Shown: in pieces, positions 1-64,000 of the stretch
How the letters are laid out: the number at the start of each line of letters is the position of its first letter
Numbering within the stretch: position 1 is the first letter of the stretch
Assembly (NCBI RefSeq): GCF_009696315.1
Contig: NZ_VUMG01000001.1
Coordinates: 372,001 to 436,000, forward strand
From: Cutibacterium porci
GTDB taxonomy: Bacteria > Actinomycetota > Actinomycetes > Propionibacteriales > Propionibacteriaceae
DNA length: 64,000 nucleotides
Reading direction: 5' to 3'
The notes under the pieces: generated by a model
Told to the model about the DNA's origin: nothing
The model's database searches: none
What the model saw: only the letters and a program-made list of their open reading frames with translations
Made by a program: the position numbers and the translations under genes

Positions 1-2
1 CC

Positions 3-3000
3 ACGTCTACCACCCCACTTCACGTCCAACGGGTCTTTGGGAAGTATCGGTTGGACTTCGACCTGACGCGTCCCAAGATCAAGGAGAAAGTGTCCGGGGC
101 ATGGGTTGACAGGGAACAAGTGGTAGAGGTTTCTGCCCATAATACGAATACCGGAAACTTCAGCGGCGATATCGGGACGTGGACCGGTTCAGCATTCGGC
201 TGGAACATGTTTGGCGCATATCCTGGCGACACCAGTCGACCGGTGATTTTCTCCAATATGGACAAGCACCCAGGCGGGGGCGATCAGCAGCTAGTGCGGC
301 TACGGCTCGCCAACATCAAACTCACAGACACCACTGATAATTCCGCCGTCAATAATTACACCCTGACGATGGCGGATACCGAGTCCACAACTTCTGGCGA
401 GGGGCAGTCCGTCGACAACCTTGATGATGTGTACGGAAACAATGTCAAATATGCGATGTTGCCTTCCGGCGCTAAATGTACAGAAGGAAACTCTACTGTT
501 GAGGATGGGTTACGTAGCCAAGGGTCTGGTCCCAGCTGGGAGTGGGGAAGATCGATCCTGAGTGATCCGGGAGCCAACCGAAAGAAGCGCGACTTTGTCT
601 GTGTCAATGTCGGTTCCGGAAAAATGTTTGTGGCGACGACCAAAGCTCCCCAGCAACTTGAATTGTCGTCATGGACAAGTGCCCAGGAAGGAATCGGTCT
701 GGCGATCAACTTCAGTCGGGTTTCGGGCAAAGTGAGCCAGCCCGATACTTCGTACGAGGAGGCTGTCACTGGTCAGAAAACGACGTTCAGTGTGGCTGCC
801 AGGACGTCGGAGGGAAACTCCATTGATTTACCTCAGGACGGATCAGGTACTGCAGTAGCTCGGGAAACGTCTAACGATACTTTCTTGGCTCCACAAGGCG
901 GCCTCATTTTCACATCGACGGCCACCGGCACCCAAGCTGATAAAGCGCTCTTACGGTATCGGCCGAAGTGGAGGTGCACGATTGGTGATGGAGTCTGGGA
1001 TATTGATGACCAGACTCAGCCTTCAGGTTTCACACTGGGCACTAACGGAGCGTCGAGCGAGCTCACCGTCACCAATAGCGTCAATCATGACAACGAGCCA
1101 GTCGATTGCCAAGTGACGTGGGCCAGTAGGTACAATCGCGCGCAGCTCAATGTTGGGAAGACCGTGCAGGGAGGTGCTGGCCAGTTTGCTTCTGTGCAGG
1201 GTCGTACCTACACGATCCACTACGACTGTGGCGACGGCACCGATCCCAGCCTCCCATTCCGCAAGGCAGACTTCGAAAGTGCGTACCCGGAGTCTGACCG
1301 TCAGGGCGGCTCCGATGGTGGGCAAGGTGTTTCGCTAACTGGAGATGTGAGTCTGTCTGCTGGTGACACGAAAACTCGTGATTTCATGCCGGCTGGGGCG
1401 TCGTGTGTCTTGTCGGAGACCTTTACTGATCCGAAGGCTCCCCCAGCTCCCCCCGGTCTTGGCCTCGACCAGACCTGGACAGGCCAGGGCGGTAGTGACA
1501 AGGTATCCGCCTCGGACACCAGTGTCACCGACGGTAACGGTACTTCGGTTACCCGTACTCGTGTTGTCACTTTGCAAAAGGTTGTCGCCGGGCAAAACTC
1601 CGGTTCGACGACCGCAGTGAACACCTATACCCAGCGCACGGGAACCTTGCATATTGACAAGGAACTCGTCAGCCCTAAAGGTGATGATGCTATTGATGCA
1701 TTGTTCAACGGCGCTGCATCTCGCACCTATGATTTCGATCTCATCTGTCCGGCGGCGAACTTCGATACGAAGTTCAGCCTCACCATCTCGAAGCGGGGGA
1801 GTAGCTATTCCAGCACTAAGACCGATGTGCAGGTTCCGGTAGCCGTTGACTGCTACCTCCATCCCCTTTCGGGCTTGAGCGCAAGTGAGAGCGCAAAGTT
1901 CGAATTTGAGGGGCGTGACGTTACGGTTAACGGTGGCCAGCCTATCCAGCCAGAGCCTGATAGCAGTGCATACAAGAGCGCGTATAAGCTGAGTCTGCCT
2001 GACTATGCGCCTGGTACCACTGCCTCTAGCGCGAATGTTCATTTGCGTACGAGTTATGGCTATTTACGCCGGGATATCACCGTCGTGGAGCAACTTACTG
2101 GCCCCGGTCGTACCGTGGCCGAGTCGGGTATCGACTCTTTCTCGGCGGCATACACGTGCAGCTACGGTTCCGATGGTGCGAGCACCGTTAATGGTGTGTT
2201 GACCATTCCCAAGACGCAGTCCGATGGTGCTGTGACATTTTCGGCTGTCATTCAGGACGTTCCGGTCGGCGCCAGTTGCACGATTTATCAGAGCGACGTC
2301 ACGGCTGCCAGTGGATCTCTATCCGATGTGACATTGAAAGACACCCAGCTCAGCTTCACTGACATGAAGGACGTGAGCACAGTGTTGTCTAATGACGAGG
2401 CTAAGACTAAGCCCATCATGACGGTGCAAGACTCTACTGACAAGACTCAGAACCGCGTCATCATCACCAATACCTACACCCCTGTGCTCGGCACGGTCCG
2501 GCTTACGACAGCCCTTGTTAATCCGGATAATCGCACTGATCTTCCCGGGGACCTCACAGTGAACTTCGACTGTGGTACCCGCACTGTCGCGGATTCCGGC
2601 GGGCAGAATTCCAGGTCGATTGCACTCACGGGAACTGTGACGTTGGCTCCTGACGGAAGCGCTGTTCTTAAAGCCGGCACCGGCAATAAGGATGACGACG
2701 CTCTGGTTAACGATCAGAACGGTGCCATGGGTGTGCCCTATGGCCAGACCTGCCACTTCTCCCAGACTCGTCCCGACGGGCTCTCCGGGGATATCAAATG
2801 GACAAGTGATGCAAACCAGCAGAGCTTCACCATGGACAACACAACTGCTGGCGGGGACCGGCAGGCTGACGTCACGGTGACTGATACCTTTGCCAGCGTC
2901 TCGAAGGGACTGACGATTAACCAGACCGTGACGAGTACTGATGCCAGACTCGCCCAAGACGTCAGTTACACCCTCACATGCACGACGAGTGCCGGCGATC

Positions 3001-6000
3001 CCGTCGATCTCGGATCGGATGCATCCTTTACCTTAGGCGCCGGAGAAGCGGGTTCGACGACCCCCACCGCGAAGGATTTCAGTGGGCAGCAGTTGCCTGC
3101 CGGCAGTAAATGTCGGCTGACTGAAAACCGATCCGGTACGTCTGGCGAGACCTACCAGCGCACTTCGGGGTTGGACGGGGGAGGCACTTTCCCGATTACC
3201 CGTAAGAGTTCAGCGCAGTTGTCCGGTGGTTCAGGATTTGACCAGGTAACGTACAGCAGCGAGGCCCCAGTAGTCGCTGACTTCACGGTTGGTGTGCAGT
3301 CCTTGCTGACTATCGACAACGAATACGACTTCGTCAATACCCGACTCACCTTAGATAAAGACGTTGCCGTTGCTGCCGCAACCGATGCCCGTGGTGAACC
3401 CATTAAGAACGCTGATGGCACCGACGAGACATTTATTTCCCCGCAGCGTCTTGCCATTAAACGTAATCAGGCGTTCCCGATGACAGTGGCCTGCACTACG
3501 CCGTATGGCCAGGTTCTCGATGGCTTCAGTCAATCGGTGAGTGACTACGCGGGCACTGAAGACAATCCATCGACCGTCGAGAACGCTCCCACTGTGGTGC
3601 GCGAGGCAATTCCGGTGGGCTCACGCTGCACTGCGCTTGAGGGCGAGACCTCGACTACTGAGGGTATTTCACTCACGACGTCGGTGGCTGTGGACAAGGA
3701 CAAGCACGATTCCTCGGTTGGAGCACAGCGTACGTTCTGGGTGCGCCCAGACAGCCCGGCGGACGGGGTGCCGGTCAGCGTCACGAACACCTACCGACGC
3801 AATCTAGTTCCGGTCAAGTTGTCCAAGTTTGCGAACTTGCCTGGCAGCATCGAGAAGGCCTATGCCGACGCCAATGCGGCGCGTCCAGATCTCGATCAGA
3901 AGATCCCCTATTACACCCACACCTTCACCATGACCTGCCGTGATCCCAAGACCACCGGCGCTGATGGTAAGGAAGCTGTGTTGGGTACCTTCTCCGGCAC
4001 GATCACCGGGCCTGGCACCTATACCTTCCCTGACGTACCCGCCGCCGCGAACTGCTCTATTGTCGGCGATCACTTCGGGGAATTGGGGCTGGCGTTGCAT
4101 GTTCCCAAGGCTGATAATCCGCAGGATACGGACCTTCTTAAAGCCTATGTGAAACCTAAGCAAATCAGGTGGGTTGTCGGCGATAATGACAGCACCGCAA
4201 AGGTGGAAAGCGAGGACGCCATCTCCAATGCAGGCGGCGTTGCCACATCGGACTCGTTCCATACGATTTCCGGTGATAACACCGTCGACATTTACAATAG
4301 TTACCGGTACGTCACTAGCCAGGTGCAGCTCACTAAGAAAGTGGTGGCGACTCAATACGGGTTTGACCAGTTAGATGCATCGAATCCGAGTTTCGGATTT
4401 CACGCGTCGTGCCGTGCGGTGGGTGTTGAGACTCCTACCGGCGGTGGCGACATGCTCGCAGGTGGCCCCACGCTGCCACAGACGCTGGGATGGGACGTAT
4501 TCAAAAACGCCCAGTCCCGTGCTGAGGGCACCGATCCTGACACCGGTGAGGCCATCTTTAGTCGTAGCTACAGCTCGGACAAGGTGAACGTGCCAGCTGG
4601 CGCGAAGTGCACCATTGCCGAGGACAATGTCACAAACACGCCGCAAGCCTTGCAGGTCAACCCGGATCAAGCGGGCCCGCTCGTCATTACCGGGCAGGCA
4701 CCTAGCCCAGATCTTTCTGGTACTGAGGGCGCATCGCCTGACCTTAATGATGTTGACCCGTCAGCGCCAGTGCGCACCTCGTGGGACTTCGTCAACACCT
4801 ACGCCCGACGAATGGTTCCGGTACGCGTCGCGATGATGCAGGCAGGCTCCTGGCGGACCGCAAATGCCAATGGGTACACAGTGGATATCACCTGTCACGA
4901 CACCGCAGGTACGCACCGAGTCGAGAGTTTTCTTCGTGACGACACGGATCTGTCTTCGGTGGTTAGACAAGCGGTGCCGACCGGGGGTAGGACTGTCAAT
5001 CTTCCGGTCGATGCCTCGTGTGATGTGTCCCTAGCTGGGAGTCCTGCTCTGGCGGCCCGGCCCGACCTCGAGGTCACCCAAGGCAGCCGAACTCCATTCG
5101 TGGTGTTTGGCCAATGGAATGGTGACGGAGTGGCAGCCGAGAATAACCCTACCGAGGACCCTGCTAACACTCCTGCAGATAAGGTCACGGCTGATCAGAA
5201 GGCGTACACGTACTCCATTAACCTGCCCGAAGACGCCACTGTGCCGGCTGGTAAAGATGTAGCTATGACGGTGGGGGCTGAAGCCGTCCACCTACTCGCT
5301 ACAGCGACGCCAAGCCTTGTTAAGACGGTGTCCGGAGATGTGGCTAAGGATGCACAACTGACGTTCACTAGCCCTTGCTTCCCCGATGATATGAGTACGC
5401 AAACCATCAATCCCGGCGAGAGACTCCAATTCAAACCGGTCCCGGTGGGCACGTCGTGCGAGGTCACTGAGACGAAAGGTGGCGTCAGCGGCGTCGACCC
5501 GACCCTATCGGTGCAGGCTAAGGGGGAGTTCATTGCAGACAACCCAACGGTGACTAACGTCAGTGCCGGTCGCGGAAGCAACGGGCAGGTCATAACCCCG
5601 GGAGCTCATTCCGTGAGCTTCACCGTCAATCCCGTCAAGGATGCCACCGACCTGTCGACGTCTGGTGACGGGTGGATGATCAGCGTGCTGGACACCTACC
5701 CATCCATGAAGGTGGTCAAGAGCATTGTGGGTCCTGCGATGGCATCGGATCCTACTGGGCCGGCGGATACAGCCATGCTGGATTCAGATGCGACGACTAT
5801 GGACGTCACTTACAGCATCAGCAACGATGGCGGATTTGACCTCACGACGTTCAGTCTCAGCGATCCTTCGCTGGCGGGTAAGCAGATCCAGGTGGGAGCT
5901 GGTGGTGCAGGCCAGACGCTGACCATCGGTGCTGACGGCACGATTCCGGCGCAGGCGTGCCGCCTTGATCAATCGACGGTGACGGTCGGTGGTCAGACGT

Positions 6001-6263
6001 CGTGCACCATTACCGTGGAGCTCGGCGATCCGCAACCTCCTGCCTGGCTAAAGATCCCGGCCGGGGCTGTGACGGTGACCGCTGCCGTTACTAATTCCGC
6101 TCCGTCAGTTGGCGCCGTCACCGCTACGTCTAATACGTACGGCGCGATCCGTCCGGTCACCAATATGTTGCCTCACACTGGTATGCAGACCCTATTGCTG
6201 GTGTTGCTGCTAGGCCTCCTGGTGTTGGGGATCGGCTTGTGGCAGCATCGGCGCGATCGGTGA
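3..6263 (+). CDS. Giant LPXTG-type cell-wall-anchored surface protein, multi-domain (5'-truncated by window edge)
   Basis: The reading frame is open to the left edge, so the N-terminus and signal peptide lie outside the window; the in-frame TTG at 51 is probably internal. About 2,086 codons are visible. The protein is built from tandem Ig-like modules that resemble DUF5979. Each module carries an internal Cys and a Pro-x-Gly-x-x-Cys-type motif; about ten recur, encoded near 463, 1386, 2260, 2733, 3091, 3609, 4035, 4590, 5000 and 5438 (a few have the Gly replaced). A DUF11-like segment follows. The C-terminus is a sortase signal: LPHTG, a hydrophobic helix of about 20 residues and the tail QHRRDR. 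It should be covalently attached to the wall or to a pilus. The class C sortase gene directly downstream suggests a pilus-tip or large fimbrial adhesin. The ligand cannot be told from sequence. Paired Cys residues may form disulfides. Confidence 0.85.
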   Translation, partial: TSTTPLHVQRVFGKYRLDFDLTRPKIKEKVSGAWVDREQVVEVSAHNTNTGNFSGDIGTWTGSAFGWNMFGAYPGDTSRPVIFSNMDKHPGGGDQQLVRLRLANIKLTDTTDNSAVNNYTLTMADTESTTSGEGQSVDNLDDVYGNNVKYAMLPSGAKCTEGNSTVEDGLRSQGSGPSWEWGRSILSDPGANRKKRDFVCVNVGSGKMFVATTKAPQQLELSSWTSAQEGIGLAINFSRVSGKVSQPDTSYEEAVTGQKTTFSVAARTSEGNSIDLPQDGSGTAVARETSNDTFLAPQGGLIFTSTATGTQADKALLRYRPKWRCTIGDGVWDIDDQTQPSGFTLGTNGASSELTVTNSVNHDNEPVDCQVTWASRYNRAQLNVGKTVQGGAGQFASVQGRTYTIHYDCGDGTDPSLPFRKADFESAYPESDRQGGSDGGQGVSLTGDVSLSAGDTKTRDFMPAGASCVLSETFTDPKAPPAPPGLGLDQTWTGQGGSDKVSASDTSVTDGNGTSVTRTRVVTLQKVVAGQNSGSTTAVNTYTQRTGTLHIDKELVSPKGDDAIDALFNGAASRTYDFDLICPAANFDTKFSLTISKRGSSYSSTKTDVQVPVAVDCYLHPLSGLSASESAKFEFEGRDVTVNGGQPIQPEPDSSAYKSAYKLSLPDYAPGTTASSANVHLRTSYGYLRRDITVVEQLTGPGRTVAESGIDSFSAAYTCSYGSDGASTVNGVLTIPKTQSDGAVTFSAVIQDVPVGASCTIYQSDVTAASGSLSDVTLKDTQLSFTDMKDVSTVLSNDEAKTKPIMTVQDSTDKTQNRVIITNTYTPVLGTVRLTTALVNPDNRTDLPGDLTVNFDCGTRTVADSGGQNSRSIALTGTVTLAPDGSAVLKAGTGNKDDDALVNDQNGAMGVPYGQTCHFSQTRPDGLSGDIKWTSDANQQSFTMDNTTAGGDRQADVTVTDTFASVSKGLTINQTVTSTDARLAQDVSYTLTCTTSAGDPVDLGSDASFTLGAGEAGSTTPTAKDFSGQQLPAGSKCRLTENRSGTSGETYQRTSGLDGGGTFPITRKSSAQLSGGSGFDQVTYSSEAPVVADFTVGVQSLLTIDNEYDFVNTRLTLDKDVAVAAATDARGEPIKNADGTDETFISPQRLAIKRNQAFPMTVACTTPYGQVLDGFSQSVSDYAGTEDNPSTVENAPTVVREAIPVGSRCTALEGETSTTEGISLTTSVAVDKDKHDSSVGAQRTFWVRPDSPADGVPVSVTNTYRRNLVPVKLSKFANLPGSIEKAYADANAARPDLDQKIPYYTHTFTMTCRDPKTTGADGKEAVLGTFSGTITGPGTYTFPDVPAAANCSIVGDHFGELGLALHVPKADNPQDTDLLKAYVKPKQIRWVVGDNDSTAKVESEDAISNAGGVATSDSFHTISGDNTVDIYNSYRYVTSQVQLTKKVVATQYGFDQLDASNPSFGFHASCRAVGVETPTGGGDMLAGGPTLPQTLGWDVFKNAQSRAEGTDPDTGEAIFSRSYSSDKVNVPAGAKCTIAEDNVTNTPQALQVNPDQAGPLVITGQAPSPDLSGTEGASPDLNDVDPSAPVRTSWDFVNTYARRMVPVRVAMMQAGSWRTANANGYTVDITCHDTAGTHRVESFLRDDTDLSSVVRQAVPTGGRTVNLPVDASCDVSLAGSPALAARPDLEVTQGSRTPFVVFGQWNGDGVAAENNPTEDPANTPADKVTADQKAYTYSINLPEDATVPAGKDVAMTVGAEAVHLLATATPSLVKTVSGDVAKDAQLTFTSPCFPDDMSTQTINPGERLQFKPVPVGTSCEVTETKGGVSGVDPTLSVQAKGEFIADNPTVTNVSAGRGSNGQVITPGAHSVSFTVNPVKDATDLSTSGDGWMISVLDTYPSMKVVKSIVGPAMASDPTGPADTAMLDSDATTMDVTYSISNDGGFDLTTFSLSDPSLAGKQIQVGAGGAGQTLTIGADGTIPAQACRLDQSTVTVGGQTSCTITVELGDPQPPAWLKIPAGAVTVTAAVTNSAPSVGAVTATSNTYGAIRPVTNMLPHTGMQTLLLVLLLGLLVLGIGLWQHRRDR

Positions 6264-6285
6264 CAGCGGCACGCTCCTATCGGTT

Positions 6286-6318
6286 GTGGTTCCCGCTTCA
6301 TGCAGGGGCGGGAACCAC
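6286..6318 (+). terminator. GC-rich hairpin after the surface-protein gene
   Basis: A perfect 11-bp inverted repeat (GTGGTTCCCGC / GCGGGAACCAC) with an 11-nt loop starts 22 nt after the stop codon. There is no U-tract. It lies between the adhesin and sortase genes, so it could be a partial terminator that lowers sortase expression, or a processing or stability hairpin. Confidence 0.55.
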
Positions 6319-6386
6319 GCCGCGGGGGCATCACATATTCGGTGCTGGCGCCGCAATGGCGCCGGGCGCTGTCTGAATAGGATGCC

Positions 6387-7268
6387 ATGATGACCAGAAG
6401 ACGTGACTGCCAGGGTTCTGGCTCTGCGCGCCGACGTCGGTCCCTGCTGTGGATCGTCGTCGGGATCATGATCTTGCTGCTGCCGGTACCGCTGACCTTG
6501 TGGAATGACTACCGCGTTCATCAGATAGCCGAGCAGTACTCCCAACAGGCTGGCAACGGGGTCAACTCCGAGCAAAATGCCAAGCTGCTGCGTGAGGCCC
6601 ACGCCTACAACGAAAAGCTAGCCCACACCGGGCATCATGCCCTGCCCCCTGAGCCTTCCACTCCCGGCTTCAATGACTACATGAAGACCCTTGTCATGCC
6701 GGGATCTGATGGGGCAATTGGTCGCGTCACCGTTCCCTCTGCGGGCATCGACCTGCCTGTTTACCACACGACGACGTCCGACGTACTCTACCGTGGGGCT
6801 GGACACATGTTCGGCTCCGACCTTCCTGTCGGTGGTGCCGGGACGACCTCGGTGATTTCAGCGCATACAGGTATGGTCAACGCATCCATGTTTGACCGGC
6901 TACCAACTCTTGGCAGAGGTGACGACGTTTACGTTACCGTGGCTGGCCAAACCTTGCGCTATAAGGTCCGCGACAGGCGCATTGTCGGTCCGTACGACTA
7001 CAAGGCGATTACCTATGAGCGCGGTGTGGATAAGCTCGTCCTCATTACCTGCACCCCTTACGGCATCAACACGGATCGTCTACTCGTTGAGGCTGTACGA
7101 GTGCCTGGGACGGTTGCCTCACCACCGGACGGCTGGCATCTATCGCTCAGCTGGTGGATGATCCTCGACTTGCTGCTCATCGCTGCCATTGTGTGTTACT
7201 TGCTGATGTCGCGTCGTCGGCGCAAAAAGAAGGAACAAGAACCGCCGGTGGTCAGCGCGGTGCGGTGA
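6387..7268 (+). CDS. srtC: Class C (pilin-polymerising type) sortase
   Basis: A 293-aa membrane-anchored transpeptidase with one N-terminal TM helix (about residues 19-40) and a second TM helix near the C-terminus followed by a basic tail. The two-TM layout is typical of class C enzymes. The catalytic triad is visible as His160 (SAHTG), Cys222 (ITCTPYG) and Arg231 (TDRLLVEA). It probably joins LPHTG-bearing subunits such as the upstream giant protein into a pilus or links them to the wall. The start is the first of two adjacent ATG codons; the SD sequence is weak. The gene is separated from the adhesin by a hairpin and followed by a 77-bp palindromic element. Confidence 0.9.
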   Translation: MMTRRRDCQGSGSARRRRSLLWIVVGIMILLLPVPLTLWNDYRVHQIAEQYSQQAGNGVNSEQNAKLLREAHAYNEKLAHTGHHALPPEPSTPGFNDYMKTLVMPGSDGAIGRVTVPSAGIDLPVYHTTTSDVLYRGAGHMFGSDLPVGGAGTTSVISAHTGMVNASMFDRLPTLGRGDDVYVTVAGQTLRYKVRDRRIVGPYDYKAITYERGVDKLVLITCTPYGINTDRLLVEAVRVPGTVASPPDGWHLSLSWWMILDLLLIAAIVCYLLMSRRRRKKKEQEPPVVSAVR

Positions 7269-7319
7269 ACCTCCGCGAGCTCGGCGTAGGGAGTCGTCCG
7301 TGATCACGTCACGGGTCGG

Positions 7320-7396
7320 TGTGGTAAACGTGCTAGAAACGGGGTTCGATGCCAGCAGGGGTGGTAACTCCCCCCTCTCCCAACCCGATTTCCACA
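7320..7396. repeat. 77-bp palindromic intergenic element, copy 1
   Basis: The outer arms are TGTGGTAAACGTGC on the left and TGTGGAAATCGGGTTGG (reverse complement) on the right. The central pair is TGCCA at element positions 31-35 and GTGG at 42-45. It has exactly the length of six other copies in the window. It fills much of the 214-bp gap between the sortase and DUF5318 genes. Confidence 0.75.
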
Positions 7397-7482
7397 CGGA
7401 CTCGAAGCAGCCGCGGCGGAGGTTTCGGCCGTCGAACACGTGTCCTGGGGACGCGTCACAAGCACGCCGTACTCTAGAAGGT

Positions 7483-7902
7483 ATGCAGACGCAGCGAAAC
7501 GTGGTTTCCCACGCCCTGCAACGTCGTCACACTCTGGAGGCGTTGCGCAGCCCCCGGGTCGACCTCAACGCCCCGACGGCGTGTGACGCCGACCCTATGT
7601 TGGTGCGCGCCGCCATGCACCACGGCGAGCCTCTCGACCACGACTGCCCGGTCTGCGAGTCCCCTCGCCTCGTCCTGCTTCGGCACGCTTTTGGCCATCA
7701 GCTGGGCCAGTACTCGGGGCGCATCCACACCCTCGACGAATTGGAGGAGATGGAGCACCAGTTCGGTGAGTTCCACGTGTACGAGGTTGAGGTTTGCCCT
7801 GACTGTCTGTGGAACCACATCCTCGTCGACTATGTCCTAGGCGACGGTCGACGCCGTCGCCCACCTCGCCATCAGCCAACTGTGGAGGACATCTATGGCT
7901 GA
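7483..7902 (+). CDS. DUF5318 family zinc-ribbon-like protein
   Basis: A 139-aa protein with two Cys pairs (CPVC near residue 53 and CPDC near residue 104) that could bind one zinc ion. The reading frame extends upstream to 7300, but the ATG at 7483, with an SD-like GAAGG a few bases before it, gives the length usual for the family, and the upstream extension runs through the palindromic element. Its function is unknown. In mycobacteria the homologous gene (Rv0049) sits directly before ponA1 and a GT87-like membrane protein gene; the same order is seen here, which suggests a role linked to cell-wall synthesis. Its end overlaps the next gene by 8 bp. Confidence 0.8.
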   Translation: MQTQRNVVSHALQRRHTLEALRSPRVDLNAPTACDADPMLVRAAMHHGEPLDHDCPVCESPRLVLLRHAFGHQLGQYSGRIHTLDELEEMEHQFGEFHVYEVEVCPDCLWNHILVDYVLGDGRRRRPPRHQPTVEDIYG

Positions 7903-10240
7903 CCGCAAACCCGCTAGAAGATCGCTGAGGCGTCATGCGCCCGCGGCCAGTGCAAGAAGGACCCGCCGCGCTGCCACGTCGGAGCGCAGCCGGCACCCCA
8001 GGCTCAAGAAACTTCTCTTGAGCCTGCTCATTGCTATCCTGTCCTTGGCGATTATTGCCGTGATCGGGGTTTTTGTTGCCTATGAGCGCACCGAGCTCCC
8101 TGACCCCAACCGCGACTTCCAGACGAACACCTCGTTCATCTACTACCGTGACGGAACTCGCCTCGGATCTTTCTCGGTGCAGAACCGTCAGTCGATCCCC
8201 TACAAGTCGATGCCGAAGACGCTGCGTGACGCCGTTGTCTCGGCGGAGAATCGCACGTTTTGGTCCGATCCGGGTATTTCAGTGAAGGGCATGACGCGCG
8301 CCGCCTGGGCGATCGCGCGTGGCGGTGAAATGCAGGGTGGTTCGACAATCACCCAGCAGTACATCAAAGTGTTGTACCTGTCCCAGGAACGCACAATGAG
8401 CCGCAAGTTCAAAGAGCTTCTGCTGGCCATAAAAATGGGTAAGGAAGTCTCGAAGGAGGACATCCTCGCCGGGTACCTCAACACCATCTACTTTGGCCGG
8501 GGAGCATACGGCGCTCAGGCTGCCGCGAAGGCGTTCTTCTACACCGACGCATCGAAGCTCACCTTGTCTCAGTCGGCGGTGTTGGCCGCAGTACTCAACA
8601 GCCCGTCTAACTTGGATCCCAATGGTGATGTAGCCGCCCGTGAGAGGTTGCTGCAGCGGTACCGCTACGTCCTCGACGGCATGCGGGAGGCCGGCAATAT
8701 CACCCAGGCTCAGCATGATGAGGCGTACCGGCAGTTGCCGGAATTCCCTAAGATCCCTGACTACAACCGATGGGCGGGAACCGACGGGTACCTCATGAAG
8801 ATGGTTTACGACGAACTCATCGCCAAGGGGTTCTCAGACCAGCAGGTCAAGGGTGGTGGCCTCAAAGTCACGACCACGCTTGACCTTAAGGACCAGAAGG
8901 CCGCTGTGGCTGCGGGTCAGAAATACAAGAGGCTTGCGGGCCGTAACGCTGGTTCTCAGGCAGCCAAGAATCTGCATCCTGCGCTCGCCTCAGTAGACGT
9001 CAGTTCTGGTGGTGTCGTCGCTCTTTATGGAGGTGATGACTATCTCTCCAACACTCGAAATTGGGCGCGTACTGCGCGTCCGTCAGCGTCCACCTTCAAA
9101 ACTTACGCGGTGGTTGCCGGGATGCGTCACGGATTTAGCTTGCGCTCTCAGCTAGAGGGAAACGCTTTCACCCCGGACGGTGACAGCACCGAGGTTCATA
9201 ACGACAGCGACGCCAACTACGGCACCGTCAGCTTGCGTCAGGCCATTTCGAAGTCGATCAACACCGCTTTTGTTGACATGGTGTCGCGGACGAAAAATGG
9301 CCCGAAGGCTGTTGTGCAGGCTGCGACTGACGCTGGCTTGCCTCGAGGAACTGGGTGGGATTTGAACAACCGCATCGCCTTGGGGACTGCCGAGGTGAGT
9401 CCCCTCGCCCAGGCAGGCGGTTACGCGACGATTGCTCATGACGGCAAGCAGGTGATCCCCCACATTGTGGACAAGGTTGTCGATCAGTCAGGCAAAGTCG
9501 TCTACCGCGCTCCTCGACCGTCAAAGCAGGCTATCCAGGCCGATATCAGCCATGACGTCAGTTACGCTCTGCAGTCAGTGGTTGAGGAAGGTACAGGACG
9601 GATCGTCTCCGACTTCGACCATCATGTGGCGGGAAAGACGGGTACCTCGGGAGTCGGTGGGGAGGTGACAGCAGCATGGTTCGTTGCCTACACCAAGCAG
9701 ATTTCGACGGCTGTCATGTTCGTGGCCGGGGACTCCGGCAATGACGACCTCGACCCCTACGCTCGTGAAGGAACGACCGGGTTCCATGGCGGTGATTATC
9801 CCGCTCGCACCTGGCTTGACTACATGCAGACGGCGATGGATGGCATGCCCGACAAGCCCTTTGCCGAGCCAGACTGGGTGAACCTCTCGGGCAAGCATTA
9901 TGGCTCCACGCGCCGTCCGCAGGTGCCGGTCGCAGACGATTCCGGTGACGGCTCAGACCAGTCATCAAGCCAGGACGATCCACAGTCGCAGGATCAGCCG
10001 ACGTCGACTCCGACTCGTACTTCTAGTTCGCGGCCGTCGTCGAAGCCTACGTCTGAGCCTTCCTCGACCAGACAGGCGCCAACGCCTACACAGGTGAGGC
10101 CCACGCACACGTCCAAGCCGACGCACACCTCGGTCCCGACGCAGACATCAAAGCCGATCCACAGCTCCACGTCTGGTCCGACGTCGGCAGAGACGACGCG
10201 CGGTGGGAGCCAACCGACTAGTCGGGCACACAATGGGTAG
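7895..10240 (+). CDS. ponA: Bifunctional class A penicillin-binding protein (transglycosylase/transpeptidase)
   Basis: A 781-aa protein: Arg-rich cytoplasmic N-terminus, one TM helix (about residues 45-70), a GT51 glycosyltransferase domain and a penicillin-binding transpeptidase domain. Glu118 in SAENRTFW is the predicted glycosyltransferase base; GGSTITQQ and the RKFKE region are typical of GT51. The transpeptidase motifs are STFK (399-402), SIN (454-456) and KTG (581-583). It polymerises lipid II and crosslinks stem peptides outside the membrane. After about residue 685 comes a Ser/Thr/Pro-rich tail ending at residue 781, like the tail of mycobacterial PonA1. It starts at 7895 behind a strong GGAGGA sequence and is probably translationally coupled to the DUF5318 gene. 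Confidence 0.95.
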   Translation: MADRKPARRSLRRHAPAASARRTRRAATSERSRHPRLKKLLLSLLIAILSLAIIAVIGVFVAYERTELPDPNRDFQTNTSFIYYRDGTRLGSFSVQNRQSIPYKSMPKTLRDAVVSAENRTFWSDPGISVKGMTRAAWAIARGGEMQGGSTITQQYIKVLYLSQERTMSRKFKELLLAIKMGKEVSKEDILAGYLNTIYFGRGAYGAQAAAKAFFYTDASKLTLSQSAVLAAVLNSPSNLDPNGDVAARERLLQRYRYVLDGMREAGNITQAQHDEAYRQLPEFPKIPDYNRWAGTDGYLMKMVYDELIAKGFSDQQVKGGGLKVTTTLDLKDQKAAVAAGQKYKRLAGRNAGSQAAKNLHPALASVDVSSGGVVALYGGDDYLSNTRNWARTARPSASTFKTYAVVAGMRHGFSLRSQLEGNAFTPDGDSTEVHNDSDANYGTVSLRQAISKSINTAFVDMVSRTKNGPKAVVQAATDAGLPRGTGWDLNNRIALGTAEVSPLAQAGGYATIAHDGKQVIPHIVDKVVDQSGKVVYRAPRPSKQAIQADISHDVSYALQSVVEEGTGRIVSDFDHHVAGKTGTSGVGGEVTAAWFVAYTKQISTAVMFVAGDSGNDDLDPYAREGTTGFHGGDYPARTWLDYMQTAMDGMPDKPFAEPDWVNLSGKHYGSTRRPQVPVADDSGDGSDQSSSQDDPQSQDQPTSTPTRTSSSRPSSKPTSEPSSTRQAPTPTQVRPTHTSKPTHTSVPTQTSKPIHSSTSGPTSAETTRGGSQPTSRAHNG

Positions 10241-10249
10241 CCTGACGAC

Positions 10250-11794
10250 GTGACCATCCCTGATCCGAAAGACGACGCCCTCGATGGCAGGCGCGGCGGC
10301 GCATACTTCAACGACGGATCCACGGGTTACGTGGCCCGCCGAGCCCTCGATGCTCCGCGACGATCCCGCGTGTCTCGGCTAGGACTGGACCGTCGTATTG
10401 GTGGACGCATGGGCCGTTATGCGTGGCCGCGTGGCATGTTCTTTGATCCTGGCCCCTGGGCCATCTTGAGCGCTATCGTCGTCTGGCTACTCACTATTTA
10501 CCGTGTCACTCCGTGTGTACAGCACGATGCAGCGAAGGCCGTCGATTTCTATCAGCGGCAGTGCTATTCGGACATTCCGACGATATATCGGGTGTCAGGG
10601 ATGGGTCATGGCGGGTCGCTGTTCGCGAACCCGGGTATTGCCCAAACCCCCCTCGTCACTGTTCTTATGGCATTTTGTCGCCGAGTGGTGTGGGCTTTCG
10701 GGGCAGAGGTTTCGCCGACGGCCACGGATCAGCAGGTTTTGGACGCCGCTAATGCTTACTGGGGAGTAGCTCAGATTGTGCTCTTCGTGGCGTTCCTAGC
10801 CGTCGCGATCTCCGTTATGTTGCTGGGGCGCGAATCAGACACGAACCTTCCGGTCGACGATATGGGCCGACCGACCCAGGCGCGACGCCGATCGTGGGAC
10901 GTCTTCTGGGTGGTGTTGTGCCCGGCGGTGTATCTTGCTGGCCTCATCGACTTCTCCATGGTTCCTGTTGCCCTAGCGACGACGTCTATGCTCGCCTGGG
11001 CTCGTCGTCGCCCGTGGTTAGCCGGAGTCTTGATGGGGTTAGCGTGCGCAGGAAGCCTCCAAGCGGCCGTGGTCGCTTTCGCCGTCATGGTGTGCTGCTT
11101 GCGTGCCACACGGTTACCGGAACTGGGCCGGTATCTTTTGTCGGGATTCGTTGTGCTGGCGGTCTGCCACGTCATTGCGGCCCGTTTGAGCTTGACTACC
11201 TGGTGGGCCTACCTGCGCTCAACGTTTTGGTCGGGGACCGGTTTGGGGACGATCTGGTACGTCATCCAGGATTCTTCCGGCGCCACGATTCCTGGGATTG
11301 GCTGGATTACCGGCACCTTGACGGTCGGTGGTCTGCTCGGACTGGCATGGTTGTCGATGACGGTGCCGAGGCGCCCGCGCATCGCCCAAGTCGCGTGCCT
11401 GGCCCTGCTGATCCTATTCATCACCAATAAGGTGTATTCGCCGCAGTGGGTGCTCCTCCTTGTCCCGCTTGCAGCCCTAGCTCGCCCGGATCTGCGGGAT
11501 TGGGGTGTGCTCATGGTGGGGGAGTGTTTTTACTCCTTGGCTGTGTGGGCCCATTTGGGTGGGCTTTCGCTGCCTGGCGGTTCTGACGCTGACATCGTCT
11601 ATTGGGCGTCAATTGTGCTGCGCCTGGCCTGCGAAATGTGGTTCGCCTGGGGGGCTTTGGACGACATCCGACGCCCGTGGAATGACGTCGTCAGGGTGGG
11701 GTATGCCGACGACCCGACCGGTGGCATCCTTGATCACGCCCCGGATCCAACACCTGAGCCTGCCCAGGAGCCCAGCGCGGAGGCTGCTCAATGA
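10250..11794 (+). CDS. GT87-like polytopic membrane glycosyltransferase
   Basis: A 514-aa protein with a soluble N-terminus of about 60 residues and roughly ten hydrophobic segments. It resembles the actinobacterial alpha-(1,2)-mannosyltransferase-like GT87/DUF2029 family, which uses polyprenyl-phosphate sugars on the outer face of the membrane. The position just after a class A PBP matches mycobacterial Rv0051. The start is a GTG 9 bp after the PBP stop. The next gene overlaps by 4 bp (ATGA). Donor and acceptor are unknown. Confidence 0.7.
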   Translation: MTIPDPKDDALDGRRGGAYFNDGSTGYVARRALDAPRRSRVSRLGLDRRIGGRMGRYAWPRGMFFDPGPWAILSAIVVWLLTIYRVTPCVQHDAAKAVDFYQRQCYSDIPTIYRVSGMGHGGSLFANPGIAQTPLVTVLMAFCRRVVWAFGAEVSPTATDQQVLDAANAYWGVAQIVLFVAFLAVAISVMLLGRESDTNLPVDDMGRPTQARRRSWDVFWVVLCPAVYLAGLIDFSMVPVALATTSMLAWARRRPWLAGVLMGLACAGSLQAAVVAFAVMVCCLRATRLPELGRYLLSGFVVLAVCHVIAARLSLTTWWAYLRSTFWSGTGLGTIWYVIQDSSGATIPGIGWITGTLTVGGLLGLAWLSMTVPRRPRIAQVACLALLILFITNKVYSPQWVLLLVPLAALARPDLRDWGVLMVGECFYSLAVWAHLGGLSLPGGSDADIVYWASIVLRLACEMWFAWGALDDIRRPWNDVVRVGYADDPTGGILDHAPDPTPEPAQEPSAEAAQ

Positions 11795-12960
11795 CGCGGC
11801 GCTCTACCACGAGGCGATCTGCTCGTGACACTGGTGGGCTGCTGGTGGCGCAGACGTGGTTGGGTAGCCGTGCGATCCTGCTGATTGTCGCCGTCGTCGT
11901 CATGGCGGGGTATCACCGCACGTTTTCTCAGGTGACGGGCAATTGGGACGTGCAGCACTATATGTCGATTGCGCGCAACGGATATGCCGATCCTCTCGAA
12001 ATGGCGTTCTTCCCCGGGCTCCCGGCTTTATTGAAAGGCGGCAGCCTCCTCGGTATTCCTATGGAGGTCACCGGGGTAATCCTTGGTCTCATAGGTTCGG
12101 GTCTGGCTGCATGGGCTCTGTTCCGGATTGGCGGAGTGGTCCCCGCCTGCCTGTGGCTCATCGCTCCGACAACGGTGTTTACCGTTGTCGGGTACACAGA
12201 GGCACTGTTTTGTGCTGCTGCTTTTTGGGCTTGGGAGCGTGCTCGTGCCAAACGGTGGTGGTCGGCAGCCCTCCTCGCGGCAGTGGCATGCACGTTGCGA
12301 GTTTCTGGCCTCTTTCTGGTAGGGGCGTTGGCAGTATTGGCTGTCGTTGGTGATGGTGACGAGGGCCATCCAACGAGCCAGGCTGCTCGACGCCGCCGCA
12401 CCACGGAAATCGTCAATCGATTGTCGACGCTGCTGGTGCCTACCGTTGTGTTAGCGGCGTTTGCGGGGTGGCTGCATCGACTGACCGGGTCGTGGACGGC
12501 ATGGTCCCAGGCCCAAACGAAAGGGTGGGGGCGCGGCTTTACGACTCCGGTCGAGACGCTGCGCCATACCTTGCCTGCCACCCACGCCGAGACCTGGCAA
12601 TCCACCTATGGTGCCGGAGCTACCGGGGTGGCGATCATGTTTCGCCTCGAACTCGTTTCGGTGGCGCTGGGCATCGTGGTGTTCCTGTATTGCCTTATTC
12701 GACGCCGGTGGGCCTCGGCATCGTGGGTGGGCATTCAAGTTGTGGCCTTCTCGATCGGGTACTGGTATATGAGCGTCAACCGGGCCACCTTGTTGTGGTT
12801 CCCGCTTTTCGTTGCCCTTGGCGAGGCTAGCCGAGGCCCATCTAAGCCCCCCGGCTTGGTGCTGTTGTGGCGGGGAATTATGGGCATCATCGTCGCTGTT
12901 GATCTTGCCGTCATGGTGTGGTGGGGCTGGCGATTCTTTACTGGGGGGTGGGCCAGTTGA
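11791..12960 (+). CDS. PIG-V/GT39-like integral membrane mannosyltransferase
   Basis: A 389-aa protein with about nine hydrophobic segments. The first loop holds WDVQHYMSIARNGY and then MAFFPGLPAL, followed by GYTEALFCAAAFWAWERA. These match the conserved loop motifs of bacterial PIG-V-like mannosyltransferases, where an acidic residue in the first loop is catalytic. It probably transfers a sugar from a polyprenyl carrier to a lipoglycan or wall glycan at the outer membrane face. It is translationally coupled to both neighbours. Confidence 0.7.
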   Translation: MTRRSTTRRSARDTGGLLVAQTWLGSRAILLIVAVVVMAGYHRTFSQVTGNWDVQHYMSIARNGYADPLEMAFFPGLPALLKGGSLLGIPMEVTGVILGLIGSGLAAWALFRIGGVVPACLWLIAPTTVFTVVGYTEALFCAAAFWAWERARAKRWWSAALLAAVACTLRVSGLFLVGALAVLAVVGDGDEGHPTSQAARRRRTTEIVNRLSTLLVPTVVLAAFAGWLHRLTGSWTAWSQAQTKGWGRGFTTPVETLRHTLPATHAETWQSTYGAGATGVAIMFRLELVSVALGIVVFLYCLIRRRWASASWVGIQVVAFSIGYWYMSVNRATLLWFPLFVALGEASRGPSKPPGLVLLWRGIMGIIVAVDLAVMVWWGWRFFTGGWAS

Positions 12961-14276
12961 GACTGGCATACGCGCGCGAATTCCGGGCCCTGCCGGTCGC
13001 CGAAAAAGTCACCGTGATAGGGGTCATCCTCGCGCTGTTTGTGATGCAATTTGTCGACACCCGGCACGGTCTATGGACTCCATGGACGGTATCAATTCAA
13101 CTCGTGGTGTGCGCGGTCGCGACGGTATGCCTGGGCCCCGCTGCCTGGCGACGGCGGCATACCATGAGCCGTACAGGCTGGATTTTTGTCGCGGAGATCG
13201 CGGTCATCATCATGTGGTCCCTCGTATCCTCGATGCTTGCCCCGCAGGCCATCGTGTGGCGTACCACGGTGCCGCGAATCCACCAGGTGATGCCTCCAAT
13301 CACGGCGTTGGTGACGATGACCGCCGCCCTTGAAACAGTTCTCGTCTTATCTGGGGAAGGTCGCCGACTAGCAGTCCTCGGCGGAGCTTCTGGAGTGCTC
13401 CTAGGAGCAGTAATGGACTGGCCGGTTCAAGCTGCGATCCACCGCAGTCCACGGCTTGCGAGCGCCATGGGCGGGTCAGCGGTTCTTCACGTCGCTGTGA
13501 TACTCGCCGCCGGGGTGTTTCTTGACGGCTCCCGGACAGCATGCTCGAAAGGCCGACGCCTCTTCTTTGCCACTGTGGGTTGTGGTGCCCTCGTCATGGC
13601 TATCGCCACCGGTTCTCGCGCGGCTCTCATTGTTGTCGCGATTTTCGGCGCGTGGACGCTGGTAGCGTGGGGTCGCCAGCATCCCCGTTTCGTCGGGGGC
13701 CTGGCGGCAGCTATGGCGATAGCGCTGATTTCCCTTATTGCGTCAGTACCGGCTCTCAGACGCCTGGCAACCTGGACGTCTCCAGCTCGCCTTCATGCGG
13801 CTGAAGTCGGCTGGGGCGCAGTCTCAAGCTCGTGGACCTATCTACTCCTCGGGGTGGGGTCAGGTCGGATCTTCCCGTGGTACGCCATTGAGGATAAGTT
13901 TATTGCGGCTCCGGGGGCCGGAATCATTGGCACCCCATTTGGAACGGCCCTTAACTCCGCCCATTCGGTTTTCGTATTGGTGGCCTCCGAGCTTGGGGTG
14001 TTGATGTTTCTCGTGCTGTGTGCCGCGATCGTTGTGCTGTGGGGTAACGCATGGCGTGGTGTGCGGTCTCGCTCTGCGTGGGCTGTGACCTCGATGGCGC
14101 TTGCTGCCACGACGGTTGCATGGGGGTTCGACACCTACCTGTTGAAGAACTTCGCGGTCTCGACGTGGTGGTGGCTCGTGGCTGGCTCCGTGCTGGCATC
14201 TGGGGGCGAGTATCTCGGGCGGTACCGTCAGCGACTCGGCCTGATTCCAGTAAGTGACGGCTACCTGGCAGGGTAG
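12957..14276 (+). CDS. O-antigen ligase/polymerase-like membrane protein (1 of 4)
   Basis: A 439-aa polytopic protein with about 11-12 hydrophobic segments and a large loop before the last helices. The loop begins LLGVGSGRIFPWY and reaches SAHSVFVLVASELGVL, the G-x-G ... H ... E-x-G pattern of the Wzy_C/WaaL superfamily. The TTG at 12957 is preferred because it overlaps the previous stop (TTGA) and has a G-rich SD-like stretch before it; an in-frame GTG at 12918 has none. It shares the WPWF/FPWY-type loop with the protein at 21352, so the two are paralogues. It likely polymerises or ligates lipid-linked glycans. Confidence 0.75.
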   Translation: MRLAYAREFRALPVAEKVTVIGVILALFVMQFVDTRHGLWTPWTVSIQLVVCAVATVCLGPAAWRRRHTMSRTGWIFVAEIAVIIMWSLVSSMLAPQAIVWRTTVPRIHQVMPPITALVTMTAALETVLVLSGEGRRLAVLGGASGVLLGAVMDWPVQAAIHRSPRLASAMGGSAVLHVAVILAAGVFLDGSRTACSKGRRLFFATVGCGALVMAIATGSRAALIVVAIFGAWTLVAWGRQHPRFVGGLAAAMAIALISLIASVPALRRLATWTSPARLHAAEVGWGAVSSSWTYLLLGVGSGRIFPWYAIEDKFIAAPGAGIIGTPFGTALNSAHSVFVLVASELGVLMFLVLCAAIVVLWGNAWRGVRSRSAWAVTSMALAATTVAWGFDTYLLKNFAVSTWWWLVAGSVLASGGEYLGRYRQRLGLIPVSDGYLAG

Positions 14277-14283
14277 CCGTCAC
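14254..14283. terminator. Bidirectional hairpin between convergent genes
   Basis: A perfect 12-bp stem (GTGACGGCTACC / GGTAGCCGTCAC) with a 6-nt loop overlaps the stop codon of the ligase-like gene and ends 8 bp before the stop of the opposing Wzz-like gene. No clear U-tract on either strand. Position and symmetry fit a shared terminator. Confidence 0.7.
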
Positions 14284-14290
14284 GCGTGCG

Positions 14291-15541
14291 TCATCGACGA
14301 GCTAACACCACGCCGTCAAGGTGGGCGCGGGACATCGACAACAGCTCTAGATGGTCGCTGAGTGCACGTTTGGGAGTCACTGCCTGGCCCACGACGACAA
14401 CCGCTGAGGTGGTCTTAGACGCGACCGTCAGGGAATCAGAGGCCTCGAACCCCGCTGCGGCATTCACAATCACGGTGTCGTAATGGGATCCGAGCTCCTG
14501 CAATAGAGAGGCAAATTTCTCGTCGCTGAGCAGCTCTCCGCTGTTATCGGTAGCGGTACCGGCAGGAATGACGTCGGCCTCGTCTTGTGTGCCTGTAATG
14601 AGGACGTCGGCGGTGGTGGCGCGACCGGCGAGTAGGTCAGACAATCCTGTGGTAGAGCGATCGAGGCCTCGCGCCTGTGTTGCACTGGCGTGGGCGAGGT
14701 CGGCGTCAATAAGGACGGTGTTGGTGCCGGTTCGGGTGAGGCTTCCGGCGACCGCGCTAGAGATTGCTCCGGCGTTGGTGCGTTCTGACGTCGGGCACAA
14801 GGCCACGGATCGGATGCCATCTCGGGCTGGCATGAAGGAGATGTTGTGGGCGAGCGGTGTGATCTCACTAGCGCTAGGAGATGTCGAAACTCGTCCTAGG
14901 ATCGACGAGTCCACTACCTCAGCGATGTCCTCGGGGTCATGGATCGTGGTGGTGAGAATGGCCCGAACGAACAGGTAGATGAGTCCGACGAGGAGGCCGA
15001 TAAGGATCCCGACCACGATGCTCTTGGTAATGGAGCGATCGGTTCCCTGCACTGGCGCGGTGGTGACGCTCGCGTGAACGATGGACAGCAGCGGCTTGTC
15101 ACCCTTGGCGTGGGGTGCCTGCGATACGACTTTCTCAAGCTCCTTGACCAGGTTACTGACGACCCTCTTGGTGCTGGCTTCGTCATCGCTGGAATAGACG
15201 ATTTGCATAAACATTGGTGACGGGGTCACCTTCACCGACTGCTCCAGGGATTTTGACGACACCGCTGGGTGCAAGCTGGCCCCGAGCGGCTCGAGGACGG
15301 CGGCAGAGGTGAGGTAATCCGAATACGAGGTGATGAGATGGGTGGTGTACTCCGATGCCGCAGACGGGTTATCGAAGGTTTGGAAAGCCTCTGACGTGAA
15401 CATGACGTCGGCCTCGGCTTCGTAACTGGTGTGAGATATGGCGAAATGGCCGACTCCGGCAACGACCGCGACAATAACGGCGACAATCGCCGATGAGGCC
15501 AGAAAGTGGCGTGCGTTCCGGAACATTGTACGTAGCTGCAT
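14291..15541 (-). CDS. Wzz/BY-kinase-like chain-length protein with degenerate P-loop
   Basis: A 416-aa protein. The N-terminal part has a TM helix (about 15-35), an extracytoplasmic Wzz-type domain and a second TM helix (about 170-195). The C-terminal part has the fold order of a bacterial tyrosine kinase/ParA-like ATPase: VLIDADL (Walker A') is kept. However, the stretch that should be the Walker A loop reads PTSERTNAGAISS, with no GxGKT core, and there is no C-terminal Tyr cluster. It probably regulates glycan chain length without kinase activity, or needs a partner. It is transcribed divergently from the glycosyltransferase at 15623. The start has no good SD. Confidence 0.75.
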   Translation of the reverse strand: MQLRTMFRNARHFLASSAIVAVIVAVVAGVGHFAISHTSYEAEADVMFTSEAFQTFDNPSAASEYTTHLITSYSDYLTSAAVLEPLGASLHPAVSSKSLEQSVKVTPSPMFMQIVYSSDDEASTKRVVSNLVKELEKVVSQAPHAKGDKPLLSIVHASVTTAPVQGTDRSITKSIVVGILIGLLVGLIYLFVRAILTTTIHDPEDIAEVVDSSILGRVSTSPSASEITPLAHNISFMPARDGIRSVALCPTSERTNAGAISSAVAGSLTRTGTNTVLIDADLAHASATQARGLDRSTTGLSDLLAGRATTADVLITGTQDEADVIPAGTATDNSGELLSDEKFASLLQELGSHYDTVIVNAAAGFEASDSLTVASKTTSAVVVVGQAVTPKRALSDHLELLSMSRAHLDGVVLARR

Positions 15542-15622
15542 CCAACGACCGATCTGTCAAGGGTGGAGATGTGTATAGGCTGGAACAACCATAGCCCGTA
15601 GGACAACCAAGGAGCATCAGCC

Positions 15623-16984
15623 ATGCGACGATCAGGCGCACTGTCTGGCGTGTCGGCACGCGCGCGAAAGTGGGTTACGCAGCGGCGTCGCCGTGACGGA
15701 TCCCGCACGGGTGGCGGTGTTGACGGTCACGATCGGCCATTCGTTGTTTTGGTGACCTCACGGTTTCCCTACGGGTCGGCGGAGCAGTTCGCTGCCGCAG
15801 AATTACCGCATTGGGCTGCGCAGAATGTCGATTTTGTCATCCTTCCGGAGAAGAACGACACACCGAGTATTCACCCACGTGACCTTCCTGACGGTGTCAC
15901 CCTCGACACTCGTCTGCTCGAAAAGTGGGGAAGTCTCGGGGGGCAAGTGCTGTCAGTTCTCGACGCCCTGACCTCCGGCGTCTTCTGGAGAGAGGTTCGC
16001 GATCTCGCCAGCTTGGGTCGTCTGGATCGCTCTCGGGTCGTCTTTGCCCTGAGGTCCTGCGCCCAGATCACCATGGTCCGACGCACCCTGGTCGAACTGT
16101 CGAGGGAGCACGACGGGATCGATCTCGTTTACACCTACTGGCTGTCCGTCTCGACCGTGGGCGCCGCTCTGGCGAAAAAGCAGGGGGTCGTGAGTCGCGT
16201 GGCGTCGCGAGCTCACAACGCCGACATTTACGAGGATCGTCACCCCCTGCGCCATCATCCTGCGGTGCGTCAGGTTGTTGACGAGGTCGACCTGCTGGCC
16301 CCGATTGCCGCCGACGGAGCCGAATTTTGCATCGATCGCTATGGGTTCGACGAACATCACGTGGTCGTCAGCCGGTTGGGTGTCGATATCCCTTCGCGTG
16401 ATGCGTGGTCGCGTCCCAGCCCGGATGGCGTCTTCACCGTCTTTTCGGTGAGCACGATGACCCCATTTAAGCGGCTCGACCTGCTCATTGACTCACTCGC
16501 GGAGCTATCCGAACGTTGCGGCTCGACGACGTTGCGGTGGATTCATGCCGGGCAGGGGCGCCTCCATGACGAGCTTGAGGCTAGAGTCGCGCACAAGCTA
16601 GAGCCGGCTGGCGTCGAGGTGGAATGGCTGGGGCAGCTGGGGCATGAGGAACTCTTCGAGTGGTATCGCGGCCACGACGTTGATGTTCTCGTCAATACCA
16701 GCTCGTCGGAGGGCATCCCGGTATCCATGATGGAAGCGATGGCGCGAGGCGTCCCGGTCATCGGTACCGACGTCGGCGGGGTGCGTGAGATACTTCCGGA
16801 TGGCTGGTTGATGCCATCTGATCCGTCAGCGTCAGAGGTAGCTGAATTCATTGCGGAGCGGATGACCGACGTCAAGTCGGACCAGATTCGTCAGGAGGTG
16901 GCCCGTTTGGTGGCGGAAAAGTACGATGCCAACCGCAACTTTGACGCCTTTGTCGACCGCATGGTGACGGTGGCGAAGGCATGA
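15623..16984 (+). CDS. GT4-family glycosyltransferase
   Basis: A 453-aa cytoplasmic enzyme of the GT-B fold. The C-terminal nucleotide-sugar domain shows VSTMTPFKRLDLLIDSL, IHAGQGRL and the EX7E-type motif SSEGIPVSMMEAMARGVPVI followed by GTDVGG. An Arg-rich N-terminal extension of about 40 residues precedes the first Rossmann domain. The ATG at 15623 has AAGGAG about 10 bp upstream. It overlaps the next membrane protein by 4 bp, so it probably builds the repeat unit handled by that protein. Sugar specificity is unknown. Confidence 0.85.
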   Translation: MRRSGALSGVSARARKWVTQRRRRDGSRTGGGVDGHDRPFVVLVTSRFPYGSAEQFAAAELPHWAAQNVDFVILPEKNDTPSIHPRDLPDGVTLDTRLLEKWGSLGGQVLSVLDALTSGVFWREVRDLASLGRLDRSRVVFALRSCAQITMVRRTLVELSREHDGIDLVYTYWLSVSTVGAALAKKQGVVSRVASRAHNADIYEDRHPLRHHPAVRQVVDEVDLLAPIAADGAEFCIDRYGFDEHHVVVSRLGVDIPSRDAWSRPSPDGVFTVFSVSTMTPFKRLDLLIDSLAELSERCGSTTLRWIHAGQGRLHDELEARVAHKLEPAGVEVEWLGQLGHEELFEWYRGHDVDVLVNTSSSEGIPVSMMEAMARGVPVIGTDVGGVREILPDGWLMPSDPSASEVAEFIAERMTDVKSDQIRQEVARLVAEKYDANRNFDAFVDRMVTVAKA

Positions 16985-18321
16985 CGACGCTGGCGCAGCG
17001 AGCGGCCCTACCGAGCTCCCAGCCTTCCCCGGTGGCGGTGTGGTTCGTCAAGTGTTTCCTGATATTGCTGCCGTTCGCGTCGGCGTGGGCGTCCACCATC
17101 ACGATTGCCGGCCTGCCCCCGGTGCGCCTGCTGGTGGTGGCCCTGGTGGTGGCGGCCCTGGCTGCCCGCCCGAAGATCGAGGTAGTGTCGCAGGTTCTTA
17201 TTGCCGTCGGCATGTTCTGGGTGGCGATGGGGCTCTTCCTCATGAAAAGCCCGGAGGGCCTCAAGGAAATTCTCGGCGTCGTCGTTGGCTTGTTGACGAT
17301 GATCTCAGTGACTCTCGTCGGCCATGGCCTGTCCTGGATCATCCTGATGTGTCGGGCTTGGCTTGGTGGCGTCATCATCGCCATCATTCCCGGTTTCTAC
17401 GAGATCGCCACCGGCAAGCACATGCCTAACTATCGTCTCGGCGCAGCAGAGTGGGTACGCAAGAGCGCCACGGACATCGCTTCATTTATGGTGAATCCGA
17501 ACCTTTTTGCGTATTTCATCACCGCTGGGATGGTTGCCCTTATCGTGGGATGGCAACTTGAGAAGGGCTGGCTGAAGTGGACTTACGTCGTGGTGGCCTT
17601 GATGGTCCCCCCTGTGACGTGGTTTACCGGATCACGGTTGTGTGTGGCCGCGTGTGTGGTGTTGCTGGCGTGGATGTGCGTGCGGTCGCGAGTTCTGATG
17701 ACGCTTGCGGCCGTAGGGGCGTGCGCCGGGGCTGCCGTCGTCGTCACCACCGGGATGGTCCCGGCACTTATCGCCGCTTACAACACGTTCGTCGAAAATC
17801 TGTCCTCAAACTCAGGCCAGACCCGGCTGCACCTGTACCAGAACGCCGGCTGGATGTTCGTTGATACCAAAGGGGTCGGTATCGGTCCAGGTCGTTACGC
17901 TCGAGACGTCGCCGACGCACCGTGGCGAACATATGGCGCTGTGGATCCTCATAACGGCTTCACTGAGGTTTTTGTGGGATATGGCCTCATGGTCGGCGTC
18001 GTCCTGGTGGCGCTGGCGCTAGCTACCCTTATTGCGACTCTCCGGCGCGCCGGTGGGCACCCGGGCCACATTGAGACGGTCCTGCTACAGGCGGTCGGCG
18101 TCAGCTTAGTCATATGCCCAATCTTGGCTTTGGCTAACAGCTCGTACCTCAAGGCTCCCGTGGTGTGGTGCCAGATGGCCACTATCGCATTGTGGTGCCA
18201 ATATCTGCTCGCACCGGGGCTCGTCCCAAGACGGTCGGCGCGGTATGCCATTGACGGTACACAGCGGCTCCCCCGGCGGCGCCGAGTTCTAGCGCGGGCA
18301 CTGTCAACCAGTCAGGTGTGA
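16981..18321 (+). CDS. O-antigen ligase/polymerase-like membrane protein (2 of 4)
   Basis: A 446-aa polytopic protein. The late loop has GVGIGPGRYARDVA and then VDPHNGFTEVFVGYGLM, the G-x-G ... PHN ... G pattern typical of Wzy/WaaL-like enzymes. It is coupled to the upstream glycosyltransferase by an ATGA overlap. It most resembles the protein at 31738, which has NPHNGLIHVACDYG at the same place. Role: polymerisation or transfer of a lipid-linked glycan on the outer face of the membrane (inference). Confidence 0.75.
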   Translation: MTTLAQRAALPSSQPSPVAVWFVKCFLILLPFASAWASTITIAGLPPVRLLVVALVVAALAARPKIEVVSQVLIAVGMFWVAMGLFLMKSPEGLKEILGVVVGLLTMISVTLVGHGLSWIILMCRAWLGGVIIAIIPGFYEIATGKHMPNYRLGAAEWVRKSATDIASFMVNPNLFAYFITAGMVALIVGWQLEKGWLKWTYVVVALMVPPVTWFTGSRLCVAACVVLLAWMCVRSRVLMTLAAVGACAGAAVVVTTGMVPALIAAYNTFVENLSSNSGQTRLHLYQNAGWMFVDTKGVGIGPGRYARDVADAPWRTYGAVDPHNGFTEVFVGYGLMVGVVLVALALATLIATLRRAGGHPGHIETVLLQAVGVSLVICPILALANSSYLKAPVVWCQMATIALWCQYLLAPGLVPRRSARYAIDGTQRLPRRRRVLARALSTSQV

Positions 18322-18426
18322 GGACGGTTGCGGGAGTGTTTCGGCTTGTCGGAGTGGCCCCGTCGGCGTCGTGTTCTTCACCCGAGTAGTCTGGCCCTGA
18401 TGTAACCGGCATGAAAGGCGTCCCAC

Positions 18427-19044
<618 letters not shown>

Positions 19045-19067
19045 GCCCGTCGTCCCCCCAAACACCC

Positions 19068-19089
19068 TGTGGGTGCCGAGGCACCCACA
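19068..19089 (+). other. Perfect 10-bp hairpin between wbpD and wbpE
   Basis: TGTGGGTGCC and GGCACCCACA are separated by two bases, so the realistic fold is a 9-bp stem with a CGAG tetraloop. It sits 24 nt after the wbpD stop and 24 nt before the wbpE SD. With no U-tract, it is more likely an mRNA stability or processing element than a full terminator. Confidence 0.5.
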
Positions 19090-19126
19090 AACCGGGCTTC
19101 CCGTCCGAATAGTTAGGAGCTTTTAC

Positions 19127-20239
19127 GTGACCGCCCAGTTCATTCCTCCCGCCAAGCCGATCCTCGGTGACGACGAGCGCAAAGCCGTCGACGAGGTTAT
19201 TGCCTCCGGCATGGTTGCTCAGGGTCCCCAGGTTCACGCCTTCGAGGATGAGTTCTCCTCCCAGGTCGTCGATGGGGTCCATTGCGTCGCCGTCAACTCG
19301 GGGACCTCAGCCCTCCACATCGGCCTACTCGCCTCAGGTATCGGTGAGGGCGACGAGGTGATCGTCCCCTCCTTCACCTTCGCCGCTACCGGCAACTCGG
19401 TCGCCCTGTCCGGCGCTAAGCCGGTGTTCGCCGACGTCGATCCGATCACGTTCACCCTCGACCCGGCGTCCATTGAGGCTTCTATCACCGACAAGACCGC
19501 TGCGATTCTGCCGGTGCACCTGTACGGTCTGCCGGCCAATATGTCGCAAATTCGCGCGATCGCAGATAAGCACGGCCTCAAGATTTTTGAGGATTGTGCT
19601 CAGGCGCACGCTGCCAGCATCGACGGCAAGCACGTCGGTACCTTCGGCACCTTCGGAGCGTTCTCGTTCTACCCGACCAAGAACATGACCTCTGGCGAGG
19701 GCGGCATGATCACCACCTCTGACGCGGAGGTCGCCCGTAAGGCTGCCATGCTCCGCAACCAGGGCATGGAGAAGCGTTACGCCAACGAGTACGTTGGTCT
19801 CAACAACCGCATGACCGATATCCATGCCTCTATTGGTCGGGTGCAGTTGACCAAGTTGGCCGGGTGGACGAAGACCCGTCAACAGAATGCGGCATTCCTG
19901 TCCCAGAACATCACCGAGGCCGTCACCCCCACCGTGCCGGAGGGGTACGTGCACGTTTACCACCAGTACACGATCCGTCTCGACGGAGCCACCGGCGATG
20001 AGCGTGACCGTTTCGTTACCGCCCTCAAGGAAGAGCACCAGGTCGGTTCGGGCGTCTACTACCCGATTCCGAACCATCGCTTGCCCTCACTGGCTCCTTA
20101 CGCTCCCGGTCTGGAGCTGCCGAACACCGAGAAGGTCGCCGCTGAGTGCGTCTCGCTACCGGTCCATCCCTCCTTGTCCCAAGCTGATCTCGAGCGCATC
20201 GTCGCTGGTGTCAACGCCTGTGCGAAGGCAGGTGCCTGA
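19127..20239 (+). CDS. wbpE: WbpE-like PLP aminotransferase (DegT/DnrJ/EryC1/StrS family)
   Basis: A 370-aa enzyme that should transfer an amino group from glutamate to C3 of UDP-3-keto-GlcNAcA. Lys185 in SFYPTKNMTS is the predicted PLP Schiff-base residue; EDCAQAHAA and GEGGMITT are family motifs. The reading frame extends to 19073, but GTG at 19127 with TTAGGAGC 8 bp before it is the clear start, and it puts IPPAKP at the usual N-terminal place. The stop overlaps the wbpB start (TGATG). Confidence 0.88.
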   Translation: MTAQFIPPAKPILGDDERKAVDEVIASGMVAQGPQVHAFEDEFSSQVVDGVHCVAVNSGTSALHIGLLASGIGEGDEVIVPSFTFAATGNSVALSGAKPVFADVDPITFTLDPASIEASITDKTAAILPVHLYGLPANMSQIRAIADKHGLKIFEDCAQAHAASIDGKHVGTFGTFGAFSFYPTKNMTSGEGGMITTSDAEVARKAAMLRNQGMEKRYANEYVGLNNRMTDIHASIGRVQLTKLAGWTKTRQQNAAFLSQNITEAVTPTVPEGYVHVYHQYTIRLDGATGDERDRFVTALKEEHQVGSGVYYPIPNHRLPSLAPYAPGLELPNTEKVAAECVSLPVHPSLSQADLERIVAGVNACAKAGA

Positions 20240-21231
20240 TGACGAATCTGCGCGCCGGCATGATCGGCATCGGATCAATGGGCAAGAACCACGTCCGCAA
20301 TCTGCGCGCAATTGACGGCGTCGATCTCGTCGCGATTGCGGATGCCTCTGGCAAAGATCCATTTGGGGTTGCCGGTGACCTGCCCGTTCTTCCTGACGTC
20401 GACGCCGTCATCGAAGCGGGTGTCGACTACTGCGTCGTTGCCGCCCCGACGAAATACCACGAGGAGATCGGCCTCAAGCTAGCCGAGGCAGGGGTCCACG
20501 CCCTGATCGAAAAGCCACTGGCTTACGATACGGCGGCTGCGACTCGTCTCGCTGAGGCCTTTGAGAGCAGGGGCCTGATCGGCGCGGTTGGCCACATTGA
20601 GCGGTACAACCCGGCGTTGCAGTCGCTACGCAAGCGTTTGGAGAACGGCGACCTCGGTGATCTCTACCAGGTGGCCACCCGCCGTCAGGGGCCGTTCCCG
20701 GCCCGCATCGCTGACGTCGGCGTCGTCAAGGACCTCGCCAGCCACGACATCGACCTCACAGCCTGGGTCACCCAGCGTGAGTTCGAGCTCATCGCTGCCC
20801 GCACGATATTCAAGGCTGGCCGCGACTACGAGGACATGCTTTCGGCGACGTGCCAGCTCTCGGGTGGACTCATGAGCAACCACCTCGTCAACTGGCTGAC
20901 CCCGACCAAGGAGCGTCGCACCTTCGTGACCGGCGAAAAGGGCATGTTCGTTGCCGACACCCTGACAGCTGACCTCACGTTCTACTCCAACGCCAAGGTT
21001 GCGACGGTGTGGGATGACATCGCCAACTTCCGCGGTGTTGCCGAGGGTGACGTCACCCGGTTCGCGATCCCGAAGCCCGAGCCACTGCGCACCGAGCACG
21101 AGAACTTCCGTGACGCCGTGCTGGGCAAGGATTCCGACATCGTGACGATGGCCCAGGGCGCCAAGGTCGTCCAGGTATGTGAGGCGATGATCACCTCTGC
21201 CGCTACGGGAGAATTCGTCAAGGTCTCCTGA
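20239..21231 (+). CDS. wbpB: WbpB/WlbA-like UDP-GlcNAcA 3-dehydrogenase (Gfo/Idh/MocA)
   Basis: A 330-aa NAD-dependent oxidoreductase. The Rossmann motif is GIGSMG (residues 10-15), followed by the conserved IEKPLA and the C-terminal Gfo/Idh/MocA domain. In this context it oxidises C3 of UDP-GlcNAcA, giving the substrate for WbpE. Other Gfo/Idh members look alike, so the assignment depends on the adjacent wbpD and wbpE genes. The gene is followed by a strong hairpin, which suggests the end of the wbpD-E-B unit. Confidence 0.85.
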   Translation: MTNLRAGMIGIGSMGKNHVRNLRAIDGVDLVAIADASGKDPFGVAGDLPVLPDVDAVIEAGVDYCVVAAPTKYHEEIGLKLAEAGVHALIEKPLAYDTAAATRLAEAFESRGLIGAVGHIERYNPALQSLRKRLENGDLGDLYQVATRRQGPFPARIADVGVVKDLASHDIDLTAWVTQREFELIAARTIFKAGRDYEDMLSATCQLSGGLMSNHLVNWLTPTKERRTFVTGEKGMFVADTLTADLTFYSNAKVATVWDDIANFRGVAEGDVTRFAIPKPEPLRTEHENFRDAVLGKDSDIVTMAQGAKVVQVCEAMITSAATGEFVKVS

Positions 21232-21271
21232 TATCACGACCCCCGGGGTTCATAGTCGTCAGGGTCATCGT

Positions 21272-21298
21272 CGGGCCGGGCTGCAAAGGCCCGGCCCG
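21272..21298 (+). terminator. Strong GC hairpin after wbpB
   Basis: A perfect 10-bp stem (CGGGCCGGGC / GCCCGGCCCG) with a 7-nt loop TGCAAAG starts 40 nt after the wbpB stop. No U-tract. It resembles the other U-less GC hairpins at gene ends in this window. Confidence 0.7.
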
Positions 21299-21351
21299 TG
21301 CCATGCCTCGTTCCGTGGCATTGTGCAACAGTCGGCTGCCCCACACATAGA

Positions 21352-22731
21352 ATGACTTCCATCTTTCGTCTTCATGGTTCCCACGACGCCTCGTCGATTG
21401 TGACGTCACTGCGCTCGGTTGCCCCCACCCAATGGTTCAGCGGTGCAGCCGAGGTGGTCGTCGCATGCCTTTTTGTCACCTGCACCTTTGTAACGGTGAC
21501 CCGGCCCATTTTTGACAATGGTGCATGCCAATTGATGCTCCCGCTATTCGCGGTCGCTGCCCTGGTGCTTGAGGCGCTGTGCATCGTGCGGGATGTTCGG
21601 GGAATACCCGCGCCGTGTGAGTGGTCCCGTTCTCTGACCCTCATCACATGCAGTTTCTTTGCCATGCTGGCTTGGGCTGCGGTCTCGATCCCCTTCCACG
21701 ACCACGTCATCTACGACTATTCCATGGGAATTACTCGGGGTCTTCCGTTATATGCCCTCGTGATGCCCCTGGCCGAGGCGACGGTGACTCTCCTCGTCGC
21801 TGTTTTTGCCTGCCGGTTGATCGCAGTGAGCAATGTGGAAGGCGCGCTGTGGCGGCTGTCGATGCTAATGGCCATCGTCAATCCGATTGATCTCGTTCGC
21901 GAGTATGCCGAAGGCAATACCACCGGGTGGCGGGTCTCCACCAAGCTCGGTGGCGCTGCGATCGGTCACGTCGTTGTGCTCCTGGCGCTGGCTGTGGCCG
22001 TGGATGCCGCGATGCGGAACCGTCACCGCATTGCCTCCAGCATGGCTGCCGTCAGTCATCTCGCGTGTATAGCAGTATCAGGGTCTCGTGCCGGAATCAT
22101 TAGTGTGGCGTTGTTCGTCGTTGGGGTGGTGCTTTTCCGGCGCTCCCGCCGGACGCGTAAACAATGGGCCATTACTGCAGCGTCGACGATTGTGGCGTCC
22201 GGGGTGGCGATTTGGATAGTTTCGAGGGCCCGGACTGGGTCTCTTGTGGATCCAGCGCGTGCGCGAACGTGGGCATTGGCCGGACGCGTCATGATGGATT
22301 CGCCGAACCATTTCTTGCTGGGGACCGGCTACGGAATGATCTGGCCATGGTTCGCCGTCGAGTCTACTTTCATGCCCGAGTCATCCCACGGGCTGCGCTT
22401 GACACATTACGGGTATACACTTCCGCACGCACATAATCTCATCATCCAGGTCGCCGGTGAGCTTGGCGTCGTAGGGCTCGTTTTTCTCTTCGTGTGTTTG
22501 GGAACTGTCATCGCGGTATGTGTCAAAGGAATCCGCGGAGGATATACCGTCGTGTCTTTGGGGGTGTTGGCAACGATGGTGGCCTTTCTCATGGATACCT
22601 ACCTCATCAAGAACTTCCCGGTGGCGTTGTTTTGGTGGTTTTTCACCTTGGCGCTGTGTCGGCTTGTGACGGCCGGTGATGTGACCGTCGCGGCGAATTC
22701 AGGCCATCGCGAGGATCAGCCCACCGAATAA
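21352..22731 (+). CDS. O-antigen ligase/polymerase-like membrane protein (3 of 4)
   Basis: A 459-aa polytopic protein. The late loop has LLGTGYGMIWPWFAVE and then LPHAHNLIIQVAGELGVVG, the Wzy_C/WaaL pattern. It is clearly paralogous to the protein at 12957, sharing the GxGxxxxWPWFAxE loop and a similar C-terminal DTYLxKNF-W segment. The frame begins at 21298, but that start lies in the hairpin region; ATG at 21352 is preferred although it has no SD. A CATAGA just before it may be a -10 box giving a leaderless or very short-leader mRNA (speculative). Confidence 0.72.
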   Translation: MTSIFRLHGSHDASSIVTSLRSVAPTQWFSGAAEVVVACLFVTCTFVTVTRPIFDNGACQLMLPLFAVAALVLEALCIVRDVRGIPAPCEWSRSLTLITCSFFAMLAWAAVSIPFHDHVIYDYSMGITRGLPLYALVMPLAEATVTLLVAVFACRLIAVSNVEGALWRLSMLMAIVNPIDLVREYAEGNTTGWRVSTKLGGAAIGHVVVLLALAVAVDAAMRNRHRIASSMAAVSHLACIAVSGSRAGIISVALFVVGVVLFRRSRRTRKQWAITAASTIVASGVAIWIVSRARTGSLVDPARARTWALAGRVMMDSPNHFLLGTGYGMIWPWFAVESTFMPESSHGLRLTHYGYTLPHAHNLIIQVAGELGVVGLVFLFVCLGTVIAVCVKGIRGGYTVVSLGVLATMVAFLMDTYLIKNFPVALFWWFFTLALCRLVTAGDVTVAANSGHREDQPTE

Positions 22732-22929
22732 TATGCGGGTCCCATTCGCTCGTCGACACTACTGAGTACTAGCCTGTCTGCGTTATTAATTCACACTTGT
22801 GGCAGCGTTGTCGCGATGCGATAAATACAGGTGTCACCGCCTGGGCACAGGTTGGTCATCCCGCGTGGGGAGTTCCGAACCCATTGTCTTGGGCCTCATG
22901 GCGCCTAAACCATCGGAAAGGAAGGGAAT

Positions 22930-24507
22930 ATGTCCCTTGAACCGCTCGGCGCCGACCCAGAAGGTGTCGCCGCCACCACCAAAGCACGAGGCTTTCGGCC
23001 TAAGCATCTGGTGACAGGACCATCGCGCGACGACAAGTCATTCCTGGGCCATCCTGGGGGCCTGCCATGGATGCTTCAGGTCGAGATGTGGGAGCGGTTC
23101 TCGTGGTATGGCATGCGGGCCATCCTCGTCTACTTCATCACCGACACCATGGCCCACGGTGGCCTGGGCCTACCAATTAATGCGGGGCAGGTCGTCATGG
23201 CCTCGTACGGTGCTGCAGTGCTGCTGATGACGATTCCTGGCGGCATCTTTGCTGACCGGATTCTTGGACCATGGATGTCCACCCTGTGGGGCGGGCTCAT
23301 CATTATGACCGGTCACGTGATCCTGGCGATTCCCGAAGCGTTGACGTCGTGGATCGGACTCATCTTCATTGCCATCGGCACCGGTTTCATCAAACCAAAC
23401 CTGTCCACGGTGGTAGGTGGCCTCTACGATGACGGCGATCCCCGCCGCGACCAGGGTTTCCTGTACTTCTATATGTCGATCAATATCGGGTCCCTCTTCG
23501 CGCCGATCATCACTGGATTGCTCAAGGATCACTACGGCTACCATGTAGGCTTCATCGCCGCAGCTATCGGCATGGCGCTGGGCCTGATCGCCTTTTTCCA
23601 CGGTCGCTCCAAGCTGCGTGATTTTGCGTTCGACATTCCCAGCCCGTTGGCTCCTGGTGAGGGTCGGCGCATGATCCTGCGTACCGTGGGGATCGTCGCC
23701 GTAGGTGCCATTCTCGTAACTGGTTTCAAGGCCCTGCTTGGGGAATGGACGTCGGCCATCGCCTATTCGCTGTTCGCGTTCGCGTCGGTGACCGCGCTGG
23801 GCTATTTCCTGACGATGTTCCGGTCGAGCAAAGTCACCGCCAGGGAGCGCGGGCACTTGCGGGCCTTTATCCCATTGTGGGTGGGCCAAGTGCTCTTCAC
23901 CATGATCTTCGAACAGGCTGCTGGAAAGATGGCAACCTTCGCCAAGGACAACACCAACGGTCACATCGTCGGGTCGTGGTCGGTGGAGCCGGAGCAGTAC
24001 CAGACGATTAACCCTGCCGCAGTATTGATTCTTGCCGGCCTTCTGGGCATGTGGTTCCGGCGCCGGGAAGGGAAGTTTCCTAACACTCCACAAAAGTTCG
24101 CCATCTCGGTGTTCATTATCGGTGCGACCGCTCTCATGATGGCATTCGGTTTCCAGAGCTGGCCGGGTGGTGACATGCTCGCCCCGTGGTGGTTCCTGGC
24201 GGTGGTTTTTGTCATCCAGACCGTTGCCGAGCTGTTCATGAACCCGATCGGTCTGTCAACGGCGACCAAATTGGCTCCGAAGAAGTTCGCCTCCCAGAAC
24301 ATGACCTTGTGGTTGTTGGCTTCAGCATGTGGTCAGGGTCTCGCCTCGGTGATGATCGAGCGCACCAAAAATCTTGGTGACGTCGTGTTCTACGTAGGCC
24401 TCGGTGTCGTGACGATCCTGGTAGCAGTGGTGCTTTTCGTGATTGCCCCGTGGACTCAAGCGAAGATGAAGGATGTCGACTCGACTGTTGAGGAGGCTGA
24501 CGCCTGA
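22930..24507 (+). CDS. POT-family proton-coupled oligopeptide transporter
   Basis: A 525-aa protein with about 12-14 TM helices. ERFSWYGMRAILVYF in the first helix contains the ExxER-like POT motif region, and FYMSINIGSLFAP matches the PTR2 signature. Members import di- and tripeptides with protons (DtpT/YclF type). A strong GGAAAGGAAGGG precedes the ATG. It stands alone, followed by a hairpin and a palindromic element. In the 198-bp upstream gap I see only AT-rich stretches that could hold a promoter. Confidence 0.92.
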   Translation: MSLEPLGADPEGVAATTKARGFRPKHLVTGPSRDDKSFLGHPGGLPWMLQVEMWERFSWYGMRAILVYFITDTMAHGGLGLPINAGQVVMASYGAAVLLMTIPGGIFADRILGPWMSTLWGGLIIMTGHVILAIPEALTSWIGLIFIAIGTGFIKPNLSTVVGGLYDDGDPRRDQGFLYFYMSINIGSLFAPIITGLLKDHYGYHVGFIAAAIGMALGLIAFFHGRSKLRDFAFDIPSPLAPGEGRRMILRTVGIVAVGAILVTGFKALLGEWTSAIAYSLFAFASVTALGYFLTMFRSSKVTARERGHLRAFIPLWVGQVLFTMIFEQAAGKMATFAKDNTNGHIVGSWSVEPEQYQTINPAAVLILAGLLGMWFRRREGKFPNTPQKFAISVFIIGATALMMAFGFQSWPGGDMLAPWWFLAVVFVIQTVAELFMNPIGLSTATKLAPKKFASQNMTLWLLASACGQGLASVMIERTKNLGDVVFYVGLGVVTILVAVVLFVIAPWTQAKMKDVDSTVEEADA

Positions 24508-24520
24508 GCCGCTATTCACT

Positions 24521-24552
24521 GCGGGGCCCGTCCTGTCTGGGGCGGGCCCCGC
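24521..24552 (+). terminator. GC hairpin after the peptide transporter gene
   Basis: A perfect 10-bp stem GCGGGGCCCG / CGGGCCCCGC with a 12-nt loop, 13 nt after the stop codon. No U-tract. Confidence 0.7.
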
Positions 24553-24579
24553 CGCCTTGTCAGGGGGTTCTCGCCGCGG

Positions 24580-24656
24580 TGTGGTAATCGGGTTAGTGGC
24601 GGTGGTTGCTGCCATTCGGCGTGGCACGGCGGGCCGTTTCGCGCCGATATGCCACA
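24580..24656. repeat. 77-bp palindromic intergenic element, copy 2
   Basis: Left arm TGTGGTAATCGGGTTA; right arm (reverse complement) TGTGGCATATCGGCGCG. The central inverted repeat TGCCA (31-35) / TGGCA (43-47) is perfectly symmetric about the middle base. It lies between convergent genes (POT transporter and ptsH), 27 bp after a separate terminator hairpin. Confidence 0.8.
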
Positions 24657-24793
24657 GCGTGGCCGGTTGCTCGACCAAGGCCTGCTTTGTTCAACCGATC
24701 ACCGCGTCGGGACCGGGTCGATGGCGGCTTTCTGAGGTGCGGCGGGGCCGCAGCTGTGATGAAACGGTCCTATTGCGGCATATGTTGGGGGAA

Positions 24794-25051
24794 TCAGGCA
24801 TCGAGGTCGGAGGCGACCAAATCGGCGATAGTGTTGACGTCGTCTTCATTGTCGCCCGAGACCGTTACCAGATCACCTGCGCCGGCGCCAAGCGTCATGA
24901 TGAGCAGGACGGATTTGGCGTCGATGGGCTCGCCACCCTCGGTAGCGAGGGTGATGGTTGAGTCCAGCTTGGCAGCCTCCTGAGAGATGACAGCGGCGGG
25001 ACGGGCGTGAAGTCCGACGGAGGATCCGACGTTGACAGTTCTGCTGGCCAT
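24794..25051 (-). CDS. ptsH: HPr phosphocarrier protein
   Basis: An 85-aa protein with the phosphorylation site His15 in VGLHARPAA and a Ser in DAKSVLLIM (Ser47) at the place phosphorylated by HPr kinase in Firmicutes. It takes phosphate from enzyme I and passes it to enzyme IIA domains such as that of FruA just upstream. AAAGGAA precedes the start. It is the last gene of the fru operon; no enzyme I gene is in the window. Confidence 0.95.
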   Translation of the reverse strand: MASRTVNVGSSVGLHARPAAVISQEAAKLDSTITLATEGGEPIDAKSVLLIMTLGAGAGDLVTVSGDNEDDVNTIADLVASDLDA

Positions 25052-25086
25052 GATGGTGTTCCTTTCGGGGTTATGGCGTGGACTTT

Positions 25087-27087
25087 TTAGGCTGAAGCCG
25101 CGGCTTTGCGACGGGCTGAGGCTTTGAGAGTAGTTACGAGCAAGGCTGCCACGAGGGCGCCGATGAGGATCGCGAGAATGAAAGCCCAGACTCGGTCAAT
25201 GGCAAAGAAGACGAAGATTCCGCCATGGGGAGCTTTCGAAGCGGCTCCTAGAGCCATCGATACGGCACCCGTGATCGCACCTCCGACCATCATCGATGGG
25301 ATGACTCGTAGCGGGTCTGCAGCCGCAAATGGGATGGCTCCCTCAGAAATAAAGGAGGCACCCAGCAACCACGCGGCGGTACCGTTCTCACGCTCGGCAG
25401 GCCGGTAAAGCTTGGGCCGTAGGGTTGTTGACAGCGCCATAGCTAGCGGGGGAACCATCCCGGCGGCCATGACGGCGGCCATCACTTTGAGTGATCCGAC
25501 GTTGGTGACCGCGAGGTTCGTCGTCGCGAATAGGTACGCTGCCTTGTTGATAGGGCCGCCCAGATCGGAGCACATCATGAGCCCGAGAATTGCCCCGAGG
25601 ATGATCGCTGACGCGCTATTCATGCCTCCGAGCCAGCTATTGAGGCCGTTCGTCAATGCCGCCAGCGGACGGCCCAACACGACGTACATTAACCCACCGG
25701 CGATCAGGGATCCGACCAGCGGAATGATGACGACCGGCATGAGGCCACGCAGCCAGCGCGGTGGGTTGAGGCGAGTGAATCCATAAGCCACAAGGCCGCC
25801 GAGCAGACCACCGATGATGGCGCCGATGAATCCCGCTCCGGTCACCCCGGCGACGGCACCCGCTACGAAACCGGGGGCGATACCGGGGCGGTCGGCCAGA
25901 CCGAAGCCGATGTATCCAGCGAGGGCAGGTAGCAGGAAGCTGAACGCACCTTGGCCAACGGCGAATAACACTGCGCCGATGTAAGTCATGATGGCCGATC
26001 CGCCGAGGGCATGGGCAGTTGGGGTCGGTAGATTGCTAAAGGTGTTGTGTAGGGCGATATCCATGCCATTCTTGGCGATCTCATAGCCGCCAAAAAGGAA
26101 TCCCAGGGCGATGAGTAGACCACCTGCGGCGACGAAGGGGATCATGTAGGACACGCCGGTCATGAGAGCCTGCTGGATGCGTTTACCCCAGCCAAGGTGA
26201 GATTCGGCCTGTCCGGATTCTTGCTGCCCGCTGTAACTGGCGGTGACCCGATGGGCGTGGGGGTCTTTCGATGCGGCGACAGCCTCAGAGAGCATTTTCT
26301 CAGGCTCGTTGACGGCCCGCTTGACGCCGGACTCTATGACCGGCTTGCCGGTGAAACGATCCCGGCCTTTGACGCCAACGTCGGTTGCGAAAATGACGGC
26401 GTCAGCAGTCTCGATGTCGGCGGCGCTGAGAGGCTCCGTCGCGGTGGATCCTTGGGGCTCGACTTTCACGTCAACCCCCATTTTCTTTCCGGCCGCTGTC
26501 AGATAGTCGGCTGCCATGTAGGTGTGGGCAATGCCGGTGGGACAAGCGGTAATGGCAACGATGTGGATCGTATCGTCGGCTCTGTTGATCGTGTCGGGCG
26601 GAGTGGGGCGAGCTGTTGTGGATGCAGTCTGCTCCTTCGGCTCGACGACGTTACCGATGAGGTTGACGACGGTTCGCGCGTCGGGGGCCTGCCGCAGTTG
26701 CTCAACGAACTCAGGTTTGACGAGGGCGCGGGCCAGCTTGGTCAGGAGTTTCATATGGTCCGCGCCACCACCTTCGCGGGCCGCGAGCATGAAGACCAGA
26801 TCAGCCGGACCATCTGGCCCGTTGAAGTCGACGGCAGTCGGCAGTCGAGCGAACCCTAACGAGGGCTGAGACACTGCGGTTGAGCGGCAATGAGGGATGG
26901 CAAACCCGCCGGGCATACCAGTTGGGCTGGTGGACTCGCGGTCTAGCGCGTCGTGGGCGAGGCCGTCAGCGTCGGCACGACCGGCGGCAGCGATGATTCT
27001 GGCGACCGCTGTGATGACCTCAGTCTTGGTTGAGCCGAGGTCGGCGTCAAGGGACACCAGTTCTGGTGTGATGAGAGGGGTGTTCAT
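25087..27087 (-). CDS. fruA: Fructose-specific PTS enzyme IIABC
   Basis: A 666-aa fusion in the order IIA-IIB-IIC. The IIA site is His66 (FAIPHCRS), the IIB site is Cys182 (ITACPTGIAHTY), and the IIC membrane domain runs from about residue 295 to the end with about ten TM helices. It imports fructose and phosphorylates it to fructose 1-phosphate. GAGGAGA precedes the ATG. It lies 9 bp after fruK and 35 bp before ptsH, so all three are probably cotranscribed. Confidence 0.95.
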   Translation of the reverse strand: MNTPLITPELVSLDADLGSTKTEVITAVARIIAAAGRADADGLAHDALDRESTSPTGMPGGFAIPHCRSTAVSQPSLGFARLPTAVDFNGPDGPADLVFMLAAREGGGADHMKLLTKLARALVKPEFVEQLRQAPDARTVVNLIGNVVEPKEQTASTTARPTPPDTINRADDTIHIVAITACPTGIAHTYMAADYLTAAGKKMGVDVKVEPQGSTATEPLSAADIETADAVIFATDVGVKGRDRFTGKPVIESGVKRAVNEPEKMLSEAVAASKDPHAHRVTASYSGQQESGQAESHLGWGKRIQQALMTGVSYMIPFVAAGGLLIALGFLFGGYEIAKNGMDIALHNTFSNLPTPTAHALGGSAIMTYIGAVLFAVGQGAFSFLLPALAGYIGFGLADRPGIAPGFVAGAVAGVTGAGFIGAIIGGLLGGLVAYGFTRLNPPRWLRGLMPVVIIPLVGSLIAGGLMYVVLGRPLAALTNGLNSWLGGMNSASAIILGAILGLMMCSDLGGPINKAAYLFATTNLAVTNVGSLKVMAAVMAAGMVPPLAMALSTTLRPKLYRPAERENGTAAWLLGASFISEGAIPFAAADPLRVIPSMMVGGAITGAVSMALGAASKAPHGGIFVFFAIDRVWAFILAILIGALVAALLVTTLKASARRKAAASA

Positions 27088-27096
27088 CGGTTCTCC

Positions 27097-28047
27097 TCAC
27101 AGGTGGGCGAGGCTGACGTGGATGGCGTCTGCTTGGGAAGGGGTTGGCGTGGTGGACCCTGGCAGTGCGGCGGCGGCTGTGCCCCAGGCCACTGCGGCGC
27201 GCAGACACTCTTCGGGTTGGTGGCCGCGGGTACGGGCAAGTAAGAATCCCGCGAGAGACGAGTCTCCGGCACCGACAGTCGATTTCACTTCGATCGGTTC
27301 TGGCCAAGCATGCCAGGCGCCGTGATCGGTAACGAGTAATGCGCCGGCTCCGCCCAAGGTCACGATGACTTCACCGATACCGTGCAAGCCCCGGGCGGCG
27401 TCAATAATGTCGTCGAAACGGCCCTGTTCGGCGGCAGACTCAAGGGAGTCGCCGTCAATCCCGCAGAGTTGGCCGAGTTCGACGGAGTTCGGCTTGATGA
27501 GGTCGGGGGCAAGGCCGGGGAGGCGAGCCGCCAGTTCTTGGAGGGGCTGGTCGGAGGTGTCGACGGCGACTCTGACTCCGGCGCCATGAAGGCGTCCGGT
27601 CATTGTGGCATACCAGTGTGTAGGCACCCCTGGGGGCACAGACCCTGACAGGACGACCCATTGCGCGCCGGATGCCCTTTCGATGACGGCATCCTCGATG
27701 GCGACGAGCTCCTGTGGATTGAGGTAGGCCCCGGGCTGGTTGATCTTGGTTGTGGTGCCGTCGGGCTCGGTAATGGTGAGGTTAACCCGCACTTCCGCCG
27801 CAATAGGTACGGCGAGGTAAGGGACGCCGTCGTGGCTCAGACCGACGGTGAGGCGGTCCTGGGTTTGTGCTGGCACCACGGCGCAGGTGTCGATTCCAGC
27901 CCCATGAAGGACCCGGGAGATGTTGACCCCTTTGCCGGCGGCGACCTCGGTTGAGCTGCCGAGTCGGTTCACGTGGCCGCGCTGCAGCGGCCCGGATATG
28001 GGTGCTGTGCGGTCAATGCTCGGGTTGAGCGTGACGGTGACGATCAC
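27097..28047 (-). CDS. fruK: 1-phosphofructokinase
   Basis: A 316-aa PfkB-family kinase that converts fructose 1-phosphate to fructose 1,6-bisphosphate with ATP. TLNPSIDRT at the N-terminus, GKGVNISRVL near residue 40 and GAGDSSLAGF near residue 250 are the family motifs; the last contains the catalytic Asp. The start is GTG with AAAGGAGT upstream. A tandem-repeat operator candidate lies 76-102 bp before the start, so fruK-fruA-ptsH probably has its own promoter. Confidence 0.95.
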   Translation of the reverse strand: MIVTVTLNPSIDRTAPISGPLQRGHVNRLGSSTEVAAGKGVNISRVLHGAGIDTCAVVPAQTQDRLTVGLSHDGVPYLAVPIAAEVRVNLTITEPDGTTTKINQPGAYLNPQELVAIEDAVIERASGAQWVVLSGSVPPGVPTHWYATMTGRLHGAGVRVAVDTSDQPLQELAARLPGLAPDLIKPNSVELGQLCGIDGDSLESAAEQGRFDDIIDAARGLHGIGEVIVTLGGAGALLVTDHGAWHAWPEPIEVKSTVGAGDSSLAGFLLARTRGHQPEECLRAAVAWGTAAAALPGSTTPTPSQADAIHVSLAHL

Positions 28048-28122
28048 GTGGACTCCTTTGTCGCGTTACCCAACGGTTCCCGCAGGACCCGGAGAGCCAT
28101 CAATGTTGGGATATGTGACACA

Positions 28123-28149
28123 ATAGACCATAAAACCAGATAAACCAAC
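28123..28149 (-). promoter_or_regulatory. Candidate FruR operator: three tandem ATARACCA-type repeats
   Basis: On the + strand three units follow one another: ATAGACCA (28123-28130), ATAAAACCA (28130-28138) and ATAAACCA (28140-28147). The last two are spaced 10 bp, one helix turn. DeoR-type sugar regulators commonly bind such direct repeats. The site lies in the fruR-fruK gap, upstream of fruK. Binding by the local FruR is inference. Confidence 0.5.
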
Positions 28150-28220
28150 ATGAACCCACCGATGTGGGCATGTGAGGTGCTGTCACCTCTGGATCCGGTG
28201 CAGGTTCCTTCAAAAGCTGG

Positions 28221-28297
28221 TGTGGTAATCGGGGTTAAAACGGCGGTCACTGCCACGAGCGGTGGTTACTGACACGGTTGTCGCCCGAATTTCCACA
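28221..28297. repeat. 77-bp palindromic intergenic element, copy 3
   Basis: Left arm TGTGGTAATCGGGGTTA; right arm (reverse complement) TGTGGAAATTCGGGCG. Centre TGCCA (31-35) and GTGG (42-45). Located inside the fru operon, between the end of fruR and the candidate fruK operator. Confidence 0.8.
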
Positions 28298-28379
28298 CCG
28301 TGCTATGGAGCTTATCGAAACGGTGCTCACAGCGTCCGATGTGCCCTCGGCGGCAAATAAGCCACCTACCAGCGAGCAC

Positions 28380-29141
28380 TCAGGCGATGACGATCTCGAC
28401 GCCGGTCTTCTGCAACATCTCGACTTGGTGAGGGGTCACTCCGGAGTCAGTAACGATGACATCGACGTCACTGAGCTCTGCGAACCGCATCGTCGATTCC
28501 GCACCCATCTTCCGAGAGTCAGCCAGCACCACGACGTGATGGGCGCTCGCGATCATCGCCGCTTTTGTTGCGACCTCGTCAGAGTCGGGGGTGGACAGGC
28601 CGTGTGTTGGCGAAATGCCATTGGTGCCCATAAACGCGACGTCGACGCGCAGCCGAGAAATAGTATCGACGTTTCCGACGGTGGCTTGAGTCGTGGGGCG
28701 CAGCCGCCCTCCCAGCAGGTGGACGTCGCAGTTGCTGTGGGTGGCCACCGTACTGGCAATGGGCGATGAGTTCGTAAAGACGGTGAATCGCCGTGTGACG
28801 GGGATAATCGACGCTAACCGACCGGTCGTCGACCCAGCATCGAGGATGATTGACCCCTTGTCGCTGGGTAGATGAGCTAGAGCCGCCCGGGCAATTTGCT
28901 CCTTCTGGGCGACTGCCGAGGAATCCCGGGTGTCCAGGGGCTGATCGCCCAGCAGATCGAACTCGATCGGGATGGCACCGCCATGCACCCGCCGCAGCAT
29001 CTTCTGATTGCACAACTGGTCGAGGTCACGGCGAATAGTCTCGGGGACGACTCCCAGGGCAGCAGAGGCCTCGGCGACCGACACCCGGCCAGTCTCGCGT
29101 GCAGTGTCGATGAGCCACTTGTGTCTTTCGGCGGGATACAT
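28380..29141 (-). CDS. fruR: DeoR-family transcriptional regulator of the fructose operon
   Basis: A 253-aa protein with an N-terminal DeoR winged helix (VAEASAALGVVPETIRRDL, about residues 22-40), LRRVHGGAI after it and a C-terminal sugar-phosphate-sensing domain (ILDAGSTTGRLA). The likely effector is fructose 1-phosphate. The reading frame starts at 29174, but ATG at 29141 has GAGGAGG 5-11 bp before it and gives the normal DeoR N-terminus. It is first in the fruR-K-A-ptsH string and divergent from wbpA. Confidence 0.88.
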   Translation of the reverse strand: MYPAERHKWLIDTARETGRVSVAEASAALGVVPETIRRDLDQLCNQKMLRRVHGGAIPIEFDLLGDQPLDTRDSSAVAQKEQIARAALAHLPSDKGSIILDAGSTTGRLASIIPVTRRFTVFTNSSPIASTVATHSNCDVHLLGGRLRPTTQATVGNVDTISRLRVDVAFMGTNGISPTHGLSTPDSDEVATKAAMIASAHHVVVLADSRKMGAESTMRFAELSDVDVIVTDSGVTPHQVEMLQKTGVEIVIA

Positions 29142-29306
29142 CGGCCCTCCTCGGGAAATACCACTCGACGCCACCGTGGGCTATAAAGGGCCTTGTCAGG
29201 GGCCTGGTGTGGCATCTTTGCGACGGCGAGAGCATAACACGGGCTCGTTTAAGTGCCGCGCCCGGATAGACTGACGGCGTATCCACGAATCCCAAGGAGT
29301 TCAGGA

Positions 29307-30605
29307 ATGAAAATTGCCGTCGTCGCCATGGGCAAGATCGGGCTTCCCCTGGCCGTGCAGTTCGCTGAGAAGGGTCACGACGTCATCGGCGTCGACGTAC
29401 AGCAGCGCGTTGTGGACGAGATTAACAAGGGCAACGAGCCCTTTCCTGGTGAGGCGTTTCTCGACGAGAAATTGAAGAAGCTCGTCCCGGCCGGCAAGCT
29501 CACTGCCACCACCGACTACTCCACAGCTATCCCCGGTGCCGACGCGATCGTCCTCGTCGTCCCACTTTTCGTCAATGACGAGACCTGGGAGCCGGACTTC
29601 GGCTGGATGGAGAACGCCACGAAGTCGCTGGCTGAGCATCTGACTCCCGGCACCCTCATCTCGTACGAGACCACTTTGCCGGTCGGCACTACCCGCAATC
29701 GCTGGAAGCCCATGATTGAGGAGATTTCCGGCTTGACTGAGGGTAAGGATTTCCACCTGGTCTTCTCCCCGGAGCGTGTTCTTACCGGTCGCGTCTTCGC
29801 TGACCTGCGCCGTTACCCGAAGCTCGTCGGTGGTTTGAGTGACGAGGGCACTGCTAAGGGCATCGAGTTTTACCAGCAGGTTCTCGACTTTGATGACCGT
29901 GACGACCTTCCTCGCGCCAACGGGGTCTGGGACATGGGCACCGCCGAGGCCGCCGAGATGGCCAAGCTCGCCGAGACGACGTACCGTGACGTCAACATCG
30001 GCCTGGCAAACCAGTTCGGCAAGTACGCTGCCGCCAACGGCATCGATGTTTACAAGGTCATTGACGCCTGCAACTCGCAGCCTTATTCCCACATCCACCG
30101 CCCCGGCATTGCGGTCGGAGGTCACTGCATTCCCGTCTACCCGCGTCTCTACCTGTGGACCGATCCGGATGCCACCATCGTTCGCACCGCCCGCGAGGCC
30201 AATATGACGATGCCGCAGTACTGCGTCGACCAGGCTGTCTCGGTGCTCGGTGACCTGTCCGGCAAGAAGATTGTCGTTCTCGGTGCGTCCTACCGTGGCA
30301 AGGTCAAGGAGACCGCGTTCTCTGGTGTCTTCCCGACCGTCGACATTCTTGCTAAGGCTGGCGCTGACGTCAGCGTCCACGATCCGATGTTCACTGACGA
30401 GGAGCTCGGCAAATTCGGCTTTAAGGCCTACCACATTGGAGAGCCTGTCGACGGTGCCCTGCTGCAGGCAGATCACCCCGAGTACGCTGAACTCACCCCG
30501 GCTGACCTGCCCGGTATCAAGGTGCTCGTCGACGGTCGTCACGTCGTTGATCCGGCCGGGTGGGGAGGCGTCAAGGTCATCGTCGTTGGCGATGGGGAGG
30601 CCTGA
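29307..30605 (+). CDS. wbpA: UDP-GlcNAc 6-dehydrogenase (WbpA/WecC-like nucleotide-sugar dehydrogenase)
   Basis: A 432-aa enzyme. The N-terminal Rossmann domain has AMGKIGLP (residues 7-14), the central domain carries catalytic Cys274 in VGGHCIPVYP, and a C-terminal UDP-binding domain follows. It oxidises C6 of UDP-N-acetylhexosamine to the uronic acid using two NAD. ATG at 29307 with AAGGAG 7 bp before it is chosen over an upstream in-frame start. With wbpB, wbpD, wbpE and the epimerase at 33039 it completes the Wbp pathway. Alone with the epimerase it could instead make UDP-ManNAcA. Confidence 0.85.
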   Translation: MKIAVVAMGKIGLPLAVQFAEKGHDVIGVDVQQRVVDEINKGNEPFPGEAFLDEKLKKLVPAGKLTATTDYSTAIPGADAIVLVVPLFVNDETWEPDFGWMENATKSLAEHLTPGTLISYETTLPVGTTRNRWKPMIEEISGLTEGKDFHLVFSPERVLTGRVFADLRRYPKLVGGLSDEGTAKGIEFYQQVLDFDDRDDLPRANGVWDMGTAEAAEMAKLAETTYRDVNIGLANQFGKYAAANGIDVYKVIDACNSQPYSHIHRPGIAVGGHCIPVYPRLYLWTDPDATIVRTAREANMTMPQYCVDQAVSVLGDLSGKKIVVLGASYRGKVKETAFSGVFPTVDILAKAGADVSVHDPMFTDEELGKFGFKAYHIGEPVDGALLQADHPEYAELTPADLPGIKVLVDGRHVVDPAGWGGVKVIVVGDGEA

Positions 30606-30607
30606 GC

Positions 30608-31744
30608 ATGTCCCTTGCACGCGTCTGTCACGTCTCTACTGTTCATAACCCGCGGGATGGTCGCATCTTCCGAAAGGAGTGCGCCAGCCTTGCCAGGCGC
30701 GGCGCCGATGTGTGGTTCATTGGCGCGCAAGATGGCGACGAGACCGTCGACGGCGTACACGTCGTAGGGATCGGCAGAGCTACCAACCGCATCGACCGCT
30801 TGACCCATCGCCAGGCGAAGGTGTGGAAGGCTCTTGATCGGGTTAATCCTGACCTCGTCCACGTTCACGATCCAGAGCTGATACCGCTGGTATTGGCGTG
30901 GAAGAAGCTGCGTGGCCGGGCTGCCGTTTTCGATGCCCACGAGGACCTCGTCGGTCAGATCGACGGTAAGGAATACTTGTCGCCACGGGTTAAGCCGGTG
31001 GCACGTGCAGTTGCCAAGGCCCTCGTGACCGCGGCTGATAAGGGGTTTGATGGCATCGTCACAGTAACTGACGGTGTCGCCGAGGATTTCAAGAATCGCA
31101 ACCAGGAGCTGGTCCACAACTACCCGCTGTTATCGAGTTTTGAGACAACGGTGGAGGGGGAGAAGGTTCCAGGTCAGATCGTCTACGTCGGAATGCTGTC
31201 TAAGGGGCGTCAGACCGACAAGATGTTCGACATGATGGATCTGCTCGACGGCGACGCACGCCTCGTCATCGCCGGTAAGCAGGACCCTGAGGTCGGTTAC
31301 CTGTTCAATGAGCTCGACAAGCACCCGCGTGTCGATTATCGGGGGTCGATCTCAGTCGATGAGGTTCCCGGTCTGCTCGGATCCTCGGTTGTCGGACTGG
31401 TCTTCTTGGAGCCGCTGCCGAATTACGTCAATTCGCTTCCTACCAAGCTCTTTGAGTACATGGCGGCCGGTATCCCATTCATCTCGACTGACTTGCCGTT
31501 CCTGGTGAACATGCTTGACAAGTGGGACTGCGGTGTCTTCGTCGACACATCGACGGACGCGACGGCTGCGGCTGATGCGGCTAGGCAGTTGTTGGCTGAT
31601 GCCGACCGTTGCAAACGGCTTGGTGAGAACGGTCGACGAGCTATCGCAGAGGAGTTCAACTTCGAGGCCGACGTTGACGCCCTCATCTCGGTTGAGGAGC
31701 GCGCCCTTAAACGTCAGGACTCCCAGATCGTCGAGGCATGCTGA
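30608..31744 (+). CDS. GT4-family glycosyltransferase (paralogue A)
   Basis: A 378-aa GT-B enzyme. Motifs: HVHDPELIPLVLAWKKLRG, FDAHEDLVGQ, LVIAGKQDPE and LPNYVNSLPTKLFEYMAAG. ATG at 30608 has GGGGAGG 7 bp upstream; the in-frame start at 30560 overlaps wbpA. It is strikingly similar to the protein at 34112, including the HDPELIP and LPTKLFEYMA blocks, so the two arose by duplication. It probably adds a residue to the same repeat unit that contains the Wbp sugar. Confidence 0.87.
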   Translation: MSLARVCHVSTVHNPRDGRIFRKECASLARRGADVWFIGAQDGDETVDGVHVVGIGRATNRIDRLTHRQAKVWKALDRVNPDLVHVHDPELIPLVLAWKKLRGRAAVFDAHEDLVGQIDGKEYLSPRVKPVARAVAKALVTAADKGFDGIVTVTDGVAEDFKNRNQELVHNYPLLSSFETTVEGEKVPGQIVYVGMLSKGRQTDKMFDMMDLLDGDARLVIAGKQDPEVGYLFNELDKHPRVDYRGSISVDEVPGLLGSSVVGLVFLEPLPNYVNSLPTKLFEYMAAGIPFISTDLPFLVNMLDKWDCGVFVDTSTDATAAADAARQLLADADRCKRLGENGRRAIAEEFNFEADVDALISVEERALKRQDSQIVEAC

Positions 31745-33003
31745 CTCGTGTTCTTGTGGCCCTACTGCCGTTGACGGTGTTCTTCGGTTCCTACGCGGCG
31801 GTGGGGCCCCTGACGTCCTTTCGGGTTGTCGTCGCTGCTCTCGGCGTTGCGGCCCTCATTAGGGGAGCGTCATGGTCGCGGCAGCGGGCGTTAGCTATTT
31901 TCGGTGCGGTATGGATAGTCGTCGGGGTGACATCCGGTCTGTTGGCCTCATGGACGCCTGCCTGGGGTGACCTCGTCAATCTCGTTATCGGGTTCGTGCT
32001 GGTGTGGGCGCTATCACGGGTGCGCGGCGACCATACTCTTGGTGACCTCACTCATGGCTGGGAGGTCGCTATCGTTATCAGCCTTCCGATTGCTGTGTGG
32101 GAGAACCGCACGACGAGACACTTGCCGCGATTCATCGACGGTCAGTGGCAGGGGCGGCCGCTGGTATATCCGCTGCCGGGAACTTTTTTCCCTAACCCGA
32201 ATTATTATGCCTTGTTTCTCGTGTTGGGGTTGGCGCTTATCGTCTGGCACACGGTCATTCGGGGCGGATGGGAACGCTGGTGCCACGGCGTGATAGCCCT
32301 GATAACCTGCTACCTTCTGCTGCTCACTGGGTCGAAATTGTGTCTGCTGGGCGCGGCTCTCATGGCCGCCGGGGTGGCACTGACGTGGAGATGGGGCCGC
32401 ATTGCCGTCAGCGTCGGATTAGCGACGCTTGTTGTTGCGGCCCTGGGGCCGTTACGCGCAACGCTCATGTCGATCTGGAACGACGTCACCGCAGTTATGG
32501 TCCACCACGCCGATCTGGGCGCCCATTCGTGGCCGGTACGTCTGTCGTTGCTGGCCTTCGGGATCCACCTTGTCGCAATGCGACCCCTCATTGGTGCTGG
32601 CCCCGGGGGATTCGCCCACCTCGCTCGTCACCCCGGCGATTTTGCACTACATCACAAGACCAATCCGCATAATGGTCTGATTCATGTGGCCTGTGATTAC
32701 GGGGCCCTCATTGCTCTCGTGCTCATCGTGGCGTGGGTGTGGGGAATTGGTCGAGCGTTCCGACAGTGTGTGCGCCCGCCCGCCGCGACACGCCAGATCG
32801 CCAGATTGTACGCCGCGATGATGTTCGCGGTTCCTGCGTTGATGATGGCCAATAGCGTTTTTGTCGGTCCCAACGTTGTTGCGCTCTGGATGGCGGTACT
32901 AGTCCTGCTTGACACCATGCTCGGTTCGATGGATTCGCGGTGCGATGGATGGCACAGACCTTGTCACCGCGCCGGTTCCCCTCGACGGGAACCGATAAGC
33001 TGA
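31738..33003 (+). CDS. O-antigen ligase/polymerase-like membrane protein (4 of 4)
   Basis: A 421-aa polytopic protein with about 11 hydrophobic segments. The loop LIGAGPGGFAHLARHP followed by TNPHNGLIHVACDYG fits the Wzy/WaaL superfamily. It overlaps the upstream glycosyltransferase by 7 bp. It sits between two paralogous GT4 genes and next to the epimerase gene, and is the best Wzy candidate of this block. It is closer to the protein at 16981 than to those at 12957 and 21352. Confidence 0.72.
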   Translation: MLTRVLVALLPLTVFFGSYAAVGPLTSFRVVVAALGVAALIRGASWSRQRALAIFGAVWIVVGVTSGLLASWTPAWGDLVNLVIGFVLVWALSRVRGDHTLGDLTHGWEVAIVISLPIAVWENRTTRHLPRFIDGQWQGRPLVYPLPGTFFPNPNYYALFLVLGLALIVWHTVIRGGWERWCHGVIALITCYLLLLTGSKLCLLGAALMAAGVALTWRWGRIAVSVGLATLVVAALGPLRATLMSIWNDVTAVMVHHADLGAHSWPVRLSLLAFGIHLVAMRPLIGAGPGGFAHLARHPGDFALHHKTNPHNGLIHVACDYGALIALVLIVAWVWGIGRAFRQCVRPPAATRQIARLYAAMMFAVPALMMANSVFVGPNVVALWMAVLVLLDTMLGSMDSRCDGWHRPCHRAGSPRREPIS

Positions 33004-33038
33004 GGTCCCGTATGGTACGCGGGCAGGAAGGTTCATTA

Positions 33039-34112
33039 ATGCGCGTCGTGAGCATCGTCGGGGCTCGACCCCAGTTCGTGAAGTTGGCCCCGGTGGCCAG
33101 GGCTTTTGCGGCCGAGGGGATCGACCACAAGATCATCCACACCGGGCAGCACTACGACGTCAACATGTCTGACTCCTTCTTCGTCGAGCTCGGGATCCCG
33201 AACCCGGACCTGCATCTCGGTGTAGGGGGTGGCTCCCACGGCGTCATGACCGGTCGAATGCTAGAGCAGCTCGACCCGGTGCTCGAAGAGATGGACCCCG
33301 ACTGGGTGCTCGTCTATGGCGACACTAACTCGACTATTGCCGGCACCCTCTCGGCGGTGAAGATGCACCTGCCGGTGGCCCATTTGGAGGCGGGACTGCG
33401 CTCCTTCAACCGCCGCATGCCTGAGGAGCACAACCGTGTCCTCACTGACCACGCCGCCGATCTGTGCCTTGCCCCGACTCAGGTAGCCATGGGTCATCTG
33501 GCCGAGGAGGGGTTGTCTTCCCGGGCGGTTCTTGTCGGAGATGTGATGACCGACGTGTGCCTACAAGTGCGCGAATCTGTGCTCGCCAGCCCGCGTCCAG
33601 TGCCCGGTGTGGTGGCGGGCGAGGAGTACGTCATGGCGACGATTCACCGCGCCGATAACACTGACGATCCCGAGCGCCTATCCCACATCCTTGACGCCCT
33701 CGGTGGCCTTGATCGTAAGGTTATTTTGCCGGTGCATCCGCGTCTGCGCGCTCGGGCCGAGGCTGATGGCATCACCATCGCTCGTGGAAAACTCACCACC
33801 ATCGATCCATTGGCCTACCCTGACATGGTCAACGCCGTCACCAACGCCGCTGGAGTCATCACCGATTCGGGTGGTTTGCAGAAAGAGGCCTTCCTCCTTG
33901 GCACTATTTGCACCACGGTGCGCACCGAGACCGAGTGGGTGGAGACCGTCGAGAATGGCTGGAATGTGCTCGATCCCGACGCCGAGCACCTACGCGAGTA
34001 CGCCACACGCCCGCACCCCGCGCGTGATCCGGGGCATCCCTACGGTGATGGCAAGGCTGCACGCAATGTTGCTGCGGTGCTGTTGAAGGCCGGCGAACGA
34101 GACCGCTCCTGA
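33039..34112 (+). CDS. wecB: Non-hydrolysing UDP-N-acetylglucosamine 2-epimerase family protein (WecB/WbpI)
   Basis: A 357-aa enzyme. SIVGARPQFVKLAP at the N-terminus, HLEAGLRSFNRRMPEEHNR near residue 115 and ITDSGGLQKEA near residue 270 are family signatures. WecB acts on UDP-GlcNAc and WbpI on UDP-GlcNAc3NAcA; the sequence alone does not separate them. The presence of wbpA, B, D and E in the window favours the WbpI reaction giving UDP-ManNAc3NAcA. ATG at 33039 with AGGAAGG upstream is preferred over 32940. The stop overlaps the next start (TGATG). Confidence 0.88.
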   Translation: MRVVSIVGARPQFVKLAPVARAFAAEGIDHKIIHTGQHYDVNMSDSFFVELGIPNPDLHLGVGGGSHGVMTGRMLEQLDPVLEEMDPDWVLVYGDTNSTIAGTLSAVKMHLPVAHLEAGLRSFNRRMPEEHNRVLTDHAADLCLAPTQVAMGHLAEEGLSSRAVLVGDVMTDVCLQVRESVLASPRPVPGVVAGEEYVMATIHRADNTDDPERLSHILDALGGLDRKVILPVHPRLRARAEADGITIARGKLTTIDPLAYPDMVNAVTNAAGVITDSGGLQKEAFLLGTICTTVRTETEWVETVENGWNVLDPDAEHLREYATRPHPARDPGHPYGDGKAARNVAAVLLKAGERDRS

Positions 34113-35233
34113 TGGTGAGTTCTTCCCGTCGGGGCAGAGTCGTCTCCCTCTCGACAGTGCATCACGGCCACGACAACAGGGTTTTCAACAAGGAAGCCAA
34201 GGCGCTTGTCGCGGCGGGTTACGATTACCACCTTGTCATTTCGGCCGACCGTGATGGGGTCGACCAGGGGGTTCCCGTCGTCGCACTGCACCGCGAGGAG
34301 AGTCGGATTCGCCGACTCGTCGTCAGTCAGCGGGAGGCGTGGCACCAGCTGCGCGTCCTTGAACCGGACGTGTTGCATATCCATGATCCTGAGCTGATTC
34401 CACTGGCACTAGCGTGGCGCCAACGGCATCGCTGCAAGGTGATCTACGATGCGCACGAAGACCTCATCGGCCAAGTTGACACGAAACCGTACCTGGGGGC
34501 GGTAACGAGACCACTGGCCAGAATGGCCGCTCGTGGGCTTGTAGGGTTGGCCGGCCGCAGCGCCGACGCCGTCGTTGCGGCCACGCCGACTGTGGGGGAG
34601 AGGTTTCACCACGCCCCGGTCACGGTAGTGCGCAATTACCCGTGGCTAAGCAACTACACCACGACACCAAATCCAGTGCCCGGGCGGCTGGCATACGTTG
34701 GCGACCTGTCTGAGGAGCGCAAGCTTTCCTTCATGATCGAGGTGACGCGAAAGGTTCGTCAGCGAGTGTCGGGAACACATTTAGTACTCGCCGGGCGGGT
34801 GTTGCCGCGCTGCCAAGAGACGGTAGAGCAGGCTGTGGCGGAGGGGTTTGTGGAGCATCTCGGGTTGGTGGCTCCTACCGAGGTGCCGCAGGTACTGGCT
34901 AGCGCACAGGTCGGTTTGGTCTTCCTTAAGCCGTTGCCGAACTATGTTGCGTCGCTGCCGACGAAGCTGTTTGAGTACATGGCTTCCCAGGTGCCTTTTG
35001 CTGCCTCGGACTTCCAGGCTTGGCGCGAGATGTTCGATGGTTTTGGGGCTGGGGTCTTTGTTGATACTGAAGATGTCACTGCTACGGCGAATGCCCTTAG
35101 CGAGTTGTTGGCTGATCCACAGCGGTGCCGGAAGATGGGGTATGCCGGGCGTCGAGCGGTTGAGTTGGGGCTCAACTTCGAGTCTCAGGCGGAGGCTCTG
35201 ACTGATCTGGTCGCCGGTTTACTCGAGGGCTGA
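34112..35233 (+). CDS. GT4-family glycosyltransferase (paralogue B)
   Basis: A 373-aa GT-B enzyme paralogous to the one at 30608: HIHDPELIPLALAW, YDAHEDLIGQVDTK, LVLAGRVLP and LPNYVASLPTKLFEYMA line up at the same spacing. It probably adds a different residue of the same glycan. It is the last gene of the wbpA block; 118 bp separate it from a palindromic element. Confidence 0.87.
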   Translation: MVSSSRRGRVVSLSTVHHGHDNRVFNKEAKALVAAGYDYHLVISADRDGVDQGVPVVALHREESRIRRLVVSQREAWHQLRVLEPDVLHIHDPELIPLALAWRQRHRCKVIYDAHEDLIGQVDTKPYLGAVTRPLARMAARGLVGLAGRSADAVVAATPTVGERFHHAPVTVVRNYPWLSNYTTTPNPVPGRLAYVGDLSEERKLSFMIEVTRKVRQRVSGTHLVLAGRVLPRCQETVEQAVAEGFVEHLGLVAPTEVPQVLASAQVGLVFLKPLPNYVASLPTKLFEYMASQVPFAASDFQAWREMFDGFGAGVFVDTEDVTATANALSELLADPQRCRKMGYAGRRAVELGLNFESQAEALTDLVAGLLEG

Positions 35234-35351
35234 TTTTCGGCTGGGGACGTGTCCAGCTCATAGTGACCTCGTTAGCCTTCTTGGCTTCGCGTCCGTCACT
35301 GTTGGTCGCCCGTATGTACCGGCGGCTATAGCTTTCATCCCCCTCTTTCGC

Positions 35352-35428
35352 TGTGGTGATCCGGGTCGGGATGGGCCTCGGTGTCATTCCTGCCAGCAGA
35401 CGCCAGAGTCACGAACCGACTTTCCACA
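35352..35428. repeat. 77-bp palindromic intergenic element, copy 4
   Basis: Left arm TGTGGTGATCCGGGTC; right arm (reverse complement) TGTGGAAAGTCGGTTCG. The centre is less conserved (TGTCA at 31-35). It spans the in-frame ATG at 35381 of the next reading frame, which argues that the real start of that gene is further downstream. A perfect Streptomyces-type DnaA box (TTGTCCACA, 35454-35462) follows 25 bp later. Confidence 0.65.
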
Positions 35429-35512
35429 GGCTGGTTGCGTAACCGGACCGAAGTTGTCCACAGGTCTGAAATTGCGTGGCGGAAATCAACTCTTCCGACG
35501 ACAACTTTTTAC

Positions 35513-36460
35513 GTGAGGAATCTTGGAGAACAACTCGACCGGCGGGGTGTGGCCCGCATCCATCGGCACAGCTATGTCCGGGGCCAGGCCGACCGGGCGG
35601 TAGCCCGCGGGGACGCCGTACGCATCTTGCCGGGAGTGGTCGCTGTGACTGCCCTAGCCCGGGACCCGAGGGTCATTATCCGGGCGTTACTGCTGTGGCA
35701 CCGCGACATTGTGCTGGTCGGCAAAGCGGGCCTCGTCATGCTCGGGATGACGGCTCCAGGCACAAACCGGCGCATGGACTTTCATCGCGTTAACGAGGTG
35801 GAGGCGTTCTCTACAACTCGGCGCGTCAGCCGGCCGGGAATTCGGGTGCGTCGGTGGCATGTGCCACGCAGGTTTATTACTGAGCGGGAGCACGTTCGTG
35901 TTGCCGCCGCCGAAGTGTCGGTGCTCATACTGGCTATACAGGGCGAGTGGGAATGGGTATGTGAGGCGCTGCGACAACGAGTCGTGACGCCCGAATCGTG
36001 TCGACGAGCGCGTAACAGTCTGAGGGGTCGATATCCCAAGATCATGATTGATGCGGCACTGGCTGACATCTGCCTTGCCGCATGGTCAATTCCAGAACTG
36101 GAGATGGGAAGGGTGCTCCGTGCGACAGGGATCACGGGGCATAAACCGAATCATAGAATTCGCGTGGGTGATCGGTATTACTACCTTGACCAGGCCTTTG
36201 AGGCTGAGAAGGTGGCTTTGGAGGTCGATGGTCGGTCAGTTCATGGAACTATCGATGGGTTTGAGGCGACCATGATGCGTACAGCGCAATTGGATCGTCA
36301 CGGCTGGAAGGTGCTTCACGTCACCCCAACCATGTTCCGTGAAAACCCCAGGTTTGTCCTAGACTGGCTCGCCTCCCACCTCCACCGACGCCATCGACCC
36401 AAAACGATGTTCACTGAGCCAACCTTGCGGCGGATTATGAACGGTGCTGCTCCCGCTTGA
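35513..36460 (+). CDS. DUF559/Vsr-like endonuclease-fold protein with winged-helix-like N-terminus
   Basis: About 315 aa. The N-terminal part (ARIHRHSYVRG ... VRILPGVVAV) resembles the AbiEi-like domain common in actinobacterial proteins of this type. The C-terminus has a PD-(D/E)XK-like core: YYYLDQAFEAEKVALEVDG, then RSVHG, and QLDRHGWKVLHVTP, as in DUF559 proteins. The in-frame ATG at 35381 lies inside the 77-bp element and the stretch up to about 35510 does not look coding, so GTG at 35513 (or GTG 35549) is preferred; no good SD supports any of them. DNA cleavage has not been shown for most such proteins. Confidence 0.6.
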   Translation: MRNLGEQLDRRGVARIHRHSYVRGQADRAVARGDAVRILPGVVAVTALARDPRVIIRALLLWHRDIVLVGKAGLVMLGMTAPGTNRRMDFHRVNEVEAFSTTRRVSRPGIRVRRWHVPRRFITEREHVRVAAAEVSVLILAIQGEWEWVCEALRQRVVTPESCRRARNSLRGRYPKIMIDAALADICLAAWSIPELEMGRVLRATGITGHKPNHRIRVGDRYYYLDQAFEAEKVALEVDGRSVHGTIDGFEATMMRTAQLDRHGWKVLHVTPTMFRENPRFVLDWLASHLHRRHRPKTMFTEPTLRRIMNGAAPA

Positions 36461-36534
36461 AACCGCGGCGCGGTCTAAGAGCGAGGCACTGGAGTCTTGC
36501 CCTGCCCCTCACATTCACTTCTTTCTAACCCCGT

Positions 36535-36611
36535 TGTGGAAATCGGGGTGATGCCCAACTCATCTGCAACCTCACGGAGCATGGTGGACTGTCAGGTACC
36601 TGATTACCACA
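36535..36611. repeat. 77-bp palindromic intergenic element, copy 5
   Basis: Left arm TGTGGAAATCGGGGTGA; right arm (reverse complement) TGTGGTAATCAGGTACC. The T-type arm is on the right, so this copy is inverted relative to copies 1-4. It lies between convergent genes (36460 + and 36740 -). The rest of this 279-bp gap shows no other clear feature. Confidence 0.75.
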
Positions 36612-36739
36612 AACACAATGGCCCTGTGGTAACGCAGGTCCTAATAACTGATGGACTGTTTCTTGGCGGGCTCAGGCTCACGACATCGGAGGATGGGGGT
36701 GGCGTTTTCGCGTCTCCCCTACCCACCGATCGTGACGTG

Positions 36740-37021
36740 TCACTTGTAGGAGTAGAAATCGGGGGCCGTTGATACTCGCCCGATGCCACATAGCGGGGTA
36801 GCGTGACCGTCAGCCCGTGGATCGCGACGCCGGGTCACTCTGCCGCCGCTGGGCTTGCGCTGAGCGAGATTCTCGAACAACGAAGGATCCTGAGAACCCT
36901 TGTCCCGCGGACCTTTGCGCAGAGCTACTACTGCGATTCCGACAATGGCGACGGCAGCCACCGCTACGGTGATCAAGGTGCCCTTGGTGATCTCTTCAGG
37001 GCGGATGTCGGTTTTACTCAT
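36740..37021 (-). CDS. Small single-pass membrane protein downstream of ndh
   Basis: A 93-aa protein with one TM helix (about residues 15-36: ITVAVAAVAIVGIAVVAL) and a basic cytoplasmic tail. ATG at 37021 has GAGGAG 5 bp upstream and follows the ndh stop by 5 bp. I do not recognise the family. Because it is tightly linked to NDH-2 it might help membrane placement of that enzyme, but nothing in the sequence proves it. Confidence 0.6.
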   Translation of the reverse strand: MSKTDIRPEEITKGTLITVAVAAVAIVGIAVVALRKGPRDKGSQDPSLFENLAQRKPSGGRVTRRRDPRADGHATPLCGIGRVSTAPDFYSYK

Positions 37022-37026
37022 GCTCC

Positions 37027-38409
37027 TCACTTCTTCCCGTCGATGGGCTTGGCGCCCTTTTCGTCGTCGTCACGGAGGGCATTCTTGTTCATGTTCTCTT
37101 TGCCCTCCTCGGTGAGGACGTCACCGACAATGGCTCCGGCCTCGCGGTGGAAGGCGATGTAGCGGGCGCTGAGGTTGATCATGGCCTGTAGACGGTTGCG
37201 GCCTCCCAACAGGGTGTAGACGTGTACGGTGACCCACGTCAGCCACGCGCCGATTCCGGTGAACTTGAGCCTTTCGGATAGCTGCACGACGGCAGAATTT
37301 CGGCCAATCGTCGCCATCGTGCCCTTGTCGTTGTACTCGAATTTCTCCAGCGGCTCGCCGAGCTCAAGGTGAACGATCTGACGGGCCACGCACTTTCCAC
37401 CCTGGATGGCGGGCTGAGCGAGTTGAGGTTTGGGGTCCTCGGTATTGATGGCACCGTCGCCGATAGCAAAGATGCGGTCTTGGCCGTTGACGAGCAGGGT
37501 GCCATCGGTGGCGACACGGCCGCCGCGACCTTGCTCGAATCCCCAATCTGCAATGGACTTGTGGGCACCAACGCCAGCAGCCCAGATAACCATGTCGGCG
37601 GGGAGGGTCTGTCCGTCTTTGAGGAGCACGGAGTTGCTCCGTACTTCGGCGATGGCAGTCTTGGTGCGCACATCCACGCCGCGTTTCTGCAACTGGCGGC
37701 GAGTGTAGTGACGCAGCGTCGAGTCAAATGGCATCAGGAGATGGTCGGCCATCTCGACGAGGGTCACGTGAACTCGGTCGATAGACACGCCCGGGAAAAT
37801 TGCTGGGATGCCGATGGACTTCATCTCAGCGAGGGTGCCGGCCATCTCGACGCCGGTCGGGCCGCCGCCAACGATGACGACGTCAAAGGTCTTGTCATGC
37901 TGGGTGTCAAGGTCCTCAAGGTGGGTGAAGATGGCGTCACGAGCGCGCAGCGAGGAGGCGCGGGTGTAAATGGTGTACGAGTTCTCGGCAGCACCGGGCG
38001 TGCCGAAGAAGTTGGCCCCTACCCCCTGAGACAGGACGAGGTAGTCGTAGGAAACCGGGTCGCCGTTGTCGACCTCGACAATTCGGTTCTCGGTGTCGAT
38101 GCCGGTGACGCAAGCACGACGGAAGTGGGTGCGCGGACCGTTTTGGGCAGCGAAGGAGCGAAGTCGGTAGGTGACGTCCCCAGGATTAAGGCCACCGGTC
38201 GCAACTTGGTACAGCAGCGGCTGGAACGTGGTGTAAGGGTTGCGGTCGATGAGGGTGACATCGCAACCTGCTTCGGCAGTTTTCTCGGCAGCAGCCAGGC
38301 CGCCGAATCCGGCGCCGACGATGACAACTCGAGGCTTGGAGTCTGCCAGGACCGGTTTGCGACCTAGGCCCGGCAGGCCGATGTCCGACAACAGGGTATT
38401 GATGTCCAT
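37027..38409 (-). CDS. ndh: Type II NADH:quinone oxidoreductase (NDH-2)
   Basis: A 460-aa flavoprotein with two dinucleotide-binding folds: GAGFGG (32-37, FAD) and GGGPTG (181-186, NADH). FQPLLYQVATGGL and AIGDGAINTEDPKPQLAQPA are typical of NDH-2. The C-terminal region has amphipathic stretches for membrane attachment. It oxidises NADH and reduces menaquinone without pumping protons, feeding the respiratory chain that ends at the bd oxidase served by CydDC in this window. It is cotranscribed with the small membrane protein gene and divergent from the Nudix gene. Confidence 0.93.
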   Translation of the reverse strand: MDINTLLSDIGLPGLGRKPVLADSKPRVVIVGAGFGGLAAAEKTAEAGCDVTLIDRNPYTTFQPLLYQVATGGLNPGDVTYRLRSFAAQNGPRTHFRRACVTGIDTENRIVEVDNGDPVSYDYLVLSQGVGANFFGTPGAAENSYTIYTRASSLRARDAIFTHLEDLDTQHDKTFDVVIVGGGPTGVEMAGTLAEMKSIGIPAIFPGVSIDRVHVTLVEMADHLLMPFDSTLRHYTRRQLQKRGVDVRTKTAIAEVRSNSVLLKDGQTLPADMVIWAAGVGAHKSIADWGFEQGRGGRVATDGTLLVNGQDRIFAIGDGAINTEDPKPQLAQPAIQGGKCVARQIVHLELGEPLEKFEYNDKGTMATIGRNSAVVQLSERLKFTGIGAWLTWVTVHVYTLLGGRNRLQAMINLSARYIAFHREAGAIVGDVLTEEGKENMNKNALRDDDEKGAKPIDGKK

Positions 38410-38535
38410 CTAGACCTCCGATTGATGTTGTGATGTGACGATCCTCCCAAAAATGTCTCGTCACTTGCAATGAGGTAGGTGCCATCAGGAGGTATCGAAC
38501 AGGCACTTCTGCTTCCAGCGTGACAGGCTGGGAGC

Positions 38536-39183
38536 ATGCCACATCTCCATACCCAGCCGCACGGACATGACGTGACGATCAGCGCGTGGATCCTTAGACA
38601 GTTTCCGTCTGACGGCCCCCGTCGTCGCCAGTGGAAAGCACTAGTCCACAAGCACCGCAAGATGAATCTGTGGATCCAACCTGGGGGACACGTCGAGCAT
38701 ACTGAGAATCCCTGGCAGGCGTTGGCCCACGAGCTTCACGAGGAGACCGGCTATCGCATCAACCAGCTGAGCGTTCTGCAGCCCTGGGAGCGGTTGCCCG
38801 ACGGTGTGCATGATCTCATGCACCCCACTCCGGTGCTCCTCAACACCCACAGCCCGTACCCGAGCCACTTCCACTCCGACATTGTCATGGCGATGGTCGC
38901 CCATGGCGATCCGGTGGAGAAACCGCGTCCGGGGGAGTCTCAGGAGCTGCGATGGGTCAGTCCTGACGAATTTGCCATGCTGCCGGGGGCTGAGCCTGAC
39001 GCCGTCATGATCATGACGATGATCGTTGAAAGGGTCGCGGACTCCTGGTTGCCTATCCCCGCGTCGCGGTGGTCGCTGGCTGATGCCCCCGTCGAGGCGA
39101 TGACTGATCGTTCCGTCGCTGAGGCCACCGCTCCGGATCCTCTCGATGACCGAGAAACATCGGAGTGGGAGACAACTAAGTGA
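38536..39183 (+). CDS. Nudix hydrolase with His in place of the Nudix-box Arg
   Basis: A 215-aa protein whose Nudix box runs from Gly51 to Tyr73. It fits GX5EX7REUXEEXGU except that the Arg is His65 (HELHEETGY). The metal-binding Glu residues (66, 69, 70) are kept. The N-terminal HxH-rich start and the long C-terminal tail after about residue 170 are not part of the core domain. The substrate is unknown. The stop overlaps the hrpB start, so the two are probably cotranscribed. Confidence 0.85.
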   Translation: MPHLHTQPHGHDVTISAWILRQFPSDGPRRRQWKALVHKHRKMNLWIQPGGHVEHTENPWQALAHELHEETGYRINQLSVLQPWERLPDGVHDLMHPTPVLLNTHSPYPSHFHSDIVMAMVAHGDPVEKPRPGESQELRWVSPDEFAMLPGAEPDAVMIMTMIVERVADSWLPIPASRWSLADAPVEAMTDRSVAEATAPDPLDDRETSEWETTK

Positions 39184-41678
39184 TGAAGAAATGGGGCCCA
39201 GACCTTGCGAGGGTGGGGGCTGGGCTACCGGTTGCCGCATACCGTGACGAGATCACCACGGCATTACAGGGTGGTCGAGCCGTCATCGTCGCTCCGCCGG
39301 GTACCGGCAAGACGACATTCGTTCCGCCCCTGGTGGCTTCGAGGTGCTCTGGTCGGGTCATTGTTACCCAGCCACGGCGGGTGGCAGCGAGGGCCGCTGC
39401 TCGCCGACTTGCCACACTAACCCTGACCCGCCCCGGACAATTTGCCTCGCACACCGTGCGCGGGGAGTCAACGACGACCCGTGACACCAAAGTTGAGTTC
39501 GTTACTACCGGAGTTCTGCTGCGTCGCCTACTCAACGATCCCGATCTGACTGGGGTGGATGCCGTCATCCTCGACGAGGTGCACGAGCGTCACATCGACG
39601 CTGATCTCGTCGTGGCAATGGTGTGCGAAGTCGCCCAGTTGCGCTCCGACCTGACCATCGTCGCGATGTCGGCGACTGTTGACAGCTCGGGCTGGGCGAC
39701 TCTTCTCGGCGACGCTGAGCCGGCCCCGGTCATCGAGGTTGCTTCCGCTATGCACGAGCTCGAAGTGGAGTGGGCCCCGGTGCCTGGTGCTGCCGTGGAA
39801 TTTCGGGGCGTAAGCCGGGAATTTCTCAGTCATCTTGGCAGCGTGACTGTCGACGCGCTCAAACGCCACACGGAAGGGTCGGTACTCGTCTTCGTTCCGG
39901 GTACCCGCGAGGTCGATCATGTTGTCGCGGATCTGCGCTCCCGACTCACCGGGATCGAGGTGGTTGGGCTGTCCGGGTCGATGTCAGCGCGAGAGCAGGA
40001 TCATGCCTTGTCAGATCCAGGGAACGGGCGTCGCGTCATTGTCTCGACCTCTGTCGCAGAGTCTTCCCTGACGGTGCCTGGGGTGAGGCTTGTTGTCGAC
40101 TCCGGGCTAGCTCGCGAACCGAGGCTCGACCGTGGCCGAGGCATGACAGGCCTAGTGACAGTCCGGGAATCTCGCGCCTCAGCCGTACAACGGGCAGGGC
40201 GTGCTGCTCGTCTGGGCGCGGGGGTGGCAGTGCGATGCCTGCGCGCCGAGGACTGGGCGGGTATGGACGCCGCCCCTGCCCCCGAGATCGATCACGCAGA
40301 TCTTGTGGCACCTTTGTTGTCCTTGGCCATGTGGGGATCTCCTCGTGGCGAAGGGATGGCACTTCCGACACCATTGCCACAGGATCGGGTGGCGGCGGCC
40401 GAGGAAGAACTGCGGGATCTGGGAGCCGTCGATGCACAGGGCCGGATAACGGCGAGAGGCCGTCAACTTGCCACGCTTCCACTGGATCCGCGTCTGGCAA
40501 GGGCATTGACTGACGGCGCCGCCATAGTAGGGTCGCGACGCTGCGCGGAGATCGCCGCCATGCTTGGTTTGGATGACGGCCAAGTCGACCTAGTTGGGCA
40601 GTGGCGTCAGTTGCGGTCTGGGCGACACCCCGAGTCCACAGTGTGGCGTCGTGAAGCTGATCGACTCGCCCGGCTCATTGACGACGTTCCCTCGACTGGC
40701 GTCACTGATGATGACGCCGTCGCCGTTGTTGTGTCCCTTGCGCGTCCGGGATGGATCGCGCGCAGCCGAGGGGAGGGGTCTACGTCGTATTTGCTGGCTT
40801 GTGGCACGGGAGTCGACCTGCCTCGCAATTGTCCGCCAAGGCTGCTCGGACAGCGGTGGCTTGCAGTGGCACGCACGTCCCGCGTTACGAGCGGCGCCAT
40901 GATCCGGGCGGCTGTACCGTTGTCGGAATCGGCTGCTCTAGACGCGGGCGCATCGATGCTGGCAAGCGACACGTCGGTGACGTGGGACGGAGGGAAGGTA
41001 CGAGGCAGGCGGGTGTCTCGACTCGGCGCGATCGAGCTGTCATCGACTCCGCTCCGACCGGATCCAGTGCAAGCTCGCCGTGCGGTTTTGGAAGGAGTGA
41101 GGTCCGAGGGGCTTGTGGTGGTCTTGACGAAGAGCGGTGAGGCCTTGCGACGGCGGCTCGCTCTTGCCCATCGAGTGCTCGGTGATCCGTGGCCTGAGGT
41201 TAGTGATGAGGCCCTTCTAGACCGTGCCGAGGAATGGCTCGACCTCGATGCGCTTGCAGCAGGACGGCGGAGTGACGCGACCTCGGGGTTGCGGGGATTA
41301 CTGGGTTGGCAGGAATCTGCCCGTCTCGACGAGGTCGTCCCGGAAACCATTACCGTCCCTAGTGGATCGCGGGTTCGGGTTGACTACCCCGGCCATGACA
41401 GTGACGCTTCCCCGATTCTTGCGGTCAAACTCCAGGAGTGTTTTGGCTGGACTGACGGTCCTGCGATTTGTGATGGCAAGGTACGGGTGGTTCTTCATCT
41501 GCTGTCACCGGCCCGACGTCCACTGGCCATCACCGACGATCTGGCAAGTTTTTGGGCCAATGTGTATCCCGCGGTGAGGGCCGAGAATCGCGGACGCTAT
41601 TCCAAACACCCCTGGCCGGAAGACCCTATGACTGCACTCCCGACCAAATACACCAACCGTTCTCTGAGGTTGGACTGA
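39183..41678 (+). CDS. hrpB: ATP-dependent helicase HrpB (DEAH/RHA family)
   Basis: An 831-aa superfamily 2 helicase. Motif I is PPGTGKTT (38-45), motif II is DEVH (131-134), motif III is SATV, and motif VI is VQRAGRAARLG near residue 335. An HA2-like domain and the C-terminal HrpB domain follow, and the length is normal for HrpB. Its role in most bacteria is unclear. GTG at 39180 is also possible; ATG at 39183 overlaps the previous stop. Confidence 0.92.
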   Translation: MKKWGPDLARVGAGLPVAAYRDEITTALQGGRAVIVAPPGTGKTTFVPPLVASRCSGRVIVTQPRRVAARAAARRLATLTLTRPGQFASHTVRGESTTTRDTKVEFVTTGVLLRRLLNDPDLTGVDAVILDEVHERHIDADLVVAMVCEVAQLRSDLTIVAMSATVDSSGWATLLGDAEPAPVIEVASAMHELEVEWAPVPGAAVEFRGVSREFLSHLGSVTVDALKRHTEGSVLVFVPGTREVDHVVADLRSRLTGIEVVGLSGSMSAREQDHALSDPGNGRRVIVSTSVAESSLTVPGVRLVVDSGLAREPRLDRGRGMTGLVTVRESRASAVQRAGRAARLGAGVAVRCLRAEDWAGMDAAPAPEIDHADLVAPLLSLAMWGSPRGEGMALPTPLPQDRVAAAEEELRDLGAVDAQGRITARGRQLATLPLDPRLARALTDGAAIVGSRRCAEIAAMLGLDDGQVDLVGQWRQLRSGRHPESTVWRREADRLARLIDDVPSTGVTDDDAVAVVVSLARPGWIARSRGEGSTSYLLACGTGVDLPRNCPPRLLGQRWLAVARTSRVTSGAMIRAAVPLSESAALDAGASMLASDTSVTWDGGKVRGRRVSRLGAIELSSTPLRPDPVQARRAVLEGVRSEGLVVVLTKSGEALRRRLALAHRVLGDPWPEVSDEALLDRAEEWLDLDALAAGRRSDATSGLRGLLGWQESARLDEVVPETITVPSGSRVRVDYPGHDSDASPILAVKLQECFGWTDGPAICDGKVRVVLHLLSPARRPLAITDDLASFWANVYPAVRAENRGRYSKHPWPEDPMTALPTKYTNRSLRLD

Positions 41679-41704
41679 GTCAGTGACGTGTTGGTGAAGC
41701 CGCG

Positions 41705-41781
41705 TGTGGTGAATTGGTTTTCGACGCCGTGAGCAGCCACCTGGAGTGGCTCCCCGAGGGTCATTAACCACGATTGCCACA
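41705..41781. repeat. 77-bp palindromic intergenic element, copy 6
   Basis: Left arm TGTGGTGAATTGGTTTTC; right arm (reverse complement) TGTGGCAATCGTGGTTAA. Central hairpin AGCCACctggaGTGGCT is strong. It starts 26 bp after the hrpB stop and could also act as its terminator. Confidence 0.75.
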
Positions 41782-41863
41782 GGTGGTGTGAGATCGTCGA
41801 GGGCTTCTTGCGGGCGCCGGGGCGTGATGCTCGGTGGTTGAGCGCCGGTTCGGGGTCGTAGTC

Positions 41864-41948
41864 CGGCGGCCACATTCGTAGGCGTTGGCTCGGCATCGTG
41901 TCGCTGGGTCTCCCAATCGACCCGACGGCCACATATCGTGGGCGCTGG
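41864..41948. repeat. Imperfect 25-bp direct repeat upstream of the TPP riboswitch
   Basis: CGGCGGCCACATTCGTAGGC (from 41864) and CGACGGCCACATATCGTGGG (from 41923) are similar copies about 59 bp apart, both continuing into GCG(T/C)TGG. No gene is seen between hrpB and the riboswitch (41679-41983) apart from this repeat and the palindromic element. Confidence 0.4.
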
Positions 41949-41983
41949 TGGTCTGCCAGCTGCGTGGCTATGATCAGTGGCAA

Positions 41984-42068
41984 CGACAGGGGAGCATCAT
42001 CGGATGCTGAGAGTGGGCACTACCCAGACCCTCGAACCTGAACCGGTTAGAACCGGCGTAGGGAGTCG
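41984..42068 (+). promoter_or_regulatory. TPP (THI-box) riboswitch
   Basis: The conserved THI-element parts occur in order: CAGGGGAGC, TGCTGAGAGTGGG, GACCCTCGAACCTGAACCGG, TTAG, and CGTAGGGAGTC. Together they form the thiamine diphosphate aptamer. The ykoE gene starts 49 bp downstream, with a SD-masking hairpin between, so thiamine diphosphate should switch off the transporter. Confidence 0.95.
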
Positions 42069-42090
42069 GGCTCTTCGCGCTTTTCGCGCC

Positions 42091-42110
42091 CCTTCCGAAT
42101 GAGCGGAAGG
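42091..42110 (+). promoter_or_regulatory. SD-sequestering hairpin of the TPP riboswitch
   Basis: CCTTCCG (42091-42097) pairs perfectly with CGGAAGG (42104-42110), which is the SD of ykoE 7 bp before its ATG at 42117. This is the expected translational off-switch of the riboswitch. Confidence 0.7.
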
Positions 42111-42116
42111 ACTTCC

Positions 42117-42746
42117 ATGACTAACGACGCGCTTGCCGTACGGTACCGCACCATCGACATCGTTACCCCGGTGATGATTGCGGTAGCATTCGGCGTCATC
42201 TTCCTCGGCTATGGGGCGGTATATAGCCTCCTCGCGCCGGCCACCAAGGTGTATCCGCCTGTCGAGGGGCTCCTCGCCGGCGTCTGGTTCTTGCCAGCGC
42301 TTCTTGCCGGACTCATCGTTCGTAAACCTGGCGCAGCTTTACTCTCAGAGGTTCTTGCTGCCGCCATCGAGGCAGCACTTGGCGGCCAGTGGGCGATCGG
42401 CACCCTCATTTCAGGTATTGTCCAAGGTTTGCCTATGGAGCTGTGCTTGCTCATTGTCGCCTACCGCAAAGCTGGTCCCAAACTTGCCATGGTGGCTGGG
42501 GCTCTCACCGGTTTCGCCGAGGCCATCTACGAGCGTCTTGCCTACTATCCGATGTTCCGCGCCAGTGACACCATCGTTTACTTTGTTTTCATGATCGTTT
42601 CCGGAGCGTTGCTCGGCGGTCTGGTGGCGTGGGGGATTGTCCGAAGTCTTGCGGCGGCTGGCGCCCTCAATCCCTTTGCCGTTTCTCGTGAATTGCGTGG
42701 CGCGAAATCGTCCCGGAGTACGGCATCGTCGCGGAACCTGTCATGA
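42117..42746 (+). CDS. ykoE: Thiamine ECF transporter substrate-binding (S) component YkoE
   Basis: A 209-aa protein with about six hydrophobic segments, matching the YkoE family that binds thiamine or hydroxymethylpyrimidine. The start is ATG at 42117, not 42099, because GGAAGG stands just before it. It is under the TPP riboswitch and overlaps the fused ATPase/EcfT gene by 4 bp. Confidence 0.9.
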   Translation: MTNDALAVRYRTIDIVTPVMIAVAFGVIFLGYGAVYSLLAPATKVYPPVEGLLAGVWFLPALLAGLIVRKPGAALLSEVLAAAIEAALGGQWAIGTLISGIVQGLPMELCLLIVAYRKAGPKLAMVAGALTGFAEAIYERLAYYPMFRASDTIVYFVFMIVSGALLGGLVAWGIVRSLAAAGALNPFAVSRELRGAKSSRSTASSRNLS

Positions 42747-44839
42747 CTGACGTCATGGCCCTTAGCCAGGCTGACGAGGTCTCCGATCGCCAGGCGGTAC
42801 CGGTAGATGTGGAGGGGCTGACGGTCAGGGTTCCCGATCGTGACGAGCCCATCCTTGGTCCGATCGACCTTCATGTGGCGGCGGGCGCCCGAGTGCTTGT
42901 CGCCGGGCCGTCAGGGGCAGGCAAGACCACGCTGCTGCACGCCATTGGTGGTTTGCTGGAGGAGGAAAGCCACGACTTGTCCGGGCGGGTGGATACCTGG
43001 TCTGGTGGAGTGAACGTCGGTTTGTTGCAGCAGGAACCGGTCCACTCTGTCGTTGCTGCCACGTGCGGGCGAGACATTGCCTTTGGTCCGGAAAACCATC
43101 GTGTCCCACGCGAGGACATCTGGTCGATTGTCGAGGACTCTCAACGACGCGCCCGGTTCACTATGTCCACCAACCATTCGACGACGAAGATGTCCGGCGG
43201 CCAGATGCAGCGTCTGGCCATTGCGGGAATCCTCGCTACTAACCCCGGCCTGGTGCTGCTCGACGAGCCCATCTCCATGCTGGACGAGGAGTCAGCTACA
43301 GCAATCCGTGACGAGATTGCGAGGATGGCCCACGACCGGACAGTTTTTGTCGTCGATCACCATCCCGACCAGTGGCGTGGCATCCTCGACCAGGTCGTCG
43401 AGTTGACCGATCACGGCACCCTCAGCAAAATCTGGGATTTTGAGGATTTCCTGGACTCTCGCGAGGCAACGCCGATACCGCTCCCCGCTGCCAGCGCCGG
43501 CGAGACAGTCGCCCGCGCCAACGCCCTCGACGTTCACCGCCCTCAGTCTGACGATGTGCTGCTGCGCGGCGTCACCATGTCTGCTCGACGCGGCCACATC
43601 ACGGTCCTGTCGGGCCCGAGCGGGATCGGTAAGTCGACCCTGCTGAGGCTGCTCGCCGGCCTTGACGCTCCCGTCTCCGGTGAGCTGACGTTGCCGGACC
43701 AGGTTGCCTGGGTTCCGCAGAACCCAGAGAACTACCTTGTGGCCCAGACGGTTGCCGACGAGTTATCTGCCTCACCGCTGGTCCCTGACGACGCTGATTT
43801 GAAAGGCCTGGTGAGGACTTTTGGGCTCGCGCCGATTCTAGACTCGCACCCCATGACCTGCTCCGGGGGCGAGAAGCGACGACTCGCGATCGCGGCGGCC
43901 CTCGCTCAGCGTCCCGACCTTCTGCTGCTCGATGAGCCGACTGTCGGTCTCGACGATGACCGTGGCGCGAGCGTGCTGTCAGCGATTCGTGCCGCGGCCG
44001 ATTCGGGTGTGGCCATCGTTGCTTCCTCGCATGATCGGCAGGTCGTCGACATGGCTGATGAGGTCGTCGACGTCGCTTCTTACCGAGTGCCGGACCCCAC
44101 CCCTGACGAGCATCCGGAGGACAAGCCAGCTTTCCTGACGACGATCAATCCGCTCGTCGTCCTCGTCATTGCCGTCGCTGGCATCCTCGGATCCCTTTTT
44201 GTGCGTTCCCCGCTCGTCGGGGCAATTGGGCTGATCCCTGTCGTCGTGATGGCTCCATTGTGTTCGCATCATGTCAAACCCCTGGTGGCACGGACGGTGC
44301 CGGTTCTCATCGCCGCGGTGATGCTGGTATGGACGACCCTGCTCCTGCACAGCGGCTTTACTGATTCAGCAACGTGGCGTGAAGGGATTCGTCAGGGGTT
44401 AAGGATCCTCGTCTTTGTGCTGCCGGGCGCGCTGGCCACGGCGGCCGTCGACCCCACTCGGTTGGGTGACGCCTTGGCCCAGCAGACCCACCTGCCGCAG
44501 CGCCCAGTCGTAGCGTCGGTGGCTGGTGTGGTACGGATGGGACATCTCGGTGACCAGTGGCGCATCCAGTCCGATGTGCGCAAGCTGCGCGGGTTGGGGC
44601 CGAAACGCTCCCTGCCTTCGTGGATCAGGTATCTGTCGTCGATGACTTTCGCGATGGTGTTGTATGCGATGAGGTCTTCGGAAGTCCTGAGCCGGGCGAT
44701 GGATTCTCGCGGCTTCGCAACCGCAACCCGCCGAACCTACGCGGTGGAGTCGCGCCTGCGTGCTCGTGACCTGTGGGGAGTGGTGCTTGCAGTGTTCGTC
44801 GTCGCAGTTCCAGGGCTGGCGGCAGCGCTGCTCGGTTAA
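42743..44839 (+). CDS. ykoD: Fused ECF transporter: two ABC ATPase domains plus EcfT (YkoD-YkoC)
   Basis: A 698-aa protein. The first ATPase domain has Walker A GPSGAGKTT (55-63), signature MSGGQMQRLAIA and Walker B LVLLDEP; the second has GPSGIGKST (about 292), CSGGEKRRLAIA and LLLLDEP. From about residue 465 to the end lies an EcfT-like membrane domain. In Bacillus, YkoD (two ATPases) and YkoC (EcfT) are separate; here they are one chain. With YkoE it forms a full thiamine importer. Confidence 0.92.
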   Translation: MTDVMALSQADEVSDRQAVPVDVEGLTVRVPDRDEPILGPIDLHVAAGARVLVAGPSGAGKTTLLHAIGGLLEEESHDLSGRVDTWSGGVNVGLLQQEPVHSVVAATCGRDIAFGPENHRVPREDIWSIVEDSQRRARFTMSTNHSTTKMSGGQMQRLAIAGILATNPGLVLLDEPISMLDEESATAIRDEIARMAHDRTVFVVDHHPDQWRGILDQVVELTDHGTLSKIWDFEDFLDSREATPIPLPAASAGETVARANALDVHRPQSDDVLLRGVTMSARRGHITVLSGPSGIGKSTLLRLLAGLDAPVSGELTLPDQVAWVPQNPENYLVAQTVADELSASPLVPDDADLKGLVRTFGLAPILDSHPMTCSGGEKRRLAIAAALAQRPDLLLLDEPTVGLDDDRGASVLSAIRAAADSGVAIVASSHDRQVVDMADEVVDVASYRVPDPTPDEHPEDKPAFLTTINPLVVLVIAVAGILGSLFVRSPLVGAIGLIPVVVMAPLCSHHVKPLVARTVPVLIAAVMLVWTTLLLHSGFTDSATWREGIRQGLRILVFVLPGALATAAVDPTRLGDALAQQTHLPQRPVVASVAGVVRMGHLGDQWRIQSDVRKLRGLGPKRSLPSWIRYLSSMTFAMVLYAMRSSEVLSRAMDSRGFATATRRTYAVESRLRARDLWGVVLAVFVVAVPGLAAALLG

Positions 44840-44843
44840 ACCA

Positions 44844-44859
44844 GCTGAGCTGGCTCAGC
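44844..44859. terminator. Short hairpin between convergent genes
   Basis: GCTGAG and CTCAGC with a 4-nt loop lie between the ykoD stop and the stop of the opposing glycosyltransferase gene. The stem is short and has no U-tract, so terminator function is uncertain. Confidence 0.3.
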
Positions 44860-46030
44860 GATACAGCGCTTTCTCCAACACGGTCGCCAGCTTGTCGACG
44901 GATGCCTGCAACGAGTACTTGTTAGCCATGAGTTCGCGGGCTCGCTTGTGCCAGCGCGTCATGGTGGCCTCGTCGGCGTCACGCACCCGCTCGATGCCGG
45001 CAACTAGATCGGTCGGATCGACACAGGCGCCCACCTCGTCGTCGCTGATGACGTCACGGATCGGCACTTTGGCGTTGGAGACGACGGCCAGGCCAGCAGC
45101 CATGTAGTCGTAGAGCTTGTTGGGGCTCATGCCTTTGTCAAAGACCGATTGCGGGGACACCGTATGTAGGCCGACGTCGCATGCTGACAGGATGCGCACT
45201 AATTCTGATTTCGGCACTTGGTCGTGGAAGGTGACGTTAGTCAGGCCGAGCTTGGCGACTTCGTCTATAGCCCACTGTTTGCGCGCCCCGGCACCCACAA
45301 GTAGAAAATTGACGTCTGGCAAGCGACGGGCGGCGTCAATGATGAGGTCTAATCCGACGTAGTTCGCGTGGGTTCCTGAGAACACCGCGGTGAATCCGGA
45401 GATGCCGTACCGTTTGCGCAGCTCCTCACGGGACTCTGTGACCTCGTATTCGGCCAGGTCGGCGCCGTTGGGGACAACGGTGACCTTATCGACGTTGATG
45501 CCGAGTTCGCGAAAGTGGTCCTCCCAGCCCTTCGTCACGACAACGATCTGACGCGCGTGGGCGTAGATAGTTTTCTCTAACCCTTGCAGCACTTTATGCA
45601 GGGTTGACCCTTCTTTGAGAGCACCGCCCGATACCAAGGATTCGGGCCACAGGTCGCGGACTTCAACGACGAATGGCTTGTGGCGAAGTGCGGCAACAAC
45701 CATGGCGGCTGCGGGGGCCAAGATCTGTGGTGAGGAAGCGAAAATGACGTCTGCCGGGCGGATAAGGGCACGCGCGCCGGCACCGGCGGCGAAGGCTATC
45801 CAGCCGAGGACCCGTTTCACACCGTTACCCTTGTACTCCGGGATCGGGACGAGTGTGTAACGAGGGTCGTCGACCGTCATGTGCTCGCCGGAGGTGTGGT
45901 TGATGTTGGCGGCGTAAAAATGAGGCTGCCAGCCGCGTAGCCGGGAGAACATATCAAAGTTGCGGGTGATGCCACCCGACCCCGGCGGAAAGGCGTAGTG
46001 GTTGATCACGCTGACCTTGCGTTGCGGCAT
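44855..46030 (-). CDS. WbuB-like GT4 glycosyltransferase
   Basis: A 391-aa GT-B enzyme. The N-terminus NHYAFPPGSGGITRNFD, VEVRDLWPESLV, VVTKGWEDHF and VPNGADLAEYEV are typical of WbuB-type transferases; the C-terminal domain has SPNKLYDYMAAGLAVV. ATG at 46030 has AGGAGGAAAG upstream; the in-frame start at 46054 lacks it. It may add a residue to the surface glycan made by the Wbp block 10 kb away, but it is a single gene here. The last base pairs overlap a small hairpin shared with ykoD. Confidence 0.87.
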   Translation of the reverse strand: MPQRKVSVINHYAFPPGSGGITRNFDMFSRLRGWQPHFYAANINHTSGEHMTVDDPRYTLVPIPEYKGNGVKRVLGWIAFAAGAGARALIRPADVIFASSPQILAPAAAMVVAALRHKPFVVEVRDLWPESLVSGGALKEGSTLHKVLQGLEKTIYAHARQIVVVTKGWEDHFRELGINVDKVTVVPNGADLAEYEVTESREELRKRYGISGFTAVFSGTHANYVGLDLIIDAARRLPDVNFLLVGAGARKQWAIDEVAKLGLTNVTFHDQVPKSELVRILSACDVGLHTVSPQSVFDKGMSPNKLYDYMAAGLAVVSNAKVPIRDVISDDEVGACVDPTDLVAGIERVRDADEATMTRWHKRARELMANKYSLQASVDKLATVLEKALYR

Positions 46031-46109
46031 CTTTCCTCCTGAGTTGGCGCGCACACCAACCCTACCGGGTGCGGCTGTTGCCCGTGGCCACGATCAGAGT
46101 CGTAGCCGA

Positions 46110-46529
46110 TCAGTCTTCGCGGGTGCCCTCCAGAGCTAGGCCTACCAGGATTGGCTGGAAGAGCAGGCGAATCGCGCGTTTGCGGTCGTCATCAAGGCCG
46201 AATCCATCTTTGTGCTCGACAAATTGGCCAACGTTACCGGGGAAAATTGCGGCGAAGAAAGCGGCTGCGCTGCGTCCCCAGAATTTCTTGTGACGGCCTG
46301 ACAATAGACCGGTTCCCAGGATGATCTCGGCAGCGCCGGACAGCAAAACAACCGTGTCGTCGTCCATGGGCACCCAATCTGGAACTTGAGCCTGAAATTC
46401 CTCACGGACGAAGGTGAGGTGTCCAACACCCGCGTAGGCCAGCAGACCACCCACTCCAAGTCGGCTCAGGGTGCGCAACGGATGGCGCTTCGACGGTGAA
46501 GGAGCGGTGAAGTGTGATGAGTGGGACAT
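46110..46529 (-). CDS. DoxX-like small membrane protein
   Basis: A 139-aa protein with about four hydrophobic segments (GVGGLLAYAGVGHLTF, VVLLSGAAEIILGTGLL, FFAAIFPGNVGQFV and LFQPILVGLALEG), the layout of DoxX-like proteins. AGGAGGAT precedes the start. Function unknown. The 535-bp region upstream (46530-47064) holds no convincing gene but two palindromic elements and a terminator. Confidence 0.8.
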   Translation of the reverse strand: MSHSSHFTAPSPSKRHPLRTLSRLGVGGLLAYAGVGHLTFVREEFQAQVPDWVPMDDDTVVLLSGAAEIILGTGLLSGRHKKFWGRSAAAFFAAIFPGNVGQFVEHKDGFGLDDDRKRAIRLLFQPILVGLALEGTRED

Positions 46530-46579
46530 TGATCCTCCTGATGGATGTGACCGAAACCGGTACTCAACCGATGGTAGCT

Positions 46580-46657
46580 CGTGGAAATCCTGTCAGGTTT
46601 TCGCCTCAGGGGCTGGCAACAGTGGCAGGGGATTCCGCATGTAACCCATATGCCACA
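46580..46657. repeat. 78-bp palindromic intergenic element, copy 7
   Basis: Left arm CGTGGAAATCCTGTC (first base changed); right arm (reverse complement) TGTGGCATATGGGTTAC. One base longer than the others. The centre has GGCTGGCAAC and GTGGCAG one position off. It lies 51 bp upstream of the DoxX-like gene. Confidence 0.55.
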
Positions 46658-46785
46658 ACTGGTCGGTGGGCTGCTTTGGCCGGTGGGCTGCTCTGATCGT
46701 CGTTGGCTGACCGGATCCGCCAACGAGAGCCCCCTTTGTGACAGCGAGTGGCTTTGACGTGCCGCGGGTCGGATCTGGATGCTGC

Positions 46786-46862
46786 TGTGGCAATCCGGTT
46801 GGTGATCGTTGAATGAGCTACCTCAGGTGGCAGCCGACGCTATTGGTAACCCGATTACCACA
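46786..46862. repeat. 77-bp palindromic intergenic element, copy 8
   Basis: Left arm TGTGGCAATCCGGTTGG; right arm (reverse complement) TGTGGTAATCGGGTTACC. Centre AGCTA (31-35) and GTGGCAG. The T-type arm is on the right, so it is inverted relative to copies 1-4. It lies 128 bp from copy 7. Confidence 0.8.
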
Positions 46863-47023
46863 CCAGGCTGAGCAGGGGTTGCCGCTGTGTGCGGTTGAGC
46901 GGACTGAAACGGTGCGCGGGCGAGGCTAGGTTGCAGCTCAAGGGTGCTTGGAACGCGCATCATCTAACACAGCCGTGCCGTTGCGGCCGCTGTGTTCGTC
47001 GATCCGTGGCAGGCATAAAATTA

Positions 47024-47051
47024 GGGGCCGGTGACAATTGTCATCGGCCCC
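47024..47051 (-). terminator. Terminator of the PFOR operon
   Basis: A 28-bp imperfect palindrome (GGGGCCG ... CGGCCCC arms with TGACAATTGTCA inside) lies 13 nt after the stop of the DHOD-like gene. On the minus strand it is followed by TAATTTTA, the only U-rich tail seen among the terminators here. Confidence 0.75.
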
Positions 47052-47064
47052 GTGAGGATCGGGA

Positions 47065-48072
47065 TCAAGACCCGTACGTTGCTTTAGCCTTCTCGAGGGC
47101 TGCAACGTAGCCGTTACGCTCATACTCAGCAGTCGACGCATCACTGGGAATGGCGAGCATTCCACGAAGTGTATCGAGGTCGACCTCTTTGCGCTGCAGG
47201 TAGGATTCCAGCCCTTTCTGCAATTCTGCTGCGTACTCGGCGCCGTGGCGCACCAACGCTGACGTGGTCATGACAACGTCAGCTCCAGCAAGCAGGTACT
47301 TGACGACGTCGTCGGCGGTCTCAACACCGGAGGATGCAGCCAGAGACGCGTCAATGCGGCCCGACAACGCAGAAATCCACGTCAATGGCAGGCGAGCATC
47401 GGTCGGGGACGACAGCCACACGCCGGGCTCCACCTGCATTGTCTCGACGTTGATGTCAGGCTGCATGAACCGGTTGAACATCACGAGGGCATCGGCACCA
47501 GCGGCATCTAGCCGAGTCGCCATATTGCCTAGAGCCGAGAAGAACGGTGACAGTTTGACGGCAACTGGCACGCTCACAGCATCCTTGACGGCTTGGGCGA
47601 TCTCGACGTGACGGTCCTCGACTTCCTCGGCGGACTGTTCCAGATCGCCGGGCACCATATAGATATTGCACTCGATGCCTGCCGCACCGGCGTTTTCCAT
47701 CCGCTTGGCGGTATCGACCCACCCGCCGTTTGTCGCGCCGTTGAGGGACCCAATGACGGGGATGTCAACGGCATCGGCGCTGGCCTCAAGGTGGGCGAGG
47801 TAGCGGTCGGTGATGCCTCCCTCATTGCTCGCCACGGTCGGAAAGAAGCTCAGCGATTCGGAGAAGGAGTCCATGTACTCCAGCTCGAGCTCGGCTTGCC
47901 GAGCCTCCTCGTGCCTCACCTGCTCTTCGAACAGGGAGTACATGACGATGGCTCCGACCCCAGCGTCAGCGAGGGCCTTGACCCCGTCGACTTTCTGCTG
48001 GATGGGGCCAGCGGAGGCAACCAATGGCGACCTCAGCGTCAGCCCCATGTACTTGGTGTGAAGATCACTCAT
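47065..48072 (-). CDS. Dihydroorotate dehydrogenase-like flavoprotein (PreA-like)
   Basis: A 335-aa FMN-binding TIM-barrel protein of the class 1 DHOD superfamily (RSPLVASAGPIQQKVDGV, IECNIYMVPGDL, AVKLSPFFSALG, SGVETADDVVKYLLAGADVV). It lacks the C-terminal ferredoxin domain of PreA. It is not expected to be PyrD because it is the last gene of an operon with PFOR and a GltD/PreT-like oxidoreductase. A redox role in pyruvate or pyrimidine metabolism is possible; the substrate is unknown. Confidence 0.8.
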   Translation of the reverse strand: MSDLHTKYMGLTLRSPLVASAGPIQQKVDGVKALADAGVGAIVMYSLFEEQVRHEEARQAELELEYMDSFSESLSFFPTVASNEGGITDRYLAHLEASADAVDIPVIGSLNGATNGGWVDTAKRMENAGAAGIECNIYMVPGDLEQSAEEVEDRHVEIAQAVKDAVSVPVAVKLSPFFSALGNMATRLDAAGADALVMFNRFMQPDINVETMQVEPGVWLSSPTDARLPLTWISALSGRIDASLAASSGVETADDVVKYLLAGADVVMTTSALVRHGAEYAAELQKGLESYLQRKEVDLDTLRGMLAIPSDASTAEYERNGYVAALEKAKATYGS

Positions 48073-48095
48073 GACACGTCATTCCTTCGTGGCTA

Positions 48096-51000
48096 TCAGG
48101 CGCGGTTGGATGAAGCGGCGAACTCGGACATACGGGCGTCGACGGCGAAGTCTTCGGCAGTGCGGGATGCCATCTCGGCGTATTCGGAGTACCGGCGCTC
48201 CACCTGGCGTTGACCCAAATCCAGCATACGTTCGGCCTCTTCAGGATGAGCCTTCTGAAGCATCCGGTAGCGCAGTTCGAGCTTGGTGTATTCCCGCCAC
48301 GTCTGGTCAGGCTTGGGCGAGTCGAGCAGGAACGGGTTGCGCCCCTCGTCGGCCAGCACTGGGTTATAGCGCATCAGCGGCCAGTGTCCGCAGTGGACCG
48401 CCTTGTACTGCTGGTCGAGGCCATTGCGCAGGTCGTAGCCGTGGGCAATGCAGTGGCTGTAGGCAATGATGAGGCTCGGGCCAGGATAGGCCTCGGCCTC
48501 GCGGAAGGCCCGCAAAGTTTGCTGCGGATCGGCGCCCAGGGCCACACGGGCGACGTACACCGACCCGTAGGCGATGGCCTGTAGGGCCATGTCCTTCTTA
48601 GCGGTGGGCTTGCCAGCTGAGGCGAACTTGGCGACGGCACCCAGCGGGGTCGATTTCGACGCCTGACCACCGGTATTGGAATACACCTCGGTGTCAAGGA
48701 CGAGGACGTTGACGTCACGGCCAGAGGCGAGCACGTGGTCGACGCCACCGGAGCCGATGTCGTAGGCCCAACCGTCACCGCCAATGATCCATACCGACCG
48801 GCGCAGCAAATGGTCGGCGACACTCATGAGGTCGCGCACTGCCGGGGTCTGTTCCAGGTCGGCGAGCTTGGCTTGCAGTTCCTGAACGCGGCGTTGCTGG
48901 CTTTGTAGGTCGTGTTCGGTCAGCTGCGGGGCGTGCAACAGATCCTCGACGAGTTCCGGGTCGAGCTGATCCGCCACTTCCTGGAGGCGACGCTTGGCCA
49001 GGTCGGTCTGGACGTTGGCGGCCATACGCATACCGAGGCCAAATTCGGCGTTGTCTTCGAACAGCGAGTTCGACCATGCCGGGCCACGTCCGGACGCATT
49101 CTTGCCCCACGGGGTTGTTGGCAGGTTGCCGCCGTAGATGGAGGAGCAGCCAGTGGCATTCGCCACCTCAGCGCGGTCGCCGAACAGCTGGGTGATGAGC
49201 TTGACGTACGGTGTCTCGCCACATCCTGAGCATGCTCCGGAGAACTCGAAGAGAGGCTCCAGGAACTGGGTTCCTCGTACCGTGGCAAAGTCGACGCGGG
49301 AACGGTCATTAACGGGGATCGTCTCAAAGAATTTCACGTTTTCGCGCTGGACGGTCTTGTCGAGGTGCTCTTCAAGGTTGATGGCCTTGCGGTCGGGTTC
49401 GCCGACCGGATGCGCCGGGCAAGCCTCGACGCACAGTCCGCAGCCGGTGCACTGATCGGGGACGATCTGCAGGGTGTAGCAGGATTCTGGTAGGCCGGCG
49501 GCATTGAGCTCGGCGGACTGGAAGGATTCCGGGGCACCTTCCAACTGGGACTGCGGGTAGTACTTGGCGCGGATGACACCGTGCGGGCAGACGAAGGCGC
49601 AGTTACCGCACTGGATACAGGCGTCGGGCTCCCAGGTGGCGATGACGTCAGACAGGGTGCGCTGCTCGTACTTCGTGGTTCCGGCCGGGTAGGTGCCGTC
49701 GTCAGGTAGTGCCGAGACGGGTAGCAGGTCGCCGAATCCTTCGATCATTCGGGCGGTGACAGTCTTGACGAAGTCTGGGGAGTCCTCGCGCACGGCTGGA
49801 ATGAGGCTGTGGTCGGCGGTCATGTGGTCGGGGATAGTGACTTGGTGCAGATGCTCCAAGGAGGCGTCGACGGCCGCGTGGTTCATCTCGACGATCTTCT
49901 GGGACTTCTTGCCGTAGGTTTTCTGGATCGAGTCCTTGATCTTGGCGATGGCCTCATCCTTGGGAAGCACACCAGATATCGCGAAGAAGCAGGTCTGCAA
50001 AATAGTGTTGGTGCGGTTACGCAGACCCACCTTGCGGGCTACGGACAGAGCGTCGATGGTCCACAGGTCGAGGTGCTTGTCGAGGATCTGACGTTGCATG
50101 GTGTCGGGCAGCTTGTCCCACACCTCATCGGCGTCGTAGGGGGAGTTCAGCAGCACCGTGGTGCCTTCGCGAGCCATCGTCAGAACGTCGATGGACTCCA
50201 GGATTCCCCAAGCATGAATGCCAATGAATCCGGCCTGGCTGACCAGGTAAGGAGCCTCGATCGGTTTGGGTCCGAAACGCAGATGGGAGGTTGTACGCGA
50301 TCCGGATTTCTTGGAGTCGTAGACAAAGTAGCCCTGGGCGTAGGTGTTGGGGTCTGATCCAAGGATTTTGATGGTGTTCTTGTTAGCGCCGACAGTGCCG
50401 TCGGAACCCATGCCATAGAACACTGCGCGAATCGTCTTGGGATCCTCAATGTCGAGCGGCTCCCACGGCAAAGAGATGCCGGTGACGTCGTCGTCGATAC
50501 CGATAGTGAAGCGCGGACGCGGGCTGTCCAGTTCGAGTTCAGCGGCGATCCCGGCCACCATCCCGGGGGTGAACTCCTTCGACGAGATGCCGTAGCGGCC
50601 CCCCGAAACAATTGGCATGGAGTTGCGGGTGCCGCGGGAGTGCGCTTCGGATAGGGCAGTCAGCACGTCCAGGAAGAGGGGCTCGCCGTTCGAGCCGGGC
50701 TCCTTGGTGCGGTCCAGAACGGCGACGGCGCGGGCCGTCTCCGGGATGGCCTTGACGATCTCGGCGGCTGGGAAGGGACGGAACAGGTGCAACTCGACGA
50801 GGCCGAGCTTATGTCCTTGGGCGTTGAGGTGGTCGACGGTGTGCTCGATGGTGCGGGCGCCGGAGCCCATGCACACCATGACTTCAGTGGCTTCGGGGTC
50901 GCCGTGGTATTCGACGATGTGGTACTGCCGTCCGACGACCTGGGCAAACTCGTCCATGAGGGACTGGACGATGCCCGGCACCTTCTCGTAGTACTTGTTC

Positions 51001-51710
51001 GCGGCCTCACGAGCCTGGAAATGGGTGTCCGGGTTCTGGGCAGTACCGCGAATGAACGGGTGAGCAGGGGATAGGGCACGATCTCGGTGGGCGTGGACGA
51101 GGTCGTCAGTGATGAAGTGACGAATATCGTCGTCCGAGAGCATCTCGAGCACGTTGAGTTCGTGGGAGGTGCGGAAGCCGTCAAAGAAGTGAATAAAGGG
51201 CACGCGGGAATGCATCGTGGCGGCCTGGCTGATGAGAGCCAAATCGTGGCATTCCTGTACCGTTGACGAGCACAGCATGGCGAAGCCGGTCTGACGGCAA
51301 GCCATGACGTCTTGGTGGTCGCCGAAGATAGATAGGCCTTGGGCTGCTAGGGAACGCGCGGCGACATGGAAGACCGTGCTGGTGAGCTCGCCAGCGATCT
51401 TGTACATATTCGGAATCATGAGCAGCAGACCTTGGGAGGCCGTGAACGTGGTACTTAGCGCGCCGCCCTGCAGGGCACCATGCATGGCACCAGCGGCACC
51501 ACCTTCGGACTGCATTTCCATGACGGTGGGGATGTCTCCCCAGATGTTTTTGCGCCCAGCGGCAGACCATTCGTCGGCGGTCTCGGCCATCGGGGACGAT
51601 GGGGTGATCGGATAGATCGAGCACAGCTCGTTACAGCGGTAGGCGACCGAGGCGGCGGCGGTGTTGCCGTCGGCAATGGTACGGACGCGGGAGTCAGAGC
51701 TATTTGCCAT
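48096..51710 (-). CDS. nifJ: Pyruvate:ferredoxin (flavodoxin) oxidoreductase
   Basis: A 1,204-aa single-chain PFOR of normal length. It oxidises pyruvate and CoA to acetyl-CoA and CO2, reducing ferredoxin or flavodoxin. The N-terminus has RCNELCSIYPITPSSPMAE. Two 4Fe-4S motifs lie near residues 697 (CIQCGNCAFVCPHG) and 754 (CTGCGLCVEACPAHP). The thiamine diphosphate domain has GDGWAYDIGSGGVDH and DTEVYSNTGGQASKS near residue 980, with GACSGCGETPY before it. It is the middle gene of a three-gene operon, with 15 bp to the upstream gene and 23 bp to the downstream gene. It fits fermentative or microaerobic energy metabolism of propionibacteria. Confidence 0.97.
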   Translation of the reverse strand: MANSSDSRVRTIADGNTAAASVAYRCNELCSIYPITPSSPMAETADEWSAAGRKNIWGDIPTVMEMQSEGGAAGAMHGALQGGALSTTFTASQGLLLMIPNMYKIAGELTSTVFHVAARSLAAQGLSIFGDHQDVMACRQTGFAMLCSSTVQECHDLALISQAATMHSRVPFIHFFDGFRTSHELNVLEMLSDDDIRHFITDDLVHAHRDRALSPAHPFIRGTAQNPDTHFQAREAANKYYEKVPGIVQSLMDEFAQVVGRQYHIVEYHGDPEATEVMVCMGSGARTIEHTVDHLNAQGHKLGLVELHLFRPFPAAEIVKAIPETARAVAVLDRTKEPGSNGEPLFLDVLTALSEAHSRGTRNSMPIVSGGRYGISSKEFTPGMVAGIAAELELDSPRPRFTIGIDDDVTGISLPWEPLDIEDPKTIRAVFYGMGSDGTVGANKNTIKILGSDPNTYAQGYFVYDSKKSGSRTTSHLRFGPKPIEAPYLVSQAGFIGIHAWGILESIDVLTMAREGTTVLLNSPYDADEVWDKLPDTMQRQILDKHLDLWTIDALSVARKVGLRNRTNTILQTCFFAISGVLPKDEAIAKIKDSIQKTYGKKSQKIVEMNHAAVDASLEHLHQVTIPDHMTADHSLIPAVREDSPDFVKTVTARMIEGFGDLLPVSALPDDGTYPAGTTKYEQRTLSDVIATWEPDACIQCGNCAFVCPHGVIRAKYYPQSQLEGAPESFQSAELNAAGLPESCYTLQIVPDQCTGCGLCVEACPAHPVGEPDRKAINLEEHLDKTVQRENVKFFETIPVNDRSRVDFATVRGTQFLEPLFEFSGACSGCGETPYVKLITQLFGDRAEVANATGCSSIYGGNLPTTPWGKNASGRGPAWSNSLFEDNAEFGLGMRMAANVQTDLAKRRLQEVADQLDPELVEDLLHAPQLTEHDLQSQQRRVQELQAKLADLEQTPAVRDLMSVADHLLRRSVWIIGGDGWAYDIGSGGVDHVLASGRDVNVLVLDTEVYSNTGGQASKSTPLGAVAKFASAGKPTAKKDMALQAIAYGSVYVARVALGADPQQTLRAFREAEAYPGPSLIIAYSHCIAHGYDLRNGLDQQYKAVHCGHWPLMRYNPVLADEGRNPFLLDSPKPDQTWREYTKLELRYRMLQKAHPEEAERMLDLGQRQVERRYSEYAEMASRTAEDFAVDARMSEFAASSNRA

Positions 51711-51725
51711 GGTCAGTCCTCCTTC

Positions 51726-53513
51726 TCAGTTCTCGGAGTCGACGGTGAACTTCAGTGAAGCTGACCGTTGTGGATTGGGTTCAGGACGCACCGCCCAGCC
51801 GGGGGTGGGGTTGCCCGATCCTGGCACGGTGGCCGGGTCGGTGCCTTCGGAGATCATGTCGATGGCATGGACGGGGCACTGGTCGAAGCAGGTGGCGCAT
51901 CCGGTGCATTTGTCGTAATCGAATTCGTAACGGTGGCCCTTACCGAGCTTGATAATGGCGTCTTCGGGGCAGGAACCGTAGCAGCCGTCACATTCAAAGC
52001 AGTTACCGCACGACAGGCATCGGCCAGCCTCAAAGTGGGCTTGTTCGTCGGTGAGTCCGCCGACGACCTCGTCGAATCCGACGCGCTGAGTTGGGTCGAG
52101 TTCGGGCTGGTGACGACGCAGGTGGTCGCCGAAGTACCACAGGTTGAGGTCGTTGAAGCCCACCGTGGTGTTCTTCGCGGCTGGGTAGCCGGACTGACGG
52201 TTCAGCCACAGATCGATTTGACGGGCAGCGCGCTTGCCGTGGCCGACGCCGATCGTCACGGTGCGTTCGGAGGGGACGGTATCGCCGCCGGCGAAAATGC
52301 CGGGGACGTCGGTCATGAGCGTTGAGGGGTTGACATCGACGACGTCGTTGCGGAACCTCATACCGGGCATCTTGTGCAGGAAGCCGGTGTCTGCGTCCTG
52401 TCCTACGGCAAGGATGACAGTGTCGGCCTCGAGCTTTTCGTAGCGTCCAGTGCCGCGCGGCTTGCCGTCGTCGTCGAGTTCCATGACCTCGACGGTGAGG
52501 TCGTCACCGACGTCGGTGATGGTGCGCAGCCAGTTCATCTGTACGCCCTCGCGTTCGGCTTCTTCGCGCTCTTCGGCGTGGGCAGGCATCTGGTCGGCCG
52601 TGCGTCGATAGACGACGATGGATTCTTCAGCGCCGAGGCGCTTGGCGACGCGGGCGGCATCCATGGCGGTGTTGCCGCCACCATAGACGGCTACCCGCCG
52701 TCCGATGAGGGGTTTTTCACCGGCGGCGACGTTGTGCAAGAAGCTGACTGCATCGACCATCCGGGATGCGTCGACAGTCGGGATGTCGACGCGCTTGGAT
52801 AGGTGGGCACCAATGGCCACAAAGACGGCGTCGAAACGTCCCTTGGCTTTCTCTTCCATAAGGTCGTTGACGGGGTGGTTGAGGACGATTTTGATGCCGA
52901 GGTCGGTGAGTCGTGCCACTTCGGCGTCAAGGATTTCACGCGGTAGGCGGTATTCAGGGATGCCGTAGCGCATCATGCCGCCGACCTTGTCGCCTGCGTC
53001 GTGAATTTCAACTTCGTGGCCGAGCATCGCCAGGTGGTATGCGGCGGACAGGCCGGCTGGGCCTGCGCCAATGATGAGGACGCGGTGTCCGGAAGGCTCG
53101 GTGGGTTTGGTGAACTTCCAGCCCTTCTCAATGGCGAGGTCACCGAGGTACCGCTCGACGGAGTGGATCGAAACGGCTCCATCGAGTTCGGCACGGTTAC
53201 ACGCCACCTCGCACGGGTGGTAGCAGACGCGCCCGTGGATGGCAGGGAAAGGGTTGTCGGCGGTGAGCTGACGCCAAGCCTTCTCTTCTTCGTGGGCCTT
53301 GATGAGGCGCAGCCACTCCTGAATGTTCTCGCCAGCTGGGCATCCAGCGTTGCACGGGGGGAGCATGTCGAGGTAGACGGGTCTGCGGGTACGGGTTGGG
53401 GTGACGCGACCGGTGGTGCGGGCCAGGTCCGGACGTGCAGTGATGTCCTGGGTTTCCCTGATGACGTACCCGTTGGGGTTGGTGGTGTCACTCGTCATAG
53501 TCTCGGCGCTCAT
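51726..53513 (-). CDS. GltD/PreT-like NAD(P)-dependent FAD/Fe-S oxidoreductase with C-terminal ferredoxin domain
   Basis: A 595-aa protein. The N-terminal Fe-S region has PPCNAGCPAGENIQEW and RVCYHPCEVACNR; the FAD site is GAGPAGLSAAYH (about 146-157); the NAD(P) site is GGGNTAMDAARVAKRLG; the C-terminus carries CLSCGNCFECDGCYGSCP and CTGCATCFDQCPVHAIDM. It is not glutamate synthase: no large subunit is nearby. It probably moves electrons between NAD(P)H and ferredoxin for PFOR. ATG at 53513 has AGGAAG upstream; the in-frame ATG at 53543 gives ten extra residues without a good SD. Confidence 0.85.
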   Translation of the reverse strand: MSAETMTSDTTNPNGYVIRETQDITARPDLARTTGRVTPTRTRRPVYLDMLPPCNAGCPAGENIQEWLRLIKAHEEEKAWRQLTADNPFPAIHGRVCYHPCEVACNRAELDGAVSIHSVERYLGDLAIEKGWKFTKPTEPSGHRVLIIGAGPAGLSAAYHLAMLGHEVEIHDAGDKVGGMMRYGIPEYRLPREILDAEVARLTDLGIKIVLNHPVNDLMEEKAKGRFDAVFVAIGAHLSKRVDIPTVDASRMVDAVSFLHNVAAGEKPLIGRRVAVYGGGNTAMDAARVAKRLGAEESIVVYRRTADQMPAHAEEREEAEREGVQMNWLRTITDVGDDLTVEVMELDDDGKPRGTGRYEKLEADTVILAVGQDADTGFLHKMPGMRFRNDVVDVNPSTLMTDVPGIFAGGDTVPSERTVTIGVGHGKRAARQIDLWLNRQSGYPAAKNTTVGFNDLNLWYFGDHLRRHQPELDPTQRVGFDEVVGGLTDEQAHFEAGRCLSCGNCFECDGCYGSCPEDAIIKLGKGHRYEFDYDKCTGCATCFDQCPVHAIDMISEGTDPATVPGSGNPTPGWAVRPEPNPQRSASLKFTVDSEN

Positions 53514-53662
53514 ACCTAGCTCTTCCTGTTGGAAATGCGGCATTTCAGGTTACGAATGTGGGGCTCACAAGCGAACCTGGAGCCGATGGTAGTCCACATT
53601 TGAAAGGTCGTGCATGTAAGGGTGTGAGAAATGAGATTTGGTGCAGGAATGTTTTCTTAAAC

Positions 53663-53684
53663 AATTGGTTGCAAAAATCCAATT
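53663..53684. promoter_or_regulatory. AT-rich inverted repeat upstream of the PFOR operon
   Basis: AATTGG and CCAATT are separated by 10 bp within an AT-rich stretch (about 53630-53710) in the 283-bp divergent gap before the GltD-like gene and the thiamine-binding protein gene. It may be an operator or upstream promoter element. No known regulator motif is recognised. Confidence 0.35.
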
Positions 53685-53796
53685 ATGAACTATTTCTGTG
53701 TCGTAAATCAGTGGTAGTCCGGGCGCCCAGAACACTCTGTGCTCCTGGCAGGGTAAGGGCGGTGGACTCCCCGATCGATGGTGCAAGACTGGAGTC

Positions 53797-54114
53797 ATGA
53801 TCGTTGCTTTCAGTCTTGTTCCCAGTGGTGGTCGAGCTTCGCGAGAGGACGGCGGCGTCGCGGATGCCGTTGCTGCTGCCGTAAGGGTGGTTCGCGATTC
53901 CGGGCTGCCTAACCGCACCTCGTCGATGTTCACCGAGATCGAGGGGTCGTGGGACGAGGTTATGGACGTCGTCAAGCGGGCGACTGAGGCGGTTGCCGAA
54001 TATGGCACCCGAGTGTCGCTCGTCCTTAAGGCCGATATTCGCCCTGGGCGTACCGGCGAGATGACGGCCAAGCTCGAGCGGCTCCAGGGGGAGTTGGATA
54101 AGCAGCAGAGGTGA
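53797..54114 (+). CDS. Thiamine-binding protein, MTH1187/YkoF-like (DUF77)
   Basis: A 105-aa protein of the thiamine_BP family: MIVAFSLVPSGG at the N-terminus, a GLPNRTSSMFTEIEG core and RVSLVLKADIRPG. Members bind thiamine or hydroxymethylpyrimidine and form dimers or tetramers. The gene is monocistronic and about 9 kb from the ykoE-ykoD riboswitch operon; no THI element is seen upstream. PFOR next door uses thiamine diphosphate, a possible but unproven link. Confidence 0.85.
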   Translation: MIVAFSLVPSGGRASREDGGVADAVAAAVRVVRDSGLPNRTSSMFTEIEGSWDEVMDVVKRATEAVAEYGTRVSLVLKADIRPGRTGEMTAKLERLQGELDKQQR

Positions 54115-54124
54115 TGGCGACCCA

Positions 54125-54901
54125 TCAATCCTTGCCAATGAGCAACGTCTCGTAAGCATTGCGGATGTGCGCTTCGGTGACTTCGGCGGCTCGCTCGGAG
54201 TCGCCGTTCTCGATTGCGGCGAGCATTTCTTTGTGGTCGTTGACGAGACCTTCGCGCCACGTGTCCCAGCCGATGAGGGAATGCTCGGCCTTGAGGATGG
54301 GTAGGTGTACGGCCTTGCGAATGGCCACCGTCAGGTTGCTCATGAGGCGGTTGTCTCCGGCCTCGGCGAGGGCGACGTGAAAGGCAGTGTCAAGGCTGTT
54401 GAAGGAATCTGGCTGCATGGCGTCATGCATCTGGGCAAGGATGTCACTCGCCCGCGCCAAGGGTTCCGGGGCCCGCACCTTCGCCGCTGCGGCGCAGGCG
54501 GCTTTTTCGAGCGCCACGCGAGTCTCGGTGAGATCGGCGAACGAGACGACGTCGAGGGCTAATTGCAGCCGAAGGATGCGTCCCATGGCGTCGGAGGGTC
54601 GGGCGTCGACGCGGGTTCCATTGCCGCGCCCTGTCCCTGACGACAAGATCCCCTGGGCTTCCAAGGCTCGAATGGCCTCCCGAACTGCCCCTCGACTGAC
54701 GCCAAGCGACGTGGCGAGTTCGCGTTCAGGGGGAAGGCGGGAGCCGTTGACCCACCGTCCGGCGAGGATTTCGTCGTCGATGTGACGCATGGCGACCGAG
54801 AACCCTCCCGTTTTTGAGCCGGTGCTCGACTGCGTGGCCGCTGTCGGTCGTCCAGTGTGTGAGTCTGGCTGACCGGAGTCGGCGTCGCGGGTCTGTGTCA
54901 T
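54125..54901 (-). CDS. lldR: GntR/FCD-family regulator of lactate utilisation
   Basis: A 258-aa protein: an unusual N-terminal extension of about 30 Ser/Thr/Gly-rich residues, a GntR winged helix (PPERELATSLGVSRGAVREA, about 57-76) and a C-terminal FCD ligand domain. It is divergent from lctP-lldEFG, whose promoter carries a perfect TGGTCGGACCA operator, so it should repress the operon until L-lactate is present. GAGGA lies about 10 bp before the start. Binding of lactate is inferred from family and position. Confidence 0.87.
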   Translation of the reverse strand: MTQTRDADSGQPDSHTGRPTAATQSSTGSKTGGFSVAMRHIDDEILAGRWVNGSRLPPERELATSLGVSRGAVREAIRALEAQGILSSGTGRGNGTRVDARPSDAMGRILRLQLALDVVSFADLTETRVALEKAACAAAAKVRAPEPLARASDILAQMHDAMQPDSFNSLDTAFHVALAEAGDNRLMSNLTVAIRKAVHLPILKAEHSLIGWDTWREGLVNDHKEMLAAIENGDSERAAEVTEAHIRNAYETLLIGKD

Positions 54902-55140
54902 GACTGGGGTCCTCGTCGCAGAAGTGATGTGGTGGCATCAGCCGTTTATTTTATGTCCACCCCATGAATAGCGGGTGATCTCACGGTATTTCGACGTTTC
55001 CCCTCTCGGTGTGGAGCGGGGTCATTGCGGGCTGATTTTTAAGGGTGGCAGTAGCTCTGAGGTGTCAACGCTAATGGCCTATTTATGGGGTCAGCGAGAA
55101 GGCCTCGGGGTGTGAGGTAGAAATACCGACGACGTGGTCG

Positions 55141-55159
55141 ATAGGTTAGGCAAACCTTA
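55141..55159. promoter_or_regulatory. DtxR/IdeR-type iron box in the lldR-lctP intergenic region
   Basis: ATAGGTTAGGCAAACCTTA matches 15 of 19 positions of the DtxR consensus (TTAGGTTAGCCTAACCTAA), with both AGGTT/AACCT half-sites kept. It lies about 50 bp upstream of the predicted lctP -35 box and 240 bp from lldR. No DtxR gene is in the window. Confidence 0.6.
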
Positions 55160-55207
55160 ATTATGCACAAATGACTGTGAAATTGGCGACGAATTGAACG
55201 GAAGTGC

Positions 55208-55237
55208 TTGACGACTATCGCAGAATGGTCCTACCGT
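55208..55237 (+). promoter_or_regulatory. Predicted lctP promoter
   Basis: TTGACG (55208-55213), 18 bp, then TACCGT (55232-55237). The -35 box is near consensus; the -10 box is weak. The LldR operator begins 5 bp after the -10 box, over the expected transcription start. Confidence 0.5.
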
Positions 55238-55241
55238 ATTA

Positions 55242-55254
55242 TTGGTCGGACCAA
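55242..55254. promoter_or_regulatory. LldR operator
   Basis: TTGGTCGGACCAA is a perfect palindrome with 6-bp arms around a central G. Its core fits the TNGTNNNACNA motif known for actinobacterial LldR. It overlaps the predicted transcription start of lctP, which is right for repression. Confidence 0.75.
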
Positions 55255-55317
55255 ATCGGTTCGACCTTGCCAGCGGTTAGCCGACCGTAGGCAGTAGTTG
55301 AACAACGGAGTTCTTCG

Positions 55318-57006
55318 ATGGCTCTTCTCCAGACCTTCACCCCATCGGCCAATCCGTTGGGGGCACAATGGCTGTCAGCCCTCTTGGCTGTCCTGCCAGT
55401 GCTGGCCATGCTCATTACTCTTGGCGCGCTGCGTTGGAAGGCGCACCTGGCCGGCCTCTTGTCGTGGGGTATCGCCCTCATCGTGGCGATTACCGCCTTC
55501 CATATGCCGATTGGTATGGCGGTTTCCTCAAGCATCCAAGGCTTCCTGTACGGGCTGTTCCCAATTTCGTGGATTTTGTTGGGCGCCATCTGGATGTATC
55601 AGGTGACGGTCATTTCCGGCCGTTTCGACGACTTGCGTCGCACCTTCTTCCTTATTAGCGATGACCCGCGTGTGTTGGGCATCCTTATCGCCTTCTGTTT
55701 TGGTGGTCTGCTCGAGGCCTTGGCCGGTTTTGGTGCCCCCGTTGCCATTGCGGCTGCCATGCTGATCGCCATTGGTTTCGGCAAACTGCGCGGTGCCGTC
55801 ACAGCCCTCGTTGCGAATACCGTTCCGGTCGCCTTCGGTGCCGTTGGTCTGCCGGTCCTCATGGCCGCCAAGACCAGTGGTTTGGACGTCGCGACGGTGG
55901 CTCCGGTCACCGCCCGAGTCTGCGCGGTACTGTGCCTCGTCGTCCCCTTCCTCATGCTGGCGATCATGGACGGTCGCAAAGGTATTCGCGAATGCTGGCC
56001 ATTTGGCCTGTTCGTCGGTGTTGTTTTCGGTGCGACAAAGATCATTGTCGGAGGCACCCCGGTCTACAACCTCACCGAGATTTTTGCTGCCGTCGTCACA
56101 GTCGCCCTGTCCATGCTCTTCCTGAAGGTGTGGAAGCCCACAGGTGGTCGCGAAGCCGCTGCGCGTATTGGCATCCCGATGGATCCGGCCATTGAGACAG
56201 AGCCGGTTGAGGCTCAGGAGGTTGACACCTCTGATCTTTCTGGCAACCGCATCTTTATGGCCCTCGTTCCCTACATCCTCGTCATCGTGGTCTTCGGTAT
56301 CGCTGCTATCCCCGCTGTCAAGGAGGGGTTGAAAGCCGCCGACGTCGCGATGACCTGGCCTGGGCTGTCCGGGCTTCTCGCTACCGGTGGCAAGCCTGCT
56401 GCCCATCAGGCCTACACCTGGCAGTGGTTGTCACAGCCGGGCTTCTTGCTTGCCGTAGTCGCACTCCTCGTTGGCGTCATCTACCGCGTGTCCCTTTCTG
56501 ACGTTCTCAAGGAACTGTGGGTCAACACCAAGAAAATGAAGTTTTCGATGCTGACCATCGGGTTGGTCGTTGCCCTGGCCTATGTCATGGGCGATTCTGG
56601 TCAGACTCTTGCCCTTGGCATGTTCATTGCTGGTGCCGGAGCGGTCTACCCGTTCCTCGCTCCGATCCTCGGCTGGATCGGGACCTACGTCACCGGGTCC
56701 GATACCTCCGCCAACATTCTGTTTTCCGGCCTGCAAAGCAGTGTGGGGCAGCAAGTCGGCGCTGGGTCGTATCTTGGTGTTGGCGGTATGCGGCATTTGC
56801 TGGTTGGTGCGGGAGCATCCGGCGGCGTCGTCGGCAAGATGATCTCCCCGCAATCGCTGACTATCGCGGCCACCGCGATCGGCTTAGCCGGTGGCGAGTC
56901 GGTTATCCTGCGCAAAGTTTTCAAGTTCTCGATCATCCTTCTCGTCCTGATGTGCATCATCGTCGGCCTGATGTCGACGCCGGTGCTCGGATGGATGGTC
57001 CCCTGA
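55318..57006 (+). CDS. lctP: L-lactate permease
   Basis: A 562-aa LctP/GlcA-family proton symporter with about 12-14 TM helices. GGLLEALAGFGAPVAIAAAM and DTSANILFSGLQ are characteristic, and the length is normal. It imports lactate for the LldEFG complex encoded next to it. GGAG lies 8 bp before the start. Regulation: LldR operator and iron box upstream. The 416-bp gap before it (54902-55317) holds these sites and no gene. Confidence 0.95.
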   Translation: MALLQTFTPSANPLGAQWLSALLAVLPVLAMLITLGALRWKAHLAGLLSWGIALIVAITAFHMPIGMAVSSSIQGFLYGLFPISWILLGAIWMYQVTVISGRFDDLRRTFFLISDDPRVLGILIAFCFGGLLEALAGFGAPVAIAAAMLIAIGFGKLRGAVTALVANTVPVAFGAVGLPVLMAAKTSGLDVATVAPVTARVCAVLCLVVPFLMLAIMDGRKGIRECWPFGLFVGVVFGATKIIVGGTPVYNLTEIFAAVVTVALSMLFLKVWKPTGGREAAARIGIPMDPAIETEPVEAQEVDTSDLSGNRIFMALVPYILVIVVFGIAAIPAVKEGLKAADVAMTWPGLSGLLATGGKPAAHQAYTWQWLSQPGFLLAVVALLVGVIYRVSLSDVLKELWVNTKKMKFSMLTIGLVVALAYVMGDSGQTLALGMFIAGAGAVYPFLAPILGWIGTYVTGSDTSANILFSGLQSSVGQQVGAGSYLGVGGMRHLLVGAGASGGVVGKMISPQSLTIAATAIGLAGGESVILRKVFKFSIILLVLMCIIVGLMSTPVLGWMVP

Positions 57007-57060
57007 GTCTGCTGACGGTTGACACCGCCTGGCATCCGTTCATCATCGATGGAGGTCATT

Positions 57061-57855
57061 ATGACAACCACTACGAGCCTGGGAACTAGGGCGGCCTCGC
57101 CCGGCCTGCCGGGGGCCGGAATGACCGTTGGGTTGTTCATCACGTGCATTAACGACGTGATGTTCCCTCAGACGGGCATCGCCGTCACGACGTTGTTGGA
57201 GCGCCTGGGCTGCACGGTTGAGTTTCCGCGTGAACAGACCTGTTGCGGCCAGATGACGACCAATACCGGATATTTCGACGAGGGTATTCCCACTGTCCGT
57301 CAGTATGTGCGAGCCTTTGGAGACTACGACTACATCGTCGCTCCGTCGGGGTCGTGCGTCGCAGCAGTGCGGGACCAGCATCCGATGCTCGCCGAGCATG
57401 CCGGCGATTCCGGTCTCGCTAAGGAGGTTGAGCACACCAGTCAGCGCACCTACGATCTGCCGGAATTCCTCGTCGATATTCTCGGCGTCACTGACGTTGG
57501 TGCATACTTCCCACACCGGGTGACGTATCACCCGTCGTGCCACGGTAAGCGGCTGCTGAACCTTGGAGATCGCCCTTACGAGCTGTTGCGTCACGTCAAG
57601 GGCATGACGTTGGTCGATTTGCCGATGGCTGAGCAGTGTTGCGGGTTCGGGGGCACTTTCTGCATCAAAAACCCCGATATGAGCGCGGCCATGGCCAACG
57701 ACAAGGCCCGCCACGTCCGCGAGACCGAAGCCGAATATGTCGTTGCCGGCGATAACTCCTGCCTGATGAATATCGGCGGGGTGCTGTCGCGGCAGAACTC
57801 GGGCGTCAAGCCAATCCACCTTGCCGAGATCCTCGCCACCACTGAGGAGGACTGA
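57061..57855 (+). CDS. lldE: L-lactate utilisation protein LldE (LutA)
   Basis: A 264-aa protein with two CCG (cysteine-rich) domains: EQTCCGQM and YHPSCHGKRLL, then EQCCGFGGTFCIKN. These bind unusual Fe-S clusters, as in heterodisulfide-reductase-like subunits. With LldF and LldG it oxidises L-lactate to pyruvate at the membrane. The start is ATG 57061 with GGAGGTCATT before it; the frame continues upstream to 57019. Confidence 0.93.
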   Translation: MTTTTSLGTRAASPGLPGAGMTVGLFITCINDVMFPQTGIAVTTLLERLGCTVEFPREQTCCGQMTTNTGYFDEGIPTVRQYVRAFGDYDYIVAPSGSCVAAVRDQHPMLAEHAGDSGLAKEVEHTSQRTYDLPEFLVDILGVTDVGAYFPHRVTYHPSCHGKRLLNLGDRPYELLRHVKGMTLVDLPMAEQCCGFGGTFCIKNPDMSAAMANDKARHVRETEAEYVVAGDNSCLMNIGGVLSRQNSGVKPIHLAEILATTEED

Positions 57856-57858
57856 CCC

Positions 57859-59394
57859 ATGAGCACCGAACTGCGTCGCGTCACATATGGAAACCATGGC
57901 GTTGCCCGCCTGACCCCGGCCCCCGACAAGCCCGGCCCGTACCTGGGTATGCCGAAGTTTTCGAAAGCCGTCAAAGCCGAGCTGAACTTGTCGGTGCAGC
58001 GTAAGAACATGCGCAATGCCACCACGACGATTCGTAACAAGCGCGCCATGCGCGTCTCAGAGTCGCCGGATTGGCAGGATCTGCGCGATGCTGCCGAGGC
58101 CATCAAGAATCGCGTCGGTCGCCACCTTGACCATTACCTCATTGAGGCCGAGAAGAACCTCACTGCCAACGGGGTTCACGTTCATTGGGCCCGCGACGGT
58201 GAGGAGGCCAACCGCATTGTTGCCCAGATCGCCAAGGACAAGGGGGTTGACGAAGTCGTCAAAATCAAGTCGATCACTAGCCAAGAAACCGACCTCAACG
58301 AGTACCTCGAAGAGCAAGGCATTGCGGCATGGGAGACCGACTTGGCCGAGCTTATCGTGCAATTGGGCCACGACCGCCCCTCCCATATCGTCGTGCCGGC
58401 CATTCACCGTAACCGCGCCGAAGTCCGCGAGATCTTCCTCCATGAGATGAAGAATTACGGCCGCCCGGCTCCCGAAGACATCTCGGAGAATCCGCCGGAG
58501 TTGGCCAACGCTGCTCGCCTGCATCTGCGTGAAAAGTTCCTGCGTGCCGAGATGGCCGTCTCGGGCGGCAATTTCGTGCTCGCTGACACCGGTTCTCTGG
58601 TGATCGTTGAGTCTGAGGGAAATGGACGAATGTGCCTGACCCTGCCTGACACCCTGGTCTCGATCGTCGGCATCGAGAAGGTCTTGCCGAGTTTTGACGA
58701 CCTCGAAGTCTTCCTTAAGCTGTTGCCGCGCTCGGCCACCGGTGAGCGGATGAACCCCTACAACTCGGTGTGGAGCGGTGTGACGCAGGGGGATGGCCCG
58801 CAAGAGCAGCACGTCATTTTCCTCGACAACGGCCGTACTGACGTCTTGGCCGACACGCTTGGACGCGAAGTGCTGCGGTGTATCCGATGCGCGTCGTGTA
58901 TCAACATTTGCCCGGTTTATGAGCGCGCCGGTGGTCACGCCTACGGTTCGGTGTACCCGGGGCCGATTGGAGCTGTGCTTAATCCGCAGCTGCGCGGTGT
59001 TACGCATCCTGTCGATCGCGGTTTGCCGTACGCGTGTTCGCTGTGCGGCGCCTGCAATGAGGTATGCCCAGTGAAGATTCCCTTCACCGACATCCTCCTC
59101 AAGCTGCGCAACAAGGTGGTCGAATCTGAAAAAGCTGACCGTATCCCGCAAGACTATGAGGTGGCCGGTGAGATGGGGCTCATGAAGACCGCCTCGTGGG
59201 CGTTTAGTGACCACAAGTACTTCGAGGCGATCCAAGTTGGCTCGCGTGGTGTGGGACGCGTCCTGCGCGGCAAGAAGATGGGTCCGATTCCGGTGCCGGT
59301 GGCCGAGCGGTGGCTCAAGTATCGCGACGTCGACGCACCGCCAACTGACACTTTCCGCACCTGGTGGAAGAAGAACAGGGAGGCTCAGCAATGA
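57859..59394 (+). CDS. lldF: Iron-sulfur protein LldF (LutB)
   Basis: A 511-aa protein. The N-terminal LUD domain is followed by two 4Fe-4S motifs beginning at Cys341 (CIRCASCINICPVY) and Cys393 (CSLCGACNEVCPVK). It passes electrons from lactate to the quinone pool. GAGGAGG inside the end of lldE serves as SD, so translation is coupled. The stop overlaps lldG. Confidence 0.95.
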   Translation: MSTELRRVTYGNHGVARLTPAPDKPGPYLGMPKFSKAVKAELNLSVQRKNMRNATTTIRNKRAMRVSESPDWQDLRDAAEAIKNRVGRHLDHYLIEAEKNLTANGVHVHWARDGEEANRIVAQIAKDKGVDEVVKIKSITSQETDLNEYLEEQGIAAWETDLAELIVQLGHDRPSHIVVPAIHRNRAEVREIFLHEMKNYGRPAPEDISENPPELANAARLHLREKFLRAEMAVSGGNFVLADTGSLVIVESEGNGRMCLTLPDTLVSIVGIEKVLPSFDDLEVFLKLLPRSATGERMNPYNSVWSGVTQGDGPQEQHVIFLDNGRTDVLADTLGREVLRCIRCASCINICPVYERAGGHAYGSVYPGPIGAVLNPQLRGVTHPVDRGLPYACSLCGACNEVCPVKIPFTDILLKLRNKVVESEKADRIPQDYEVAGEMGLMKTASWAFSDHKYFEAIQVGSRGVGRVLRGKKMGPIPVPVAERWLKYRDVDAPPTDTFRTWWKKNREAQQ

Positions 59395-60071
59395 CCACGA
59401 TTAGCACTGATCCCGTTGCGCGTACCGAGATCCTTGCTCGGATTCGCCGCGCTAGCACCGATATCACTAATCCCGACCCGATCACAGATGTGCCAATCAG
59501 GTGGCAGTACGGCACTGGCGTTGAGATGGACGACGTCGTCGGCACCTTCGTCGAGAAGGTCATCGACTACAAGGCGACAGTGGTGCGAGTTAAGGGACTT
59601 GACGTTCCCCAGGCCGTTGTCGAGGGGCTGAAGTCTACCGGAGCCGAGCACAGCGCTGTCGTCCCGGTTGGTCTGGATGCGTCTTGGGCCGAGGCGATCA
59701 AGGCTGCCGGGTTTGATGTCCGCGTCGATGATCCGCAGTTATCAAAGCAAGACCTCAACAACACCGACGCTGTCGTTACTGCGGCTGCGTGCGGGATCGC
59801 CGACACCGGGTCGATCGTCTTAACGCACGTTGAGGACCAGGGGCGGCGGGCCATCACTCTCGTCCCAGATCGCCACGTGTGCGTCATTAAGGCAAGCCAG
59901 GTTGTTTCTGACGTTCCGCAGGCCATTCAGATCGTCAAACCAGCGGTTCATGAAGGCCACCCGTTGACCTTCATCTCCGGTGGTTCGGCCACTTCTGACA
60001 TCGAGCTCTCCCGTGTCGATGGCGTTCATGGGCCACGTCGGCTTTATGTCATCGTCGTCGACGATCAGTGA
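59391..60071 (+). CDS. lldG: Lactate utilisation protein LldG (LutC)
   Basis: A 226-aa LUD-domain protein: TAAACGIADTGSIVLTH and RAITLVPDRHVCVI are the conserved core, and SGGSATSDIELSRVDGVHGP closes it. It is the third subunit of the lactate oxidation complex. ATG 59391 overlaps the lldF stop; the longer frame from 59364 lies within lldF. Confidence 0.94.
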   Translation: MTTISTDPVARTEILARIRRASTDITNPDPITDVPIRWQYGTGVEMDDVVGTFVEKVIDYKATVVRVKGLDVPQAVVEGLKSTGAEHSAVVPVGLDASWAEAIKAAGFDVRVDDPQLSKQDLNNTDAVVTAAACGIADTGSIVLTHVEDQGRRAITLVPDRHVCVIKASQVVSDVPQAIQIVKPAVHEGHPLTFISGGSATSDIELSRVDGVHGPRRLYVIVVDDQ

Positions 60072-60088
60072 GCTAATCGACTGACTCA

Positions 60089-60136
60089 CACGCAAGACGC
60101 CTCCGCCTGACCAATCGGGTGGGGGCGTCTTGCGTG
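60089..60136. terminator. Terminator of the lld operon (possibly bidirectional)
   Basis: A perfect 13-bp stem CACGCAAGACGCC / GGCGTCTTGCGTG encloses a 22-nt loop that can form a small inner stem. It lies 17 bp after the lldG stop and 18 bp before the stop of the opposing small gene. Confidence 0.8.
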
Positions 60137-60153
60137 CGGGGGGGGTACTTGCG

Positions 60154-60348
60154 TCAGCGAGAGTCTGACGTGCTACGTGCGGTGGCAACATGAATGACCG
60201 CTGACGCGAGGCCGATCACAGCGAAGGGGATGTAAATCCACCAGTGCGTGCCGTGAGTGAGCGCATCGGTGATTTTGACGACAATGAAACCGGCGACAAG
60301 CCAGCCGACCAAGGCCAGGAAGGCGTTGCGCCAAGAGCGTTGAAACAT
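60154..60348 (-). CDS. Small two-helix membrane protein
   Basis: About 64 aa from ATG 60348, with two hydrophobic segments (LALVGWLVAGFIVV and WWIYIPFAVIGLASAVIHV), similar in layout to 2TM-domain proteins. The frame is open to a GTG at 60426 (90 aa), but neither start has a good SD. I do not recognise a specific function. Confidence 0.5.
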   Translation of the reverse strand: MFQRSWRNAFLALVGWLVAGFIVVKITDALTHGTHWWIYIPFAVIGLASAVIHVATARSTSDSR

Positions 60349-60426
60349 GGTGATGAATCTCGTTAGCCTAGAGTAGGCAGCCGCTGACAGCGTCGCCAAC
60401 GAGGATTGAGTGGACTGTTGCTTCAC

Positions 60427-60796
60427 CTTCCGCAGGGGTGGTGATAGCTAGTGCAAAGTTGTCCGATCTGGCATCCGAGAGTTGCGACTGTGCTATCGCT
60501 GCTCCTCGTGACGCTGCTGGAGGACCCGGGTAGGGAAACTGAGAAAGATTCATTGAGAAGTGCGTAATTGATTACCGCTATTAGAGGCACGAACTTCAGT
60601 ACGCTCGGTGTCCTGAGCTGTTGATGCAGTCGCGTGGACGATATTGCCAAAAATGTAACAGGGACAGTGTCACATTCAGTAACGACTTGTAGATTCCAGA
60701 TTTAGTCTCATGTGTGCTGAAGGTCGCCACTGCAGCTGATTCGTGAGGTTGAGTGACGTTCGTCGTTGGCGGTCCCTGGCGAGTTTGCTGTGTAAG
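60427..60796. other. Gene-free region between cydC and the small membrane gene
   Basis: About 370 bp, more AT-rich than the surroundings from about 60535 to 60720. No convincing gene, palindromic element or strong hairpin was found. It may hold the promoter of the small membrane protein gene. Confidence 0.4.
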
Positions 60797-62401
60797 TTAG
60801 CCCACGTGCCAGATCCGGTCGCATCGTGCCATGACGAGGGGATCGTGGGTGATGACCACCTTCGCGGCCCCACCGGTGGTCGCCCACAGATCGTCCATGA
60901 GAGCTTCGGAGGTCTCGACGTCCAGGTGCTCGGTGGGTTCGTCGAGGATGAGCAGGTCGTGCGCCGCCGCATCAGCGCTGGCCTCGTGGTTGACGAGCAC
61001 TCGGGCTAGGGCAAGTCGCTGGGCCTCCCCGCCGGACAGCGTCCCACCGTCCTCGGCGATGACCCGCCCCGGCGGCATAGTAAGCCCGGCTTGATCCAAG
61101 GCTGTGAGTACCTCGTCCTCGGTGGCCTCCTTGCAACCGATCCGCACGTTCTCGCTGATCGACGTTGCGAACACGTGGGCATTCTGGGCCAAGTAACGCA
61201 CCCGCCCGGTGGTCGTCACTGTCCCGGTCAATGGTGGGATGAGCCCCATGATGGTTGCCGCGAGGGTCGTCTTGCCAACTCCTGACTTGCCGACGATAGC
61301 CACCGATTCCCCAGCCGTTACCTGCAAATTGACGTCCGATAGCACTGGCTGGTCTCCCGGCCAGCCAACCGTCAACCCCTCGATCACCAAGGAGGGTTTT
61401 CCCTCGGAAGCGGTCGCAGTGGGGGAGTCGCCTACCCCGACCTGAGGCGCGTCGAGCACTTCGCCCACCCGCTGCAGGGCCGCCTTGGCACGGGTATGAG
61501 TCTGGGCGGCTCCAGTGAACGCCCCGAACACTTCGTGGAGGGCCAGCGGGGTCAGTACCAACACAGCGAGCGTCCGCCCGCCGATCCGCCCGTCGGCGAC
61601 CGCGTTGCCACCGATCCACAAGGCCGAGACGACTGCCAGCCCAGCCGCCAGAATTTGACCGGCAGTGCCGATCCCGCGCCCCCAGGCAGCTCTTCGCTCT
61701 GCGGAACGAAGACGAGCATCGACATCCAGTACGTCGGCCAGGATCGCATCTTGGGCCCCGTAGGCCACCAGATCGGGGGCGCAATGGGCTAGCTCACGGG
61801 TGCGGTCGGCCAGCTCACCACGTAGCGGTACCAAGGACGAGTCTGCGGACCGGGACAGGCGCTTAGTGACTGCTGGCATGATGGCGGCTGCCAGTAGCGC
61901 TGATAGCAGCAGAACCCCAGCCGAGGCCAATGAGAACCGGGCTAGCAGCGCCGTCGTCCCGATGATGACCAGGCTCGACGCGCATGCCGGCACGATCACC
62001 CGCACGACCATGTCCAACACCGCATCGACGTCGGCTGTCACCCGTACTAGGAGGTCGCCGCGGCGACGTCCCAGCAGAGTGGTGCGTGACAGTCGGTTAT
62101 AGACCCGCATCCGCAATGCGCCTTGCATCCGCAGAGCCAGGTCGTGCCCGACCAGACGCTCGGCATAGCGGAAGACGCCGCGGGAAATACCGAAGAATCG
62201 CACCCCGACGGCGGCGGCCTCCAGGTAGAGCACTGGTGGCATTTCCGCGGCCCGAGACAATAACCAGGCTGAGACACCCATGAGGGCCACTGAAGCACCG
62301 GACGCACACGCTGCGAGCAAGGATGAGAGCACTAACGTCCAGCGACCGCGGGGCACATCCTGCAACAGGGTCTTGAGTAGCTGGGTGGTTCGCGTGGTCA
62401 T
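60797..62401 (-). CDS. cydC: ABC exporter subunit CydC (thiol exporter for bd oxidase assembly)
   Basis: A 534-aa half-transporter: a six-TM domain, then an ATPase domain with Walker A GKSGVGKTT (about 367-375), signature LSGGEAQRLALAR and Walker B LLILDEPTEHLD. With CydD it exports glutathione or cysteine and supports haem insertion into cytochrome bd. It overlaps cydD by 4 bp. The order cydD-cydC is the usual one. Confidence 0.92.
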   Translation of the reverse strand: MTTRTTQLLKTLLQDVPRGRWTLVLSSLLAACASGASVALMGVSAWLLSRAAEMPPVLYLEAAAVGVRFFGISRGVFRYAERLVGHDLALRMQGALRMRVYNRLSRTTLLGRRRGDLLVRVTADVDAVLDMVVRVIVPACASSLVIIGTTALLARFSLASAGVLLLSALLAAAIMPAVTKRLSRSADSSLVPLRGELADRTRELAHCAPDLVAYGAQDAILADVLDVDARLRSAERRAAWGRGIGTAGQILAAGLAVVSALWIGGNAVADGRIGGRTLAVLVLTPLALHEVFGAFTGAAQTHTRAKAALQRVGEVLDAPQVGVGDSPTATASEGKPSLVIEGLTVGWPGDQPVLSDVNLQVTAGESVAIVGKSGVGKTTLAATIMGLIPPLTGTVTTTGRVRYLAQNAHVFATSISENVRIGCKEATEDEVLTALDQAGLTMPPGRVIAEDGGTLSGGEAQRLALARVLVNHEASADAAAHDLLILDEPTEHLDVETSEALMDDLWATTGGAAKVVITHDPLVMARCDRIWHVG

Positions 62402-63999
62402 GGCGTCACCTCCACGTCGACGACCCTGTCAGCCGCCTCGATGACATTGCGACGGTGGGTCACGACGAGCACCGACGCGCCTGATGCCCGTACTGCCTGC
62501 AACACGGTCGCTTCGGTGGCGGCGTCAAGACCTGCGGTCGGTTCGTCGAGGACTAACAGGCCGGCCCCGGCGTGTTCTACACGCACCAGAGCGCGCGCCA
62601 AAGCTACGCGGCGACGTTCTCCGGCAGACAGCCCCTCGGCGTCGTCGTCGACTCGCTTGTCCAACGGGATTGACGCGGCCCCGCAGCGGTCCAGGGCGTC
62701 GCGCAGCACAGACTCAGGTGCATCCGGGCACCCTAAACGGATGTTCTCAGCAACCGTTCCGGCCATCATTGCAGGCAGCTGAGGCACATAGGCTAGGTGA
62801 CGCCGCCACGCCTGCCATACCGACTCGTCGGCTCCGACGAGCTCGCGATCACCAACGAGGATGGACCCGGCGTCGGGGTCGATGAATCCGAGCAGACACG
62901 ACAGGGCAGTCGTCTTGCCACCGCCGGAGTGCCCGACGAGGGCGACGAGATTCCCAGGCTCGATGCGCAGGGACAACCCGTCAGGGGCGGCACGATCCGC
63001 CCCTTCATACGTGTGCGTCAACCCGCTGATGACCACCGGGACCTCGCGAGGTGAGGCGATCTCGACGTCGCTCTTGGGTGCCGTCGGCCGCCCGGACTCA
63101 ATAAGCCCGAAGGACACTTCTGCGGCGGCCATTCCGTCAGCGGCATCGTGGAAGAGCACCCCCACCTGCCGCACCGGCAGAAATACTTCAGGGGCGAGGA
63201 TGAGGATGAACAGGGACGTGCGCAGATCCATCCCGCCGGCGGCTACCCGGAACCCAATGGTGACGGCCACCAGCGCTACTGAAAGAGTCGCCAGTAGTTC
63301 AAGCACGAATGAGGACAAGAAACTGATGCGCAGGGTGTGCATCGTTTCTCGGTGATTGGCGGCCTCGGTACGACGCAGTCCCTCAAGTTGGGCGCGTGCT
63401 CGTCCAAAGACCTGCAGGGTCGGTAGACCGGCGACCAGATCGGCGAAATGGTTGGCCAGCCGGGTGGCCACGGCGAACCGCTTCGCTACAGCAGCCTCGG
63501 TTCGCCATCCGATAAGCGCCATGAAGAGGGGAATGAGCGGAATCGTTACGACAACGATGACGAGGCTGGTGAGGTCGTTGAGACCGATCGCAGTCGCCAG
63601 TACCACCGGCACGATGACGGCGAGCACGAGTTGGGGAAGGTACTTCGAGTAGTAGCCGTCGAGTGCGTCTAGACCCGTGGTCACCAGGTTTATGAGGGTC
63701 CCCGACGGCATGGTGGCGTCGGTGGGACGCGACAACCGGGCGTGCAGAATATCGCGTCGCAACTGTGATTTGACTGACGCTGAAGCCCGATGAGCCAGGG
63801 ATTCTTGCAGCCAAGCAAGGCCGGCGCGGCCACAGAACACCGCTGCAAGCAGCCCACACCAGATTGCCACACCGTCGAAGCGGTGGGTAGCAAAGACCGA
63901 CGAGATCCCGCGAGACAACAACCAGGCCTGTGCAAGGATGAGCAAAGCTGTAGCCACGCCCACCACGCACAGACCTGCGAGGAAGGGAAGAGTGGCCCG
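62398..63999 (-). CDS. cydD: ABC exporter subunit CydD (5'-truncated by window edge)
   Basis: The frame is open to the right edge, so the N-terminus is missing; the GTG at 63966 is inside the first TM helix and unlikely to be the start. About 534 codons are visible: six TM helices and an ATPase domain with Walker A GHSGGGKTT, signature LSAGERRRVALAR (Ala in place of the second Ser/Gly position) and Walker B LLVLDEPTAGLD. It pairs with CydC. The cydAB genes are expected beyond the edge. Confidence 0.92.
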   Translation of the reverse strand, partial: RATLPFLAGLCVVGVATALLILAQAWLLSRGISSVFATHRFDGVAIWCGLLAAVFCGRAGLAWLQESLAHRASASVKSQLRRDILHARLSRPTDATMPSGTLINLVTTGLDALDGYYSKYLPQLVLAVIVPVVLATAIGLNDLTSLVIVVVTIPLIPLFMALIGWRTEAAVAKRFAVATRLANHFADLVAGLPTLQVFGRARAQLEGLRRTEAANHRETMHTLRISFLSSFVLELLATLSVALVAVTIGFRVAAGGMDLRTSLFILILAPEVFLPVRQVGVLFHDAADGMAAAEVSFGLIESGRPTAPKSDVEIASPREVPVVISGLTHTYEGADRAAPDGLSLRIEPGNLVALVGHSGGGKTTALSCLLGFIDPDAGSILVGDRELVGADESVWQAWRRHLAYVPQLPAMMAGTVAENIRLGCPDAPESVLRDALDRCGAASIPLDKRVDDDAEGLSAGERRRVALARALVRVEHAGAGLLVLDEPTAGLDAATEATVLQAVRASGASVLVVTHRRNVIEAADRVVDVEVTP

Positions 64000-64000
64000 C

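Follow-up and report, generated by a model that had tools for sequence, protein, structure and literature searches.

Why does a palindrome of constant length recur between the genes of the skin bacterium Cutibacterium porci? The window, i.e., the whole stretch of 64,000 nt that was analyzed, contains eight copies, and each was verified at the position and with the length given by an earlier reading of the sequence alone. Seven of the eight measure exactly 77 bp from TGTGG to CCACA. The copy at 46580-46657 measures 78 bp, begins with CGTGG and is a decayed element; its counterparts in three congeners are 77 bp long (G002 190923, G006 268984, G007 252523). Two copies bracket a nuclease gene, an arrangement missed by the sequence-only reading. 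The features are as follows:

7320..7396, no strand: 77-bp palindromic element, solo; orthologues in G002 and G007
24580..24656, no strand: solo 77-bp element flanked by convergent genes; orthologues in G002 and G007
28221..28297, no strand: 77-bp element, solo; orthologues in six congeners
35352..36611, + strand: element-gene-element unit of 1.26 kb, two elements bracketing the nuclease gene
35352..35428, no strand: 77-bp element bracketing the nuclease gene on the left; orthologues in G002, G003, G005, G006 and G007
35513..36460, + strand: nuclease gene, 315 aa with the GTG at 35513 as start (open frame from 35381 on); N-terminal region plus C-terminal Vsr/MTES_1575-type domain
36535..36611, no strand: 77-bp element bracketing the nuclease gene on the right; orthologues in G002, G003, G005, G006 and G007
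41705..41781, no strand: 77-bp element, solo, 26 bp past a gene end; orthologues in six congeners
46580..46657, no strand: decayed element of 78 bp; model-search E 0.14; 77-bp counterparts in three congeners
46786..46862, no strand: 77-bp element, solo, top-scoring copy; orthologues in six congeners

Read in a longer form from a GTG (35381 on), the bracketed gene would extend into the copy at 35352.

In leave-one-out scans, the seven exact copies scored 38-65 bits, compared to at most 26.7 bits for the top non-copy in the window. All eight window copies lay outside gene calls, in agreement with their earlier description as lying outside convincing coding sequence; such calls take up 85.5% of the 244-kb region. 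This region holds 16 strong copies, 13 clear of gene calls and 3 overlapping them (C1:283269, 333390, 349641). Two 77-mers within an 832-aa open reading frame (39340, 39794) scored above background; they are coding and were thus excluded from the list. The first alignment contained a chance half-match (63795-63871) and was replaced by a second alignment. With the fixed-length arm pattern and up to 3 mismatches, 10 places were found in the whole genome versus 0 for the reversed control; the copies are thus above chance level. All 10 places fall within 283-419 kb of contig C1.

Architecture of the element

At orthologous sites, the arms are conserved and the spacers and flanks have diverged. The span of the arm pair was exactly 77 bp in 98 of 114 cases, 76 bp in 10 and 78 bp in 3. 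Since the inner TGCCA/TGGCA boxes, read by eye, echo the arm motif (GGTGGCA vs. TGTGGTA), the element can be read as a pair of 37-bp inverted repeats separated by 3 bp. The consensus, TGTGGnAATCnGGTTnnTGA...TGCCAcc, carries neither a GTAG nor a CGTC tag by eye.

Covariation, a check proposed with the first description, was scored in 122 distinct copies. Pairing in the outer arms (positions 1-15) amounted to 0.715, compared to 0.714 for arms dealt randomly, and 144 of 300 shuffles reached 0.715. Since the outer arms lack covariation, the element reads as a DNA site and not as an RNA, which supports a DNA-binding site, one of the candidates named at the outset. A structured RNA or transcribed hairpin, another of those candidates, is hardly credible. 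Single copies do fold, and pairing at positions 16-20 exceeded 300 of 300 shuffles, but the inner boxes likewise showed no covariation, the RNAalifold covariation term was unfavorable (+0.43), and copies also lie between divergent genes. At gathering scores, the sole Rfam match in the window was a TPP riboswitch elsewhere; the elements matched no family, and no named family that fits was found. Of the 'selection on structure' first proposed, selection stands, with its object better described as two symmetric half-sites at a fixed distance.

The bracketed nuclease and its homologues

The C-terminal domain of the bracketed protein is predicted to fold like the homing endonuclease I-Bth0305I (3r3p) and Vsr. 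The predicted model matched 3r3p with a probability of 1.00, a TM score of 0.77 by target and an E value of 0.02 over 101 columns; in the Foldseek search there was no match at E<=0.001, and the top three rows were poorly superposed mitoribosomal chains. A PDB sequence search with the nuclease returned nothing relevant. The N-terminal region is perhaps a winged helix. As for the MTES_1575/DUF559 Vsr-like nucleases, Pfam matched the C-terminal domain to MTES_1575/DUF559 for each of the 22 homologues (E<=0.01); Pfam scores lay below the curated cut-offs. MTES_1575 is named as a Vsr REase domain in a passage of PMC3710099. Scanned against Pfam, the bracketed protein and 21 homologues gave, besides these two families, single weak matches to AbiEi_1 (1 of 22, E 0.0036), Vsr and RAP, and no Y1 (HUH) tyrosine transposase. 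As for an AbiE toxin-antitoxin system, PADLOC matched the paralogue to AbiEi at E 0.025, with no match for the window protein. Residues S192, E195, D226, E237 and H244, which resemble an active site, are invariant across the 22 homologues, and since they are, the nuclease protein appears to be maintained.

The gene occupies the same place, between the elements at 35352 and 36535, in six congeners. Among 28 homologues of at least 47% identity from eight congeners, 18 had elements on both sides and 3 had a variant 77-bp palindrome on one side; the 7 without elements comprised 4 full-length and 3 partial matches. The ninth congener, G008, lacked any match to the element model and carried only distant homologues (37-38% identity). 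Thus, presence and absence of nuclease and element matched across the nine congeners.

Many distant homologues have private repeats of their own. Matching left-right repeats of other sequence accompanied 2 of 2 homologues in G008, 8 of 11 in the genus to which G011 belongs, and 2 of 8 from further genera. Each scored above 14.5, the maximum of 70 control genes, in the left-right repeat test. The generic repeat test missed 3 of 11 and 6 of 8 in the latter two groups, and it recovers just 1 of 7 known Cutibacterium brackets. In the G011 genus, the arms are near-perfect inverted repeats, and one palindrome is also dispersed, with 78 bp in 12 of 13 pairs. Nuclease lineages carry different palindromes, protein and site thus apparently diversifying together.

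Distribution and possible copying of the element

A sequence model seeded with 10 copies found 23 places in the C. porci genome at E<=1. Within the genus, 8 of 9 genomes gave matches, compared to 0 of 28 other genomes. In a genome collection, an exact 20-base pattern hit 5 stretches, each with Cutibacterium in its title; most copies escape an exact search. Phage or plasmid carriage was considered and rejected: viral contigs held 0 matches to the exact element pattern, none of the 82 pattern stretches from the search of these contigs for nuclease relatives was confirmed, and plasmids likewise held no such relative at E<=1e-5.

The C. porci copies cluster on C1 at 262-419 kb, on one side of dnaA (248 kb). 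This position, together with the CCACA arm ends, had suggested an origin- or DnaA-related site, which was dropped since most copies of G001 lie elsewhere and G008 has none. A transcription-factor regulon was dropped as well, given the mixed gap types. A wider host function, in which the elements serve chromosome organization or self-regulation by the protein and nuclease activity is secondary or lost, is distinctly improbable. The clustering, the arms long kept at the same intergenic places and the maintained protein with its invariant residues would fit such a function. Against it, the majority of G001 copies are far from dnaA, G008 is devoid of elements, copy numbers and sites vary among species, and the gaps holding copies include convergent, tandem and divergent genes, a mixture poorly suited to a promoter operator.

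Species also vary in their gene units. At one locus, G003 carries a unit and C. avidum has 28 bp, with a possible relic of at most 10 bp. Homing would predict an intact solo element in the allele that lacks the gene; none was found at this locus, the only one with clean flanks. Two neighboring copies in G004 share the flank and left half and diverge exactly at the palindrome center, and a recent duplication in G004 ends within the unit, like gene conversion. In G001, some copy pairs are alike at 56-64 of 77 positions, most of their flanks being near chance. Because most elements are old and keep fixed positions, present activity is doubtful.

The short, gene-free elements with inverted-repeat ends resemble MITEs. 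That they would be termini and miniature derivatives of an ordinary transposon, one that acquired a nuclease gene, is very improbable all the same. Terminal inverted repeats starting with TG and ending with CA, and units that differ between species, would fit it, but the bracketed gene matches no transposase family, no parent transposase was seen, and copy interiors are unrelated at constant length. No target-site duplication was recognized around the window copies, in line with the first description, or at two presence/absence sites aligned too poorly for exact junctions.

Proposed mode of spread and its relation to known systems

More likely than not, though with considerable reserve, the bracketed nuclease recognizes the 77-bp palindrome as its target on DNA, and the palindrome spreads by homing-like repair. 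The symmetric element would be bound by a protein dimer, or a pair of dimers, and the bound nuclease would cut or nick near the element center. Repair of the break from another copy would spread the palindrome, and sometimes the gene too, leaving one gene framed by two palindromes along with numerous solo palindromes in intergenic gaps. We infer binding, cleavage and homing, and any present use of the system by the host would be an inference too. In favor of this reading are the bracketing, the fixed length, the conserved arms without covariation, the matched presence and absence across the congeners, the predicted fold with its invariant residues, the private repeats, the G003 unit and the G004 neighbors that part at the palindrome center. 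Against it are the 7 homologues devoid of elements, the homologues missed by the repeat test, the failure to find an intact element in a gene-free allele, the G004 duplication ending within the unit, the age and fixed places of the elements, and the Foldseek and Pfam scores. I-Bth0305I, an EDxHD/Vsr-type homing endonuclease, would be similar in its catalytic fold, as predicted, and in its long target, given the putative site role of the element; according to a passage of a review (PMC3943268), it forms a dimer on a target close to 60 bp long. Unlike I-Bth0305I, the nuclease studied here, whose activity is putative, is encoded by a free-standing gene between two full palindromes, with many solo sites per genome and full palindrome symmetry.

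The layout recalls REPIN-RAYT systems, for which passages of PMC3116915 and PMC3733652 describe a palindrome-flanked gene, the same palindromes scattered gene-free between genes, and paired enzyme and palindrome lineages. With 18 of 28 homologues bracketed, 23 places in its own genome and all window copies intergenic, the element shares this REP-like way of life, which had been among the first candidates. In a closer analogue of REPIN-RAYT, the nuclease would act in trans, its substrate being the palindrome in extruded or single-stranded form, and only the palindrome would move, the gene staying in place and being inherited vertically. This is rather unlikely. It agrees with the published layout, the constant place of the gene in six congeners, the similar G001 pairs within unlike flanks and the near-perfect arms of the G011 genus. 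It is at odds with the varying gene units, with the predicted enzyme fold, which is of a duplex-cutting type, and with Cutibacterium arms free of any pairing constraint, a difference from REPIN-RAYT itself. Further differences are the MTES_1575/DUF559 match in place of a tyrosine transposase and the consensus devoid of both tags.

In the open-licence literature, nothing was found linking MTES_1575/DUF559 nucleases, or the genus, to flanking palindromes. Under the recognition-site reading, the element-nuclease system would perhaps represent a kind of selfish DNA not described before. It is an even call whether a whole such class exists in the Propionibacteriaceae, in which a long palindrome would co-evolve with the free-standing Vsr/EDxHD-type nuclease to which it is private, a dimer cutting the center and repair copying both, with lineages arriving at different palindromes of near-equal length (77 and 78 bp in the best cases) in convergence with REPIN-RAYT. 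If true, a likely substrate would be at hand for nuclease genes known only as MTES_1575/DUF559, and a second, unrelated enzyme class would join the one-gene systems that maintain palindrome populations in bacterial genomes. With so many natural pairs of protein and palindrome, how recognition of very long DNA targets evolves could then be tested directly.

Copies and anatomy of the palindrome

The sequence-only reading had described eight copies of a 77-bp palindromic element in the window, and all eight were recovered. Scored by leave-one-out, the seven exact copies reached 38–65 bits, and no other stretch of the window exceeded 26.7 bits. A fixed-length pattern was found at 10 places genome-wide and its reversed control at none, while a model based on sequence only (10 copies, both orientations) matched 23 places in the same genome at E ≤ 1.

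Places matched by the model (C1, contig holding the window; C12 and C13, further contigs)
C1, 262–419 kb: 19
C1, 523 and 535 kb: two
C12: one
C13: one

The gene dnaA lies at C1:248 kb. A second DnaA-domain protein (E about 1e-13) is encoded at C1:676007 of congener G001 and C1:1130641 of congener G008, the only two of eight congeners searched to have it. The 16 strong copies in a 244-kb region used convergent, divergent and tandem gaps alike; 13 were located outside gene calls and three overlapped one.

Gene-overlapping copies
C1:283269, predicted gene start
C1:349641, predicted gene start
C1:333390, within an ORF

By eye, the ORF hosting C1:333390 (locus L007) resembles an MmpL/RND transporter; the copy sits within a linker whose G008 counterpart is shorter by about 80 bp. 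Element-like 77-mers occur at window positions 39340–39416 and 39794–39870 within an 832-aa ORF (39180–41678), with counterparts in several congeners; they are either chance sequences retained by coding sequence or elements taken into the gene. A TPP riboswitch (41978–42081) lies about 200 bp past the element at 41705–41781. Two 74-bp stretches, 31391–31464 and 34910–34983, are 78% identical, 3.5 kb apart and located in two similar coding regions.

Each half of the palindrome is ordered as TGTGGnAATCnGGTTnnTGA, a variable stretch and TGCCAcc. Read from the centre outward, the inner box GGTGGCA resembles by eye the outer box TGTGGTA, which suggests four half-sites, at positions 1, 37, 41 and 77. 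When two 20-bp arms were scored separately and pairs 40–119 bp apart were taken (n = 114), the span was 77 bp in 98 pairs, 76 bp in 10, 78 bp in 3, and 74, 118 and 119 bp in one each. The consensus at positions 12–13 was lineage-specific, with TG in G001 and GG in the avidum and acnes groups.

At an E-value of ≤ 0.01, with at most 129 candidates scored per genome, the element model matched 8 of 37 genomes, i.e., the window's own and seven congeners (G000–G007); neither G008 nor any of 28 further genomes from the family and order gave a match. Orthologous elements were compared at nine sites where 3–7 species had a detected element (congener G004 excluded at two), a choice somewhat biased toward conserved arms.

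Pairwise identity (within clade; between clades, both at the nine sites; different sites)
Arms: 0.88; 0.75; 0.70
Inner boxes: 0.82; 0.66; 0.61
Spacers: 0.65; 0.45; 0.35
Flanks: 0.48; 0.36; 0.30

Thus, the arms of orthologous elements hold to the consensus, and the remainder nears chance. Base pairing was assessed in 122 distinct copies, near-identical ones removed, against 300 shuffles. Pairing was close to that of shuffles in the outer arms (0.715 vs. 0.714 of cells) and inner boxes (0.733 vs. 0.738), exceeded all 300 at positions 16–20 (0.567 vs. 0.518), and fell below all 300 in spacers 21–30 against 48–57 (0.340 vs. 0.411), perhaps by hairpin avoidance or a composition effect.

The bracketed nuclease gene

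One gene family, common to the G001 clusters and the window's region, was found between elements.

Bracketed genes
Window 35513–36460 (+), predicted Vsr/MTES_1575-type nuclease gene, between copies 35352 and 36535
C1:363089–364009, paralogue, between two further elements

Among 28 homologues of at least 47% identity in G000–G007, 18 had elements on both sides (one with a weak left copy, another with a weak right copy), three were accompanied on one side by a variant 77-bp palindrome (G004 1796789; C. avidum 447317; metagenome assembly G003 C3:45982), and seven, four full-length and three partial matches, had none. Six remoter homologues (two each in G008 and G011, a genome outside the genus, and one each in G000 and G001) lacked a Cutibacterium-type element. 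Element and close nuclease homologue were jointly present or absent across nine congeners, since the element-free G008 holds only homologues of 37–38% identity.

The bracketed protein matched Pfam MTES_1575 (E 4e-7; 30.4 bits, under the cut-off of 38.2) and DUF559 (E 0.0016, also under cut-off); MTES_1575 was matched at E ≤ 0.01 by 22 of 22 homologues, in which S192, E195, D226, E237 and H244 are invariant. Its AlphaFold model (mean pLDDT 93, pTM 0.89) gave no Foldseek match to PDB chains at E ≤ 0.001. Among the matches that superposed well, the best were I-Bth0305I (3r3p; probability 1.00, TM 0.77 by target, 101 columns, E 0.02) and Vsr (predicted model). The N-terminal half had no clear structural match; secondary structure and weak AbiEi matches make it a candidate winged helix.

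Homologues outside the element's range were analyzed by comparing the left and right 400 bp of each with 100 shuffles of its own flanks (L126, at a contig edge, L132 and L135, one split gene, L090 and L091 left out). In this blunt test, which detected one of seven Cutibacterium genes bracketed by elements and none of the seven belonging to the two remaining Cutibacterium subfamilies, left–right repeats exceeded all shuffles at both homologues in G008, at 8 of 11 homologues from the genus of G011 and at 2 of 8 from other genera; L133 passed narrowly (15.5 vs. 15.0). Control genes of the window's region (n = 70) scored ≤ 14.5. The repeats were mostly palindromes of about 60–88 bp with arms varying gene by gene. 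The arm of one palindrome from the G011 genus had 20 matches in G011 and 25 in another genome, G037 (reversed control: 1 and 0). Three genomes together contained 13 close inverted pairs, of which 12 spanned exactly 78 bp and one 79 bp; one of the 13 was a gene bracket.

Movement and duplication

A unit (element–gene–element) of about 1.4 kb in G003 corresponds to 28 bp between the same flanks in C. avidum. Within this gap, AATCGCCACA matches an arm and, judged by sequence, may be an element relic. At this locus, four acnes-side genomes had no element, and G004 carried the unit with a rearranged right side. The solo element C1:349641, not part of a unit, is absent from four congeners, where the interval is 67–74 bp shorter, the ends being too diverged for exactness.

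In G004, a 1306-bp tract ending within the unit occurs at two loci with 99.3% identity. In a single case, two adjacent G004 elements have a common flank and left half and diverge at the palindrome centre. The G004 elements at C1:147779 and 148256 (L056), identical at 75 of 77 positions, 477 bp apart and similar in their flanks, are a recent local duplication.

The median distance from solo copies to bracketed genes was shorter than under random placement in G000, G002 and G004 (0.003–0.004) and not in G001 (0.08), all genomes of common ancestry. The number of solo copies within 60 kb passed in G002 (0.016) and G004 (0.033) and failed in G000 (0.098) and G001 (0.10).

Proposed mechanism and known systems

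No description of this palindrome–nuclease system was found in the open-licence papers searched. As outlined in passages on REPIN–RAYT (PMC3116915, PMC3733652), the layout there is the same, but enzyme, tag and pairing constraint differ; therefore, the system is not classed as REPIN–RAYT. According to a review (PMC3943268), I-Bth0305I forms a dimer on a target nearly 60 bp in length, which fits a long symmetric site.

It is proposed that the nuclease binds, cuts and homes at the palindrome, its putative target. If a solo copy were broken at its middle and repaired from a bracketed unit, the gene would come to lie between two full elements, and both palindrome and nuclease gene would spread through break repair.
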